Assembly: GCA_003665825.1 (NCBI GenBank)
Contig: QPFY01000014.1
Coordinates: forward strand, 682,001-746,000
DNA: 64,000 bases
Direction of reading: 5' to 3'
Source: Microbotryum silenes-acaulis
Lineage: Eukaryota > Basidiomycota > Microbotryomycetes > Microbotryales > Microbotryaceae
Shown here one piece after another: positions 1 to 64,000 of the stretch; position 1 is the stretch's first letter, and every line of letters begins with the position of its first letter. Both the position numbers and the translations under genes were made by a program. A model generated the notes under the pieces. The model searched no databases. It was not told where the DNA came from and saw only the letters and a list, made by a program, of their open reading frames with translations.

Positions 1-210
1 ATACTTGCTACTCTGTTGACTTCATGTTGTATAGGGACTTTGCTAACTAGACTTTTAGAGTTGAAGTGGATCATGAAAATGTCTCTAAAGTTGTATCATT
101 AGCAGGAGCGCCCACTACTACAAAGCTGGCCCAGAAGATCACAACGCTGCAAATTTTGAGACAGACCTATCACGCTTAGTGGTTTTTAGCATTGCTACAT
201 CAAAGGTTCT

Positions 211-3200
211 CTAACTCACCGATTTGAAGCCCTCGAACAAGACGGAAGCGTCTTGCATCTTCCAGACCCCTTTTCCCTCATCAAAGGACCCGTCCGGAGG
301 CATTGTCGACACTTTGGATGGAAGGTCGGCGAGAGCCTCGGAGTCGTAGTATAGGCCCCACAGCTCGTGCCATTGCTGGTCCAGCAGCGCATTGAACGAA
401 AGTAGCAAGTCATATGATTCATGTTCTAGCTCGTAGAACAACATAGTCACCAATCCGTTGGTGGTCCTGTTGCCGATTGGATAAGCGAGCTGACCGCGCA
501 TTGCGTCGAAGTGGTAGCGAGTTGCTTCTTCCCCGTAACCGACGATTGCATCCGTAGCGAAATGCTCACCGCTGAGAATGTGGCGCACCTCTGAACGAAG
601 AGACCAGACGAGCTCCATCTGGCCCGAGACAGCCAAGCGAAGCTCACGCGGGGGTTGCTCGTGGCGAGGATACTGGTTGTTGATGTTGAATACAAGCACA
701 CGAGGAAGCGAGGTGATCGAAATGATCTGCGTGTAAGAGCGTACGATGCAATCGCTCTTGTGATAACGACGCCCAGTATTTTGTTTCTCTACGTCCGCCA
801 TTGCTGGTTGCCCAACAAGTGAGCCAAATACCTCCGACAGAGTTGGCTCGCTAAGGTTTAGGCTCAATAGTAGGACGGACCAGTCGACGATGAAGTGTCG
901 TCTTGGCAAGATCTCAATTTGTACGCACTGACAAGCCGAGCAATAACCGGCTCGTTGAAAGTGGGTTTCGATCTGAACTCGGGCCGACGAGGTTGGCAAG
1001 TGATCCCGCGGTATTGGTATTGGTATGTGGTCGACCGTAAAGGTGTAAAGCGACACGAGCCAGCTCTGCGGACGACAAGAGCGATCAGCCCAATGTGGAT
1101 TTATGGTAAGCAAAAGAATCTTGATCGACTGACCGATGGGTTGCTGTGCTCGAAGTACGCATCGGATGCATCCTTTACGGGTTTCGAATCATAGTCGTAG
1201 GCTAGCTGCGTGTATTCGCGAATGAGGCTCCAGATCTCGAGGGCCAGTGTCCGACCTTGAAGTGCGAATGTCTCCTCCATTTCCAGCTTGGCACACATGG
1301 AGGGGTTGGTGATAAAGAGGCAGTCCATGTGCATTAGCCACTCTTTCAGCCCGGTGGCGACCGAGAGCAAGCCAACCAAGGCCGAATCAAGCCAGCAGGA
1401 ATGGTTGTGCCATGGACCTTGGACAATGCCAGTCCGTTTGCTGCATTGCTGCTCGGATCGAAGCCAACAGTCTTCGTGGAGTGTGGCAATCGTGCTGCTT
1501 TGGAGTTCGAGGGGCGTCGAGCTCGACACTGCCTTCGGCGGAGATAATCCCAAGCTTGCTTGAGATGTGGATAAGGACTTGGAGTCGGCAGCTTTGGGTG
1601 GCGCGAATGCCGAATTTGGCACAGGCTGGACATGTGCCACCGCTAATTCTGACTCCGGCTTCCCTAAGGCGGCGATCATCCGTTTCCGAGGTACACGGTA
1701 GTTCTTGCCAGACGATTGGGGCTTTTCCAATAGCGCAAGAACTGTGAGGCAAGAGAGATACCGCTTTGAGTCGGGTAGGTTTTACCCTGCAGATCCGCGC
1801 TTGAGCAGTCAAATACGTACATCTCGACCTCTCTTCCGTCCACTCGTTGAGCGCCCTCACTGAAAGAGGAGTCGGTCGTATTGATCGCGCCGCGCCGCTC
1901 GATGGGCGGCCCGAAGATTTGGCACGCGATTTGGAAATGGAAGCTTCCTTCGGTTTTGTGGAGCGGTCAGCCAGGCGCCCCGTCGTGCTGCACGATTTGA
2001 CATGACCGGATGAGCTCCGCTGCCTTGATTGCGTCAATTGAAGAGCAAATAAATCGTCGTCCGAATCGTCTTCATCGGATAGCGCTTGAGAAGTCATGAT
2101 AGGCCCATTTTTGGAAACCGCTTTGGCCGGCCTTGACTGCGCACCGCGCAGTTTACTTTTGCTTCGCGGATCGACGGATTGCTGCCGTGAGCGAGCTGAA
2201 TCTATCGTGGTCAAATCGTCGATCTCAATCGATGAGACTGGCATGGGCCGCGACAACAAGCTGGGCGGCGCGCTTGATGACTTGGAAACGCCTGTCCCGG
2301 GATAACGAGCAGGAGAAGCGAACGCAACTGACGCTTCTGGCATGTTGGCGTCACTGATATAAGACGAAGGCACTTCTCTGCGTTCCTTGATCTCTTTCAT
2401 ATGAGCGCGGGTGTTGCCTCGCTCGTGATAGGTCGAGCTCTTGACGTAGCCATCTGCAAGGACGGGATGAGAATAAAGTCAGACTCAATGGTGAAGAATG
2501 TTCTGATGCAGGCGCGCCGCACTGACCAGCTGCATGCATATCAATGTTGTCGGTCAGATTCGCGAATTCCAGAAGCCGCATCACTCCTTCCACCGGGCCA
2601 TATCGTTCGTTGCCGCACGAATGTATCAGAAGCCAGTGCGACGATTCTACCGCATTCGTAGTGGTTGCCACACCGTTGTTTGCCGTTCCACTCAAATTCT
2701 TGAAGACCACACTTCGGATCGCCGGTCTTGTCCACCACTTGATCCAGCTTTCGGCCACGGGGAACTTGTCGATGATGAACTTGGCGAGAGTGTCAATTGC
2801 TGCATGAGACTTTGCTGCGCGCATTGAATGGACCAGTGAGGCAAAGTGGCTGCGCTCGTCCGATTCGGCGAAATGTTTGAGTCCAAATCTTCGGACTTGC
2901 TCAATGAAGTGAAAAGCGCAACCCTTAGCCACCTTCTCACCGATCTTGATAGCCTCCGCCGTCCACTGCTTTTTCTGGGGGTCGGTCACATTGAGTAGAC
3001 CCACGTCTGCGATTTTGCGTCCTACGTACCACTCTACTATGGCTTCACGGAGACCAAGTAGTTGCGCAGCTGAATAGTCGACAACAAAGGCGACCCCATT
3101 GACGATCTCGTCTACAGTGCACTTGCTATCGTTCAGGATCTTGAACAGTTGCAAAAAATGCTGGCGGTAGAAACTTGCTCGCTCATAGTTGCCGATGGAG

Positions 3201-6182
3201 TACAAGACGGGGAGCCAACGACGAGCGCTGGGCGAGTAACAGACTGTGGCCAGTAGTACGTATTTGTCCCGGAAGAAGGTGTTATGAGCGTCGGTAGGCC
3301 ACCCTATATTGCCATCAGCAGCTTGTTCGGCGATCGAGTCGATGAGTCGTTCTCGCATCAAAGGGGTCTGGATGCCAATCGACATGTCGGAGCTTGCTTT
3401 AGCGTCCGGGTCACTGCTTCTTCCTGAAATCGTTGAAACAGCCTTCCGTCTCTTCCTCTCAGGCTCGGTCTTGGCCTACTTCCGTGGATCGGGGTCGCGG
3501 TCGGATGCGAGGAGCGGATCCTCGAAATCACTGTCGTACTTGGTGTACACCACCAGCTGATGATCGACATCTGCAATCACGCGCACGACTGAGTGAAGAT
3601 CATCCTGTAGGGCGCCACGCTTGCTTTGGCCCACTCTTGGCGCGTGCCTGGCAATCGTCCGAGTATTGTCGTATAGTGGACAGATCTCGGAAGCGGACGG
3701 CGGGTGTCGTGGGTCGTCTGGGAAAGCAGTCATCTGGCCCATGCGTAGCTCTGCCGCAGATGCTTGGGGCGCGGCAGAACGCAGACGCTGCAGTTGTTCC
3801 ACCTGTTCCGATGACGGACGAGAGACAGGCGGAGGAGGATGGTTGTGGAATCCCGAATGCAAAATGAAGACCTCGCCCGGGCGATCCTTGCGTTGCGCTT
3901 GAATAATGGTTGCCGAACAAAGTATGTGCTTCATCGGCCCGTTGCAAGCTGAAATCGGACAGAGCGGGATCTGCGATGGTGTGCGCTCTACGTTCGGAGC
4001 AATCGCTTTGCGCGAGGTGAGTTTGTTGGGCGCTTCCTGTGTAGTGTCGAGCGCTTCGGCCTCCTCCCCGCGATTTGCCCTCCTTGGTACTGATATATTT
4101 GTCGGAGGTCGACGCTTGCCACAACAGGATCGGTCGCAACAGAGAAACACACCCAAGCAGTATCTCTTGCTGTACTTGACATACTCGACGTTCAGTTCCC
4201 GACGAGGGCCTTGCCAGACACCACCAGAGTCGCTTCGATTGCCCGATGCTGAGAAAGACCACAGATACGACAAGCCACCATTCGACATTGGAACGGCAAC
4301 GACGTCGTCCCAAGTTCCGTTGGGTCTCCATGAATCGAGAACGACCTCTCTGGGGTATTCATCGAGCATGAGGTCGGTCATCTTCATTCGTCCTTCGTTG
4401 TACTTCGGTAATTCCGGGTAGTCTCCATCTTCCGGGTCATTCGGATATTTTAGGTCGTTCGGATGGGTGTGCGATGACCGGGAGTAGCGGTGGCCATCAC
4501 TTGAGGTGCGGAACTCGGCTAGTTGACGATTCTGCCGTCGCACCTCGTCGTCGGCCTCCGCTTCGGCTATGGCAAAGAAGCTCGATGCTGATGCCGCCTC
4601 GCCAAGATGCAGTGTGTTTTCAGGAGTCCTGACCAGAGTGACTGTAGGCGGGGGTGTTCCAGTCCTGCCCTCATCTTGTAGAGGTGCCGCTTGCGAGCGA
4701 GCGGGGATGGAAGTGCAATGCAGAAATTGATGACGATCTTTAGGGTGCTGGTAGATCTGAGGTGACGATTAGGCGGTAGCAATTTCAGTAAGCGAGTTGA
4801 TTCTGCAAGCATTGTTCGATGCGGAAGGGAAACAAAGACATACCCTCATTGACAGTATAGCTTCTGCTGGCAGCGTGCCGAGGTCGAGAGCGGAGCTGGT
4901 CGACTCAAGAACTTGGTCCGAGAAATCGGCCCTGGCAGCGAACGACGCGAGCTTGACGTATCGAGAGGAGATGAAGATCTGGCTGGGAGCAAACGAGACA
5001 TCGGTCTGATCGACGATAGAGTAATCAAAGCAGGAGTCATCTGAAGATTTGCATTGGAAGAAGTTCGTCAGCGATCTGCAGGCAAGTCATTAGGTGAATC
5101 ACTTTATGATTGTCCTGCATACCTTGGAGAGCAATTCCGAGCTCGTCAGCAACCTCGTCGAGCACATGCTGAAGGTAAACGAAACGACAGGCTCCTGCTG
5201 TGAAGTTGATGGGGACAGAGGGCGTCATTCGCACCGCTACGCCAGCAACTAAGTGGCCGGAGGGAGATCGTGCTTCGACGGTCGAAACTGAGCAAGTGGA
5301 GCCCGCCACACCGTGATATCAGCGATTTCAACCCTAATGTACAGACATTCGCTTGGAAAGTTGAAGACGTACCATTAATTCTTAGAGCAATCGATTCAGG
5401 AAAATCACGAGTGGTACTGAGGGATGCCGAAGTCGACGCGCCTTCTTGCGGAAAAGCCGCCGATTGAGGCAATGACGACATCGTCCCCTGCGGCCGCGGT
5501 GCACCCAGATCGGTGTTGGAAGTGATACCTTTGAATCTCAACGTCTGATTGAGCGTGTTCGTTGTTGAAAACAAAAGAGGAGATGTAGAGGTGCAAAACG
5601 GGAACGCGTCGTTGAGGATCGGACTGGAAATAGTAACCGCATCGTCGTAATGATCGTGGCCACCGTCTTGGCCGACTTCGCTCTTGCTCACACTACGGCT
5701 TAGATCGAAACTGATACTTTGTGCCAGGTGGTTCTGTCCCTGCATTGCGAAGGTAGAGGATGAAGGTGGGGCCGGCACCGCGCCGGTCGACATGGCCGCG
5801 AGGTGGTCGCCAGCCTCAGCAGCACAGGTGTTGTCATGATCCGCAGCTAGCCGACCCGCGAGCGGCTCGTCAAGTTTGATGGAGGCTTCTGATATGGGTG
5901 TCAAGATCGGGTGATGCTCGAAGCTCGGTTGCTTGCGTGCTGGGTTGGCGTACGGTGTCTTCGGCGTATTGCGAGTTGCTGAACGCGTCTGGGGCCGGCC
6001 GACAACTTCGCAACTCCATTGGCCTGAAAGTCTGATCTGTCTGACTCCTCGCGAAAGAAAGCGAGACGACTGCCACGTCAAACAACGTCTACAGTAAGTC
6101 GGGTCTGAAACGTGCGGCGGCGCGGTCCTGACTGATACGCGTCGAACAATTAAGTGGTCACGACGCGACCTTACGCGTTCAT
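211..6182 (-). CDS. MULE-type transposase fused to a USP-like cysteine protease domain
   Basis: I infer nine exons: 6182-6175, 6088-5373, 5287-5123, 5040-4844, 4756-3480, 3392-2527, 2453-1821, 1741-1134 and 1065-211. All phases agree and the total is 5325 nt (1774 aa). Introns are 68-87 nt, GT-AG. Seen in the protein: a Ser/Thr-rich N-terminal third; a Cys cluster (YCLGVFLCC, CPISAC) closing with FHNHPPPP near residues 560-660, typical of WRKY/GCM1 zinc fingers of Mutator-like transposases; a DDE core with D near 821 (TDAHNTF), D near 892 (VVDYSAAQ) and E near 1036 (TTNAVESS); a basic low-complexity linker; then HNHSCWLDSALVGLL near 1402, a Cys box like USP/USPL1 proteases, a CSACQC zinc motif near 1532 and LPRVLVFNIN near 1604. 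A protease His box is not clear. One in-frame TAG (3476-3478) is avoided only if intron 3393-3479 (AAG acceptor) is used; otherwise the gene is broken there. Domain names rest on motif recognition. Confidence 0.7.
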
Positions 6183-6480
6183 TTACCGAGAGGCGGAGCT
6201 CCTCCGACCGTGCCGATCGGCTACCGGCGCCTGCCTATCTTGAGCATATAGCCCAAGAGAAGAGTGATGTGTTGTGTCGTCTTTTAGAGCACGTGACTTT
6301 CTAGCCGTAGGAGCGTCCACAATCCTCGATTTTGATACCATCTCCAGAGGAGTAAAAAGCTAACCATTAAAAATGTGCATAAGTGCGACTCGGCTGAGTG
6401 TGGCCGGATGGGTCCGCACTTTGCTGGGCCAAGTGCGGACCGCAGACCGCCATGTGCGGACACTTGACCGACACATGTCC

Positions 6481-6603
6481 GCACATGAGGCTGCGGTCCG
6501 CACATGAGGCTGCGGTCCGCACATGAGGCTGCGGTCCGCACATGAGGCTGCGGTCCGCACATGAGGCTGCGGTCCGCACATGAGGCTGCGGTCCGCACAT
6601 GAG
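6481..6603. repeat. 19-bp minisatellite, about 6.5 copies
   Basis: The unit GCACATGAGGCTGCGGTCC repeats head to tail without spacers and almost without change. Each unit contains GGTCCGCAC, the same octamer scattered on both sides of the array. It can be read as an open protein frame but shows no other sign of coding. Confidence 0.9.
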
Positions 6604-6738
6604 AATTTGAAATCATCATAAATCTTGCAGCACATATCGTATCATGTTCTTCTTGCATTTTCAACCTAGGAATACTTATATATTTGTCCTACGACATCGA
6701 AAAGATACGATATCGTCATGTATTGACCTATAATCAAG

Positions 6739-6758
6739 TGTCCGCACATGTGCGGACA
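6739..6758. promoter_or_regulatory. Perfect 20-bp palindrome TGTCCGCACATGTGCGGACA
   Basis: A fully symmetric inverted repeat of the GTCCGCAC octamer lies about 110 bp upstream of the predicted DUF4246 start codon. The symmetry fits a dimeric transcription factor site, but no factor can be named. Confidence 0.45.
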
Positions 6759-6868
6759 TTTGTACAACCTCCCCCCCCATCCTCCCCCACTGCTGCACCC
6801 GCGGGTCATCACCGTCTGCAGCTCGTACCTCGGACCGCAACGTCGCACATAACACTCAGCCGCTCGCG

Positions 6869-9103
6869 ATGAACGCCGCTCCAGCAATCGAGTTCCCCAA
6901 TCCTTTTGTACTGGGAACGTACAGGAATAAGCCTGGAGGTAAGCTCCGAGCTGACTCGATACCCCACATTCGAGCTCGGGTCATCGTCATCAGCATTGCG
7001 CATCGGTCGACTGGTCAGCTTCGAGGCGCCGAGCGCCTGAATCGAATGCAATGTCTTTGCATTTTTTTCCTGTAGTGGATTGGCGAGCTCCAGGGAGCTC
7101 ATGTCGCCGAGCATATGACTCGAGGCTTCGCGACGGAACGGGCAACCTGCCGACGTCTCGCCCACTGACGCGCGGCCTGGCACCGACCCAAAGTGTTGCG
7201 CTGTTAACTTTTCGGATTGGATCGGCTCACTCGGGCATAGTCTCCACCGGGGGGGGGGGGGGGGGGTTCCTCTAGAATACTCACTCTACTTATCGTCACC
7301 CTCTTCATAAATTACATTTCACACAGACCCGTACGCGCTGCAAGAGATCGAGATGAAGGCCCTATCGTACAAGATCCGCACGACCGAGCCCGACTGGCGC
7401 GAGCGACGACACGACTCGGATGTGAAGGCGGGGTGGAAGAAGGATGCGCTGGAGAAGAGCAAACGAAAATCCGAGCGAGAGCAACGCTGCCGCACCCATC
7501 AGCCGATGACGGCGGAGATGATCGACTACGCGTTCGATGAGTTGGAGGATTTCGCCCGTTTCGACGTCGTGGTACGCGGCAAGTGGTGGGTGAGTGACGC
7601 GGATGAAGTGGCACAACGCAGCAGTCGAAGTGTTCGGATGTAGTGAGTACCTGCTGATGTTTCCCTGCTATTTTGACACGCTTGACGACTTGCGATTAGC
7701 AAGCCTGCTTCGACGCAATCTACGAGTCGGATCGCCTCGTACCTGATGACCTTCGCACGTCGCTGCTTGGCCAAGTCCTCAAGGTGGAGAATGCAAATAG
7801 GCTGCGCAGTGCAGCCTCGCGATCACAAGTCAATGCTATCGTCGACCCCTCGTGGTACCCGCTCATGTACGGCCGAACACTTGTCCGTGCTGGTGACAGT
7901 GATGCGGCTCGCGATCCACCGACTGTGACCACTGCTCGCGTGGCCGAGAAACCTCCAAGGCCAGAGAACACCCAATAATACAAGTACACCTCGAAAAAGT
8001 ACCAATGGCTCCCAGCGGACTTTGCAATCGACTCCAAGGGCCAGGTCAAAATCCTCTCGTACATCAACGACCTCGATCCCAGCGAACATGTCGCACTGTA
8101 CTCGTCCATCGCCAGCGTCTTTGCCGAGTTCGTTCCGCTCCTCGATCAGACCCTCTCTTATCTTCTTCACGCCGCTCCACCTATCATTCCCGCCACGTGG
8201 GTAAGCTGGTACGAACATGATTACCAACCTCAGTACTCGAGGGACAAATACGTAGGCTTGGACAAACACATGCGTCGTCACGCGCGCGAAATGGCCTACC
8301 TCGAAAGGCTGGAGAACCGCCGTTTCGTCCTCCTGTCGCCCTCGCCATTCAAGCCCTCAAGCACGGACGATATTCAAGCGCGGCTTGACAATCCCTCCTT
8401 CACTCTCAAAGGTCGCACCGTGCAGGTCGTCGTCAAGTTCATCAACTACAAGCTGACCCCGGATCAACCTACCTACGACGGAGACGAATGGCGTGTCGTC
8501 GGGCTCAGGAACGAATGTATCGTCGCTACAGCGCTCTACTGTTACGATGAAGAAAACGTCACAGAATCGTCCCTAGCTTTCCGAAGCACCTTTGACGAGT
8601 CCGATCTGCCCCATCCGCGCTCGGAGGAACACGAATACGCTCTAGCAAGTATCTTTGGCATCGAGGAAGACTCGACGACGGTGCAGTTGCTCAACTCGGT
8701 GCCGACGGCCCAGGGCCGTTGCCTTACGTTCCCCAACGTTTATCAACATCGAACCGGTCGCTTCTCTCTCCGAGATAAGACCAAACCGGGGCACCGCAAG
8801 CTCATGGCCTTCTTTTTGATCGATCCCACGCAGCGCATCACCTCGACGACCGATGTCGCGCCGCAGCAGCGAGAGTGGATCGAGCGCACCTTGCTCCCAT
8901 CGAAACGCACCATCGACCCCCTGAGCTACTTGGGATCGATCTTTCACAAGCTACCGATCGAGCTGTGGACTCGCATCGTCGACTTGACCGAGGGTTTGAT
9001 GAAACACCGTGTGGCCAAGTCGCACCGAAATAAGATGGAAGCAGAGCGCAGCACCATGCTTAATGCGTACAGCCGAAAGGTGTTTGTCCGCCCCCTCGCC
9101 TAG
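6869..9103 (+). CDS. DUF4246 family protein, with an in-frame TAA to explain
   Basis: Exons 6869-6938, 7327-7589 and 7700-9103 join in phase with introns 6939-7326 and 7590-7699. The joined frame shows the hallmarks of the fungal DUF4246 family: CFDAIYESDRLVPDDLR, VDPSWYPLMYGRT, SKKYQWLPADF, NECIVATALYCYDEENVTES, GRCLTFPNVYQHR and KPGHRKLMAFFLIDP. The biochemical role of the family is not established. A TAA at 7976-7978 lies in frame just before YTSKKYQWLP. It is either a nonsense mutation or sits in a 60-nt intron 7925-7984 (GTGACC...CAAG), which would keep the phase and give 558 aa, but needs an AAG acceptor. Intron 1 carries a run of 18 G. Confidence 0.75.
7249..7266. repeat. G18 homopolymer inside DUF4246 intron 1
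   Basis: Eighteen consecutive G on the plus strand, 60 nt upstream of the predicted intron acceptor. It could form a G-quadruplex or mark a low-accuracy assembly position. Confidence 0.9.
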
Positions 9104-9631
9104 CTAACCCCCCGGGCTCGATGCGCCTTCTTCCGGACATTCTCATTCAGATTCATAGCTGATAAACACCCTGGAGCAATCCTCATTAATCAACGGTTGG
9201 GCTCCTGCTTTGTTTTGCTTGTAGACCTCATAGTTCAGTGTGCAGCGGCATTTTTGTTGCCAGTTCCGAACCGAGTACGGACTTGAAAGCCCCGACGCTG
9301 TCGGAGGCCGAGTACGTAATGGCCCTAAATAAGTGATCTTTCGATTTCAATCTGCTCGTCAAAATATCCGGATCTCTAACAGACCTATAACGATTCCGAA
9401 AGGGATGGTGCGCTCGGCGCGGGCCATCAATCGGCTGCACAAGCCTGCATCGCCGTTCGTACCGAAACCGGCTACATCAGTCGCTCAGCAAGCGTGTTAT
9501 ATCACCAAGAAGTCTGACTTGCGATTTAATCTGAACGCGAAAAGCACTTGTCGTTGTAGTTTCCATAAGAGAGGGTAAAACAAGATACATTTTGCAGAGG
9601 AGCATGCGCTTTGCGGCCCTTGCATGAACCC
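9104..9631. other. Intergenic stretch with possible decayed LINE tail
   Basis: There is no convincing gene. On the minus strand, the frame running on from the LINE remnant reads [19 protein letters not shown], where LINE B1 has [18 protein letters not shown]. This is weakly similar in spacing of I, F, P and L, so the stretch may be an older, diverged LINE piece joined to the B-type sequence. Confidence 0.3.
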
Positions 9632-11686
9632 ACACGTCAGTCGCACCGGCGCCGTCAGGAACCCATTGATGATGTAGCGCGCCGAGGTCGAGTCACCCGA
9701 GTAGAGCATCCTCAGCACGCGAAGAAAGGTGGCAGGAGCGCCCAGAGCGTCAAAGATGGCAAAGATCCAGTCATGCTCGACAAGGTCGTAGGCGGATGAT
9801 TGGTCAAGAGACAAGAGCGCGGCCGCGGGGAACTCGGTCCTGCGCGCGCCAAGTTCCTCGATCAGGAGACGAAGGTGTAGCGCAGCGTCGGCCGATCGGC
9901 GGTCCTTGACGAATCCGTGCTGCTGCGGTGGGAGGAGATCGGGCAGAATTTGGTTCAATCGGGCGACGTAGACCTTGGTAAAGATCTTGTAATCGCACTC
10001 GCGCAGGGTGATGGGGCGATACGACGAGAGTTCGGCGCGATCGGCATTCTTCTTGTGGCGCTTGAAGATGAGGCGCACGAGTCCCTGGCCCTGCTTGGGA
10101 GAGAGTGAACCGCGCTCGATCATCGCGTTGTAGGCCTTGGTCAGCACCTTGGACCACGCCTCAGGTGCGGTCTGGTAGAGTTCGTAAGGCACGCCCGACG
10201 GGCCCGGCGATCGCCCCGGGTCCGTCGTCCCGATCGCGGCCACGACCTCGTCCTCGGTGATCAGTCGCTGGAGTAAGTCGATCTGCGATTCCGAGAGTCG
10301 GCGCAGAAAGAGCGGATCCGAGCGCGGGTCGTCGCAAGTCCGCGCCGCCCTGATCGGCGCGAGGAATTCGTCCCGAAGTCGAGCGACGCGGTCCGGGTCG
10401 CGAGGCTCGATGTGGTAGAGGCGCTAAAAATGCGCCTGCGTGTGGTCAAGAGCGACATCAATTTCATGCGTTAGCTCTCCGTTGCTCAAGCGCAGTGCTG
10501 TGATCTTGGAGTCCGAGTTCCGCGCCGCGAGCTTGGCGTGGACCGGCCGCGACAGTCGTTCCTCGGAAGCGATCTCGGGGACGTGGACTCGGATCCGGAG
10601 TAGGCGCGCGCGCTCCTCGACCGCCCGCTTGAGTTCCTCCGACGTCCTCGTCCATTCTGCCGTGTCCTCGTCCCTCCATATCGGTAACGCCTCCAGATCC
10701 TGCACCCTCCCCACCAAATACTCCATCCGTTCCGACCGCTCCCGATGCAGCCTCCTCGCCAGCTCACCACCCCTATCCCTGCACGCCTCCAGAACCTCCT
10801 CGAGCTCCCCCACCGGTTCCTCCCCGCTTGCCCCTTCCAACCATCCTTCCATCATCCGCTGAAATTCCACCGTCTTGAAGGTTGTGGTATTAATTCAATG
10901 TAGTTGGTTGGATGTGGTATGTAGGCTGAGCTGTGGGAGAGTCGCATCAAGATCGTCTGAGAGAGCCAGCACAATCAAGACCGGTCGGTGATCGGAGAGA
11001 TCCTTGGGGTAGTCGTAGATCGTCGAGGCCTGGTCGAGCCTTTTCTGGTGAGTTCGTTGTAGGAGAAAGTAATCAAGCCGGGAGAAGGAGTTGGGTCGCT
11101 TGCGATTGGGGTTGGGTCGAGTGAAAGATGGGGTGATGGGGTGCTTGTAGCGGATGCAGTCCGTGTAGGCCGAGTCGAGCTTGCCGATCAGGATCGGCCA
11201 GTGGTGGTGGCGCCGACTTTGGTTCCGCCGATCGACTTCTGGGCGCGGGCAGTCGTTGAGATCGCCGCCAAGGAGTCGGAGGTGGGATTTCTGTGTTTTG
11301 TGGAGGATCAGTTTGTCGAAGAATTTTGCTCGTTGCTTTGGGTCAACGGGCGCGTAAAGGTTGTTGATTTCTAGAATTTTGATGTCGCCCCGCAGACGAA
11401 AGGAGGTGACGAGGAGCCGGCCGTTGAGTGCCGAGTGGGTGCGCAAGAGCTCGGCGTCGATCAGGGGCGAGTCGGCCGGAATCAGAGTCATACAGTGCTG
11501 GTTGATGAAGAGCTTGCCCTCGTACTCGTCCTTGATGAGCTGCCAGAATTGCGGTCTGATGAAATGCTCTTGTAAGAGAATCGCGGAAGCTTTAAATGTA
11601 GAAAGGTAGGTGTAGATATCACGTCGTTTTTCCGGGACCCCCACGCCCCTTCTTACGTTCCAGGTGATGATGGTGTGCTTGATCAT
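9632..11686 (-). pseudogene. LINE B2 ORF2 (EN-RT), left copy, nonsense-mutated and truncated
   Basis: The endonuclease domain is nearly identical to B1 ([37 protein letters not shown]). Two C-to-T changes on the coding strand create stops: CGA to TGA at 10897-10895 and CAG to TAG at about 10426-10424. RT motifs [25 protein letters not shown] and [15 protein letters not shown] persist, but homology to B1 ends before FADD. It is inactive. Confidence 0.85.
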
Positions 11687-13931
11687 TAATGGGTAGTCGA
11701 GGTCGAGGCGCTCTTGGCGGTGGTGTCGTCCTCAAAGAGGGGGAGGGCGGGCAGGACATCGTCCTCGGGCTCGAGGTCGGACCATCGTTTTTCCTCAGCT
11801 ACCCCTTTTCCTTTCCCTCTGTCCACCTTCGTCACCTCGACCTGCATCGCCGTTGCCGCTGCCATCGACCTCGTCACCCTCCGCCCCTCTATTCCATCCT
11901 TCACCACGACGCGGCTCTTCCCTTTGATGATCACTCGCTTGGCGTCGGTCGGTTCGTCACTTGGGTCACTGAGGTCCGCCGCAGTCTGCGACCTCTTCAT
12001 CACCTGCTTCTTGAACTTCGCAGCGGTCCCCCTGATGTTGATGGAGCGTATCTCACCGTCCTCGTCCCACGTGGCAAAGTTGTGACGCACCAAAGGGGTT
12101 TCAGCGTTGAGCCTCCTCTCGATGCTTTGGTCCCGCTCAAGTCGTGCCTGCTCAACCCAGTTAGCTCTGATCCTGTCCCACTCCTCCCCCTCGCGTAGCG
12201 ACTTGGCGAGAGTTTCGGGTGACAGAGGTGGGGTTGGTTCGTGCGGCGTCGATTCGCGGGAAGCGGTGGCGGCGGTTGCTGTTGCGTCGCTGTCGTCGTC
12301 ATTGTCCAGCCTGTTCGTTTCCCCTAAGTCCGTCGCTTCCGCATTCTCCGCTTTCGTCGATCCCCTCGCCTCGTCCACATCTCCCACCTCCGTCGCCACC
12401 TCCTCTTCCTCCATCTCCGTCGCCACCTCTCCTTCCGTTTCACCTCTTTCATCCGCCATCACCTCATTCTCATCAATCACCTCTCCATCAGATCCGCTGC
12501 AGTCCTCCAAGACCGACTCGTCCTCGCTCTCAATTTTGATGACCTCCGTTTTCGCGGCCGCCTCCGATTCCATCTCCGAGTCCTCCGAGTCCTCCGAGTC
12601 CTCGTCATCCGCCTTATCACCAGCGTCTTCCTCCCCCGATTCCTCCGGCCCCTGTTCGCCCTGGCCAGTTACCTCTTCCTCCTGTCCCTCCTCGACCTCG
12701 AGCCCGGCGAAGTGATTCTGTGATGCGATCCTGTTAACAACCGGCACAGGAATGGGGACCTCGGCCTCCACAATTTTGGTGTCGTTGGTGATGGTGTTCT
12801 TGTTGCTGTTGCTGTTGCTGTTGCTTGTGAGCCTCCTTTCGCTTCCTCTCCTGATCCAATCCGCAGGTTCCCACGTGACCCACAAAGTGGCACCTACCGC
12901 AAGCCGCCTCCTTCTCATAATCATGGCGAAGGGCGGTAACCGGGCTGCCTCGAGTGGGAAGGTCAATCCTGGAAGGTAGAATCTCCTTCAAGGTCGTGTT
13001 GGGGCGTTGGAATAGGGAGTCGTCATCGAAGTGTAGGAAAGCGGAGTAGTCTCCGGCAACGTGGGCGAAGGCCGAGGCGTTGTCCACGCTGATAACGCGC
13101 AGAACCTGCACAAGTTGGCATGAATGTCCCTTGCCTGACAGGTCTTGCACTATTGATTGGAACGATTTGATGATGGCATCCATGGAGGGCATTCCTTGAA
13201 CACCGACGTTGATTCGAAGCTCGACCATGTTATGGTGGAACCTGTGAGACTTCGCGAAGCGGGCCTTCGCCGATCGCCAAGTGAGAGCGGGGGGCGTCGT
13301 GAGCGCCGCGTCACGTGCCTCGCCGGTGACGAACCCAACCGTAACACGATGGTGAGCCGCCCCATTACGCAGAATTGATGAATGTTGTACGCCTAAGATC
13401 TGTGGTTGATAGGCCGCAAGATGGTCCGGCAGAGGAACTCCAGGCTCAAAGCAGATAGGAGAGATCGGCGATAGCAGCCTCGTGCGCAGGCTACGAGATC
13501 GATCTTATCGGCATGAGTCGCTCGCGAGGCGCTCTGGTGAGACAGAGTCACTTCAAGGGCGTAATCAAAAAAATTCTCGACAGACCGGTTCGCGTTCAAG
13601 GCCGAAAATTTCAGCGATGTGGCGGTGGCGACGGGGTAGAGTTCGGCGAAGTAGATGGCCTGGACCCAACGATCCATGCGGTTTCCGGGTACAGCACCCA
13701 TGGCTTGTAATAGGCTGCCCAGAGCCTTGGCACGCTGTTGTTGTTGTTGCTGTTGTTCAGGTGTTTGAGTCGCCATCTGACTCGCAGCGGCGGCATAGTT
13801 GGGTGCGGCGGTCGCCGGGCCCGTGACTTGCGTCTTCTTCGAGCTTATCGGGATCTGGTCGCGGGGTGGCTGGACGCTGGTGGCGGTGCCGGCGGTGCCG
13901 GCAGTGGGGACCCAGGGTCTCCTGTAGACAT
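11686..13931 (-). pseudogene. LINE B2 ORF1 (gag-like), left copy, frameshifted
   Basis: This is homologous throughout to the 759-aa B1 ORF1. Three frame changes are visible: in the Pro/Ala-rich start (about 13872-13896), a one-base loss at about 13487 (B1 has CTGCGTCACG, here CTGCGCACG), and an altered CAA/CAG repeat at about 12824. The zinc-knuckle segment [14 protein letters not shown] and the acidic Glu/Asp-rich C-terminal half remain readable in separate frames. It ends in the same TAATG overlap with ORF2 as B1. It cannot yield a full ORF1 protein. Confidence 0.85.
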
Positions 13932-13987
13932 CTTGTCGGTGTATCACTTGTTAACTCGAGTATCGAAGACTGCGGTAGGGCGATTTC

Positions 13988-14111
13988 GAAGTGAAGTGAA
14001 GTGAAGTGAAGTGAAGTGAAGTGAAGTGAAGTGAAGTGAAGTGAAGTGAAGTGAAGTGAAGTGAAGTGAAGTAAAGTAAAGTGAAGTGAAGTAAAGTGAA
14101 GTGAAGTAAAG
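13988..14111. repeat. (ACTTC)n array at 5' end of LINE B2, left copy
   Basis: This is a pentamer array of about 124 bp (GAAGT on the plus strand) with a few GTAAA variants at the far end. It lies between the A-rich tail of LINE A and the leader of LINE B2. The right copy is about 60 bp (12 units) longer. Confidence 0.95.
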
Positions 14112-15089
14112 TGTGTGTTTTTTTTGTTTTTTTTTGTTTGACTGGGGCTCATAAATTGCTATCCTTCGGGTTGGCTGGGACCGCTACAAAAAGAGCTAAA
14201 GGAGGTTATAAAGCAACGACGGCGAGCAGTTGGGTGAAAGTCAAACCCCTGCGCGCAAAGAGCGCTGCGCAGATCAAAGCCCGCCGAGCACCTAACGCGG
14301 ACTCCAACGGGCGGTGAGTACTGCTGCCGCTTCACGTCCCAAGAGCGGGAGCGAAGATACTCGAAAACCAGGCAAGAGCGCCTAGAGAAAGAAGGGGGAG
14401 AGTATACAGAAAGTCACGACTGGGGATAGAGAGAACCAGGAATACTAAGACAGAGAGGAGGGGAACACACCCGAGGGGCCAAGGGAGGGGGTCGAAGCCG
14501 GAGGTAGAGGTCCCCAGGGACTAACAGGCCGCAGCCAAGCCCCAGCTACTCGTCACCCCGACAGCGCCTGATGCCCTCCCTTGGCTGAGTCTCGAGTGCT
14601 GGCTGTTGAGCCGTCGGGGCCGAGCGAACAACGATCCAATACAACGAAACGGGCCTCGCCTTGACGCGAGGATATTGACCAAGAACGAGCGACCTTTCTT
14701 CCCGAGCCATGCCGTAGATCTTGACCAACGCGAACGAAAGAACCATTCGACGGAATCCAACACACGGCTTAGGAGTAAAAGGAGAAGTGGCTGAAGCGTA
14801 GTCAACAACTGAGCAACAGGAACGAGAAGAGGAAGGGAAGGGAAAAGGGGGGGAAAGGAGAGGGGAGAACTTCACAAAGCCTCCAACGCAAAGACGATCG
14901 ACCGGGCTTGCCGATCCATCCAAGAACGAAGACCGCTACTGCGCAAAGTAGAGAGAGAAAGAGAGGTGCGCAGCCTTCCACTGCGCAACAAGTTTCAAGA
15001 CAGTCAGGTTCTGAAAGAAAAGTCGACCTCCGAAAAAGAAGGGAGGAAAGGAGGGGAGGAAAATAGGAAGGAAGGACTTAACTCGGTCA
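14112..15089 (-). other. LINE A 3' UTR, left copy
   Basis: There is no gene here. It holds polypyrimidine tracts on the element strand, then an A-rich tail interrupted by C that abuts the ACTTC array. Several short open frames overlap but none resembles a protein. Confidence 0.6.
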
Positions 15090-18000
15090 TCACACCTCCC
15101 AATCTCGAGCCCCAGGCACAAAGCCCGCTCGAGAGAGAAAATCTCGCTCGAACGCTCTGAGTGCACTGGGCAGCGAGGGAGGGGCCACGACCTTGTCCAG
15201 CTCGAACCGCTGATGAACGCGCCAGCGGAGCAGGTGCAGCCGCTGGAAGCCGATCGCGCAAGCCAGCCGAACCCACATCCATTTCGAGGTCGTTCTCCCA
15301 CGACCCCGCAAAAGGGGGAGCCCCATAGTCAGCTGCTCCGGCGTGAACGTCGACGGATCGACGTCGGTATCCTCGATGCCGAGCTTGTCGAACAGAATGC
15401 GAAGCACCCCGCCCCAGAAGCTGGTCGAGTACGCGCACTCGAAAAGGTAGTGCGACACCGTCTCGATGACCGCTGCATCGTTGCCGCAGAATAGACACGT
15501 CGGCGAAGAGGCATGACCCTGAGTATGCTGCCTCTTGCGCGTCGGCGTCACGTCGTACATGAGCCGCCAGTGGGTGTCCTGCTCCACAGCAGACGCGAAC
15601 CGGTCATGAAGCCATCTACAGAAGCGCTTCCTATCGCTCTGAGAAGTCCCATCAGGGAAACGCTTGACACGATCCTCCCTCCCTGGGAACCGAACCACGT
15701 TCACAAGCCGACGAAGCTTGCGAATAGTGAACGGTCGGGTGAGCCCAAAGAAGTTGAAGCACCGGGGACGGGGAGCCTCCTTGAGAGGTATCCGAGCAGG
15801 TCGCAACGCGGTCTTGGGCAGCAACGCTTTCGCCTTGAGCAACTGACCCACGCGCGACCACACGTGCTCGTGCTGTAGGGCGGGTTCCTTAGAGTGCTGC
15901 CAGAACCCGCGTCGATGACCAACCAGAGCCCATCCCTTCCCTTCGTCCCTCCAGTACAGGTCCGCGATCTGCGCAAACTTCGCCACTGCGTCCGCATCGT
16001 CATATGCGTGCTTGGCACCTTCAGCATAGAGTGAAGGGAGGCGAGGCGGAAGCGAAAGCAATTCGGGAAGCGTGAGGAGTTCGGACTTGACGGTTGGAAC
16101 TGTGACCCTGGCCGCTGCAACGACTGCCCCCCAACGCGTCGAGTCGCGATACAGCTTCTCGACCCGAGCCGTGCTGCTGAAGAACCCCCACGGACTGAAA
16201 TCGCGGGTCGCAGCGACGAGGGACCTCCAGCTCTCGCGAGCTAGGGGCGCCCAGATCGCCTCGTCCGAGCCCGCCACAGCATCCCAAAATCGAAGCGCCA
16301 CCGAATGAACGATGTCGCCGATCGAAATCAAGCCCAAGCCACCGTCCTCCCGAGCCTGGAACACGAAATCGCGAGCGACGGTATTTCGCCCTGCTCCTCC
16401 CCAGACAAAATCCGTAAGTGCCGTCTCCGCCGCCTTAATGAACCATTGAGGCGGTATGTCGAAGGACAGCACGTGGAGGACCGTCGAGATGATGTGAGCG
16501 TTGGCATAGAAGACCTTCCCACTCGGCGAAAGTGTCCGGTCTCCAGCGGCGCGGGTCTTGGCCTTGATCCTGTCAAGAACATGGGTCAAAAACAGTTTCG
16601 AGTCACCGTGGCGAAAGAAGGCATAGCCGCACCACTTGAAGCTCTCCCCCTCCTGCACCGTTGGCAGCGCCTGCGCAGTCTCGTCCCGAAGCCAGTTCGG
16701 TCCGAGTGGTAGCACCAGCGTCTTGTCCGTGTTGGTCTTCCCGTTGGTTGCCTCGTACCACGTCTGCGACAGCGTTTGCAGCTTCGACAATGCCGCCGGT
16801 GACTCCACCACCACCACAGCATCATCGGCAAACGCCAGATGCGTAAGCTGCGCACGCGGCCCTCCTGGCCACACCTTCTGCAGGTCGAGCGCGATCCCGC
16901 GCCGCACGAGGGCGTCGAGAAAGGGTTGGAACGTGATGTTCCAAACCGGGCACGAGAGGGGATCCCCCTGACCGAGACCACACAGCAACCGCACCAAGTC
17001 CGTGGGGAACCCATTGACAAGGTAGCGCACCCCCAGAGTCTCGGGATCGTAGAGAGCGCGCAGCAGCGAGATGAAACGCTCGCCGAACCCAAACGCCTCA
17101 AAGACCTCGAAGATCCAGGCGTGATCGACCCGATCGTACGCGCTCTGCTGATCCAAAGACAAGAGGGCGCCCTCGGGGAAAACTTCAGTGCCTAGCGACT
17201 TGAGTTTTTCGAGAAGGAGAGTGAGATGACTTCCCGCGTCCGCTGAACGTCTTGATGGCATGAAACCGTGTTGCGCCGGCGGCAAAAGCTCGCCAAGCAC
17301 CCCATTGAGTCGCGCCACCAAGACCTTGCTGAGGACCTTGTAGGTCGTCTCGCGCAATGTGATCGGTCGGTATGCCCCCAGTGATTTCAGATTGGCCCCC
17401 GGTTTATTCTTGGGCAAGAGCCGCACCAGCCCCTCTGCCAAGGACGCCGTCATTTTGCCGCCCTCCCAAATCGAGTTGAACAAGTCCAACAGCTTGGGAG
17501 CAAAGTAGGTTGGCAGCGCCTTGAAGAGCTCGTACGGAATGCCCGAGGGCCCCGGTGATCGCCCCGAATCCGTCTTCTTCAACGCCGCTTCAACCTCGAG
17601 GAGGGTGAAGGGCTCGTCAAGCGCCACTCTCGCTTGACGAGGCAGCCGACGACCGAACGTAGGGTCCGAGCGGTCGTCATCGTAGCATTTCGCTGCGCGA
17701 ATAGGGTCGAGCAGGGACCGACGTGCGTTCGTCGGGTCGCCACGAGCTGGGTCCGGCGTGAAGAGCGACTGCGCGTGCCGTGAAGCAATACCCAGCGCCT
17801 CCTGCATGTCAACGGTCTCGGTGCCATCCACATCCTCCAGCGAGACGATGCTCGTCTGGCGACTCCGGCGGTTGAGGCGCGTGCGAATGCTTGCCGATTG
17901 ACCTTCCCTCGAGTCGACTGACGGCACATGCGCACGGATGCGCAGCCACTGAGCCTCCTTTACCGCCAACTGGTCCAACCGCGACTTGGCAAGAGTATAC

Positions 18001-19091
18001 GCATCGCGCTCGGCCTCATTCATGTGCTCACCGCGTGCCTCCAAAGCCTCCATGACGGATCGGCTCTCGGCCCGCAGTCGGCGCATGTCGGCACGAGTCG
18101 AGCGGTATCGTGCATGGCCAGCGACTGCAACCGCCCGCAGAGCGGCGTCATAGACTTCGCCGAGCGGAGCGGTCCCCTCGAGCCTTTGATAGACCTCGTC
18201 GACGACCCCGGGAATCGATGCGACAAAGTCTTGATCGTCAAAGACCGTTGGGTTGAGCCTCGAAATGAAATCGCTCGTAGAGGGAAGAGAAAGGGGGGGT
18301 TCGGCATCAGCGTTCGATGTAGGCAAAGCGAAAGTTGCAACTACAGGTCTGTGGTCCGAACATGGCGCGTCGAAGAGCGTAGAAGCGCTCAACAACCGGT
18401 TCGCCCAACTGGATTGGACAAGAATATAGTCGATCCGCGACCACGAGCAAATCTTTCGCTCTTCCCCTCTACCACGGTAGTGAGGACGAGTGAATGCGGG
18501 GGTGCAAGGATGGACATGTCGGACCGTGTCGAGTGCCTTGAACGCGATCTTTGACAGCAAGGTCTGCCAGTGCGATACAGGAGTCCAAGCGCGATCGGTG
18601 ATGGACACTCGGTCGACCGATACATCCGGACAATCGTTGAGATCGCCGGCCAAGATCCGAAGAGTCTTGGGTCTCGGGGCGTTGAAGTGCAGAAGCCCGA
18701 AAAAGTCGCGACGATCGTCCTCCTGCACCGGCGCGTACATGTTGATGATCTCGACATCGAGCTCCTCAAGACGAAACACCGAGCGCAGAATCCGACCGTC
18801 GAAACGAGGAGCTCCTGCAAAGACGACCGGGGTGGAGGAAAGGAGATGGCCCGCCAAAGGTGAGCCATCGGGTATGAGGGTAAGGACATGAGGAGTGAAA
18901 CGAATACAAGCCCCTGGCCAAGCACTCTCGAAGCCTTCGCGCGAGGCGTTGTAGCTGAGGTGGTGCTCTTGCAGGAGGATGGCCGCAGGGGCCGGCCGAA
19001 GGGTTTTGAGATAACGGATGATTTTGACTTGATTGACTGCGTTCTTCATCGATCGGACGTTGAACGTCAACACGGTGAGGGACTCAATCAT
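15090..19091 (-). CDS. LINE A ORF2: APE endonuclease-reverse transcriptase
   Basis: The 1333-aa protein nicks target DNA and copies its own RNA there. The APE-type endonuclease occupies about residues 1-260: TFNVRSM, LLQEHH, AGDLNDCP, SRIDYILVQ and SDHRPVV supply the Asn, Glu, Asp, Asp and His positions of the family. The RT core spans about 500-800: [51 protein letters not shown] and the catalytic LAFADDAVVV. A C-terminal CX2CX11HX4C motif (CLFCGNDAAVIETVSHYLFEC) lies near 1235. I see no RNase H domain. The start ATG lies two bases after the ORF1 stop, so translation probably depends on reinitiation. All motifs are intact, so activity is possible. Confidence 0.9.
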   Translation of the reverse strand: MIESLTVLTFNVRSMKNAVNQVKIIRYLKTLRPAPAAILLQEHHLSYNASREGFESAWPGACIRFTPHVLTLIPDGSPLAGHLLSSTPVVFAGAPRFDGRILRSVFRLEELDVEIINMYAPVQEDDRRDFFGLLHFNAPRPKTLRILAGDLNDCPDVSVDRVSITDRAWTPVSHWQTLLSKIAFKALDTVRHVHPCTPAFTRPHYRGRGEERKICSWSRIDYILVQSSWANRLLSASTLFDAPCSDHRPVVATFALPTSNADAEPPLSLPSTSDFISRLNPTVFDDQDFVASIPGVVDEVYQRLEGTAPLGEVYDAALRAVAVAGHARYRSTRADMRRLRAESRSVMEALEARGEHMNEAERDAYTLAKSRLDQLAVKEAQWLRIRAHVPSVDSREGQSASIRTRLNRRSRQTSIVSLEDVDGTETVDMQEALGIASRHAQSLFTPDPARGDPTNARRSLLDPIRAAKCYDDDRSDPTFGRRLPRQARVALDEPFTLLEVEAALKKTDSGRSPGPSGIPYELFKALPTYFAPKLLDLFNSIWEGGKMTASLAEGLVRLLPKNKPGANLKSLGAYRPITLRETTYKVLSKVLVARLNGVLGELLPPAQHGFMPSRRSADAGSHLTLLLEKLKSLGTEVFPEGALLSLDQQSAYDRVDHAWIFEVFEAFGFGERFISLLRALYDPETLGVRYLVNGFPTDLVRLLCGLGQGDPLSCPVWNITFQPFLDALVRRGIALDLQKVWPGGPRAQLTHLAFADDAVVVVESPAALSKLQTLSQTWYEATNGKTNTDKTLVLPLGPNWLRDETAQALPTVQEGESFKWCGYAFFRHGDSKLFLTHVLDRIKAKTRAAGDRTLSPSGKVFYANAHIISTVLHVLSFDIPPQWFIKAAETALTDFVWGGAGRNTVARDFVFQAREDGGLGLISIGDIVHSVALRFWDAVAGSDEAIWAPLARESWRSLVAATRDFSPWGFFSSTARVEKLYRDSTRWGAVVAAARVTVPTVKSELLTLPELLSLPPRLPSLYAEGAKHAYDDADAVAKFAQIADLYWRDEGKGWALVGHRRGFWQHSKEPALQHEHVWSRVGQLLKAKALLPKTALRPARIPLKEAPRPRCFNFFGLTRPFTIRKLRRLVNVVRFPGREDRVKRFPDGTSQSDRKRFCRWLHDRFASAVEQDTHWRLMYDVTPTRKRQHTQGHASSPTCLFCGNDAAVIETVSHYLFECAYSTSFWGGVLRILFDKLGIEDTDVDPSTFTPEQLTMGLPLLRGRGRTTSKWMWVRLACAIGFQRLHLLRWRVHQRFELDKVVAPPSLPSALRAFERDFLSRAGFVPGARDWEV

Positions 19092-19093
19092 GA

Positions 19094-19912
19094 TTAAATC
19101 AGTTCAGCGCCGCCCCCCTCGAATTCGGTCACCTCGGACCTGTGACCCCCTGAACTGTTGCCCCCTGAGCCGTCACCCCCTGATGCACCGAGGATCATGG
19201 CGGATCCCGCCCGGGTGACACGTCGGTTGCCGGGTGCCGAGCTCGAACGAAGGCGTCGAGGACTCGTCGAGGCTATCGAGATTGTCGAGGTGGCCGATGA
19301 TCCCGACGTGCCACCGGACAACGGCGAAGCCGGAGCAGAAGCAGAAGGCGAAGGAGAGGTCGGGGTCGAAACGGGCGCCGCCGTCGTCGTCTGCGTCTCC
19401 TTTGTTGAGCCCATGGTCGCACGCGTTGACGTCTCTTCCCCAGTGTCGCCGCCCTCCGGTTCGGTCGAAGCGACCGACTCGTCGTCGCCGTCGCCGTCGT
19501 TCGCATCGTCCTTGTTGCCGGTCGCTGCACCTGCGGGGTTAGCACGAGGTCCCAGCTGGATCATGTTCGCGCCAGAGACGCGAGAGTTCAATGCGGCAGG
19601 CCCACCGTGCTTCCCATTCTTTCCAGCGACTCGGAAGCCGGTAGTCGAAGTCGAAGTCGAGGTCCCCGGAACAGGGGCGGCGGTGGCCGGAGTCGAAGCC
19701 GGCTTCCTGCAAGCGCCCCACTGGTGTCCGGCGCGATCGCACACCGCGCAGTAGTGCGTCTCGAATTCGTGTCGCAAGCCGTACTTGGCGCCCAGGATCT
19801 CGATCTCTTGTGGCAAGGCGGCGTTGAGCGCAGCCTTCTGCGTCTCGGTAGAGCCTTGGAAAAGATCAGCATGTAAGCGAAGGTACGCGCAGTGGAACCC
19901 GTCTTCGGTCAT
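19094..19912 (-). CDS. LINE A ORF1: CCHC zinc-knuckle RNA-binding protein
   Basis: The 272-aa frame starts at the first ATG after the leader A-run. A classic CX2CX4HX4C knuckle (CAVCDRAGHQWGAC) lies at about residues 55-68. A long Ser/Thr/Pro/Gly-rich tail with acidic patches follows. In LINEs such ORF1 products bind the element RNA. The frame stays open upstream to about 20146 through both 126-bp units, but no ATG-led start supports that extension, so I chose the ATG. It ends TAA, then TC, then the ORF2 ATG. Confidence 0.8.
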   Translation of the reverse strand: MTEDGFHCAYLRLHADLFQGSTETQKAALNAALPQEIEILGAKYGLRHEFETHYCAVCDRAGHQWGACRKPASTPATAAPVPGTSTSTSTTGFRVAGKNGKHGGPAALNSRVSGANMIQLGPRANPAGAATGNKDDANDGDGDDESVASTEPEGGDTGEETSTRATMGSTKETQTTTAAPVSTPTSPSPSASAPASPLSGGTSGSSATSTISIASTSPRRLRSSSAPGNRRVTRAGSAMILGASGGDGSGGNSSGGHRSEVTEFEGGGAELI

Positions 19913-19922
19913 GGCCGTGTTG

Positions 19923-20169
19923 TTTTTTTTTGTATGAAACTCATCGCTAATTTGCAAGACGAGAAAACCCCCTACGGAACTAAAGGAGATGCTGCCCAGT
20001 ATGCACGATGATGACCACAACCGCCGCTCGATGCGTTGTAACTGATTATTTTTTTTTGTATGAAACTCATCGCTAATTTGCAAGACGAGAAAACCCCCTA
20101 CGGAACTAAAGGAGATGCTGCCCAGTATGCACGATGATGACCACAACCGCCGCTCGATGCGTTGTAACT
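19923..20169. repeat. Two 126-bp direct repeats in LINE A leader, left copy
   Basis: On the element strand the unit starts AGTTACAACGCATCGAG and ends in CATACAAAAAAAAA. Two copies lie head to tail directly before ORF1. They may be 5' UTR monomers or a duplication made during insertion. Confidence 0.85.
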
Positions 20170-20246
20170 AGCAGAACAGACCAACCCGATACATCCGAGT
20201 TCAAGTCCCCCCCACCCACGGTTGCTCCCTCCCAGAGACGAATGAA

Positions 20247-21445
20247 AGGAAGATTGAAGATAATACACAAGGAATCGGGAAACGATGGAGGAATTGTTGG
20301 TGGTGGTACATGTGTTGTACAGGCGAATCCGATTATAGTTGTACAGTTGAACCTTCTTCGATCTTTTGACTTCAGACCCCCCCTGAGACCGCCCTACTCC
20401 TTGAAGCCCCTTAATTCTTTGACACGCGTCGAACAAGGCCTCCGATGGCACAAACATCCCGCTCAATCCGAATGATTCACGTGGTCCAAAGGGGGGATGT
20501 AACCCCCTGCGACCGCAGCAATCACCTACCCCTTGTACCCAACTGCGCTGGATCTGCACCGCGGATTCCAAACCCCTTTTCGGTTACCAAAGTCGGCCCC
20601 CCCCCCTCGCGACCGCACGACCCCAGATCACCCCCATTTCAATGACTGCAACTGCGAAACAGGCCTACTTCGCACAAAAACACACAATCCCGAGATTTCC
20701 GGGGAAAGTCACGGAGCATGTGACAGTCCATTGGACACGCCTCGGTCTGCAGCGCGGGCGGGTGGCCGACAACACCGGCGCGCGGCTGGAGACCAGAGGC
20801 GGGTATACCTTCCGCAGGGGCCTCGCTTCCCTGCGGCGTACTCCCAATCTCGGAACGCACACTCGAGTCCCGTTGTACGTGCAGGTGGTTCCCAATCACC
20901 GCAGATACTGGGGAAAGAAGGAGCATGAGGCCCACGACGGTGATGTCATTGTGTGGGACCTCGCTCGAGTGTGGATGTGTATGGCGGTTCGGTACCCGAG
21001 TCACCCGCCGCGCGGCCGCGACTCCGAGCGAGCAGCAAAGCAAGGAGAGGCGAGCCACGCAGGCAGTTTGTGCCGGCCTTGAACAGGAGATCACGGAGTC
21101 GCTCGACCGAAAGAGAAGACAGACCCGGCCCTTGAGAGGAGTGGAAAACTCACGGCGTAGTCCAGGAGAGGGCCAAGGGGATCCGCTTTCGCTGTGTGTC
21201 ATCGTGATGTGGCAGAAGCTCGAACCAAGGGCGACAATGCCCGCCGGCGCAAAGAACCCGAGGCTCCTGGGGAGTACGGAAGCCTATGAGGAGGAATGGC
21301 AAAAAGAGCGAGAGAAAACAGGTTCAGTATTCTGGCGTGTTTGGGAGACATTTTGGAGATTGAGAAAGAGGGAAAGGGGACTTGTGATTTTTATTTGGTT
21401 TTTGGTTTGTGGTTCTTGGCTGGGTAGGGAGGAGCGCCGTCTACT
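20247..21445. other. Non-coding stretch between LINE A and LINE C, left copy
   Basis: About 1.2 kb following the LINE C stop codon on the element strand, likely mostly the C 3' UTR plus spacer. It includes a C10 run near 20597 and several overlapping short open frames on both strands, none with recognisable motifs. Confidence 0.5.
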
Positions 21446-24400
21446 TCATCGTGCCAATCTGAGCTCCAACCTCTCCTTCAGTCCCGCCATCTCCTTGTCC
21501 ATGCTCGACATCGCTCTGGCGTGGCGATGGAGATCCCAGCGTCGGTTGCTGAGAGTGTCGAGCGCCAGCGCAATGAAGGCGCGGATTGGGCGCTTTTTCG
21601 ACGTCGGAAGGCGAGCGCGCAGTCGAGGGAGGCCGTGCTCGATCTGAAGTGCCGTGTAGTCGAGGTCGAGGATCGACACGACCCCCAGCGCGTCGCAGAG
21701 AATGGACCTAGCTGCTTGCCAAAATTGAGAAGAGTCAGGGCAACCATGCCAAAAGTGAGTAAAGTCATCCTCCACCCCTGCCAGGCTGCATGCCTGCACA
21801 AGGCAGCAGGCTGAGTCGCCATGCCGCTGCACAAACTGGCGCTTCCGCGTTGGCGTGAAGTGGTACGCCAGCTTGAAGTGCACCTCGCGCTCGCGGGCCG
21901 TGGCGGGCCCGGTGTGGAACCACACCCAGAAGAGTCGCCTTTCTTTGGGTGTGGCGAGTGATCCAGGGCGTTGTGTGTCGTCGAAACGTCGATGGTTGAT
22001 GACGCGTCGAAGTCGCGCAATGGTGTAAGGTCTGTCCAAGTTCAACATTCTCCACTGATCAGCACACAAGGGGCCGGAGGGGAGGGGAAGTTTTTGATCA
22101 GGCATGCCGACCGGAGTCGCTCTGGGCAAGATGTGCTCGAGGGGACCGCCGGGCCGGACTCCAGGTGCTCCAACAACACGAATGACGGGTGGTCGACGTG
22201 CGAGGACGGGAACAGGAGGCGGAAGCGGCGGGATGAGGCGATCGCCTGCGACCTGGATCCACGCCTGGACTTGATCGCGCTTCCATTGCCAAAGGTTGGA
22301 CAGCTCCGAGCCGTCGCCTTGGGGATGCTTCTCAGGGGTCCAGGGCACCGTTGGAGCTGCGGGGTATTGGGCTCGCGCATAGATGTCAGCGATGGTGCGT
22401 TCGAAACTGAAAAGCTTCGCCAAACGCTTATCCTGCTCCGAGAACGCCCGCGAGTCATGCAGACCAGGTTGGAGGGGAGAAAGAGAAAGAAAATTGGAGA
22501 CCGAAAGTTTGGCAGGATCGACGACGGCAGGGTAGCGTTCAGCGACCGAGAGCACCGCTCGCCAGCGGGGATGTAGCTCCCGGGGTGCGTCGGCGTTCCT
22601 CCACGTCCACAGATCCGTAGCAAAGTCAAAGGTCGGAAGCGCTCGCCGGATGGAACTCCGAGCCAGATCGCTCCAAATCGCAGTTGACCCGCCGGCCAGC
22701 ACGTCCCAAATCTGTACCGAGACTGAATCCACCACATCTTGGATGCTCACGACGCTGAGACCACCTCGCGCCCGTGCCGTGAAGACGACCGATTGCTTGT
22801 AGTCGCTGCGCCGCGGTCCTCCCTTCACAAAGTCGGCAAGCTTGCGCTCGATCGCCTTGATCACGTCGGATGGCGGTACGTCGGCGGAGAGAGAGTGCAG
22901 CACCTTGGAGATGCCGTAGCGGTTGAGATAGAAAGCCCGGGTATGATGCGTCATCCATCGGTCGCGCACCGAGAGAATCACTCGATCGACCCTTCGCTCA
23001 AGATCATGGAATCCCAGCCTGTTGTTGCCGTCAGGCGCAAACTGGAGACCGATCCAGGGAAGAGACTCGTCCGGTGCCACGAACGACAGTTTGGACAAGT
23101 CCGCGCGATCCCACAACGTCGCGCCCAATGGCATCACCACGGTTTTGTCGGTGTTTAGACGGCCGTTCGTCGCGAGTCGCCAATCCCGAGCTAACGCCTC
23201 GAGCGAAGCAATAGCTTCCGGTCCAGCGACAGCGACGACGGCGTCATCCGCGAACGCCAAATTGGTGATGCATCGAGTCTGCGGACGAGGAGCCAGCTCC
23301 GGAAGAGTGATAGTCAGCGCAATGTTGCGTCGACTGAGAGAATCAAGGAAGGGTTGGAATACCACATCCCAGACAGAAGAAGAGAGAGGATCGCCCTGGC
23401 CAAGACCGCACAGGAGTCGCACCGTCTCGGTAAGGAAACCGTTGACAATGTACCGCGCTGTGGACGTCTCGCCGTTGTAGAGCATCCGCAAGACGCGCTG
23501 GAAAGATTCCGGCGCGCCGAGAGCCTCAAACACCGCAAAGACCCAATCGTGCTCGACCATGTCGTAAGCCGAGCTCTGATCCAGGGAGAGGAGCGCTGCT
23601 GTCGGGAACTCTGCCCCACGACCCCTAATCTCGTCGATCAGGAGCCTCAGATGCAAAGCCGCGTCCGCTGGTCTTCGCCCCTTGACGAACCCATGCTGTC
23701 CGGCCGGAAGAACATCGGGGAGGATCCGGTTCAGACGAGCCACGTAGACCTTGGTGAAGATCTTGTAGTCGCATTCCCGCAAGGTGATCGGACGATACGA
23801 TTTGAGGTCGCACCGCGCTGCACCAGGTTTGTTGTGTTTGAACAAGAGGCGCACATTCGCCTGGCTCTGTTGTGGAGTAAGGGAGCCTCGAGTAATCAGC
23901 TCGTTGTAGGCTCGAGTCAAGAGAGGGGCCCAAAGCAAGGGGCAGGCTCGATACATCTCATAGGGGACCCCTGAAGGACCCGGAGATCGACCTTCGTGCG
24001 TGGTTCGAATCGCTGCGAGCACCTCGGCCTCGCTGATGGGCTCGGCAAGAATGTCGACGTGCGAATTCGAGAAGCGCCGAAGGAAGCGAGCGTCGGAAAG
24101 CGGGTCGTCACAAGGTCTTGCTGATCTGATGGGTCCCAAGAGCTCATCCCGCATCGTCACGACCTGTTCCGGATCCTTCGCTTCGACAAGGTAGTGCTGC
24201 TGGAAATGAGAATGGGTGTGCTCGAGCGCGCGCTCAATGTCAGTGGTGAGCTCGCCATCAGCGAGCCGGATACTCTGAAACTTCACATCCCGGGACCGAG
24301 CAGCCAGTTTGGCATGAACCGGACGACTGAGACGTTCCTCGGATGCAATCTCGGGCACGTGCGCCCTGATCCGGGACTGCCTTGCTCGCTCGTTCACAAG

Positions 24401-24925
24401 TTTGGTGAGAGCGTCGTGGGTGTTCGTCCAGTCGATGACGTCAAAGGGGCTCATCACCCGACGAGACTCAATGTCCTGCAGTCGAGATACCAGCATCATC
24501 TCGAGGGCGTTGCGCTCCCGAAACAGACGCCGAGACAGCTCGAGAGCTTGGACCCGAGACTCCGAGAGTACGCGCTGAAGGTCCGCGACCGGATCCCCAG
24601 ACGGTGCTTGCTCAAGGAGAGGAGTGACGAACTCCTTAAACTCGGCGTGTTTGAAGGTCGACGAGTTGATGCGGGTCAGAAAATGAGCCGCCTGGGCAAG
24701 GCAGAGCTCCGCTTCGACCTCGGCACCACTTGCGCGCAGCCTAAATGTGACCGTAACCGGTCGATGATCCGACATGGATCGAGAGATATTGTACAGAGTG
24801 GAAGCAGAAACGATCCGTCGCTCGTGTCGCCGCTGCACCAGAACAAAGTCGATGCGCGCGCGCGAAATGAGCCGGCCGTCCTTGCTGAGATGCGGGCGCG
24901 TGGTCGCCGGCGACAGTGGGTGCAT
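21446..24925 (-). CDS. LINE C ORF2 remnant: RT open, endonuclease mostly lost
   Basis: An open frame of about 1159 aa counted from the Met in LMHPLSP. Only the last part of the APE endonuclease remains (SRARIDFVLVQRR, SMSDHRPVTV); the Asn, Glu and first Asp motifs are missing. The RT core is complete: [55 protein letters not shown] and LAFADDAVVAVAG. A C-terminal Cys/His cluster (CLVQACSLAGVEDDFTHFWHGC region) is a variant of that in A and B. No ORF1 precedes it. Its 5' edge joins an A-run directly, so this is a truncated or internally deleted insertion. The frame is open further upstream, but that part is leader DNA. Confidence 0.8.
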   Translation of the reverse strand: MHPLSPATTRPHLSKDGRLISRARIDFVLVQRRHERRIVSASTLYNISRSMSDHRPVTVTFRLRASGAEVEAELCLAQAAHFLTRINSSTFKHAEFKEFVTPLLEQAPSGDPVADLQRVLSESRVQALELSRRLFRERNALEMMLVSRLQDIESRRVMSPFDVIDWTNTHDALTKLVNERARQSRIRAHVPEIASEERLSRPVHAKLAARSRDVKFQSIRLADGELTTDIERALEHTHSHFQQHYLVEAKDPEQVVTMRDELLGPIRSARPCDDPLSDARFLRRFSNSHVDILAEPISEAEVLAAIRTTHEGRSPGPSGVPYEMYRACPLLWAPLLTRAYNELITRGSLTPQQSQANVRLLFKHNKPGAARCDLKSYRPITLRECDYKIFTKVYVARLNRILPDVLPAGQHGFVKGRRPADAALHLRLLIDEIRGRGAEFPTAALLSLDQSSAYDMVEHDWVFAVFEALGAPESFQRVLRMLYNGETSTARYIVNGFLTETVRLLCGLGQGDPLSSSVWDVVFQPFLDSLSRRNIALTITLPELAPRPQTRCITNLAFADDAVVAVAGPEAIASLEALARDWRLATNGRLNTDKTVVMPLGATLWDRADLSKLSFVAPDESLPWIGLQFAPDGNNRLGFHDLERRVDRVILSVRDRWMTHHTRAFYLNRYGISKVLHSLSADVPPSDVIKAIERKLADFVKGGPRRSDYKQSVVFTARARGGLSVVSIQDVVDSVSVQIWDVLAGGSTAIWSDLARSSIRRALPTFDFATDLWTWRNADAPRELHPRWRAVLSVAERYPAVVDPAKLSVSNFLSLSPLQPGLHDSRAFSEQDKRLAKLFSFERTIADIYARAQYPAAPTVPWTPEKHPQGDGSELSNLWQWKRDQVQAWIQVAGDRLIPPLPPPVPVLARRPPVIRVVGAPGVRPGGPLEHILPRATPVGMPDQKLPLPSGPLCADQWRMLNLDRPYTIARLRRVINHRRFDDTQRPGSLATPKERRLFWVWFHTGPATAREREVHFKLAYHFTPTRKRQFVQRHGDSACCLVQACSLAGVEDDFTHFWHGCPDSSQFWQAARSILCDALGVVSILDLDYTALQIEHGLPRLRARLPTSKKRPIRAFIALALDTLSNRRWDLHRHARAMSSMDKEMAGLKERLELRLAR

Positions 24926-24937
24926 GAGCCGAACTGA

Positions 24938-25136
24938 TTTTTTTTTGTAGAAACTGTTCATCATATTGCCCCCAATTCCTGTTCCCCCTGATTGGCCTAC
25001 GGAAAAACTAGATGGAAGTCGACGATGATAACACAAACCGCCCGTAAGATGCGAGAAACGGGCCGGTGTCCACCAATCCGATACTTGGGATTCAAGTGCC
25101 CCAGCCAAGCGGTTGCTCCCCCTCAGGAGACGAATG
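24938..25136 (-). other. Leader block of LINE C, homologous to LINE A leader (left copy)
   Basis: On the element strand this block shares the order CATTCGTCTC, GAGCAACCG, ACTTGAA, GTATCGG.TTGGT, CGGCGGTT, ATCATCGT, TCCGTAGG and ACAAAAAAAAA with the LINE A leader. On the opposite strand ATTCAAGTGCC resembles a tRNA B-box and short ends can pair, but no cloverleaf folds. Confidence 0.55.
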
Positions 25137-25537
25137 AGAGAGAGAGAAGGAGAGAAAGAGTAATAAAACGATTTACTAACGACAAGAGGCCCACCCCGCA
25201 CCCACTTCCCAACTCGGTCGAGACAAAGACAGGAGAGCGACTGCGCAACTACCCTGACCCACGAAGCCCCAAGTCTATGCTCGGTCACAGCAAGACGCGG
25301 TGGAGGTCCCTCAAAACCTCCACCTCAGCAGTCCCTGGCCCCTCAAAGCCGACTTTCTGCCTGTGTCTGCTGATCCCTCCCTTGACTCAGAACCCCGAAG
25401 CCAAAGAGCGCGAGCCACCGTCGAGTCAATCCCAAATCGCGAGCCGGTCCATGAGCAACGAAAGCAGACCTGTAATAGATGAAAGATGAAAGCAAGATAT
25501 TTAGTATACAGTTTTGGAAGAGGAAGTGTGATGTGGT

Positions 25538-25562
25538 GTGTGTGTGTGTGTGTGTGTGTGTG
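25538..25562. repeat. (GT)n microsatellite in LINE B1 3' UTR, left copy
   Basis: About 12 GT dinucleotides just downstream of the ORF2 stop codon on the element strand (CA repeats in that sense). Confidence 0.9.
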
Positions 25563-25591
25563 GGATGGTGGGGGGAAATCGAACCCAGCCT

Positions 25592-28500
25592 CTACTGCCC
25601 TCGCCCGCCCCTTGCTCCTCCCGCCCTCAACTTCATCCTCTCCTCCAGTACCACCCTCCTCCTCTCCACGCTTTCCATCCTCGTCCCGTGCTTCTGCATC
25701 CTCCATCTCCCACTGCTGATCATCTCCAAAACCATCCCCGTGAAGATCTCGATCGTCCTGCCCGCCCCTTCCTGTTCGCTGAGCTTGGCCTTGAGCTTGG
25801 GGAGGCCAAAGAGCCGTTGCAGTGTCGTGTACTGGGCGTCCTCGATCGTGTCGCACCCGAGTGCGTCGCAGAGCACGCCCCTTGCCGCGATCCAGACGTT
25901 CCGCGAGTCAACGCAGTCGAAAAAGTAGTGGTCGGTGTCGTCCACCGGCGCTTTGCAGACGAGGCACGCGGGAGAAGTGTCGTGGTTTTGTTGGTGCTGC
26001 AGCTTGCGCGTCGGGGTGAAGCGGAGAATCAGCTTGAACCAAACTTCCCTCTCCCTCGCCGTCAGTGCCTTCGAGTTGACCGCCTTCCAGAAGCTCCTGA
26101 GATCGTCCGGCTGCGGTGGTCCCTTGAGCCCGAGCGTGTTGGTAAAGGCCTTCGCGTTCAGGACCCGGCGGATGCGACGGATCGTGTAGGGTCGAGCCAT
26201 GTTCAGCAGCTTGTACTGGCTCGCCTGTTGTGGAAGCACCGGGTCCGGAAGGCGCTGCTCCATTGCGAAGCGGGCCACGGGCTTGGGGAGGATCGCCTCG
26301 AGCAGTGCGCTGGTGCCGATCCGGGGAGGCACGTTGAGCCGTCCCGCCGCCACCGCCGCCGCCAAGGGCGTGTTCTTGTGTCGATCGACAGTGAACCGGT
26401 ACCAGGCCGCGATTGCCAGTCGCTGTGGGAGCCCGCGTCGATCGTACTCGCTGTTGTCGCCGAGCACATCCGCCGGCGGCGTCCAGAGGTGAAACCCCCC
26501 ACCCGCATACAACTCGCGCCGATAGAGATCCGCCACCTTCGGGTAGCCCTGGAGACGAAGGTAGTCAGGTACATGAACCGCGTCGATGGTCTGTTTCCCT
26601 CTGATGGGGGTGTGGAGGCTGCCGAGCAGGGTGGGCAGCGCGAGCAGGTTCGCGGTGGTCAAGGCCCTCGGGTTGACCTGCGCGTCGTGATGTTTCGGAA
26701 CGCCCAGTGCGGCGTGCCATCGGGGATGAAGGTCGTTGGGGATGGGAGTGGATGGATGTGGCCAGAGATCGGTGGCCAGGTCGAGGTCGGGCTGAGCTCG
26801 CTGGAGTGCCGCGCGCGCAAGTCCTTGCCAGATCGCGCCAGAACCGCCGAGAAGAACGTCCCAGATCCGTGCCGCAACCGCGTCCACGACGTCCTGCATC
26901 CTGATCACCCCCAGTCCCCCCTTGAGCTTGGCTGTGAACACGATGTCTCTGCCGTAGCTGGTCCTGCCCTTGCCCCCACGGACGAAATCGACGAGCATGT
27001 CATCGAGCTTCTTGACGACTTCGGGCGGCGGGATGTCGGCTGCAAGGAAGTGCAGGATCTTGGGGATGGCGTACCGATTGACGTAAAAGGCACGGGTGTG
27101 GTGCGTGAGCCAGCGATGCTGGACCGCCTCCAGCGTCGCCTCGAGGCGTTCGATGAGATTCGCGTAGGCGAGTTCGGTGTCGCCGCTGGGGTCGAAGGGG
27201 AGGCCGATCCACTCGAGCGACTCGCCTGCGGCCTTGACGACGAGCGGGCGTTCCCCCGGGTCCCAGCGGCGTCCGATCGGTAGGATGACCGTCTTATCCG
27301 TGTTGAGCCGGCCATTCGTTGCATGCCTCCAGTCGAGCGCCAGGTCATCGAGCAAGTTGAGTGACTCCAAGCCCGCGACGGCGACGACAACGTCATCGGC
27401 AAATGCAAGTGATGTAATGGCGCGGCTCTGTGGGTACGGATGAAGGGCAGGGATTGCAAGATTCAGCGCGATGTTTCGACGATGTAGAGCATCCAGGAAC
27501 GGCTGAAACACGATGTCCCAGACCGATGACGACGCCGGGTCCCCTTGGCCGAGCCCACACGTCAGTCGCACCGGCGCCGTCAGGAACCCATTGATGATGT
27601 AGCGAGCCGAGGTCGAGTCACCCGAGTAGAGCATCCTCAGCACGCGAAGAAAGATGGCAGGAGCGCCCAGAGCGTCGAAGATGGCAAAGATCCAGTCATG
27701 CTCGACGAGGTCGTAGGCGGATGATTGGTCAAGAGACAAGAGCGCGGCCATGGGGAACTCGGTCCTGCGCGCACCAAGTTCCTCGACCAGGAGACGAAGG
27801 TGTAGCGCAGCGTCGGCCGATCGGCGGTCCTTGACGAATCCGTGCTGCTGCGGCGGGAGGAGATCGGGCAGAAGGTGGTTGAGTCGGGCGACGTAGACCT
27901 TGGTAAAGATCTTGTAATCGCACTCGCGCAGGGTGATAGGCCGGTACGACGAAAGGTCGGCGCGATCGGCATGTTTCTTGTGGGGCTTGTAAATCAGGCG
28001 CACGAGTCCCTGCCCCTGCTTGGGAGAGAGTGAGCCTCGCTCGATCATCGCGTTGTAGGCCTTGGTCAGCACCTTGGCCCACGCCTCGGGTGCGGTCTGG
28101 TAGAGTTCGTAGGGCACGCCCGACGGTCCCGGCGATCGCCCCGGGTGCGTCGTCCCGATCGCGGCCACGACCTCGTCCTCGGTGATCGGTCGCTGGAGTA
28201 AGTCGATCTGCGATTCCGAGAGTCGGCGCAGAAAGAGCGGATCCGAGCGCGGGTCGTCGCAAGTCCGCGCCGCCCTGATCGGCGCGAGGAATTCGTCCCG
28301 AAGTCGAGCGACGCGGTCCGGGTCGCGAGGCTCGATGTGGTAGAGGCGCTGAAAATGCGCCTGCGTGTGGTCAAGAGCAATATCAATGTCATGCGTTAGC
28401 TCTCCGTTGGCCAAGCGCAGTGCTGTGATCTTGGAATCCGAGTTCCGCGCCGCGAGCTTGGAGTGGACCGGCCGCGACAGTCGTTCCTCGGAAGCGATCT

Positions 28501-29611
28501 CGGGGACGTGGGCTCGGATCCGGAGTAGGCGCGCGCGCTCCTCGACCGCCCGCTTGAGTTCCTCCGACGTCCTCGTCCATTCTGCCGTGTCCTCGTCCCT
28601 CCATATCGGTAACGCCTCCAGATCCTGCACCCTCCCCACCAAATACTCCATCCGTTCCGACCGCTCCCGATGCAGCCTCCTCGCCAGCTCACCACCCCTA
28701 TCCCTGCACGCCTCCAGAATGACCTCGAGCTCCCCCACCGGTTCCTCCCCGCTTGCCCCTTCCAACCATCCTTCCATCATCCGCTGAAATTCCACCGTCT
28801 TGAAGGTTGTGGTATTAATTCGATGTAGTTGGTTGGATGTGGTAGGTAGGCTGAGCTGTGGGAGAGTCGCATCAAGATCGTCTGAGAGAGCCAGCACAAT
28901 CAAGACCGGTCGGTGATCGGAGAGATCCTTGGGGTAGTCGTAGATCGTCGAGGCCTGGTCGAGCCTTTTCTGGTGAGTTCGTTGTAGGAGAAAGTAATCA
29001 AGCCGGGAAAATGAGTTGGGTCGCTTGCGATTGGGGTTGGGTCGAGTGAAAGATGGGGTGATGGGGTGCTTGTAGCGGATGCAGTCCGTGTAGGCCGAGT
29101 CGAGCTTGCCTATCAGGATCGGCCAGTGGTGGCCGCGCCGACTTTGGTTCCGCCGATCGACTTCTGGGCGCGGGCAGTCGTTGAGATCGCCGCCAAGGAG
29201 TCGGACGTGGGATTTCTGTGTTTTGTGGAGGATCAGTTTGTCGAAGAATTTTGCTCGTTGCTTTGGGTCAACGGGCGCGTAAAGGTTGTTGATTTCTAGA
29301 ATTTTGATGTCGCCCCGCAGACGAAAGGAGGTGACGAGGAGCCGGCCGTTGAGTGCCGAGTGGGTGCGCAAGAGCTCGGCGTCGATCAGGGGCGAGTCGG
29401 CCGGAATCAGAGTCATACAGTGCTGGTTGATGAAGAGCTTGCCCTCGTACTCGTCCTTGATGAGCTGCCAGAATTGCGGTCTGATGAAATGCTCTTGTAA
29501 GAGAATCGCGGAAGCTTTAAATGTAGAAAGGTAGGTGTAGATATCACGTCGTTTTTCCGGGACCCCCACGCCCCTTCTTACGTTCCAGGTGATGATGGTG
29601 TGCTTGATCAT
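25592..29611 (-). CDS. LINE B1 ORF2: APE endonuclease-reverse transcriptase
   Basis: A 1339-aa protein for target-primed reverse transcription. Endonuclease, about residues 1-245: [37 protein letters not shown] and [11 protein letters not shown], about 490-800: [55 protein letters not shown] and the catalytic [13 protein letters not shown]-terminal CX2CX8HX4C motif ([18 protein letters not shown]) lies near residue 1220. I see no RNase H domain. The start codon overlaps the ORF1 stop by one base (TAATG, 29609-29613). A long open frame antisense to the 3' half is a codon-bias shadow. Nothing visible prevents function. Confidence 0.92.
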
Positions 29612-31890
29612 TAATGGGTAGTCGAGGTCGAGGCGCTCTTGGCGGTGGTGACGTCCTCAAAGAGGGGGAGGGCGGGCAGGACATCGTCCTCGGGCTCGTG
29701 GTCGGACCATCTTTTCTCCTCGGCTACCCCCTTTGCTTTCCCTCGGTCCACCTTCGTCACGCCAACCGGCATCGCCGCCGCCGCCGACATCGACCTCGTC
29801 ACCCTCCGCCCCTCTATTCCATCCTTGACAACGACGCGGCTCTTCCCTTTGATGATCACTCGCTTGGCGTCGGTCGGTTCGTCACTCGGGTCACTGAGGT
29901 CCGCCGCAGTCTGCGACCTCTTCATCACCGGCTTCTTGAATTTCGCAGTGGTCCCCCTGATGTTGATGGAACGTATCTCACCGTCCTCATCCCACGTGGC
30001 AAAGTTGTGACGCACCAAAGGGGCTTCAGCGTCGAGCCTCCTCTCGATGCTTTGGTCCCGCTCGAGTCGTGCCTGCTCAACCCAGTTAGCTCTGATCCTG
30101 TCCCACTCCTCCCCCTCGCGTAGCGACTTGGCGAGAGTTCCGGGTGACAAAGGTGGGGTTGGTTCGTGGGGTGTCGATTCGCGGGAAGCGGTGGCGGCGG
30201 TTGCTGTTGCGTCGCTGTCGTCGTCATTGTCCAGCCTGTTCGTCTCCCCTAAGTCCGTCGCTTCCGCATTCTCCGCGTTCGTCGCTCCCCCCGCCTCGTC
30301 CACATCGTCCACCTCCGTCGCCACCTCCTCTTCCTCCATCTCCGTCGCCACCTCCCCTTCCTCCATCTCCGTCGCCACCTTGCCTTCTGTTTCGCCCCTT
30401 CCATCCGCCATCACCTCATCCTCATCAATCACCTCTCCATCGGATCCTCTGCGGTCCTCTAAAACCGACTCGTCCTCGCTCTCAATTTTGATGACCTCCG
30501 TTTTCGCGGTCGCCTCCGATTCCATCTCCGAGTCCTCCGAGTCCTCGTCATCCGCCTTATCACCAGCGTCCTCCTCCCCCGATTCCTCCGGCCCCTGTCC
30601 GCTCTGGCCAGTTACCTCTTCCTCCTGTCCCTCCTCGACCTCGAGCCCGGCGAAGCGATTCTGTGATGCGATCCTGTTAACAACCGGCACAGGAATGGGG
30701 ACTTCGGCCTCCACAATGTTGGTGTCGTTGGTGATGGTGTTCTTGTTGCTGTTGCTGTTGCTGTTGCTGTTGCCGTTGTGAGCCTCCTTTCGCTTCCTCT
30801 CCTGATCCAATCCGCAGGTTCCCACGTGACCCACGAAGTGGCACCTACCGCAAGCCGCCTCCTTCTCATAGTCATGGCGAAGGGCGGTGACCGGGATGCC
30901 TCGAGTGGGAAGGCCGATTCTCGAAGGTAGGATCTCTTTCAAGGTCGTGTTAGGGCGTTGGAACAGGGAGTCGTCGTCGAAGTGTAGGAAAGCCGAGTAG
31001 TCTCCGGCAACGTGGGCGAAGGCCGAGGCGTTGTCCACGCTGATAACGCGCAGAACCTGCACAAGTTGGCACGAATGTCCCTTGCCTGACAAGTCCTGCA
31101 CTAGTGATTGGAACGATTTGATAATGGCGTCCATGGAAGGCACCCCTTGAACACCGACGTTGATTCGAAGCTCGACCATGTTATGGTGGAACCTGTGAGA
31201 TTTCGCGAAGCGGGCCTTCGCCGATCGCCAAGTGAGAGCGGGGGGCGTCGTAAGCGCGGAGTCACGTGCCTCGCCGGTGACGAACCCAACCGTAACGCGA
31301 TGGTGAGCCGCCCCATTACGCAGGATTGATGAATGTTGTACGCCTAGGATCTGTGGTTGATAGGCCGCAAGGTGGTCCGGCAGAGGAACTCCAGGCTCAA
31401 AGCAGATAGGAGAGATCGGCGATAGCAGCCTCGTGACGCAGGCCACGAGATCGGTCTTGTCGGCATGAGACGCTCGCGAGGCGCTCTGGTGAGACAGAGT
31501 CACTTCAAGGGCGTAATCAAAGATGTTCTCGACAGACCGGTTCGCGTTCAAGGCCGAAAATTTCAGCGATGTGGCGGTGGCGACGGGGTAGAGTTCGGCG
31601 AAGTAGATGGCCTGGACCCAACGATCCATGCGGTTTCCGGGTACAGCACCCATGGCTTGTAGGAGGCTGCCCAGAGCATTGGCACGCTGTTGTTGTTGTT
31701 GCTGTTGTTCAGGTGACTGAGTCGCCATCTGACTCGCAGCGGCGGCATAGTTGGGTGCGGCGGTGGCGGGGCCCGTGACTTGCGTCTTCTTCGAGCTTAT
31801 CGGGATCTGGTCGCGGGGTGGCTGGACGCTGGTGGCGGACATCGGTGGTGGCGGTGCCGGCAGTGGGGACCCAGGGTCTCCTGTAGACAT
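29611..31890 (-). CDS. LINE B1 ORF1: gag-like protein with zinc knuckle and acidic tail
   Basis: 759 aa. Pro/Ala- and Gln-rich N-terminus, a folded-looking middle (about residues 75-310), a CX2CX4HX3C knuckle ([13 protein letters not shown]) near 350, an Asn/Ser repeat from a CAA/CAG microsatellite, then a strongly acidic Glu/Asp region with tandem [13 protein letters not shown] repeats and a basic stretch near the end. ORF1 proteins of LINEs bind element RNA; the acidic tail is unusual among those I recognise. The ATG at 31890 lies 57 nt from the end of the pentamer array. Confidence 0.85.
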
Positions 31891-31947
31891 CTTGTCGGTG
31901 TATCACTTGTTAACTCGAGTATCGAAGACTGCGGTAGGGCGATTTCG

Positions 31948-32200
31948 AAGTGAAGTGAAGTGAAGTGAAGTGAAGTGAAGTGAAGTGAAGTGAAGTGAAG
32001 TGAAGTGACGTAGTGGAGTGAAGTGAAGTGAAGTGAAGTGAAGTGAAGTGAAGTGAAGTGAAGTGAAGTGAAGTGAAGTGAAGTGAAGTGAAGTGAAGTG
32101 AAGTGAAGTGGAGTGAGAGTGAAGTGAAGTGAAGTGAAGTGAAGTGAAGTGAAGTGGAGTGAAGTGAAGTGAAGTGAAGTGAAGTGAAGTGAAGTGAAGT
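31948..32200. repeat. (ACTTC)n array between LINE B1 and tRNA-Thr, left copy
   Basis: About 253 bp of GAAGT units on the plus strand with two short interruptions (GACGTAGTGGAGT and GGAGTGAGAGT regions). The right copy is 22 bp longer and carries one further interruption, so slippage or exchange continued after duplication. Confidence 0.95.
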
Positions 32201-32269
32201 TTAGGGGGGAATGTAGAGAAAGAGAATGCGGGAAGGGTTTGCCAAAGTGAAGTCCCCCGGCGCCCCACC

Positions 32270-32386
32270 GCCGTCATAGCACAGTGGTAGTTGCGCCTGC
32301 CTAGTAATCCGGCATTCCTAATTTCATTAGGAAGTACGTAATTAGTTGTTAGCAGGAGGTCGAGAGTTCAAGCCTCTCTGATGGCA
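32270..32386 (+). tRNA. tRNA-Thr (anticodon AGT) with 44-nt intron, left copy
   Basis: The acceptor GCCGTCA pairs with TGATGGC over 7 bp (one G-T), followed by discriminator A. The A-box is TAGCACAGTGG. The anticodon stem CCTGC/GCAGG encloses loop CTAGTA plus A, with anticodon AGT at 32303-32305. The intron at 32307-32350 sits at the canonical site after base 37. The T arm GAGAG-TTCAAGC-CTCTC contains the B-box. Mature length is 73 nt. A T5 run at 32390-32394 fits a Pol III terminator. Confidence 0.92.
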
Positions 32387-33118
32387 TTCTTTTTGTCATT
32401 TTTTTTCGTTCGCGAAATATGACTATTCACTCAGTCCTCCCCTCAACTAGAAATCCAAAACCCGTGTGGCGTAAGCTCAACTAAGCCCTCCCTCTGGGAG
32501 GCGCTTAGGACTTATCGATATCGGCGCGCCTGGCCCAGTTGCCCTCCGAAATCTCAGGGCCATTTTGGGGTGGTTCTCTGTAGCGTGGCAAGTACTTACA
32601 ATTATCCAGAACGCAGAGAGCTTATTGATCTTCTACTAGAAAAAATGACCTGTGCCGAACGGCAAGAGGATACCCCATCTGTAGGCGAAGCTATAATGAT
32701 CTGAAGTGTGTAAATTTGGTCAATTTGGTCCCGAGTGGTCCGAGCGGCAGCACGCTGCTGCAACCGCCGGCTTCCGCACTTCGGCGTGTGCGCATCGGTT
32801 TCTCTCCCGTCCCATTCCGCATCACTCGTCTTCTCGGTACTATGCTCTTCGCTTGTTCTCGGCGCAACACCGCGCTTATCTCAGAATGACGCGCAACCGC
32901 AGTCGACGACTCGCCAGGATCGCCGCCGTCAGGCGGATCTATTCGCGATCGCTCGGTTTCGGCTTCACAAGCTCTCACTATGTCAATACCTCTCGTGGTA
33001 TTTCAGCCCATCAACACAACACGATGGTGTTCACACAATCATAGGCCAAAGCTCTTCAACAGTAATTTGACCCAGCTCAAGCATGTACTTGATCTCATTA
33101 TACAACTCGCCCGCGAAG
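32387..33118. other. Inner arm unique DNA next to the helicase spacer, left copy
   Basis: About 0.7 kb after the tRNA terminator. Open frames on both strands (about 95-112 codons) have no recognisable motifs. In the right arm the same sequence reads on the minus strand into a spliced exon at the spacer edge, so part of it may be the start of the helicase-like gene. Confidence 0.45.
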
Positions 33119-35490
33119 GATCTCCGGGCGAAGTGAGAGCTGAATTATCGTCAGGAACGGTGTCGGTTTGCTCCTGATCGCTGCTCGCGCGGCTCTTCTG
33201 CGTATCCTTGCGAGGCTCCAAGAAGGTAATTCCGATCGATTGCTGCCCACTGCGTCCGCCTCGTCCTTTGCGCTGGCCGTCATCCTCAATGGTAGTGCGG
33301 CCGTACTGAGTCACCGTGCGTATGCCCGGGTAGTGAATGCCGAGACCCAAGGTTGATGTTGTCATTCAGAAAGGGAACTTGCCTCGCACAAAGTCCTTGC
33401 CATCCTCGATCTTGTCGAATTCACCTCGAACCGCGGTATACTTGCGCGCTCGGGGAGTGGACTGAAATCCGTATTGTTCGTGGACCGCGAGGAGCGCGTT
33501 TGACGTGGCTTCCCGGCTGTTGAAGTACACGATGGACTGGGGAAAGGTGCCGCTGGGATCTGACCGCTGGTTTAGGAGATCTCTGATACTTCCCATCGTA
33601 CCGTTTTTTCTTGGTTTCATCTTGACAACAATATTGCGTAGGTTTGGTCGGAAAAGGTCGGCTTTGGCGAAGAACGTCCGCGATTCGGAGAGACTGGATA
33701 CCTTTAGGATCTTGTTGATTTTGTAGGGTGGAGCGCCGGCGGTGAGGAAGAGTGTTTGACAGCCAAGTATGAGACGCCGCTCCGCAACTTGCCCATACAC
33801 GGGGCGAAATGCAGTCGAGCCTTCCATTGTGTGGCTCATAGCTCCGGCGCGCTCCTTTCGCTGAATCCCCACTCGGCAATCTTGATTGCCTCGTCATAGG
33901 CAAGCAGCTTGACTCGTTCTCGGAACGAGTCCTTCGATATCAGCTCAGCCCAGCGCTTGTCTCCATTGTGCATCTCTAGAGACTGTCGGAGATTTTTAGT
34001 AGCAAGATATCAGTCCGGGGGTTGTGAGCATGCAAAAACCTGCGGCGGATTGAATGGACACGTACGATGAAGATGAATGAGACAGTATGGGAGGGATCGC
34101 TCAACTGCTGGTACAGCTCTCCGTCACCCCATGTTTCCTTGCATATGAAAATCGCTTTCTTTCGCTCTTGATTGAGATTGTCGGCCTGTAAAGGTATCAA
34201 GACCGTGGGACTCAGCACCGGCGTCGCCTCAACGGCCAACCGAATAAACCCTACCTGATGTTGGCTCAGCGCAGTCAGAGGACTGACAACTATGGTCACA
34301 GCCCGGCGTCCGTAAACCAAATACATGGCTTGAAATATCAAGCTCTTCCCTTAACCCGTTGGAGCAATGACGAACACAGCGTCATACTGATTTCGAGTCT
34401 TGAACCGCTCGAGCTGAAAAAGTCCCGCGAGCGCTTCGATTTGCACCGGCCGGGGGACGAAGTCCTCGCCAAATTTATCGACCAAGAGGAGTCTGAGCTT
34501 CTTGCGTAACTCAATCGGGTCAACTCGATCTTCTTGAGTCAATTGTGATCTCCAGTGAGCAGCCCGAGAGCGACGGGTAGGCAGTTCGGGGGTTGTGTTG
34601 GTTGATTGATGGTCCCTTGATGTCGTTGGCTTTGCCCTCGAAGCTGATCGTAAGGGCGACTCTATCGTGAAGCGTGAGGCCGAGATGAGGAACCAGTCGA
34701 GCAAGCGCTCGATGCATCTGGGCGGAAAACCCTGTGGCGAAGGCCTCCTCAGACGCTTCAGCGGGCAATAAAAGGTTTACATCGACAGGAGGTAACAATG
34801 CTTGATGCGCAATGTATGCTTGAAGGTCGTACGCGTTGGCCACGTCTCCATTCTGAACATGCGCATATCCGAAAGTCCCATGAAGCAGCTTGGAACGTCG
34901 ATCGAGTTGTTCGTCATTGACGTGATGTGCAACGTCGATGTTGTCAAGAGGGAAATGGAAGTAGCGGGTTGACCCGATCTCCTACAGCAACGTCAGATTG
35001 GCCATTGTCAGGCTCAAAGCTGCTCGTCGAGTCGTACGGCGAGAGGTCGTGAGGCCACAGTCGTACAGGAACGTCGTCAACCGATCGTTCGCTCCACATG
35101 AGAGAACCATGAGACCGTTACGATGTGTTTCTTCGGTTACACGCGAAGGCGATCTGACCCATTATCGAGCGACAAAGCTGCGGCAAGTCAATAAACGCCA
35201 TCATCAATTTGACTTTGACCAAGGGGCTGAGCTCAGACAATAATTACGCACAAATGATACATGTTGCTCCTTGAAACACCCCCGTTCTGCATCCGACCCA
35301 GAGCTATCCTCTTGAGCGTCCTCCATGTCAACGTCCGTAGAATCCGAGATGAGTTTGTCGCAGTTTGATTCTTTGACTGGTGGTGTTGCGCGTCAATCTG
35401 ATCAGATGCCAAGACTTCGGGAGCCATGTCGTGGCTGGAGACGAAGGCGGATTTGGTTCGTTTCATCTCCTTCACAATGATTGAGTCAGA
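33119..35490 (-). pseudogene. RecQ-family helicase remnant (subtelomeric type)
   Basis: Motifs in order on the minus strand: FVPRPVQIEAL (motif 0), APTG-stop-GKS (Walker A, TAA at 34351-34353), TIVVSPLTAL (Ia), YDEAIKIAEWG (II, DEAI in place of DEAH), LFLTAGAPPYKI (III), QSIVYFNSREAT (IV), then GLGIHYPGIRTVTQYGR with QRKGRGGRSGQQSI (V/VI). A GTACGT...CTCTAG intron fits between Ia and II. The nonsense codon inside Walker A and a frame change after motif II make it non-functional. Upstream of 34350 the frame resembles the N-terminal region of fungal telomere-linked helicases only loosely. The 3' end stops at the left arm junction. Confidence 0.75.
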
Positions 35491-35570
35491 CTGCACAGGT
35501 AGGTTGCAAGTGTTTAAGAGGCCTTGCCGCGTTCTTGTATACTGATATGATATGCTGGAGTGTTACCCAC
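35491..35570 (-). other. Predicted 80-nt intron just inside the right arm junction
   Basis: The donor GTGGGT follows INDWIANQ and the acceptor TGTGCAG precedes SDSIIVKEMK; both are phase 0. The upstream exon runs across the arm boundary from LIIQLARE in the repeat into DGPDARGRINDWIANQ in the spacer. This suggests the right junction is ancestral gene sequence. Confidence 0.5.
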
Positions 35571-35617
35571 CTGGTTGGCGATCCAATCATTGATTCGGCC
35601 TCGTGCGTCTGGGCCAT

Positions 35618-36349
35618 CTTCGCGGGCGAGTTGTATAATGAGATCAAGTACATGCTTGAGCTGGGTCAAATTACTGTTGAAGAGCTTTGGCCTATGATTG
35701 TGTGAACACCATCGTGTTGTGTTGATGGGCTGAAATACCACGAGAGGTATTGACATAGTGAGAGCTTGTGAAGCCGAAACCGAGCGATCGCGAATAGATC
35801 CGCCTGACGGCGGCGATCCTGGCGAGTCGTCGACTGCGGTTGCGCGTCATTCTGAGATAAGCGCGGTGTTGCGCCGAGAACAAGCGAAGAGCATAGTACC
35901 GAGAAGACGAGTGATGCGGAATGGGACGGGAGAGAAACCGATGCGCACACGCCGAAGTGCGGAAGCCGGCGGTTGCAGCAGCGTGCTGCCGCTCGGACCA
36001 CTCGGGACCAAATTGACCAAATTTACACACTTCAGATCATTATAGCTTCGCCTACAGATGGGGTATCCTCTTGCCGTTCGGCACAGGTCATTTTTTCTAG
36101 TAGAAGATCAATAAGCTCTCTGCGTTCTGGATAATTGTAAGTACTTGCCACGCTACAGAGAACCACCCCAAAATGGCCCTGAGATTTCGGAGGGCAACTG
36201 GGCCAGGCGCGCCGATATCGATAAGTCCTAAGCGCCTCCCAGAGGGAGGGCTTAGTTGAGCTTACGCCACACGGGTTTTGGATTTCTAGTTGAGGGGAGG
36301 ACTGAGTGAATAGTCATATTTCGCGAACGAAAAAAAATGACAAAAAGAA
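35618..36349. other. Inner arm unique DNA, right copy
   Basis: Counterpart of 32387-33118. On the minus strand the frame from the ATG at 35756 runs through NSNLTQLKHVLDLIIQLARE into the spacer exon. No family is recognised. Confidence 0.45.
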
Positions 36350-36466
36350 TGCCATCAGAGAGGCTTGAACTCTCGACCTCCTGCTAACAACTAATTACGT
36401 ACTTCCTAATGAAATTAGGAATGCCGGATTACTAGGCAGGCGCAACTACCACTGTGCTATGACGGC
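36350..36466 (-). tRNA. tRNA-Thr (anticodon AGT) with 44-nt intron, right copy
   Basis: Identical in sequence to the gene at 32270-32386, on the opposite strand. Arms, intron position and T5 terminator are the same. Both copies could be expressed. Confidence 0.92.
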
Positions 36467-36535
36467 GGTGGGGCGCCGGGGGACTTCACTTTGGCAAACC
36501 CTTCCCGCATTCTCTTTCTCTACATTCCCCCCTAA

Positions 36536-36810
36536 ACTTCACTTCACTTCACTTCACTTCACTTCACTTCACTTCACTCCACTTCACTTCACTTCACTTC
36601 ACTTCACTTCACTTCACTCCTCACTTCCACTTCACTTCACTTCACTTCACTTCACTTCACTTCACTTCACTTCACTTCACTTCACTTCACTTCACTTCAC
36701 TTCACTTCACTTCACTTCACTTCACTTCACTTCACTTCACTCCACTACGTCACTTCACTTCACTTCACTTCACTTCACTTCACTTCACTTCACTTCACTT
36801 CACTTCACTT
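36536..36810. repeat. (ACTTC)n array between tRNA-Thr and LINE B1, right copy
   Basis: About 275 bp, 22 bp longer than its left partner, with an additional CTCCTCACTTCCACTT-type interruption near 36620. Confidence 0.95.
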
Positions 36811-36867
36811 CGAAATCGCCCTACCGCAGTCTTCGATACTCGAGTTAACAAGTGATACACCGACAAG

Positions 36868-39147
36868 ATGTCTACAGGAGACCCTGGGTCCCCACTGCCG
36901 GCACCGCCACCACCGATGTCCGCCACCAGCGTCCAGCCACCCCGCGACCAGATCCCGATAAGCTCGAAGAAGACGCAAGTCACGGGCCCCGCCACCGCCG
37001 CACCCAACTATGCCGCCGCTGCGAGTCAGATGGCGACTCAGTCACCTGAACAACAGCAACAACAACAACAGCGTGCCAATGCTCTGGGCAGCCTCCTACA
37101 AGCCATGGGTGCTGTACCCGGAAACCGCATGGATCGTTGGGTCCAGGCCATCTACTTCGCCGAACTCTACCCCGTCGCCACCGCCACATCGCTGAAATTT
37201 TCGGCCTTGAACGCGAACCGGTCTGTCGAGAACATCTTTGATTACGCCCTTGAAGTGACTCTGTCTCACCAGAGCGCCTCGCGAGCGTCTCATGCCGACA
37301 AGACCGATCTCGTGGCCTGCGTCACGAGGCTGCTATCGCCGATCTCTCCTATCTGCTTTGAGCCTGGAGTTCCTCTGCCGGACCACCTTGCGGCCTATCA
37401 ACCACAGATCCTAGGCGTACAACATTCATCAATCCTGCGTAATGGGGCGGCTCACCATCGCGTTACGGTTGGGTTCGTCACCGGCGAGGCACGTGACTCC
37501 GCGCTTACGACGCCCCCCGCTCTCACTTGGCGATCGGCGAAGGCCCGCTTCGCGAAATCTCACAGGTTCCACCATAACATGGTCGAGCTTCGAATCAACG
37601 TCGGTGTTCAAGGGGTGCCTTCCATGGACGCCATTATCAAATCGTTCCAATCACTAGTGCAGGACTTGTCAGGCAAGGGACATTCGTGCCAACTTGTGCA
37701 GGTTCTGCGCGTTATCAGCGTGGACAACGCCTCGGCCTTCGCCCACGTTGCCGGAGACTACTCGGCTTTCCTACACTTCGACGACGACTCCCTGTTCCAA
37801 CGCCCTAACACGACCTTGAAAGAGATCCTACCTTCGAGAATCGGCCTTCCCACTCGAGGCATCCCGGTCACCGCCCTTCGCCATGACTATGAGAAGGAGG
37901 CGGCTTGCGGTAGGTGCCACTTCGTGGGTCACGTGGGAACCTGCGGATTGGATCAGGAGAGGAAGCGAAAGGAGGCTCACAACGGCAACAGCAACAGCAA
38001 CAGCAACAGCAACAAGAACACCATCACCAACGACACCAACATTGTGGAGGCCGAAGTCCCCATTCCTGTGCCGGTTGTTAACAGGATCGCATCACAGAAT
38101 CGCTTCGCCGGGCTCGAGGTCGAGGAGGGACAGGAGGAAGAGGTAACTGGCCAGAGCGGACAGGGGCCGGAGGAATCGGGGGAGGAGGACGCTGGTGATA
38201 AGGCGGATGACGAGGACTCGGAGGACTCGGAGATGGAATCGGAGGCGACCGCGAAAACGGAGGTCATCAAAATTGAGAGCGAGGACGAGTCGGTTTTAGA
38301 GGACCGCAGAGGATCCGATGGAGAGGTGATTGATGAGGATGAGGTGATGGCGGATGGAAGGGGCGAAACAGAAGGCAAGGTGGCGACGGAGATGGAGGAA
38401 GGGGAGGTGGCGACGGAGATGGAGGAAGAGGAGGTGGCGACGGAGGTGGACGATGTGGACGAGGCGGGGGGAGCGACGAACGCGGAGAATGCGGAAGCGA
38501 CGGACTTAGGGGAGACGAACAGGCTGGACAATGACGACGACAGCGACGCAACAGCAACCGCCGCCACCGCTTCCCGCGAATCGACACCCCACGAACCAAC
38601 CCCACCTTTGTCACCCGGAACTCTCGCCAAGTCGCTACGCGAGGGGGAGGAGTGGGACAGGATCAGAGCTAACTGGGTTGAGCAGGCACGACTCGAGCGG
38701 GACCAAAGCATCGAGAGGAGGCTCGACGCTGAAGCCCCTTTGGTGCGTCACAACTTTGCCACGTGGGATGAGGACGGTGAGATACGTTCCATCAACATCA
38801 GGGGGACCACTGCGAAATTCAAGAAGCCGGTGATGAAGAGGTCGCAGACTGCGGCGGACCTCAGTGACCCGAGTGACGAACCGACCGACGCCAAGCGAGT
38901 GATCATCAAAGGGAAGAGCCGCGTCGTTGTCAAGGATGGAATAGAGGGGCGGAGGGTGACGAGGTCGATGTCGGCGGCGGCGGCGATGCCGGTTGGCGTG
39001 ACGAAGGTGGACCGAGGGAAAGCAAAGGGGGTAGCCGAGGAGAAAAGATGGTCCGACCACGAGCCCGAGGACGATGTCCTGCCCGCCCTCCCCCTCTTTG
39101 AGGACGTCACCACCGCCAAGAGCGCCTCGACCTCGACTACCCATTAA
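36868..39147 (+). CDS. LINE B1 ORF1, right copy
   Basis: 759 aa, same sequence and domain order as the left copy (zinc knuckle [13 protein letters not shown], acidic tail). It ends in TAATG at 39145-39149, sharing the A with the ORF2 start. Confidence 0.85.
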
Positions 39148-42100
39148 TGATCAAGCACACCATCATCACCTGGAACGTAAGAAGGGGCGTGGGGGTCCCG
39201 GAAAAACGACGTGATATCTACACCTACCTTTCTACATTTAAAGCTTCCGCGATTCTCTTACAAGAGCATTTCATCAGACCGCAATTCTGGCAGCTCATCA
39301 AGGACGAGTACGAGGGCAAGCTCTTCATCAACCAGCACTGTATGACTCTGATTCCGGCCGACTCGCCCCTGATCGACGCCGAGCTCTTGCGCACCCACTC
39401 GGCACTCAACGGCCGGCTCCTCGTCACCTCCTTTCGTCTGCGGGGCGACATCAAAATTCTAGAAATCAACAACCTTTACGCGCCCGTTGACCCAAAGCAA
39501 CGAGCAAAATTCTTCGACAAACTGATCCTCCACAAAACACAGAAATCCCACGTCCGACTCCTTGGCGGCGATCTCAACGACTGCCCGCGCCCAGAAGTCG
39601 ATCGGCGGAACCAAAGTCGGCGCGGCCACCACTGGCCGATCCTGATAGGCAAGCTCGACTCGGCCTACACGGACTGCATCCGCTACAAGCACCCCATCAC
39701 CCCATCTTTCACTCGACCCAACCCCAATCGCAAGCGACCCAACTCATTTTCCCGGCTTGATTACTTTCTCCTACAACGAACTCACCAGAAAAGGCTCGAC
39801 CAGGCCTCGACGATCTACGACTACCCCAAGGATCTCTCCGATCACCGACCGGTCTTGATTGTGCTGGCTCTCTCAGACGATCTTGATGCGACTCTCCCAC
39901 AGCTCAGCCTACCTACCACATCCAACCAACTACATCGAATTAATACCACAACCTTCAAGACGGTGGAATTTCAGCGGATGATGGAAGGATGGTTGGAAGG
40001 GGCAAGCGGGGAGGAACCGGTGGGGGAGCTCGAGGTCATTCTGGAGGCGTGCAGGGATAGGGGTGGTGAGCTGGCGAGGAGGCTGCATCGGGAGCGGTCG
40101 GAACGGATGGAGTATTTGGTGGGGAGGGTGCAGGATCTGGAGGCGTTACCGATATGGAGGGACGAGGACACGGCAGAATGGACGAGGACGTCGGAGGAAC
40201 TCAAGCGGGCGGTCGAGGAGCGCGCGCGCCTACTCCGGATCCGAGCCCACGTCCCCGAGATCGCTTCCGAGGAACGACTGTCGCGGCCGGTCCACTCCAA
40301 GCTCGCGGCGCGGAACTCGGATTCCAAGATCACAGCACTGCGCTTGGCCAACGGAGAGCTAACGCATGACATTGATATTGCTCTTGACCACACGCAGGCG
40401 CATTTTCAGCGCCTCTACCACATCGAGCCTCGCGACCCGGACCGCGTCGCTCGACTTCGGGACGAATTCCTCGCGCCGATCAGGGCGGCGCGGACTTGCG
40501 ACGACCCGCGCTCGGATCCGCTCTTTCTGCGCCGACTCTCGGAATCGCAGATCGACTTACTCCAGCGACCGATCACCGAGGACGAGGTCGTGGCCGCGAT
40601 CGGGACGACGCACCCGGGGCGATCGCCGGGACCGTCGGGCGTGCCCTACGAACTCTACCAGACCGCACCCGAGGCGTGGGCCAAGGTGCTGACCAAGGCC
40701 TACAACGCGATGATCGAGCGAGGCTCACTCTCTCCCAAGCAGGGGCAGGGACTCGTGCGCCTGATTTACAAGCCCCACAAGAAACATGCCGATCGCGCCG
40801 ACCTTTCGTCGTACCGGCCTATCACCCTGCGCGAGTGCGATTACAAGATCTTTACCAAGGTCTACGTCGCCCGACTCAACCACCTTCTGCCCGATCTCCT
40901 CCCGCCGCAGCAGCACGGATTCGTCAAGGACCGCCGATCGGCCGACGCTGCGCTACACCTTCGTCTCCTGGTCGAGGAACTTGGTGCGCGCAGGACCGAG
41001 TTCCCCATGGCCGCGCTCTTGTCTCTTGACCAATCATCCGCCTACGACCTCGTCGAGCATGACTGGATCTTTGCCATCTTCGACGCTCTGGGCGCTCCTG
41101 CCATCTTTCTTCGCGTGCTGAGGATGCTCTACTCGGGTGACTCGACCTCGGCTCGCTACATCATCAATGGGTTCCTGACGGCGCCGGTGCGACTGACGTG
41201 TGGGCTCGGCCAAGGGGACCCGGCGTCGTCATCGGTCTGGGACATCGTGTTTCAGCCGTTCCTGGATGCTCTACATCGTCGAAACATCGCGCTGAATCTT
41301 GCAATCCCTGCCCTTCATCCGTACCCACAGAGCCGCGCCATTACATCACTTGCATTTGCCGATGACGTTGTCGTCGCCGTCGCGGGCTTGGAGTCACTCA
41401 ACTTGCTCGATGACCTGGCGCTCGACTGGAGGCATGCAACGAATGGCCGGCTCAACACGGATAAGACGGTCATCCTACCGATCGGACGCCGCTGGGACCC
41501 GGGGGAACGCCCGCTCGTCGTCAAGGCCGCAGGCGAGTCGCTCGAGTGGATCGGCCTCCCCTTCGACCCCAGCGGCGACACCGAACTCGCCTACGCGAAT
41601 CTCATCGAACGCCTCGAGGCGACGCTGGAGGCGGTCCAGCATCGCTGGCTCACGCACCACACCCGTGCCTTTTACGTCAATCGGTACGCCATCCCCAAGA
41701 TCCTGCACTTCCTTGCAGCCGACATCCCGCCGCCCGAAGTCGTCAAGAAGCTCGATGACATGCTCGTCGATTTCGTCCGTGGGGGCAAGGGCAGGACCAG
41801 CTACGGCAGAGACATCGTGTTCACAGCCAAGCTCAAGGGGGGACTGGGGGTGATCAGGATGCAGGACGTCGTGGACGCGGTTGCGGCACGGATCTGGGAC
41901 GTTCTTCTCGGCGGTTCTGGCGCGATCTGGCAAGGACTTGCGCGCGCGGCACTCCAGCGAGCTCAGCCCGACCTCGACCTGGCCACCGATCTCTGGCCAC
42001 ATCCATCCACTCCCATCCCCAACGACCTTCATCCCCGATGGCACGCCGCACTGGGCGTTCCGAAACATCACGACGCGCAGGTCAACCCGAGGGCCTTGAC

Positions 42101-43166
42101 CACCGCGAACCTGCTCGCGCTGCCCACCCTGCTCGGCAGCCTCCACACCCCCATCAGAGGGAAACAGACCATCGACGCGGTTCATGTACCTGACTACCTT
42201 CGTCTCCAGGGCTACCCGAAGGTGGCGGATCTCTATCGGCGCGAGTTGTATGCGGGTGGGGGGTTTCACCTCTGGACGCCGCCGGCGGATGTGCTCGGCG
42301 ACAACAGCGAGTACGATCGACGCGGGCTCCCACAGCGACTGGCAATCGCGGCCTGGTACCGGTTCACTGTCGATCGACACAAGAACACGCCCTTGGCGGC
42401 GGCGGTGGCGGCGGGACGGCTCAACGTGCCTCCCCGGATCGGCACCAGCGCACTGCTCGAGGCGATCCTCCCCAAGCCCGTGGCCCGCTTCGCAATGGAG
42501 CAGCGCCTTCCGGACCCGGTGCTTCCACAACAGGCGAGCCAGTACAAGCTGCTGAACATGGCTCGACCCTACACGATCCGTCGCATCCGCCGGGTCCTGA
42601 ACGCGAAGGCCTTTACCAACACGCTCGGGCTCAAGGGACCACCGCAGCCGGACGATCTCAGGAGCTTCTGGAAGGCGGTCAACTCGAAGGCACTGACGGC
42701 GAGGGAGAGGGAAGTTTGGTTCAAGCTGATTCTCCGCTTCACCCCGACGCGCAAGCTGCAGCACCAACAAAACCACGACACTTCTCCCGCGTGCCTCGTC
42801 TGCAAAGCGCCGGTGGACGACACCGACCACTACTTTTTCGACTGCGTTGACTCGCGGAACGTCTGGATCGCGGCAAGGGGCGTGCTCTGCGACGCACTCG
42901 GGTGCGACACGATCGAGGACGCCCAGTACACGACACTGCAACGGCTCTTTGGCCTCCCCAAGCTCAAGGCCAAGCTCAGCGAACAGGAAGGGGCGGGCAG
43001 GACGATCGAGATCTTCACGGGGATGGTTTTGGAGATGATCAGCAGTGGGAGATGGAGGATGCAGAAGCACGGGACGAGGATGGAAAGCGTGGAGAGGAGG
43101 AGGGTGGTACTGGAGGAGAGGATGAAGTTGAGGGCGGGAGGAGCAAGGGGCGGGCGAGGGCAGTAG
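39147..43166 (+). CDS. LINE B1 ORF2 (EN-RT), right copy
   Basis: 1339 aa with no visible difference from the left copy. Endonuclease and RT catalytic motifs ([26 protein letters not shown]) are intact. Two identical potentially active source elements therefore lie in the window. Confidence 0.92.
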
Positions 43167-43195
43167 AGGCTGGGTTCGATTTCCCCCCACCATCC

Positions 43196-43220
43196 CACAC
43201 ACACACACACACACACACAC
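43196..43220. repeat. (CA)n microsatellite in LINE B1 3' UTR, right copy
   Basis: Mirror of the GT tract at 25538-25562, of the same length. Confidence 0.9.
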
Positions 43221-43621
43221 ACCACATCACACTTCCTCTTCCAAAACTGTATACTAAATATCTTGCTTTCATCTTTCATCTATTACAGGTCTGCTTTCGT
43301 TGCTCATGGACCGGCTCGCGATTTGGGATTGACTCGACGGTGGCTCGCGCTCTTTGGCTTCGGGGTTCTGAGTCAAGGGAGGGATCAGCAGACACAGGCA
43401 GAAAGTCGGCTTTGAGGGGCCAGGGACTGCTGAGGTGGAGGTTTTGAGGGACCTCCACCGCGTCTTGCTGTGACCGAGCATAGACTTGGGGCTTCGTGGG
43501 TCAGGGTAGTTGCGCAGTCGCTCTCCTGTCTTTGTCTCGACCGAGTTGGGAAGTGGGTGCGGGGTGGGCCTCTTGTCGTTAGTAAATCGTTTTATTACTC
43601 TTTCTCTCCTTCTCTCTCTCT

Positions 43622-43820
43622 CATTCGTCTCCTGAGGGGGAGCAACCGCTTGGCTGGGGCACTTGAATCCCAAGTATCGGATTGGTGGACACCGGCCCGT
43701 TTCTCGCATCTTACGGGCGGTTTGTGTTATCATCGTCGACTTCCATCTAGTTTTTCCGTAGGCCAATCAGGGGGAACAGGAATTGGGGGCAATATGATGA
43801 ACAGTTTCTACAAAAAAAAA
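43622..43820 (+). other. LINE C leader block, right copy
   Basis: Mirror of 24938-25136; it ends in CTACAAAAAAAAA directly before the truncated ORF2. Confidence 0.55.
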
Positions 43821-43832
43821 TCAGTTCGGCTC

Positions 43833-46800
43833 ATGCACCCACTGTCGCCGGCGACCACGCGCCCGCATCTCAGCAAGGACGGCCGGCTCATTTCGCGCGC
43901 GCGCATCGACTTTGTTCTGGTGCAGCGGCGACACGAGCGACGGATCGTTTCTGCTTCCACTCTGTACAATATCTCTCGATCCATGTCGGATCATCGACCG
44001 GTTACGGTCACATTTAGGCTGCGCGCAAGTGGTGCCGAGGTCGAAGCGGAGCTCTGCCTTGCCCAGGCGGCTCATTTTCTGACCCGCATCAACTCGTCGA
44101 CCTTCAAACACGCCGAGTTTAAGGAGTTCGTCACTCCTCTCCTTGAGCAAGCACCGTCTGGGGATCCGGTCGCGGACCTTCAGCGCGTACTCTCGGAGTC
44201 TCGGGTCCAAGCTCTCGAGCTGTCTCGGCGTCTGTTTCGGGAGCGCAACGCCCTCGAGATGATGCTGGTATCTCGACTGCAGGACATTGAGTCTCGTCGG
44301 GTGATGAGCCCCTTTGACGTCATCGACTGGACGAACACCCACGACGCTCTCACCAAACTTGTGAACGAGCGAGCAAGGCAGTCCCGGATCAGGGCGCACG
44401 TGCCCGAGATTGCATCCGAGGAACGTCTCAGTCGTCCGGTTCATGCCAAACTGGCTGCTCGGTCCCGGGATGTGAAGTTTCAGAGTATCCGGCTCGCTGA
44501 TGGCGAGCTCACCACTGACATTGAGCGCGCGCTCGAGCACACCCATTCTCATTTCCAGCAGCACTACCTTGTCGAAGCGAAGGATCCGGAACAGGTCGTG
44601 ACGATGCGGGATGAGCTCTTGGGACCCATCAGATCAGCAAGACCTTGTGACGACCCGCTTTCCGACGCTCGCTTCCTTCGGCGCTTCTCGAATTCGCACG
44701 TCGACATTCTTGCCGAGCCCATCAGCGAGGCCGAGGTGCTCGCAGCGATTCGAACCACGCACGAAGGTCGATCTCCGGGTCCTTCAGGGGTCCCCTATGA
44801 GATGTATCGAGCCTGCCCCTTGCTTTGGGCCCCTCTCTTGACTCGAGCCTACAACGAGCTGATTACTCGAGGCTCCCTTACTCCACAACAGAGCCAGGCG
44901 AATGTGCGCCTCTTGTTCAAACACAACAAACCTGGTGCAGCGCGGTGCGACCTCAAATCGTATCGTCCGATCACCTTGCGGGAATGCGACTACAAGATCT
45001 TCACCAAGGTCTACGTGGCTCGTCTGAACCGGATCCTCCCCGATGTTCTTCCGGCCGGACAGCATGGGTTCGTCAAGGGGCGAAGACCAGCGGACGCGGC
45101 TTTGCATCTGAGGCTCCTGATCGACGAGATTAGGGGTCGTGGGGCAGAGTTCCCGACAGCAGCGCTCCTCTCCCTGGATCAGAGCTCGGCTTACGACATG
45201 GTCGAGCACGATTGGGTCTTTGCGGTGTTTGAGGCTCTCGGCGCGCCGGAATCTTTCCAGCGCGTCTTGCGGATGCTCTACAACGGCGAGACGTCCACAG
45301 CGCGGTACATTGTCAACGGTTTCCTTACCGAGACGGTGCGACTCCTGTGCGGTCTTGGCCAGGGCGATCCTCTCTCTTCTTCTGTCTGGGATGTGGTATT
45401 CCAACCCTTCCTTGATTCTCTCAGTCGACGCAACATTGCGCTGACTATCACTCTTCCGGAGCTGGCTCCTCGTCCGCAGACTCGATGCATCACCAATTTG
45501 GCGTTCGCGGATGACGCCGTCGTCGCTGTCGCTGGACCGGAAGCTATTGCTTCGCTCGAGGCGTTAGCTCGGGATTGGCGACTCGCGACGAACGGCCGTC
45601 TAAACACCGACAAAACCGTGGTGATGCCATTGGGCGCGACGTTGTGGGATCGCGCGGACTTGTCCAAACTGTCGTTCGTGGCACCGGACGAGTCTCTTCC
45701 CTGGATCGGTCTCCAGTTTGCGCCTGACGGCAACAACAGGCTGGGATTCCATGATCTTGAGCGAAGGGTCGATCGAGTGATTCTCTCGGTGCGCGACCGA
45801 TGGATGACGCATCATACCCGGGCTTTCTATCTCAACCGCTACGGCATCTCCAAGGTGCTGCACTCTCTCTCCGCCGACGTACCGCCATCCGACGTGATCA
45901 AGGCGATCGAGCGCAAGCTTGCCGACTTTGTGAAGGGAGGACCGCGGCGCAGCGACTACAAGCAATCGGTCGTCTTCACGGCACGGGCGCGAGGTGGTCT
46001 CAGCGTCGTGAGCATCCAAGATGTGGTGGATTCAGTCTCGGTACAGATTTGGGACGTGCTGGCCGGCGGGTCAACTGCGATTTGGAGCGATCTGGCTCGG
46101 AGTTCCATCCGGCGAGCGCTTCCGACCTTTGACTTTGCTACGGATCTGTGGACGTGGAGGAACGCCGACGCACCCCGGGAGCTACATCCCCGCTGGCGAG
46201 CGGTGCTCTCGGTCGCTGAACGCTACCCTGCCGTCGTCGATCCTGCCAAACTTTCGGTCTCCAATTTTCTTTCTCTTTCTCCCCTCCAACCTGGTCTGCA
46301 TGACTCGCGGGCGTTCTCGGAGCAGGATAAGCGTTTGGCGAAGCTTTTCAGTTTCGAACGCACCATCGCTGACATCTATGCGCGAGCCCAATACCCCGCA
46401 GCTCCAACGGTGCCCTGGACCCCTGAGAAGCATCCCCAAGGCGACGGCTCGGAGCTGTCCAACCTTTGGCAATGGAAGCGCGATCAAGTCCAGGCGTGGA
46501 TCCAGGTCGCAGGCGATCGCCTCATCCCGCCGCTTCCGCCTCCTGTTCCCGTCCTCGCACGTCGACCACCCGTCATTCGTGTTGTTGGAGCACCTGGAGT
46601 CCGGCCCGGCGGTCCCCTCGAGCACATCTTGCCCAGAGCGACTCCGGTCGGCATGCCTGATCAAAAACTTCCCCTCCCCTCCGGCCCCTTGTGTGCTGAT
46701 CAGTGGAGAATGTTGAACTTGGACAGACCTTACACCATTGCGCGACTTCGACGCGTCATCAACCATCGACGTTTCGACGACACACAACGCCCTGGATCAC

Positions 46801-47312
46801 TCGCCACACCCAAAGAAAGGCGACTCTTCTGGGTGTGGTTCCACACCGGGCCCGCCACGGCCCGCGAGCGCGAGGTGCACTTCAAGCTGGCGTACCACTT
46901 CACGCCAACGCGGAAGCGCCAGTTTGTGCAGCGGCATGGCGACTCAGCCTGCTGCCTTGTGCAGGCATGCAGCCTGGCAGGGGTGGAGGATGACTTTACT
47001 CACTTTTGGCATGGTTGCCCTGACTCTTCTCAATTTTGGCAAGCAGCTAGGTCCATTCTCTGCGACGCGCTGGGGGTCGTGTCGATCCTCGACCTCGACT
47101 ACACGGCACTTCAGATCGAGCACGGCCTCCCTCGACTGCGCGCTCGCCTTCCGACGTCGAAAAAGCGCCCAATCCGCGCCTTCATTGCGCTGGCGCTCGA
47201 CACTCTCAGCAACCGACGCTGGGATCTCCATCGCCACGCCAGAGCGATGTCGAGCATGGACAAGGAGATGGCGGGACTGAAGGAGAGGTTGGAGCTCAGA
47301 TTGGCACGATGA
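43833..47312 (+). CDS. LINE C ORF2 remnant (RT), right copy
   Basis: 1159 aa from the Met of LMHPLSP, matching the left copy. The RT is intact and the endonuclease N-terminal two thirds is missing, so autonomous target nicking is unlikely. Confidence 0.8.
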   Translation: MHPLSPATTRPHLSKDGRLISRARIDFVLVQRRHERRIVSASTLYNISRSMSDHRPVTVTFRLRASGAEVEAELCLAQAAHFLTRINSSTFKHAEFKEFVTPLLEQAPSGDPVADLQRVLSESRVQALELSRRLFRERNALEMMLVSRLQDIESRRVMSPFDVIDWTNTHDALTKLVNERARQSRIRAHVPEIASEERLSRPVHAKLAARSRDVKFQSIRLADGELTTDIERALEHTHSHFQQHYLVEAKDPEQVVTMRDELLGPIRSARPCDDPLSDARFLRRFSNSHVDILAEPISEAEVLAAIRTTHEGRSPGPSGVPYEMYRACPLLWAPLLTRAYNELITRGSLTPQQSQANVRLLFKHNKPGAARCDLKSYRPITLRECDYKIFTKVYVARLNRILPDVLPAGQHGFVKGRRPADAALHLRLLIDEIRGRGAEFPTAALLSLDQSSAYDMVEHDWVFAVFEALGAPESFQRVLRMLYNGETSTARYIVNGFLTETVRLLCGLGQGDPLSSSVWDVVFQPFLDSLSRRNIALTITLPELAPRPQTRCITNLAFADDAVVAVAGPEAIASLEALARDWRLATNGRLNTDKTVVMPLGATLWDRADLSKLSFVAPDESLPWIGLQFAPDGNNRLGFHDLERRVDRVILSVRDRWMTHHTRAFYLNRYGISKVLHSLSADVPPSDVIKAIERKLADFVKGGPRRSDYKQSVVFTARARGGLSVVSIQDVVDSVSVQIWDVLAGGSTAIWSDLARSSIRRALPTFDFATDLWTWRNADAPRELHPRWRAVLSVAERYPAVVDPAKLSVSNFLSLSPLQPGLHDSRAFSEQDKRLAKLFSFERTIADIYARAQYPAAPTVPWTPEKHPQGDGSELSNLWQWKRDQVQAWIQVAGDRLIPPLPPPVPVLARRPPVIRVVGAPGVRPGGPLEHILPRATPVGMPDQKLPLPSGPLCADQWRMLNLDRPYTIARLRRVINHRRFDDTQRPGSLATPKERRLFWVWFHTGPATAREREVHFKLAYHFTPTRKRQFVQRHGDSACCLVQACSLAGVEDDFTHFWHGCPDSSQFWQAARSILCDALGVVSILDLDYTALQIEHGLPRLRARLPTSKKRPIRAFIALALDTLSNRRWDLHRHARAMSSMDKEMAGLKERLELRLAR

Positions 47313-48512
47313 AGTAGACGGCGCTCCTCCCTACCCAGCCAAGAACCACAAACCAAAAACCAAATAAAAATCACAAGTCCCCTTTCCCTCTTTCTCAATC
47401 TCCAAAATGTCTCCCAAACACGCCAGAATACTGAACCTGTTTTCTCTCGCTCTTTTTGCCATTCCTCCTCATAGGCTTCCGTACTCCCCAGGAGCCTCGG
47501 GTTCTTTGCGCCGGCGGGCATTGTCGCCCTTGGTTCGAGCTTCTGCCACATCACGATGACACACAGCGAAAGCGGATCCCCTTGGCCCTCTCCTGGACTA
47601 CGCCGTGAGTTTTCCACTCCTCTCAAGGGCCGGGTCTGTCTTCTCTTTCGGTCGAGCGACTCCGTGATCTCCTGTTCAAGGCCGGCACAAACTGCCTGCG
47701 TGGCTCGCCTCTCCTTGCTTTGCTGCTCGCTCGGAGTCGCGGCCGCGCGGCGGGTGACTCGGGTACCGAACCGCCATACACATCCACACTCGAGCGAGGT
47801 CCCACACAATGACATCACCGTCGTGGGCCTCATGCTCCTTCTTTCCCCAGTATCTGCGGTGATTGGGAACCACCTGCACGTACAACGGGACTCGAGTGTG
47901 CGTTCCGAGATTGGGAGTACGCCGCAGGGAAGCGAGGCCCCTGCGGAAGGTATACCCGCCTCTGGTCTCCAGCCGCGCGCCGGTGTTGTCGGCCACCCGC
48001 CCGCGCTGCAGACCGAGGCGTGTCCAATGGACTGTCACATGCTCCGTGACTTTCCCCGGAAATCTCGGGATTGTGTGTTTTTGTGCGAAGTAGGCCTGTT
48101 TCGCAGTTGCAGTCATTGAAATGGGGGTGATCTGGGGTCGTGCGGTCGCGAGGGGGGGGGCCGACTTTGGTAACCGAAAAGGGGTTTGGAATCCGCGGTG
48201 CAGATCCAGCGCAGTTGGGTACAAGGGGTAGGTGATTGCTGCGGTCGCAGGGGGTTACATCCCCCCTTTGGACCACGTGAATCATTCGGATTGAGCGGGA
48301 TGTTTGTGCCATCGGAGGCCTTGTTCGACGCGTGTCAAAGAATTAAGGGGCTTCAAGGAGTAGGGCGGTCTCAGGGGGGGTCTGAAGTCAAAAGATCGAA
48401 GAAGGTTCAACTGTACAACTATAATCGGATTCGCCTGTACAACACATGTACCACCACCAACAATTCCTCCATCGTTTCCCGATTCCTTGTGTATTATCTT
48501 CAATCTTCCTTT
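47313..48512. other. Non-coding stretch between LINE C and LINE A, right copy
   Basis: Mirror of the left stretch, with a G9 run near 48155 where the left has C10. This is the single-base step in arm alignment. No gene seen. Confidence 0.5.
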
Positions 48513-48587
48513 CATTCGTCTCTGGGAGGGAGCAACCGTGGGTGGGGGGGACTTGAACTCGGATGTATCGGGTTGGTCTGTTCTGCT

Positions 48588-48834
48588 AGTTACAACGCAT
48601 CGAGCGGCGGTTGTGGTCATCATCGTGCATACTGGGCAGCATCTCCTTTAGTTCCGTAGGGGGTTTTCTCGTCTTGCAAATTAGCGATGAGTTTCATACA
48701 AAAAAAAATAATCAGTTACAACGCATCGAGCGGCGGTTGTGGTCATCATCGTGCATACTGGGCAGCATCTCCTTTAGTTCCGTAGGGGGTTTTCTCGTCT
48801 TGCAAATTAGCGATGAGTTTCATACAAAAAAAAA
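48588..48834. repeat. Two 126-bp direct repeats in LINE A leader, right copy
   Basis: The units start at 48588 and 48714 and each ends in an A9 run; mirror of 19923-20169. Confidence 0.85.
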
Positions 48835-48844
48835 CAACACGGCC

Positions 48845-49663
48845 ATGACCGAAGACGGGTTCCACTGCGCGTACCTTCGCTTACATGCTGATCTTTTCCA
48901 AGGCTCTACCGAGACGCAGAAGGCTGCGCTCAACGCCGCCTTGCCACAAGAGATCGAGATCCTGGGCGCCAAGTACGGCTTGCGACACGAATTCGAGACG
49001 CACTACTGCGCGGTGTGCGATCGCGCCGGACACCAGTGGGGCGCTTGCAGGAAGCCGGCTTCGACTCCGGCCACCGCCGCCCCTGTTCCGGGGACCTCGA
49101 CTTCGACTTCGACTACCGGCTTCCGAGTCGCTGGAAAGAATGGGAAGCACGGTGGGCCTGCCGCATTGAACTCTCGCGTCTCTGGCGCGAACATGATCCA
49201 GCTGGGACCTCGTGCTAACCCCGCAGGTGCAGCGACCGGCAACAAGGACGATGCGAACGACGGCGACGGCGACGACGAGTCGGTCGCTTCGACCGAACCG
49301 GAGGGCGGCGACACTGGGGAAGAGACGTCAACGCGTGCGACCATGGGCTCAACAAAGGAGACGCAGACGACGACGGCGGCGCCCGTTTCGACCCCGACCT
49401 CTCCTTCGCCTTCTGCTTCTGCTCCGGCTTCGCCGTTGTCCGGTGGCACGTCGGGATCATCGGCCACCTCGACAATCTCGATAGCCTCGACGAGTCCTCG
49501 ACGCCTTCGTTCGAGCTCGGCACCCGGCAACCGACGTGTCACCCGGGCGGGATCCGCCATGATCCTCGGTGCATCAGGGGGTGACGGCTCAGGGGGCAAC
49601 AGTTCAGGGGGTCACAGGTCCGAGGTGACCGAATTCGAGGGGGGCGGCGCTGAACTGATTTAA
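48845..49663 (+). CDS. LINE A ORF1, right copy
   Basis: 272 aa from the first ATG after the leader A-run; CCHC knuckle CAVCDRAGHQWGAC. Same as the left copy. Confidence 0.8.
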   Translation: MTEDGFHCAYLRLHADLFQGSTETQKAALNAALPQEIEILGAKYGLRHEFETHYCAVCDRAGHQWGACRKPASTPATAAPVPGTSTSTSTTGFRVAGKNGKHGGPAALNSRVSGANMIQLGPRANPAGAATGNKDDANDGDGDDESVASTEPEGGDTGEETSTRATMGSTKETQTTTAAPVSTPTSPSPSASAPASPLSGGTSGSSATSTISIASTSPRRLRSSSAPGNRRVTRAGSAMILGASGGDGSGGNSSGGHRSEVTEFEGGGAELI

Positions 49664-49665
49664 TC

Positions 49666-52600
49666 ATGATTGAGTCCCTCACCGTGTTGACGTTCAACGT
49701 CCGATCGATGAAGAACGCAGTCAATCAAGTCAAAATCATCCGTTATCTCAAAACCCTTCGGCCGGCCCCTGCGGCCATCCTCCTGCAAGAGCACCACCTC
49801 AGCTACAACGCCTCGCGCGAAGGCTTCGAGAGTGCTTGGCCAGGGGCTTGTATTCGTTTCACTCCTCATGTCCTTACCCTCATACCCGATGGCTCACCTT
49901 TGGCGGGCCATCTCCTTTCCTCCACCCCGGTCGTCTTTGCAGGAGCTCCTCGTTTCGACGGTCGGATTCTGCGCTCGGTGTTTCGTCTTGAGGAGCTCGA
50001 TGTCGAGATCATCAACATGTACGCGCCGGTGCAGGAGGACGATCGTCGCGACTTTTTCGGGCTTCTGCACTTCAACGCCCCGAGACCCAAGACTCTTCGG
50101 ATCTTGGCCGGCGATCTCAACGATTGTCCGGATGTATCGGTCGACCGAGTGTCCATCACCGATCGCGCTTGGACTCCTGTATCGCACTGGCAGACCTTGC
50201 TGTCAAAGATCGCGTTCAAGGCACTCGACACGGTCCGACATGTCCATCCTTGCACCCCCGCATTCACTCGTCCTCACTACCGTGGTAGAGGGGAAGAGCG
50301 AAAGATTTGCTCGTGGTCGCGGATCGACTATATTCTTGTCCAATCCAGTTGGGCGAACCGGTTGTTGAGCGCTTCTACGCTCTTCGACGCGCCATGTTCG
50401 GACCACAGACCTGTAGTTGCAACTTTCGCTTTGCCTACATCGAACGCTGATGCCGAACCCCCCCTTTCTCTTCCCTCTACGAGCGATTTCATTTCGAGGC
50501 TCAACCCAACGGTCTTTGACGATCAAGACTTTGTCGCATCGATTCCCGGGGTCGTCGACGAGGTCTATCAAAGGCTCGAGGGGACCGCTCCGCTCGGCGA
50601 AGTCTATGACGCCGCTCTGCGGGCGGTTGCAGTCGCTGGCCATGCACGATACCGCTCGACTCGTGCCGACATGCGCCGACTGCGGGCCGAGAGCCGATCC
50701 GTCATGGAGGCTTTGGAGGCACGCGGTGAGCACATGAATGAGGCCGAGCGCGATGCGTATACTCTTGCCAAGTCGCGGTTGGACCAGTTGGCGGTAAAGG
50801 AGGCTCAGTGGCTGCGCATCCGTGCGCATGTGCCGTCAGTCGACTCGAGGGAAGGTCAATCGGCAAGCATTCGCACGCGCCTCAACCGCCGGAGTCGCCA
50901 GACGAGCATCGTCTCGCTGGAGGATGTGGATGGCACCGAGACCGTTGACATGCAGGAGGCGCTGGGTATTGCTTCACGGCACGCGCAGTCGCTCTTCACG
51001 CCGGACCCAGCTCGTGGCGACCCGACGAACGCACGTCGGTCCCTGCTCGACCCTATTCGCGCAGCGAAATGCTACGATGACGACCGCTCGGACCCTACGT
51101 TCGGTCGTCGGCTGCCTCGTCAAGCGAGAGTGGCGCTTGACGAGCCCTTCACCCTCCTCGAGGTTGAAGCGGCGTTGAAGAAGACGGATTCGGGGCGATC
51201 ACCGGGGCCCTCGGGCATTCCGTACGAGCTCTTCAAGGCGCTGCCAACCTACTTTGCTCCCAAGCTGTTGGACTTGTTCAACTCGATTTGGGAGGGCGGC
51301 AAAATGACGGCGTCCTTGGCAGAGGGGCTGGTGCGGCTCTTGCCCAAGAATAAACCGGGGGCCAATCTGAAATCACTGGGGGCATACCGACCGATCACAT
51401 TGCGCGAGACGACCTACAAGGTCCTCAGCAAGGTCTTGGTGGCGCGACTCAATGGGGTGCTTGGCGAGCTTTTGCCGCCGGCGCAACACGGTTTCATGCC
51501 ATCAAGACGTTCAGCGGACGCGGGAAGTCATCTCACTCTCCTTCTCGAAAAACTCAAGTCGCTAGGCACTGAAGTTTTCCCCGAGGGCGCCCTCTTGTCT
51601 TTGGATCAGCAGAGCGCGTACGATCGGGTCGATCACGCCTGGATCTTCGAGGTCTTTGAGGCGTTTGGGTTCGGCGAGCGTTTCATCTCGCTGCTGCGCG
51701 CTCTCTACGATCCCGAGACTCTGGGGGTGCGCTACCTTGTCAATGGGTTCCCCACGGACTTGGTGCGGTTGCTGTGTGGTCTCGGTCAGGGGGATCCCCT
51801 CTCGTGCCCGGTTTGGAACATCACGTTCCAACCCTTTCTCGACGCCCTCGTGCGGCGCGGGATCGCGCTCGACCTGCAGAAGGTGTGGCCAGGAGGGCCG
51901 CGTGCGCAGCTTACGCATCTGGCGTTTGCCGATGATGCTGTGGTGGTGGTGGAGTCACCGGCGGCATTGTCGAAGCTGCAAACGCTGTCGCAGACGTGGT
52001 ACGAGGCAACCAACGGGAAGACCAACACGCACAAGACGCTGGTGCTACCACTCGGACCGAACTGGCTTCGGGACGAGACTGCGCAGGCGCTGCCAACGGT
52101 GCAGGAGGGGGAGAGCTTCAAGTGGTGCGGCTATGCCTTCTTTCGCCACGGTGACTCGAAACTGTTTTTGACCCATGTTCTTGACAGGATCAAGGCCAAG
52201 ACCCGCGCCGCTGGAGACCGGACACTTTCGCCGAGTGGGAAGGTCTTCTATGCCAACGCTCACATCATCTCGACGGTCCTCCACGTGCTGTCCTTCGACA
52301 TACCGCCTCAATGGTTCATTAAGGCGGCGGAGACGGCACTTACGGATTTTGTCTGGGGAGGAGCAGGGCGAAATACCGTCGCTCGCGATTTCGTGTTCCA
52401 GGCTCGGGAGGACGGTGGCTTGGGCTTGATTTCGATCGGCGACATCGTTCATTCGGTGGCGCTTCGATTTTGGGATGCTGTGGCGGGCTCGGACGAGGCG
52501 ATCTGGGCGCCCCTAGCTCGCGAGAGCTGGAGGTCCCTCGTCGCTGCGACCCGCGATTTCAGTCCGTGGGGGTTCTTCAGCAGCACGGCTCGGGTCGAGA

Positions 52601-53667
52601 AGCTGTATCGCGACTCGACGCGTTGGGGGGCAGTCGTTGCAGCGGCCAGGGTCACAGTTCCAACCGTCAAGTCCGAACTCCTCACGCTTCCCGAATTGCT
52701 TTCGCTTCCGCCTCGCCTCCCTTCACTCTATGCTGAAGGTGCCAAGCACGCATATGACGATGCGGACGCAGTGGCGAAGTTTGCGCAGATCGCGGACCTG
52801 TACTGGAGGGACGAAGGGAAGGGATGGGCTCTGGTTGGTCATCGACGCGGGTTCTGGCAGCACTCTAAGGAACCCGCCCTACAGCACGAGCACGTGTGGT
52901 CGCGCGTGGGTCAGTTGCTCAAGGCGAAAGCGTTGCTGCCCAAGACCGCGTTGCGACCTGCTCGGATACCTCTCAAGGAGGCTCCCCGTCCCCGGTGCTT
53001 CAACTTCTTTGGGCTCACCCGACCGTTCACTATTCGCAAGCTTCGTCGGCTTGTGAACGTGGTTCGGTTCCCAGGGAGGGAGGATCGTGTCAAGCGTTTC
53101 CCTGATGGGACTTCTCAGAGCGATAGGAAGCGCTTCTGTAGATGGCTTCATGACCGGTTCGCGTCTGCTGTGGAGCAGGACACCCACTGGCGGCTCATGT
53201 ACGACGTGACGCCGACGCGCAAGAGGCAGCATACTCAGGGTCATGCCTCTTCGCCGACGTGTCTATTCTGCGGCAACGATGCAGCGGTCATCGAGACGGT
53301 GTCGCACTACCTTTTCGAGTGCGCGTACTCGACCAGCTTCTGGGGCGGGGTGCTTCGCATTCTGTTCGACAAGCTCGGCATCGAGGATACCGACGTCGAT
53401 CCGTCGACGTTCACGCCGGAGCAGCTGACTATGGGGCTCCCCCTTTTGCGGGGTCGTGGGAGAACGACCTCGAAATGGATGTGGGTTCGGCTGGCTTGCG
53501 CGATCGGCTTCCAGCGGCTGCACCTGCTCCGCTGGCGCGTTCATCAGCGGTTCGAGCTGGACAAGGTCGTGGCCCCTCCCTCGCTGCCCAGTGCACTCAG
53601 AGCGTTCGAGCGAGATTTTCTCTCTCGAGCGGGCTTTGTGCCTGGGGCTCGAGATTGGGAGGTGTGA
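49666..53667 (+). CDS. LINE A ORF2 (EN-RT), right copy
   Basis: 1333 aa. It differs from the left copy by an Asp to His change in the segment TNGKTNTDKT (codon CAC at 52030-52032, left GAC at 16727-16725). This Asp is also present at the same place in B1 and C (GRLNTDKT), so the right copy may be impaired. The catalytic FADD is intact. Confidence 0.9.
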   Translation: MIESLTVLTFNVRSMKNAVNQVKIIRYLKTLRPAPAAILLQEHHLSYNASREGFESAWPGACIRFTPHVLTLIPDGSPLAGHLLSSTPVVFAGAPRFDGRILRSVFRLEELDVEIINMYAPVQEDDRRDFFGLLHFNAPRPKTLRILAGDLNDCPDVSVDRVSITDRAWTPVSHWQTLLSKIAFKALDTVRHVHPCTPAFTRPHYRGRGEERKICSWSRIDYILVQSSWANRLLSASTLFDAPCSDHRPVVATFALPTSNADAEPPLSLPSTSDFISRLNPTVFDDQDFVASIPGVVDEVYQRLEGTAPLGEVYDAALRAVAVAGHARYRSTRADMRRLRAESRSVMEALEARGEHMNEAERDAYTLAKSRLDQLAVKEAQWLRIRAHVPSVDSREGQSASIRTRLNRRSRQTSIVSLEDVDGTETVDMQEALGIASRHAQSLFTPDPARGDPTNARRSLLDPIRAAKCYDDDRSDPTFGRRLPRQARVALDEPFTLLEVEAALKKTDSGRSPGPSGIPYELFKALPTYFAPKLLDLFNSIWEGGKMTASLAEGLVRLLPKNKPGANLKSLGAYRPITLRETTYKVLSKVLVARLNGVLGELLPPAQHGFMPSRRSADAGSHLTLLLEKLKSLGTEVFPEGALLSLDQQSAYDRVDHAWIFEVFEAFGFGERFISLLRALYDPETLGVRYLVNGFPTDLVRLLCGLGQGDPLSCPVWNITFQPFLDALVRRGIALDLQKVWPGGPRAQLTHLAFADDAVVVVESPAALSKLQTLSQTWYEATNGKTNTHKTLVLPLGPNWLRDETAQALPTVQEGESFKWCGYAFFRHGDSKLFLTHVLDRIKAKTRAAGDRTLSPSGKVFYANAHIISTVLHVLSFDIPPQWFIKAAETALTDFVWGGAGRNTVARDFVFQAREDGGLGLISIGDIVHSVALRFWDAVAGSDEAIWAPLARESWRSLVAATRDFSPWGFFSSTARVEKLYRDSTRWGAVVAAARVTVPTVKSELLTLPELLSLPPRLPSLYAEGAKHAYDDADAVAKFAQIADLYWRDEGKGWALVGHRRGFWQHSKEPALQHEHVWSRVGQLLKAKALLPKTALRPARIPLKEAPRPRCFNFFGLTRPFTIRKLRRLVNVVRFPGREDRVKRFPDGTSQSDRKRFCRWLHDRFASAVEQDTHWRLMYDVTPTRKRQHTQGHASSPTCLFCGNDAAVIETVSHYLFECAYSTSFWGGVLRILFDKLGIEDTDVDPSTFTPEQLTMGLPLLRGRGRTTSKWMWVRLACAIGFQRLHLLRWRVHQRFELDKVVAPPSLPSALRAFERDFLSRAGFVPGARDWEV

Positions 53668-54646
53668 TGACCGAGTTAAGTCCTTCCTTCCTATTTTCCT
53701 CCCCTCCTTTCCTCCCTTCTTTTTCGGAGGTCGACTTTTCTTTCAGAACCTGACTGTCTTGAAACTTGTTGCGCAGTGGAAGGCTGCGCACCTCTCTTTC
53801 TCTCTCTACTTTGCGCAGTAGCGGTCTTCGTTCTTGGATGGATCGGCAAGCCCGGTCGATCGTCTTTGCGTTGGAGGCTTTGTGAAGTTCTCCCCTCTCC
53901 TTTCCCCCCCTTTTCCCTTCCCTTCCTCTTCTCGTTCCTGTTGCTCAGTTGTTGACTACGCTTCAGCCACTTCTCCTTTTACTCCTAAGCCGTGTGTTGG
54001 ATTCCGTCGAATGGTTCTTTCGTTCGCGTTGGTCAAGATCTACGGCATGGCTCGGGAAGAAAGGTCGCTCGTTCTTGGTCAATATCCTCGCGTCAAGGCG
54101 AGGCCCGTTTCGTTGTATTGGATCGTTGTTCGCTCGGCCCCGACGGCTCAACAGCCAGCACTCGAGACTCAGCCAAGGGAGGGCATCAGGCGCTGTCGGG
54201 GTGACGAGTAGCTGGGGCTTGGCTGCGGCCTGTTAGTCCCTGGGGACCTCTACCTCCGGCTTCGACCCCCTCCCTTGGCCCCTCGGGTGTGTTCCCCTCC
54301 TCTCTGTCTTAGTATTCCTGGTTCTCTCTATCCCCAGTCGTGACTTTCTGTATACTCTCCCCCTTCTTTCTCTAGGCGCTCTTGCCTGGTTTTCGAGTAT
54401 CTTCGCTCCCGCTCTTGGGACGTGAAGCGGCAGCAGTACTCACCGCCCGTTGGAGTCCGCGTTAGGTGCTCGGCGGGCTTTGATCTGCGCAGCGCTCTTT
54501 GCGCGCAGGGGTTTGACTTTCACCCAACTGCTCGCCGTCGTTGCTTTATAACCTCCTTTAGCTCTTTTTGTAGCGGTCCCAGCCAACCCGAAGGATAGCA
54601 ATTTATGAGCCCCAGTCAAACAAAAAAAAACAAAAAAAACACACAC
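53668..54646 (+). other. LINE A 3' UTR, right copy
   Basis: Pyrimidine-rich tracts, then an A-rich tail broken by C. No coding signal. Confidence 0.6.
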
Positions 54647-54828
54647 TTTACTTCACTTCACTTTACTTCACTTCACTTTACTTTACTTCACTTCACTTCA
54701 CTTCACTTCACTTCACTTCACTTCACTTCACTTCACTTCACTTCACTTCACTTCACTTCACTTCACTTCACTTCACTTCACTTCACTTCACTTCACTTCA
54801 CTTCACTTCACTTCACTTCACTTCACTT
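54647..54828. repeat. (ACTTC)n array at LINE B2, right copy
   Basis: About 182 bp, about 60 bp longer than the left partner; TTTAC variants cluster next to the LINE A tail in both copies. Confidence 0.95.
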
Positions 54829-54885
54829 CGAAATCGCCCTACCGCAGTCTTCGATACTCGAGTTAACAAGTGATACACCGACAAG

Positions 54886-57131
54886 ATGTCTACAGGAGAC
54901 CCTGGGTCCCCACTGCCGGCACCGCCGGCACCGCCACCAGCGTCCAGCCACCCCGCGACCAGATCCCGATAAGCTCGAAGAAGACGCAAGTCACGGGCCC
55001 GGCGACCGCCGCACCCAACTATGCCGCCGCTGCGAGTCAGATGGCGACTCAAACACCTGAACAACAGCAACAACAACAACAGCGTGCCAAGGCTCTGGGC
55101 AGCCTATTACAAGCCATGGGTGCTGTACCCGGAAACCGCATGGATCGTTGGGTCCAGGCCATCTACTTCGCCGAACTCTACCCCGTCGCCACCGCCACAT
55201 CGCTGAAGTTTTCGGCCTTGAACGCGAACCGGTCTGTCGAGAAAATTTTTGATTACGCCCTTGAAGTGACTCTGTCTCACCAGAGCGCCTCGCGAGCGAC
55301 TCATGCCGATAAGATCGATCTCGTAGCCTGCGCACGAGGCTGCTATCGCCGATCTCTCCTATCTGCTTTGAGCCTGGAGTTCCTCTGCCGGACCATCTTG
55401 CGGCCTATCAACCACAGATCTTAGGCGTACAACATTCATCAATTCTGCGTAATGGGGCGGCTCACCATCGTGTTACGGTTGGGTTCGTCACCGGCGAGGC
55501 ACGTGACGCGGCGCTCACGACGCCCCCCGCTCTCACTTGGCGATCGGCGAAGGCCCGCTTCGCGAAGTCTCACAGGTTCCACCATAACATGGTCGAGCTT
55601 CGAATCAACGTCGGTGTTCAAGGAATGCCCTCCATGGATGCCATCATCAAATCGTTCCAATCAATAGTGCAAGACCTGTCAGGCAAGGGACATTCATGCC
55701 AACTTGTGCAGGTTCTGCGCGTTATCAGCGTGGACAACGCCTCGGCCTTCGCCCACGTTGCCGGAGACTACTCCGCTTTCCTACACTTCGATGACGACTC
55801 CCTATTCCAACGCCCCAACACGACCTTGAAGGAGATTCTACCTTCCAGGATTGACCTTCCCACTCGAGGCAGCCCGGTTACCGCCCTTCGCCATGATTAT
55901 GAGAAGGAGGCGGCTTGCGGTAGGTGCCACTTTGTGGGTCACGTGGGAACCTGCGGATTGGATCAGGAGAGGAAGCGAAAGGAGGCTCACAAGCAACAGC
56001 AACAGCAACAGCAACAAGAACACCATCACCAACGACACCAAAATTGTGGAGGCCGAGGTCCCCATTCCTGTGCCGGTTGTTAACAGGATCGCATCACAGA
56101 ATCACTTCGCCGGGCTCGAGGTCGAGGAGGGACAGGAGGAAGAGGTAACTGGCCAGGGCGAACAGGGGCCGGAGGAATCGGGGGAGGAAGACGCTGGTGA
56201 TAAGGCGGATGACGAGGACTCGGAGGACTCGGAGGACTCGGAGATGGAATCGGAGGCGGCCGCGAAAACGGAGGTCATCAAAATTGAGAGCGAGGACGAG
56301 TCGGTCTTGGAGGACTGCAGCGGATCTGATGGAGAGGTGATTGATGAGAATGAGGTGATGGCGGATGAAAGAGGTGAAACGGAAGGAGAGGTGGCGACGG
56401 AGATGGAGGAAGAGGAGGTGGCGACGGAGGTGGGAGATGTGGACGAGGCGAGGGGATCGACGAAAGCGGAGAATGCGGAAGCGACGGACTTAGGGGAAAC
56501 GAACAGGCTGGACAATGACGACGACAGCGACGCAACAGCAACCGCCGCCACCGCTTCCCGCGAATCGACGCCGCACGAACCAACCCCACCTCTGTCACCC
56601 GAAACTCTCGCCAAGTCGCTACGCGAGGGGGAGGAGTGGGACAGGATCAGAGCTAACTGGGTTGAGCAGGCACGACTTGAGCGGGACCAAAGCATCGAGA
56701 GGAGGCTCAACGCTGAAACCCCTTTGGTGCGTCACAACTTTGCCACGTGGGACGAGGACGGTGAGATACGCTCCATCAACATCAGGGGGACCGCTGCGAA
56801 GTTCAAGAAGCAGGTGATGAAGAGGTCGCAGACTGCGGCGGACCTCAGTGACCCAAGTGACGAACCGACCGACGCCAAGCGAGTGATCATCAAAGGGAAG
56901 AGCCGCGTCGTGGTGAAGGATGGAATAGAGGGGCGGAGGGTGACGAGGTCGATGGCAGCGGCAACGGCGATGCAGGTCGAGGTGACGAAGGTGGACAGAG
57001 GGAAAGGAAAAGGGGTAGCTGAGGAAAAACGATGGTCCGACCTCGAGCCCGAGGACGATGTCCTGCCCGCCCTCCCCCTCTTTGAGGACGACACCACCGC
57101 CAAGAGCGCCTCGACCTCGACTACCCATTAA
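54886..57131 (+). pseudogene. LINE B2 ORF1, right copy, frameshifted
   Basis: Carries the same three frame changes as the left copy (about 54921-54945, 55330 and 55993), so they predate the inverted duplication. It differs from the left by a few bases, for instance GAGAAAATTTTTGATT where the left reads GAGAATTTTTTTGATT. Confidence 0.85.
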
Positions 57132-57802
57132 TGATCAAGCACACCATCATCACCTGGAACGTAAGAAGGGGCGTGGGGGTCCCGGAAAAACGACGTGATA
57201 TCTACACCTACCTTTCTACATTTAAAGCTTCCGCGATTCTCTTACAAGAGCATTTCATCAGACCGCAATTCTGGCAGCTCATCAAGGACGAGTACGAGGG
57301 CAAGCTCTTCATCAACCAGCACTGTATGACTCTGATTCCGGCCGACTCGCCCCTGATCGACGCCGAGCTCTTGCGCACCCACTCGGCACTCAACGGCCGG
57401 CTCCTCGTCACCTCCTTTCGTCTGCGGGGCGACATCAAAATTCTAGAAATCAACAACCTTTACGCGCCCGTTGACCCAAAGCAACGAGCAAAATTCTTCG
57501 ACAAACTGATCCTCCACAAAACACAGAAATCCCACCTCCGACTCCTTGGCGGCGATCTCAACGACTGCCCGCGCCCAGAAGTCGATCGGCGGAACCAAAG
57601 TCGGCGCCACCACCACTGGCCGATCCTGATCGGCAAGCTCGACTCGGCCTACACGGACTGCATCCGCTACAAGCACCCCATCACCCCATCTTTCACTCGA
57701 CCCAACCCCAATCGCAAGCGACCCAACTCCTTCTCCCGGCTTGATTACTTTCTCCTACAACGAACTCACCAGAAAAGACTCGACCAGGCCTCGACGATCT
57801 AC
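57131..57802 (+). pseudogene. LINE B2 ORF2 fragment, right copy
   Basis: Open for 224 codons of endonuclease (TWNVRRG to SRLDYFLLQ), then fused to unrelated sequence and a stop at 57853. No RT remains. Confidence 0.85.
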
Positions 57803-58204
57803 TGTTGTGGGAAATTAGTGGGGTCGGCGGTCCAGAGGGACTTATGGTCTTAGCAGTGGCGCGGGGCGCGCGGGTGTTGTGCGGGGTCCGGTAGAGGCGG
57901 CAGAGGCGGCTGGTTGTCTACATGAGATTGCGTCTTTTGCCTAGCTGTTTTTCTCTCTTCTCCACCACGCACTCGATATCACATCTCGCCCATTCGCTCT
58001 GTTACAGTCGATTGACCTTTAGCGATCCACTATCTCACATTAGGTCATCCATCGACGCCACGTAACTAGAGACGCTCCTACAACAACACCAACATCCCTC
58101 CTCTCCGAAGCGTTGGGTCATCAGTCTCAGTACGACCGGTGGCGCAATGCGCCGAAGTTGGGGCAGGACGTACAAGTCATCAGATCAGGTGCATGGTTAA
58201 ACGT
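57803..58204. other. Right flank of the inverted repeat, no gene seen
   Basis: Unique DNA beginning TGTTGTGGGAAATTAG. It shows no LINE or left-flank similarity and no coding signal I can support. Confidence 0.5.
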
Positions 58205-58660
58205 CGCATCATAAAGCTATGCTTGACTCACGGGCATAAATTCGGCTTCCGTCCCACGGCAAACTACGCGGCGAATCACCGAGGCGGAGGTCAGCTCCTT
58301 TTCTGATGTTCGCAAGCGCGCCAACCGCCGCTGCCGCCGCTTGGGGTCAATGAAATAGGGTGGGATGTAGACAAGCACGTATCAAATCACCTATCTTCCC
58401 GGTATGCTCGGTATCGATGCCGTGAAGAACTCGACCTCGGTACCCCACGGGGGCCAGTAGTCGTCGAAAGTGAGGCCGTAGTAACTGGCGTTCAGGGGTC
58501 GTAGGAACAGCGGAGGAGCGGATCGTGCGGGCAAGGAGGGAATGGCTTGAGTGGCATATGAAAGAGCAAATATAGGAAAATCATACCGTCAGGACTGGGC
58601 GTGGAAGGGGGGTTGATCAAGCACGTTCAACGTGAATTCGAAGACACTGACGGTGGCTGA
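58205..58660 (-). pseudogene. Unassigned protein-like remnant
   Basis: Two minus-strand segments read like protein: PLNASYYGLTFDDYWPPWG with TEVEFFTASIPSIPG (about 58545-58399) and YIPPYFIDPKRRQRR with VIRRVVCRGTEAEFMP (about 58370-58215). They share a frame but are separated by TAG and TGA, and a GTGAGT donor-like site follows the second. A further piece (SVFEFTLNVLDQPPFHAQS, about 58645-58590) precedes a GTATGA...CAAG intron-like stretch. I do not recognise the family. It may be a spliced gene with introns I have placed wrongly. Confidence 0.35.
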
Positions 58661-59471
58661 TGGGGCTGAAGGGGGGATTTGGGTCGCTCGTGTGACGATC
58701 GCCGTCTGGAAAAGGGGCCGAGGCTGGACGGGAGAAAGCGGAGACGACTAGTCAGCACGCAAGGTCGCGAAAGCCGATCGAGTGAGGGAATGTAAGACTG
58801 ACGCACAAGGCGTGTGCTCAATAGATGAGCAGTTTTGGGAGTGTTTGGGGATGCGGATGCGGATGCCGATGCGAGGAGGGAGGGCGGAGGAGCTCGTCCT
58901 CGTTTGGACTGCGATCGCTGTCGCGCGCGAATTTAGCTATCACAAGCGCGAACATCATCGAGCGCGACAGTTTGGAAAGGGGACCCCGCGCGGACCACCT
59001 AGGGCCTCCACGAGCGAGCGAACAGAGCCGGGTATCGGTGTCCCGGATCTTTTACTTTTCCTCGATCGCGTAAACTACCTCATCGGTGTGCTGGTAGGAG
59101 TTTTCAAATTGAGCGGCCGAAAGTCATCGCTGCCCGGACTGATCAAGCTTTTGGAGCGGGGTCTGGTTGCAAGTTTCCGCCGGCTTCACGGTGTGGGCAG
59201 TTACTAGGGCTACATCAAGTATACGACAAACTTGAGGTGATATACTATGCCCAAAGCAAGCAACGCTTGAACACCTCATTCTATGCCTCTGATACGTCAC
59301 TTCCTTCAACTTGCCAAGCTCTCGAGTTTCTCTATGTTTCAGGAATCGTGTCGACGCACCAAATCTGTACCATGGCATCGATTGCAACACAATTCTTCGG
59401 CAAAGAACTTGAATTTTTGGGGGCACATGAATCTAATTCACCGAGGGTGATCCTCAAACTGGCACGAGACC
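58661..59471. other. Intergenic stretch, no gene seen
   Basis: GC-rich DNA with a short GATGCG repeat near 58855. Open frames on the plus strand (82-141 codons) lack motifs and overlap one another. Confidence 0.45.
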
Positions 59472-61131
59472 TTACAATCTATCATTGAGCTCACAAAGAA
59501 TGATGCTCGCTTCGACGGCACCAATGTCGAGCGCGTTCCTGCCGATCCTCTTGCGCACCTCAATCATCCCCGCCGAAGTTGCGACACTCGCGTTCCAGTT
59601 TTTGACGCAAAAGTCGAGCACATCGCTTCGGACGGCGGGGAATTCGCTGCACAACAACGAAAAGAGCACGATCGCCGCGTTGCGCCCGCTGAGTTGAGAG
59701 ACGATTGTTTTCCGAATGAATTCGCACAATTTGGGGATCCGGAGGCGGTCCGCGAGGCGATACAAGACTTCGGGAGCGACGGGCCGTGGAGGGCACGGAT
59801 GCTCGCCGTCACCGCTGGTACAGGGTCGACGGTTCGTCGCCTCCGCTTGGTCCTCTTCATGTTGGTCCTCGACAGCTTCCTCCTTGGCAGCTTCGCCCTC
59901 CAAATCCTCGTCTTCCGAATCTTCGTCGAAATCTGCGGCCATCCATTCTGCAGCCACCGAAGAATTTGACAACATGGCTCGAACGTCATCTTCGAGCACG
60001 GGGCCGAATTTGATATCGCATCCCCGAAGCCACTGCAGCATACCATAATAGGCGTCAAAGAGACCGAAATCGTCTTCTTCAACCTCGCTCGTGTGGATCA
60101 GCTCGTGTGGATCAGCTCGTTGCATCCACGCGACGCTTCGGGGTTCGGCGTTACAGTGTCGCCTCGGGTGTCCTCGGCGGTGAGGGGTCGAACCGGAGCG
60201 CCCCGGGGTGGATTGGGGGCGCGTTTTTCCGCCTCCAGAAAGCCACTCCCCAAGAGGTCCTCCCAGTAACCTGAAGCGTTCTTCAGAAAAGTGGACGACT
60301 CGTAAAGGATGCGTCCGGTCTTGGTGAAGAGGAAGCGGAGGTCGTAGGGGTGCCTGCGCAGATGAAATTCTGCGGTCGAGGCCGGCGCACGATGTCAGTC
60401 GCTATGGCAGATCCGCCCAGATGCCGGTACTTACCTTTGTATTGTACATTAAAGGCCCGAAGCTTCTCCTCACTTTTCTCCTTGATTCGCGCGCCTTCCG
60501 TGGCCAGCCTGATCGCATCGCCGATTCGTAGCGTAATCCTAAAGAAGCAGCTGCCAGTGTCGGAGCTGTCGACGCATTCGAAGATCTGACGTGCGCGCAC
60601 GGTCCAGCGGCGGCTCTGCGTACTGTCGATGGAGCGTTCTCTGGATCTGAGAGTTTTTTCGCAGAGTACTTGAGATTTCTCAAGCGATGTCAACGGAAGC
60701 GTTACCAGGGCTAACTCGAACGTGAAGTAGGAACTGGCGCCAACATTGATGAATTGGCAAGCCGAGCACCCGTCCCGCTTGTGCGTGCTCGCCAGAGGTT
60801 CTTCATTGATCACAAACAACGCCTCGTCACCCTTCCATTCGACACGCCACGAGGAGGTACGTCCCGTGGGTGCTATCGTATCGGCGAAGTAAAACCTGGG
60901 CGAGGTCTCGGGCGTCGTACGCATCGTCGTCTTGTCGAGCTTCAGCAGGAACGTATGGGACGCCCCAGCGTGCGACCACATTCCGGACGTGATTCGAGTT
61001 GAGTTCGATGAAGTGAACGTGCAGTGGGATCTTGAACTTCCGAATGAAACTAGTCCACGTGATGCTGTTGCGGCGGAGGCGATCGGAGGACTGCACGTCG
61101 ACGTGACGACGTGACACCTTGCAAAGGCCAA
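59472..61131 (-). pseudogene. BTB/POZ domain protein gene broken by a 14-nt tandem duplication
   Basis: Exon 1 ends at 60435 and exon 2 begins at 60369; the intron 60370-60434 (65 nt) has GTAAGT and CCGCAG. Across the junction the frame reads LRRHPYDLRFLFTKTG and RILYESSTFLKNASGYW, the start of a BTB domain. The BTB C-terminal half follows (PEVLYRLADRLRIPKLCEF, VLFSLLCSEFPAVRSDVL). Exon 1 (FLLKLDKTTMRTT, RVEWKGDEALFVINEEP) may be a MATH-like region. Between the BTB halves GTGTGGATCAGCTC occurs twice in tandem (60091-60104, 60105-60118). With one copy the frame is continuous; with two it hits TGA. BTB proteins often serve as CUL3 adaptors. The start is unresolved; a Met lies at 60981. Confidence 0.65.
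60091..60118. repeat. 14-bp tandem duplication inside the BTB gene
   Basis: GTGTGGATCAGCTC twice with no spacer. Its length is not a multiple of three, so it shifts the frame. Confidence 0.9.
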
Positions 61132-61691
61132 AGCGGAGAGGAGACACTACTCGGCTCGATTACATCCGATCCGACCGCTCCCGAGCTTGACTGGCGTGAC
61201 GGCAAAATTGACGGGGCGGATCGGCTTAAGCGCTCAAGCATGACGATCCTCAAAGCAATGAACGAGACGTCAATTAAAGGACAAATCCTATCATGGGACT
61301 GTGATATCCCGACGAAAGTTCCCCTCACCAAGCAACCTGATCGATTGGCCCCTGGTGGAAATCTGGCGGCATGCCAAGTGCCCGGCGCAAAAGGGCAAAT
61401 GCGCTGTGCGGTACTCGCAAACGCTCGCCTTGTCATCGATTGCTCAGGCGCATTGCAACTCCATCCTTTAGTGGTGATTCACCTCGTCGTCTGGGGTACG
61501 TTGATGCTGCGTGAGGGTTTCGAACGTGCCCGACTGTTGTGACTGACGCCCGCATTCTTCAAGTTCGTCATTGGCGGCAACTTCGGGCTCGGACTCGAAT
61601 CGGGAGCTTGATCTCTGCGCCAGGGGCCGGACGCGTGCTTTCTTCATCCTCCCTGTGGACGTTCTCATCTACCATAGACACAACTCCGGCG
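61132..61691. promoter_or_regulatory. Divergent intergenic region between BTB and RBR genes
   Basis: The two genes point away from each other, so their promoters probably share this 560-bp region. I see no clear TATA box or conserved site. A 143-codon plus-strand frame here has no recognisable motif. Confidence 0.4.
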
Positions 61692-63741
61692 ATGGATGAC
61701 CTCGACTTCCCAGCCGGGATGATGGTGCACCCCGAAGCGTCCGAGGAGGCGCAAATCGTCTTTCTCGAACTCGAAGCAGGTCAAGCTGCGCTCTGTCGAC
61801 GTTGTTGGGACAAGACGGCTTTATCCCAGCTTGTGCACTGCTCGAATGCGTGCCATTTTTGTCGAACGTGCGTTCGTCGACATGCACGACTCGGCTACAA
61901 CGCTTCGAAGTACTGGCTCGGTTGCATTTGCGCCGAGGGCAAGTGTCAGGGACGCTTTTCGCAAGGTGATTTGGGCAAGTTCCTACCCAGATATCAAGCA
62001 CTCGATGAGCAGATGATGTTGGTACACGTCGCGCAAATGAAAGACGTCATCGCAGCCGAGATAAAGGGGCTCGAGTGGTGCCCGCTCTGCCCTTTCGCCA
62101 CCGTCGTCGAGTATGGGCTGCGAGGATCTCTAGTTTGTTCAATGGGGTGTGGTACCTGGGAGCAAGGTCAGGTAAGTTTTTCTTCTTCTGTCTTCCAAAA
62201 GTGGGACACAAAGGACACAGAACATTGATGGCTGATCCCGATCGCGCCACACTTTGCGTAGTCGAGAGCTCCCATTTTCATCGCAGAGGAGATCGTTCCA
62301 GAGCCATCGAAGCCATCACCCGTGATCGCCCAGCCGCCCGAGTGCACATTCGTTGTACCAGACATACAAGATGGGTCCAGCAAGGCGCAAGGGAGCTCGA
62401 GCGTCCCCTCGATCTCATCGTCGGTTACTACCAGCACGTCCACCTTAACGGCATCGGCGTCGACATCGGCCTCTACACCCGCGAGCTCGGAACCGCCCCC
62501 ACCTTATGTCCCCAAGACCATCGAGTGTGCTTGCTGCTTCGACGACGATCCTTTGCTTGAGACGACCCATTGCTCGAAGGGCTGCGTCTTTTGCCTCGAC
62601 TGCGCTCGCAAGTACGCCGAGACGCGCATCGAAGAAAGTCAACACACCTTGCCGTGCATGTCGACCACCGCGTGCAAGGGGCTCTTCACCGACAAAGAAG
62701 CGATTCTGTTCCTCTCCCGAACGTCTTTCGCCCGACTTGAACAACTGCGACAGGATTATGAGATCGAGCAAGCTCAGATTCCTGGACTGGAGAAGTGTCC
62801 GTTCTGTCCTTATGCCGTCGTCTTGGACCCCCATCACGGACGAATTTTCCAGTGCTTGATTCCTGACTGCGCCATCAGCTCGTGCCGCCGGTGTATGAGG
62901 GTTCGTGCCTGAGCACTGGGAATTTGATGAAGTGAGAATGTGCTAAACAACGTTTGCTTTGCTACGCAGGAGGAGCACAGCCCGATGACGTGTAAAGAAG
63001 CAGCTGAACACAAGCCTGCGCAAGCAATCCACAAAGTCGCAGGTCAGCATCGTTGATTCCGTTTTTTGGTCGCATTCCAAAGCCCACCGATGAACCTTTG
63101 CTTCACGTGACTGCCACAGAGGCCATGAGCGACGCCTTGATTCGTCGCTGCCCTAACCCCAAGTGCGGCAAGACCTTCATCAAGGAGGACGGTTGCAATG
63201 TAGGTGTCACAGTTGTTCGCTTTCGACGCTTCCCTCACTGATGGTCCATCCGACGAAAGCACATCGTTTGCACCGCGTGCCGAACCGAGTCATGCTTCGT
63301 CTGCGGCGTCTTTGTGAGTATCTCTGCTTCGTTATGACTACTCGTTACGGGACGTCTGGCTGATTCGACACTTCACCGCATGCTCACCGCTTGCAGGTCA
63401 AGGTACGACCAATGTCCTACTCTTGAATGTCAAGCGCAACCGACTGAATTTCTGATCCTTACGGAACGTGCAGGGCTACGGGCACTGGCAACTTCCATCT
63501 GCTTCATGCCCACTTTTCGACGACGGCGACATGGCAGATCGCGTCTCGGGCAATGTACCTTTTCCGAACCTCTTAAAATCCACTTACAAAATCCCATGCT
63601 GAAGTATTCGCCCACCCACAGATCGAATCTGCTTGGAGGTCCAGTACCTCCTTGGTTCTGCAAGAAAATCCCGAGATTGACGAACGCGATCTCGAGAGTT
63701 TGAGATTAGTCTCGAAATGGAACCCTTTGCGACGTCGCTGA
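61692..63741 (+). CDS. RNF216/TRIAD3-like RBR E3 ubiquitin ligase with a duplicated RING-IBR half
   Basis: Predicted exons 61692-62171, 62262-62900, 62970-63042, 63120-63199, 63260-63313, 63397-63402, 63474-63554 and 63622-63741 keep phase throughout and give 510 aa. RBR ligases take ubiquitin from E2 onto a RING2 cysteine. Module 1 (residues about 35-160): RING-like CRRC...CHFCRTC, then IBR start EWCPLCPF, but no RING2. Module 2 (about 245-440): CACC...CVFCLDC, IBR EKCPFCPYAVVLD...CRRC, TCKEAAEHKPA, then RING2 RRCPNPKCGKTFIKEDGCN with the expected catalytic Cys, CTACRTESCFVCG and VKGYGHW, as in RNF216. The tail reads ENPEIDERDLESL. The 6-nt exon (Val-Lys) is supported because it restores the RNF216 spacing before GYxH. 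Exon 1 could alternatively be a separate truncated gene. Confidence 0.75.
63397..63402 (+). other. Predicted 6-nt micro-exon of the RBR gene
   Basis: GTCAAG lies between CTTGCAG and GTACGA. It adds Val-Lys between CFVCGVF and GYGHW, giving five residues from the last RING2 Cys to GY as in human RNF216. Confidence 0.5.
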
Positions 63742-64000
63742 GTCGTCTCGTGTCGATTGTTGACTTTTCTCCTTCTCGCATTTCGAAAAATGCCGTCGAA
63801 AGATAATAACCGTAAGATTTTGTACATCACCAGTTGGAAAATTCACTCAATGTACAGTGCAATCTGAACAAAAAAACCCATCTCAATCGTTCCTGCGCCT
63901 GCTGAGTCCTTCTCTCCGCATTTCTTCTCGCAGAGTCGTCTCTCAGAGCGTCCGCTTGCACTTCCCGTATAAGAACTAGAGGCCTTGCCTTGGATACTGT
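63742..64000. other. Window end, no gene seen
   Basis: AT-richer sequence following the RBR stop. A short ATG-led frame at about 63791 is too short to judge. Confidence 0.4.

Follow-up and report, generated by a model that had tools for sequence, protein, structure and literature searches.

A 22-kb inverted repeat of stacked LINEs in a Microbotryum genome, probably a young fold-back duplication

The window, a stretch of 64,000 nucleotides from contig C14 of Microbotryum silenes-acaulis, contains two long arms in opposite orientation, 2,499 bp apart (Table 1). Each arm comprises four LINEs stacked in one direction (A being incomplete), a tRNA gene with an intron and one end of a repeat with terminal inverted repeats (TIRs). 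The sequence-only reading, made without database searches, had given each arm three to four LINEs and a tRNA gene; the tRNA gene stands, although it was missed by an ARAGORN run in the bacterial setting, while the LINE count is now four. LINE D has an ORF1 (29611-31890, 759 aa) and an ORF2 (25592-29611, 1339 aa; EN, RT and a weak zf-RVT match), and matches LINE-1 ORF2 protein chains with an E value of 4e-24. Both PF03372 and PF00078 were found in ORF2 of LINEs B and D and, as separate pieces, in the broken A, and these ORFs are thus of the L1 type; in LINE C the domain search returned an RT but no apurinic-type endonuclease match, and this element is not assigned to that type. The 5′ end of LINE A is a GAAGT array (13988-14113), directly after which comes the T-run that represents the A-tail of LINE B, while LINE C has an A-tail and a doubled 126-bp 3′ end (19923-20169). 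Of 31 LINE D 5′ ends that were placed, 5 have a LINE C on the same strand no more than 200 bp from the end with the pentamer array, and none has one on the opposite strand.

Table 1. Features of the window, in order of position
Feature	Position	Strand	Remarks
Left flank	1..9616	.	DUF4246 gene 7979-9103, +
LINE A, left	9617..14113	-	without 3′ part; starts at base matching LINE D 27542
Left arm of inverted repeat	11015..33118	+	22,104 bp; self-BLAST and MAFFT
LINE B, left arm	14114..19920	-	boundaries approximate; ORF2 15090-19091 (EN, RT, weak zf-RVT)
LINE C, left arm	19921..25500	-	boundaries approximate; RT ORF 21446-25288
LINE D, left arm	25526..32200	-	3′ boundary approximate; 5′ GAAGT array 31947-32200
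tRNA gene with long intron, left arm	32270..32386	+	Rfam, 46.6 bits
P, left arm	32469..33118	+	outer 650 bp of dispersed repeat with imperfect TIRs
Spacer, left part (Q and X′)	33119..34663	+	internal part of the dispersed TIR repeat that includes P
Spacer, right part (Y)	34664..35617	+	another internal part of the dispersed TIR repeat, in inverted order relative to X′
Right arm of inverted repeat	35618..57802	-	22,185 bp; self-BLAST and MAFFT
P, right arm	35618..36267	-	
tRNA gene, right arm	36350..36466	-	Rfam
LINE D, right arm	36536..43232	+	
LINE C, right arm	43258..48837	+	boundaries mirrored from left arm
LINE B, right arm	48838..54643	+	boundaries mirrored from left arm
LINE A, right arm	54644..57802	+	truncated at 57802 within ORF2
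Solo LTR-like repeat	57803..58088	+	end at 58085 or 58088
Right flank	58089..64000	.	BTB-like gene 59472-61146, -; RING-like ORFs 61515-62912, +

When the window was compared with itself by BLAST, the arms formed one long inverted match (11015-33118 against 57802-35618) of 22,186 columns and 99.6% identity with gaps counted, a length that cannot be accounted for by chance. The 22-kb, nearly perfect inverted repeat around a 2.5-kb spacer that had been read from the letters is therefore present in the assembly, and the reported sums of paired coordinates were reproduced (68736 at the inner ends and 68817 at the outer ends). The arm-to-arm alignment that had been proposed for counting substitutions was made with MAFFT and gave 6 substituted bases in 22 kb (11039, 13572, 13573, 13609, 16727 and 32111), a 1-bp gap in a homopolymer at 20597 and length gaps of 60 and 22 bp in the GAAGT arrays, in agreement with the claim that differences are confined to pentamer arrays, one homopolymer and a few substitutions. 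RIP was rejected as the source of these differences, as none of the six substitutions is C-to-T within TCG/CGA.

The further claim that both ends of the repeat abut different unique DNA did not hold. Both outer ends of the arms fall within LINE A. On the left the element extends beyond the arm before other DNA starts, and on the right it meets the LTR-like repeat, which occurs in at least 40 other places, including seven pairs on the same strand at a spacing of 4.4-4.8 kb. The LTR-like repeat has no evident target-site duplication, the 5-mers on its two sides being different. Beyond these elements, 6700-9616 lacks a second copy in the genome, save short or diverged pieces, and 58096-60600 has no other match. 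Orthologues of the flanks in M. lychnidis-dioicae (MVLG_04999 and MVLG_05697) lie on contigs of 134 and 101 kb, which speaks neither for nor against former adjacency of the flanks.

It could be argued that the structure is an assembly error, in which a single block of the genome, or a pair of distinct blocks, was too long for the reads and came to be misjoined in mirror image. Arms of 22 kb can exceed the length of long reads, the long-range structure is known from a single assembly, and six differences in 22 kb is about the level that errors in long-read assembly could produce; the arms differ at few positions, and their length differences lie in arrays and a homopolymer, where polishing errors gather. 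It should be emphasized, however, that neither mark of an assembly fold-back, the same outer sequence on both sides or a contig that ends at the fold, was found: the two flanks differ, and the contig continues as far as the telomere repeats that mark its right end. Single reads should be able to cross the spacer, which is asymmetric and just 2.5 kb long, and a true inverted repeat, if misresolved, would merely have its spacer flipped. Together with the substitutions private to each arm described below, the different flanks and the asymmetric spacer argue against a folded read, as the sequence-only reading had also held, and we regard misassembly as unlikely.

The relationship of the arms to each other and to the rest of the genome points to a recent common origin. 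Among the matches listed, a piece of LINE B scored 3609 bits in both arms and 3533 in the next copy, a piece of LINE C 4691 and 4683 bits in the arms and 4655 in the next, and a piece of LINE D 3608 bits in both arms and 3580 in the next; a piece on the tRNA side was 100% identical in both arms, the next best match being 95% over part of its length only. For the tested parts, the two inverted copies are thus closer to each other than to any other copy among the matches listed, as expected of a recent inverted segmental duplication, which indicates that the elements were duplicated as one block. Other copies of LINEs C and D are also near-identical (100% when rounded), and hence identity between the arms in C and D is weak evidence by itself. 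At four of the differences (11039, 13572, 13609 and 16727, to the exclusion of 13573 and of 32111, which lies in an array) the derived base could be identified. The right arm is derived at 11039 (8/8 others carry the left base), 13609 (6/6) and 16727 (5/5), and the left arm at 13572 (6/6 other copies carry the right base). The fetched LINE copies aligned in 7/7, 5/7 and 5/6 cases at the three places concerned, with the left-arm LINE D included in the comparison set for the first two. None of the derived bases was found in any other LINE copy aligned at the polarised sites, and the polarised differences are private to one arm or the other.

The sequence-only reading had offered recent origin or gene conversion between the arms as the source of their uniformity. 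The former fits these data; the latter, an old palindrome held uniform by conversion in the manner of sex-chromosome palindromes, is distinctly improbable. Arm identity is very high, and gene conversion is known from large inverted repeats that lie close together. Sex-chromosome palindromes of the human Y and of willow share with this structure long arms, very high identity and a short spacer. In contrast with these, the arms here consist of transposable elements and one tRNA gene rather than amplified host genes, and no mating-type marker was found on the contig. STE3 maps to C6 (824 kb) and homeobox matches to C6 (95 kb) and C10 (888 kb), contigs that are not certainly whole chromosomes, and with no match to either on C14 a palindrome of the mating-type chromosome is considered improbable. 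Furthermore, the polarised sites revealed no conversion tract from another copy, and young age accounts for the identity without any need of conversion.

The centre of the structure carries a rearrangement junction. The spacer is a scrambled copy of the TIR-bearing repeat, a family with dozens of matches on many contigs. In the copy on C22, the sole reference for the Y side and ~70% identical, the order is P - rc(Y) - X′ - tail, whereas in the window it is P - Q - X′ | Y - rc(P); because the order differs, the halves of the spacer are joined in inverted order at 34663|34664. In all eight other copies examined, X′ (34663) is followed by a ~440-bp tail, which the window lacks at this place, and among the genome matches listed only the window itself crosses the junction. 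A short core flanked by inverted repeats, with one tRNA gene on each inner side, also recalls the regional centromeres of fission yeast and of Candida tropicalis. Here, however, the core is a dispersed repeat, and five 40-kb regions around other copies of it contained no match of at least 150 bp to the LINEs of the window and, within these regions, no similar inverted-repeat structure, although a broken LINE D lies 0.4 kb from a sixth copy, on C5, which counts against an absence of LINEs near such copies. Two reports (PMC10502011, PMC5962589) predict Microbotryum centromeres by long tandem satellite, and no such satellite is present in the window. Given the dispersed repeat and the five copies without window LINEs, a centromere is not the best reading and we consider it highly improbable.

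Thus, the structure is probably a young fold-back inverted segmental duplication, or quasi-palindrome, which needs no function. Such duplications arise by inverted template switching and by breakage-fusion-bridge cycles. The two inverted copies, the short asymmetric spacer, the different outer flanks and the junctions in repeats are all shared with known examples; the present case differs in being internal on its contig, with telomere repeats further out, and in that the event is known from sequence alone. The starting block would have been the one-way LINE stack, the tRNA gene and the outer part of the TIR-bearing repeat, of which a reversed copy was made alongside. A strand that had broken or stalled may have left the repeat at 34663, switched to the opposite strand at 34664, within a repeat of the same kind, and from there copied back along the arm, a course suggested by this one junction, either by a fold-back template switch or through sister-chromatid fusion. 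The left copy would additionally have lost a piece between P and Q. At the far end, closure at an LTR-like repeat without target-site duplication would most simply reflect recombination between two LTR copies. With search patterns that assume an LTR end at 58085 and a 5-bp duplication, one expected reciprocal junction gave two matches with one mismatch and none exact, and the other gave none. Simple insertion of an inverted arm between X′ and its tail was rejected, as the right flank lacks the tail. Telomere-telomere fusion was also rejected, as an exact four-unit TTAGGG pattern has no match in the window, its matches lying at contig ends on every contig of known length, a set that does not include C19, C47 and C73.

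There is no sign of a selected function, as the arms contain transposable elements plus a single tRNA gene, and the few differences between them are private point changes; the locus looks like a young rearrangement rather than a working part of the chromosome. A more speculative proposal, which we consider rather unlikely, is that one LINE family offers, in its 5′ GAAGT arrays, landing pads for other LINEs, which would insert tail-first and in the same direction to build one-way stacks, and that stacks beside a TIR repeat may give rise to large fold-back inverted duplications able to evade the RIP-like defence of the fungus. Zepp and telomeric LINEs likewise form same-strand, head-to-tail stacks and insert at repeat arrays; here, in contrast, the host is an anther smut and the landing site would be the 5′ pentamer array of another LINE family. 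Among open-licence titles and the openings of abstracts, neither an account of such stacking nor a report of a large nuclear palindrome in a Microbotryum was found. The landing-pad behaviour can be tested genome-wide. Large inverted repeats with near-perfect arms are generally regarded as unstable, and assemblies easily lose or overlook them; the present one is naturally suited to tests of how stable a palindrome is and of exchange between its arms. As a young duplication with readable junctions, it may show how a stack of transposable elements comes to be duplicated in reverse orientation, in a genus whose chromosome rearrangements are a subject of study.

Self-alignment of the window returned a single long inverted match, in which 11015-33118 pairs with 57802-35618, and alignment of the two arms with each other (22,104 versus 22,185 bp) contained six substituted bases and a 1-bp homopolymer gap, the arm length differences being gaps of 60 and 22 bp that both lie inside GAAGT arrays. 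The coordinates and description of the sequence-only reading, a nearly perfect 22-kb inverted repeat around a 2.5-kb spacer, are thus borne out. The window occupies positions 682001-746000 of contig C14 (900,541 bp, with TTAGGG repeats at its right end) in a genome assembly of 29.85 Mb in 88 contigs, and TRF reported no tandem array longer than 276 bp in it.

From the outside inwards each arm carries an incomplete LINE A, LINEs B, C and D, a tRNA gene interrupted by a long intron and, at its inner end, P, the outermost 650 bp of a dispersed repeat; the 5' ends of all four LINEs point to the spacer. Pfam endonuclease and RT domains were found in ORF2 of LINEs B and D; the broken ORF2 of LINE A has both as well, on separate pieces. 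For LINE C the domain search gave RT alone, and no Pfam family matched ORF1 of LINE D. LINE D matched protein chains of LINE-1 ORF2 (E 4e-24), and its own ORF2 shares 95% identity with M. silenes-dioicae and M. saponariae proteins. A 126-bp tandem pair (19923-20169 in the left arm, 48588-48837 in the right) is a duplication of the LINE C 3' end in which both halves carry a T-run, in other words a very short LINE C piece beside a long one.

Each arm piece tested scores higher arm against arm than against any other copy listed. Among the matches listed, the LINE B piece scored 3609 bits in both arms (next copy 3533), the LINE C piece 4691 and 4683 bits (next copy 4655) and the LINE D piece 3608 bits in both (next copy 3580); the tRNA-side piece was 100% identical in both arms, the next best place reaching 95% over part of the piece. 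Further LINE C and LINE D copies in the genome round to 100% as well, indicating that these families were lately active and that arm identity within LINEs C and D alone proves little. The stronger evidence that the arms were duplicated as one block is provided by LINE B and the tRNA-side piece.

At neutral rates between 1e-9 and 1e-8 per site per year, the five substitutions outside the arrays over 22.1 kb (about 2.3 per 10,000 sites) would date the duplication to roughly ten thousand to a hundred thousand years ago, and its true age could be even younger if some substitutions are assembly errors. Polarised against other copies, three changes fell in the right arm and one in the left, and one more gave no direction; the substitution at 32111, which sits in an array, was left out. 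No RIP-like change was present among the arm substitutions. A RIP-like index, which follows the description in PMC10502011 with a slightly different overlap term, ranged from -0.29 to -0.47 across the LINEs; it was -0.11 for the tRNA and P stretch, 0.01 for the spacer, and -0.32 and -0.33 for the two flanks. These values suggest that the arms are no more mutated than their surroundings.

Both outer arm ends fall within LINE A. The left copy extends to 9617, ending 2 kb before the 3' end present in LINE D, and the right copy is cut short at 57802 by an approximately 286-bp repeat that occurs in at least 40 other places, including seven same-strand pairs spaced at 4.4-4.8 kb. This spacing and the TGTTGT...ACAACA ends point to an LTR. 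The adjoining 5-mers differ, with TCTAC before the repeat and ACACC (end at 58085) or CCAAC (end at 58088) after it. In a genome pattern search for the expected reciprocal LTR junctions, one pattern gave two matches, each with one mismatch, and the second gave none. The left flank at 6700-9616 has no second copy in the genome except short or diverged pieces; its DUF4246 ORF is 92% identical to Microbotryum lychnidis-dioicae MVLG_04999 over 75% of its length. For the right-flank BTB-like gene the search gave two matches, in M. saponariae and M. lychnidis-dioicae, at 82-83% identity across 48% of the query. Together with those of LINE D ORF2, these protein matches place the genome in Microbotryum. 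The left flank also contains a perfect 19-bp tandem repeat (6477-6603, 6.7 copies), and the stretch just past it (6700-6776) recurs as 33-77 bp pieces in ten other genome matches. Minus-strand ORFs at 2351-4768, one of which (3476-4543) has a GCM match below the cut-off, give the impression of putative transposase-gene remains.

P and the spacer segments Q, X' and Y are parts of a single repeat whose terminal inverted repeats are imperfect (74-80% over 47-101 bp when compared within and between copies). A copy about 70% identical, C22:216982-219881, has the order P, reverse-complemented Y, X' and a tail, and copies on contigs C8 and C11 have P, a stretch of 768-769 bp without a match in the window, then Q, X' and tail. 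The order in the window is P, Q, X', then inverted Y and P, the tail being absent. As X' continues into the tail in all eight copies examined (contigs C1, C4, C5, C8, C11 and C22, loci L007 and L008), and a genome search with the spacer found 34663|34664 crossed by the window alone, this point is a rearrangement junction, seen among the copies compared at the C14 locus alone. The family is dispersed, about 3 kb long and has many internal-deletion copies; its reading frames, which gave no Pfam match, look helicase-like by a motif.

Coordinates of the spacer, its repeat segments and the GAAGT arrays, with genome sites of LINE C at a LINE D array
Feature	Position	Remark
P	32469-33118; 35618-36267	left arm; right arm
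Spacer	33119-35617	
Q + X'	33119-34663	
Y	34664-35617	
GAAGT array	13988-14113	LINE A 5' end
GAAGT array	31947-32200	LINE D 5' end
LINE C at LINE D array	C16:151.6k, C4:1341.9k, C8:183.7k, C8:1407.2k, C7:1296.4k	genome sites

No evidence for a function of the inverted repeat was found. STE3 is on C6 and two homeobox matches are on C6 and C10, with no match to either on C14. Five further spacer-repeat copies had no match of at least 150 bp to the window LINEs in the 40 kb around each. Beside a sixth, C5:1536549-1540070, a broken LINE D piece runs to C5:1536182, 0.4 kb from the P end, and is oriented to the repeat as in the window; repeat and LINE D piece together span C5:1532706-1540070. Thus, LINE D beside the spacer repeat is not peculiar to C14.

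Among the matches listed across the genome, at least five of 31 LINE D 5' ends have a same-strand LINE C 3' end no more than 200 bp away, and none has one on the opposite strand; the counts within 500 bp are at least six and none. These LINE D ends were placed by extrapolation (one of 32 lay beyond the end of its contig) and compared with 38 LINE C copies; random placement, which took in LINE C copies on contigs of known size, yielded 0.009 on average and at most two in 5000 trials. One predicted LINE D 5' end that was checked, L070, had no GAAGT array, indicating that the extrapolation misplaced some of the 31. Six LINE C copies lie on one strand at C7:1155754-1200960, at spacings of about 8-9 kb. 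When the letters were read at all five sites, the T-run of LINE C followed GAAGT units, directly or a few bases on, at three (the stretch read at L064 held just the last five array letters), and a short LINE B piece (one site) or a short other piece (one site) lay between array and T-run at the remaining two. Within the window, LINE B adjoins the LINE A array in the same manner as LINE C at LINE D arrays. From their sequence context, the GAAGT arrays at the 5' ends of LINEs A and D look like same-strand landing sites for the A-tailed LINEs B and C.
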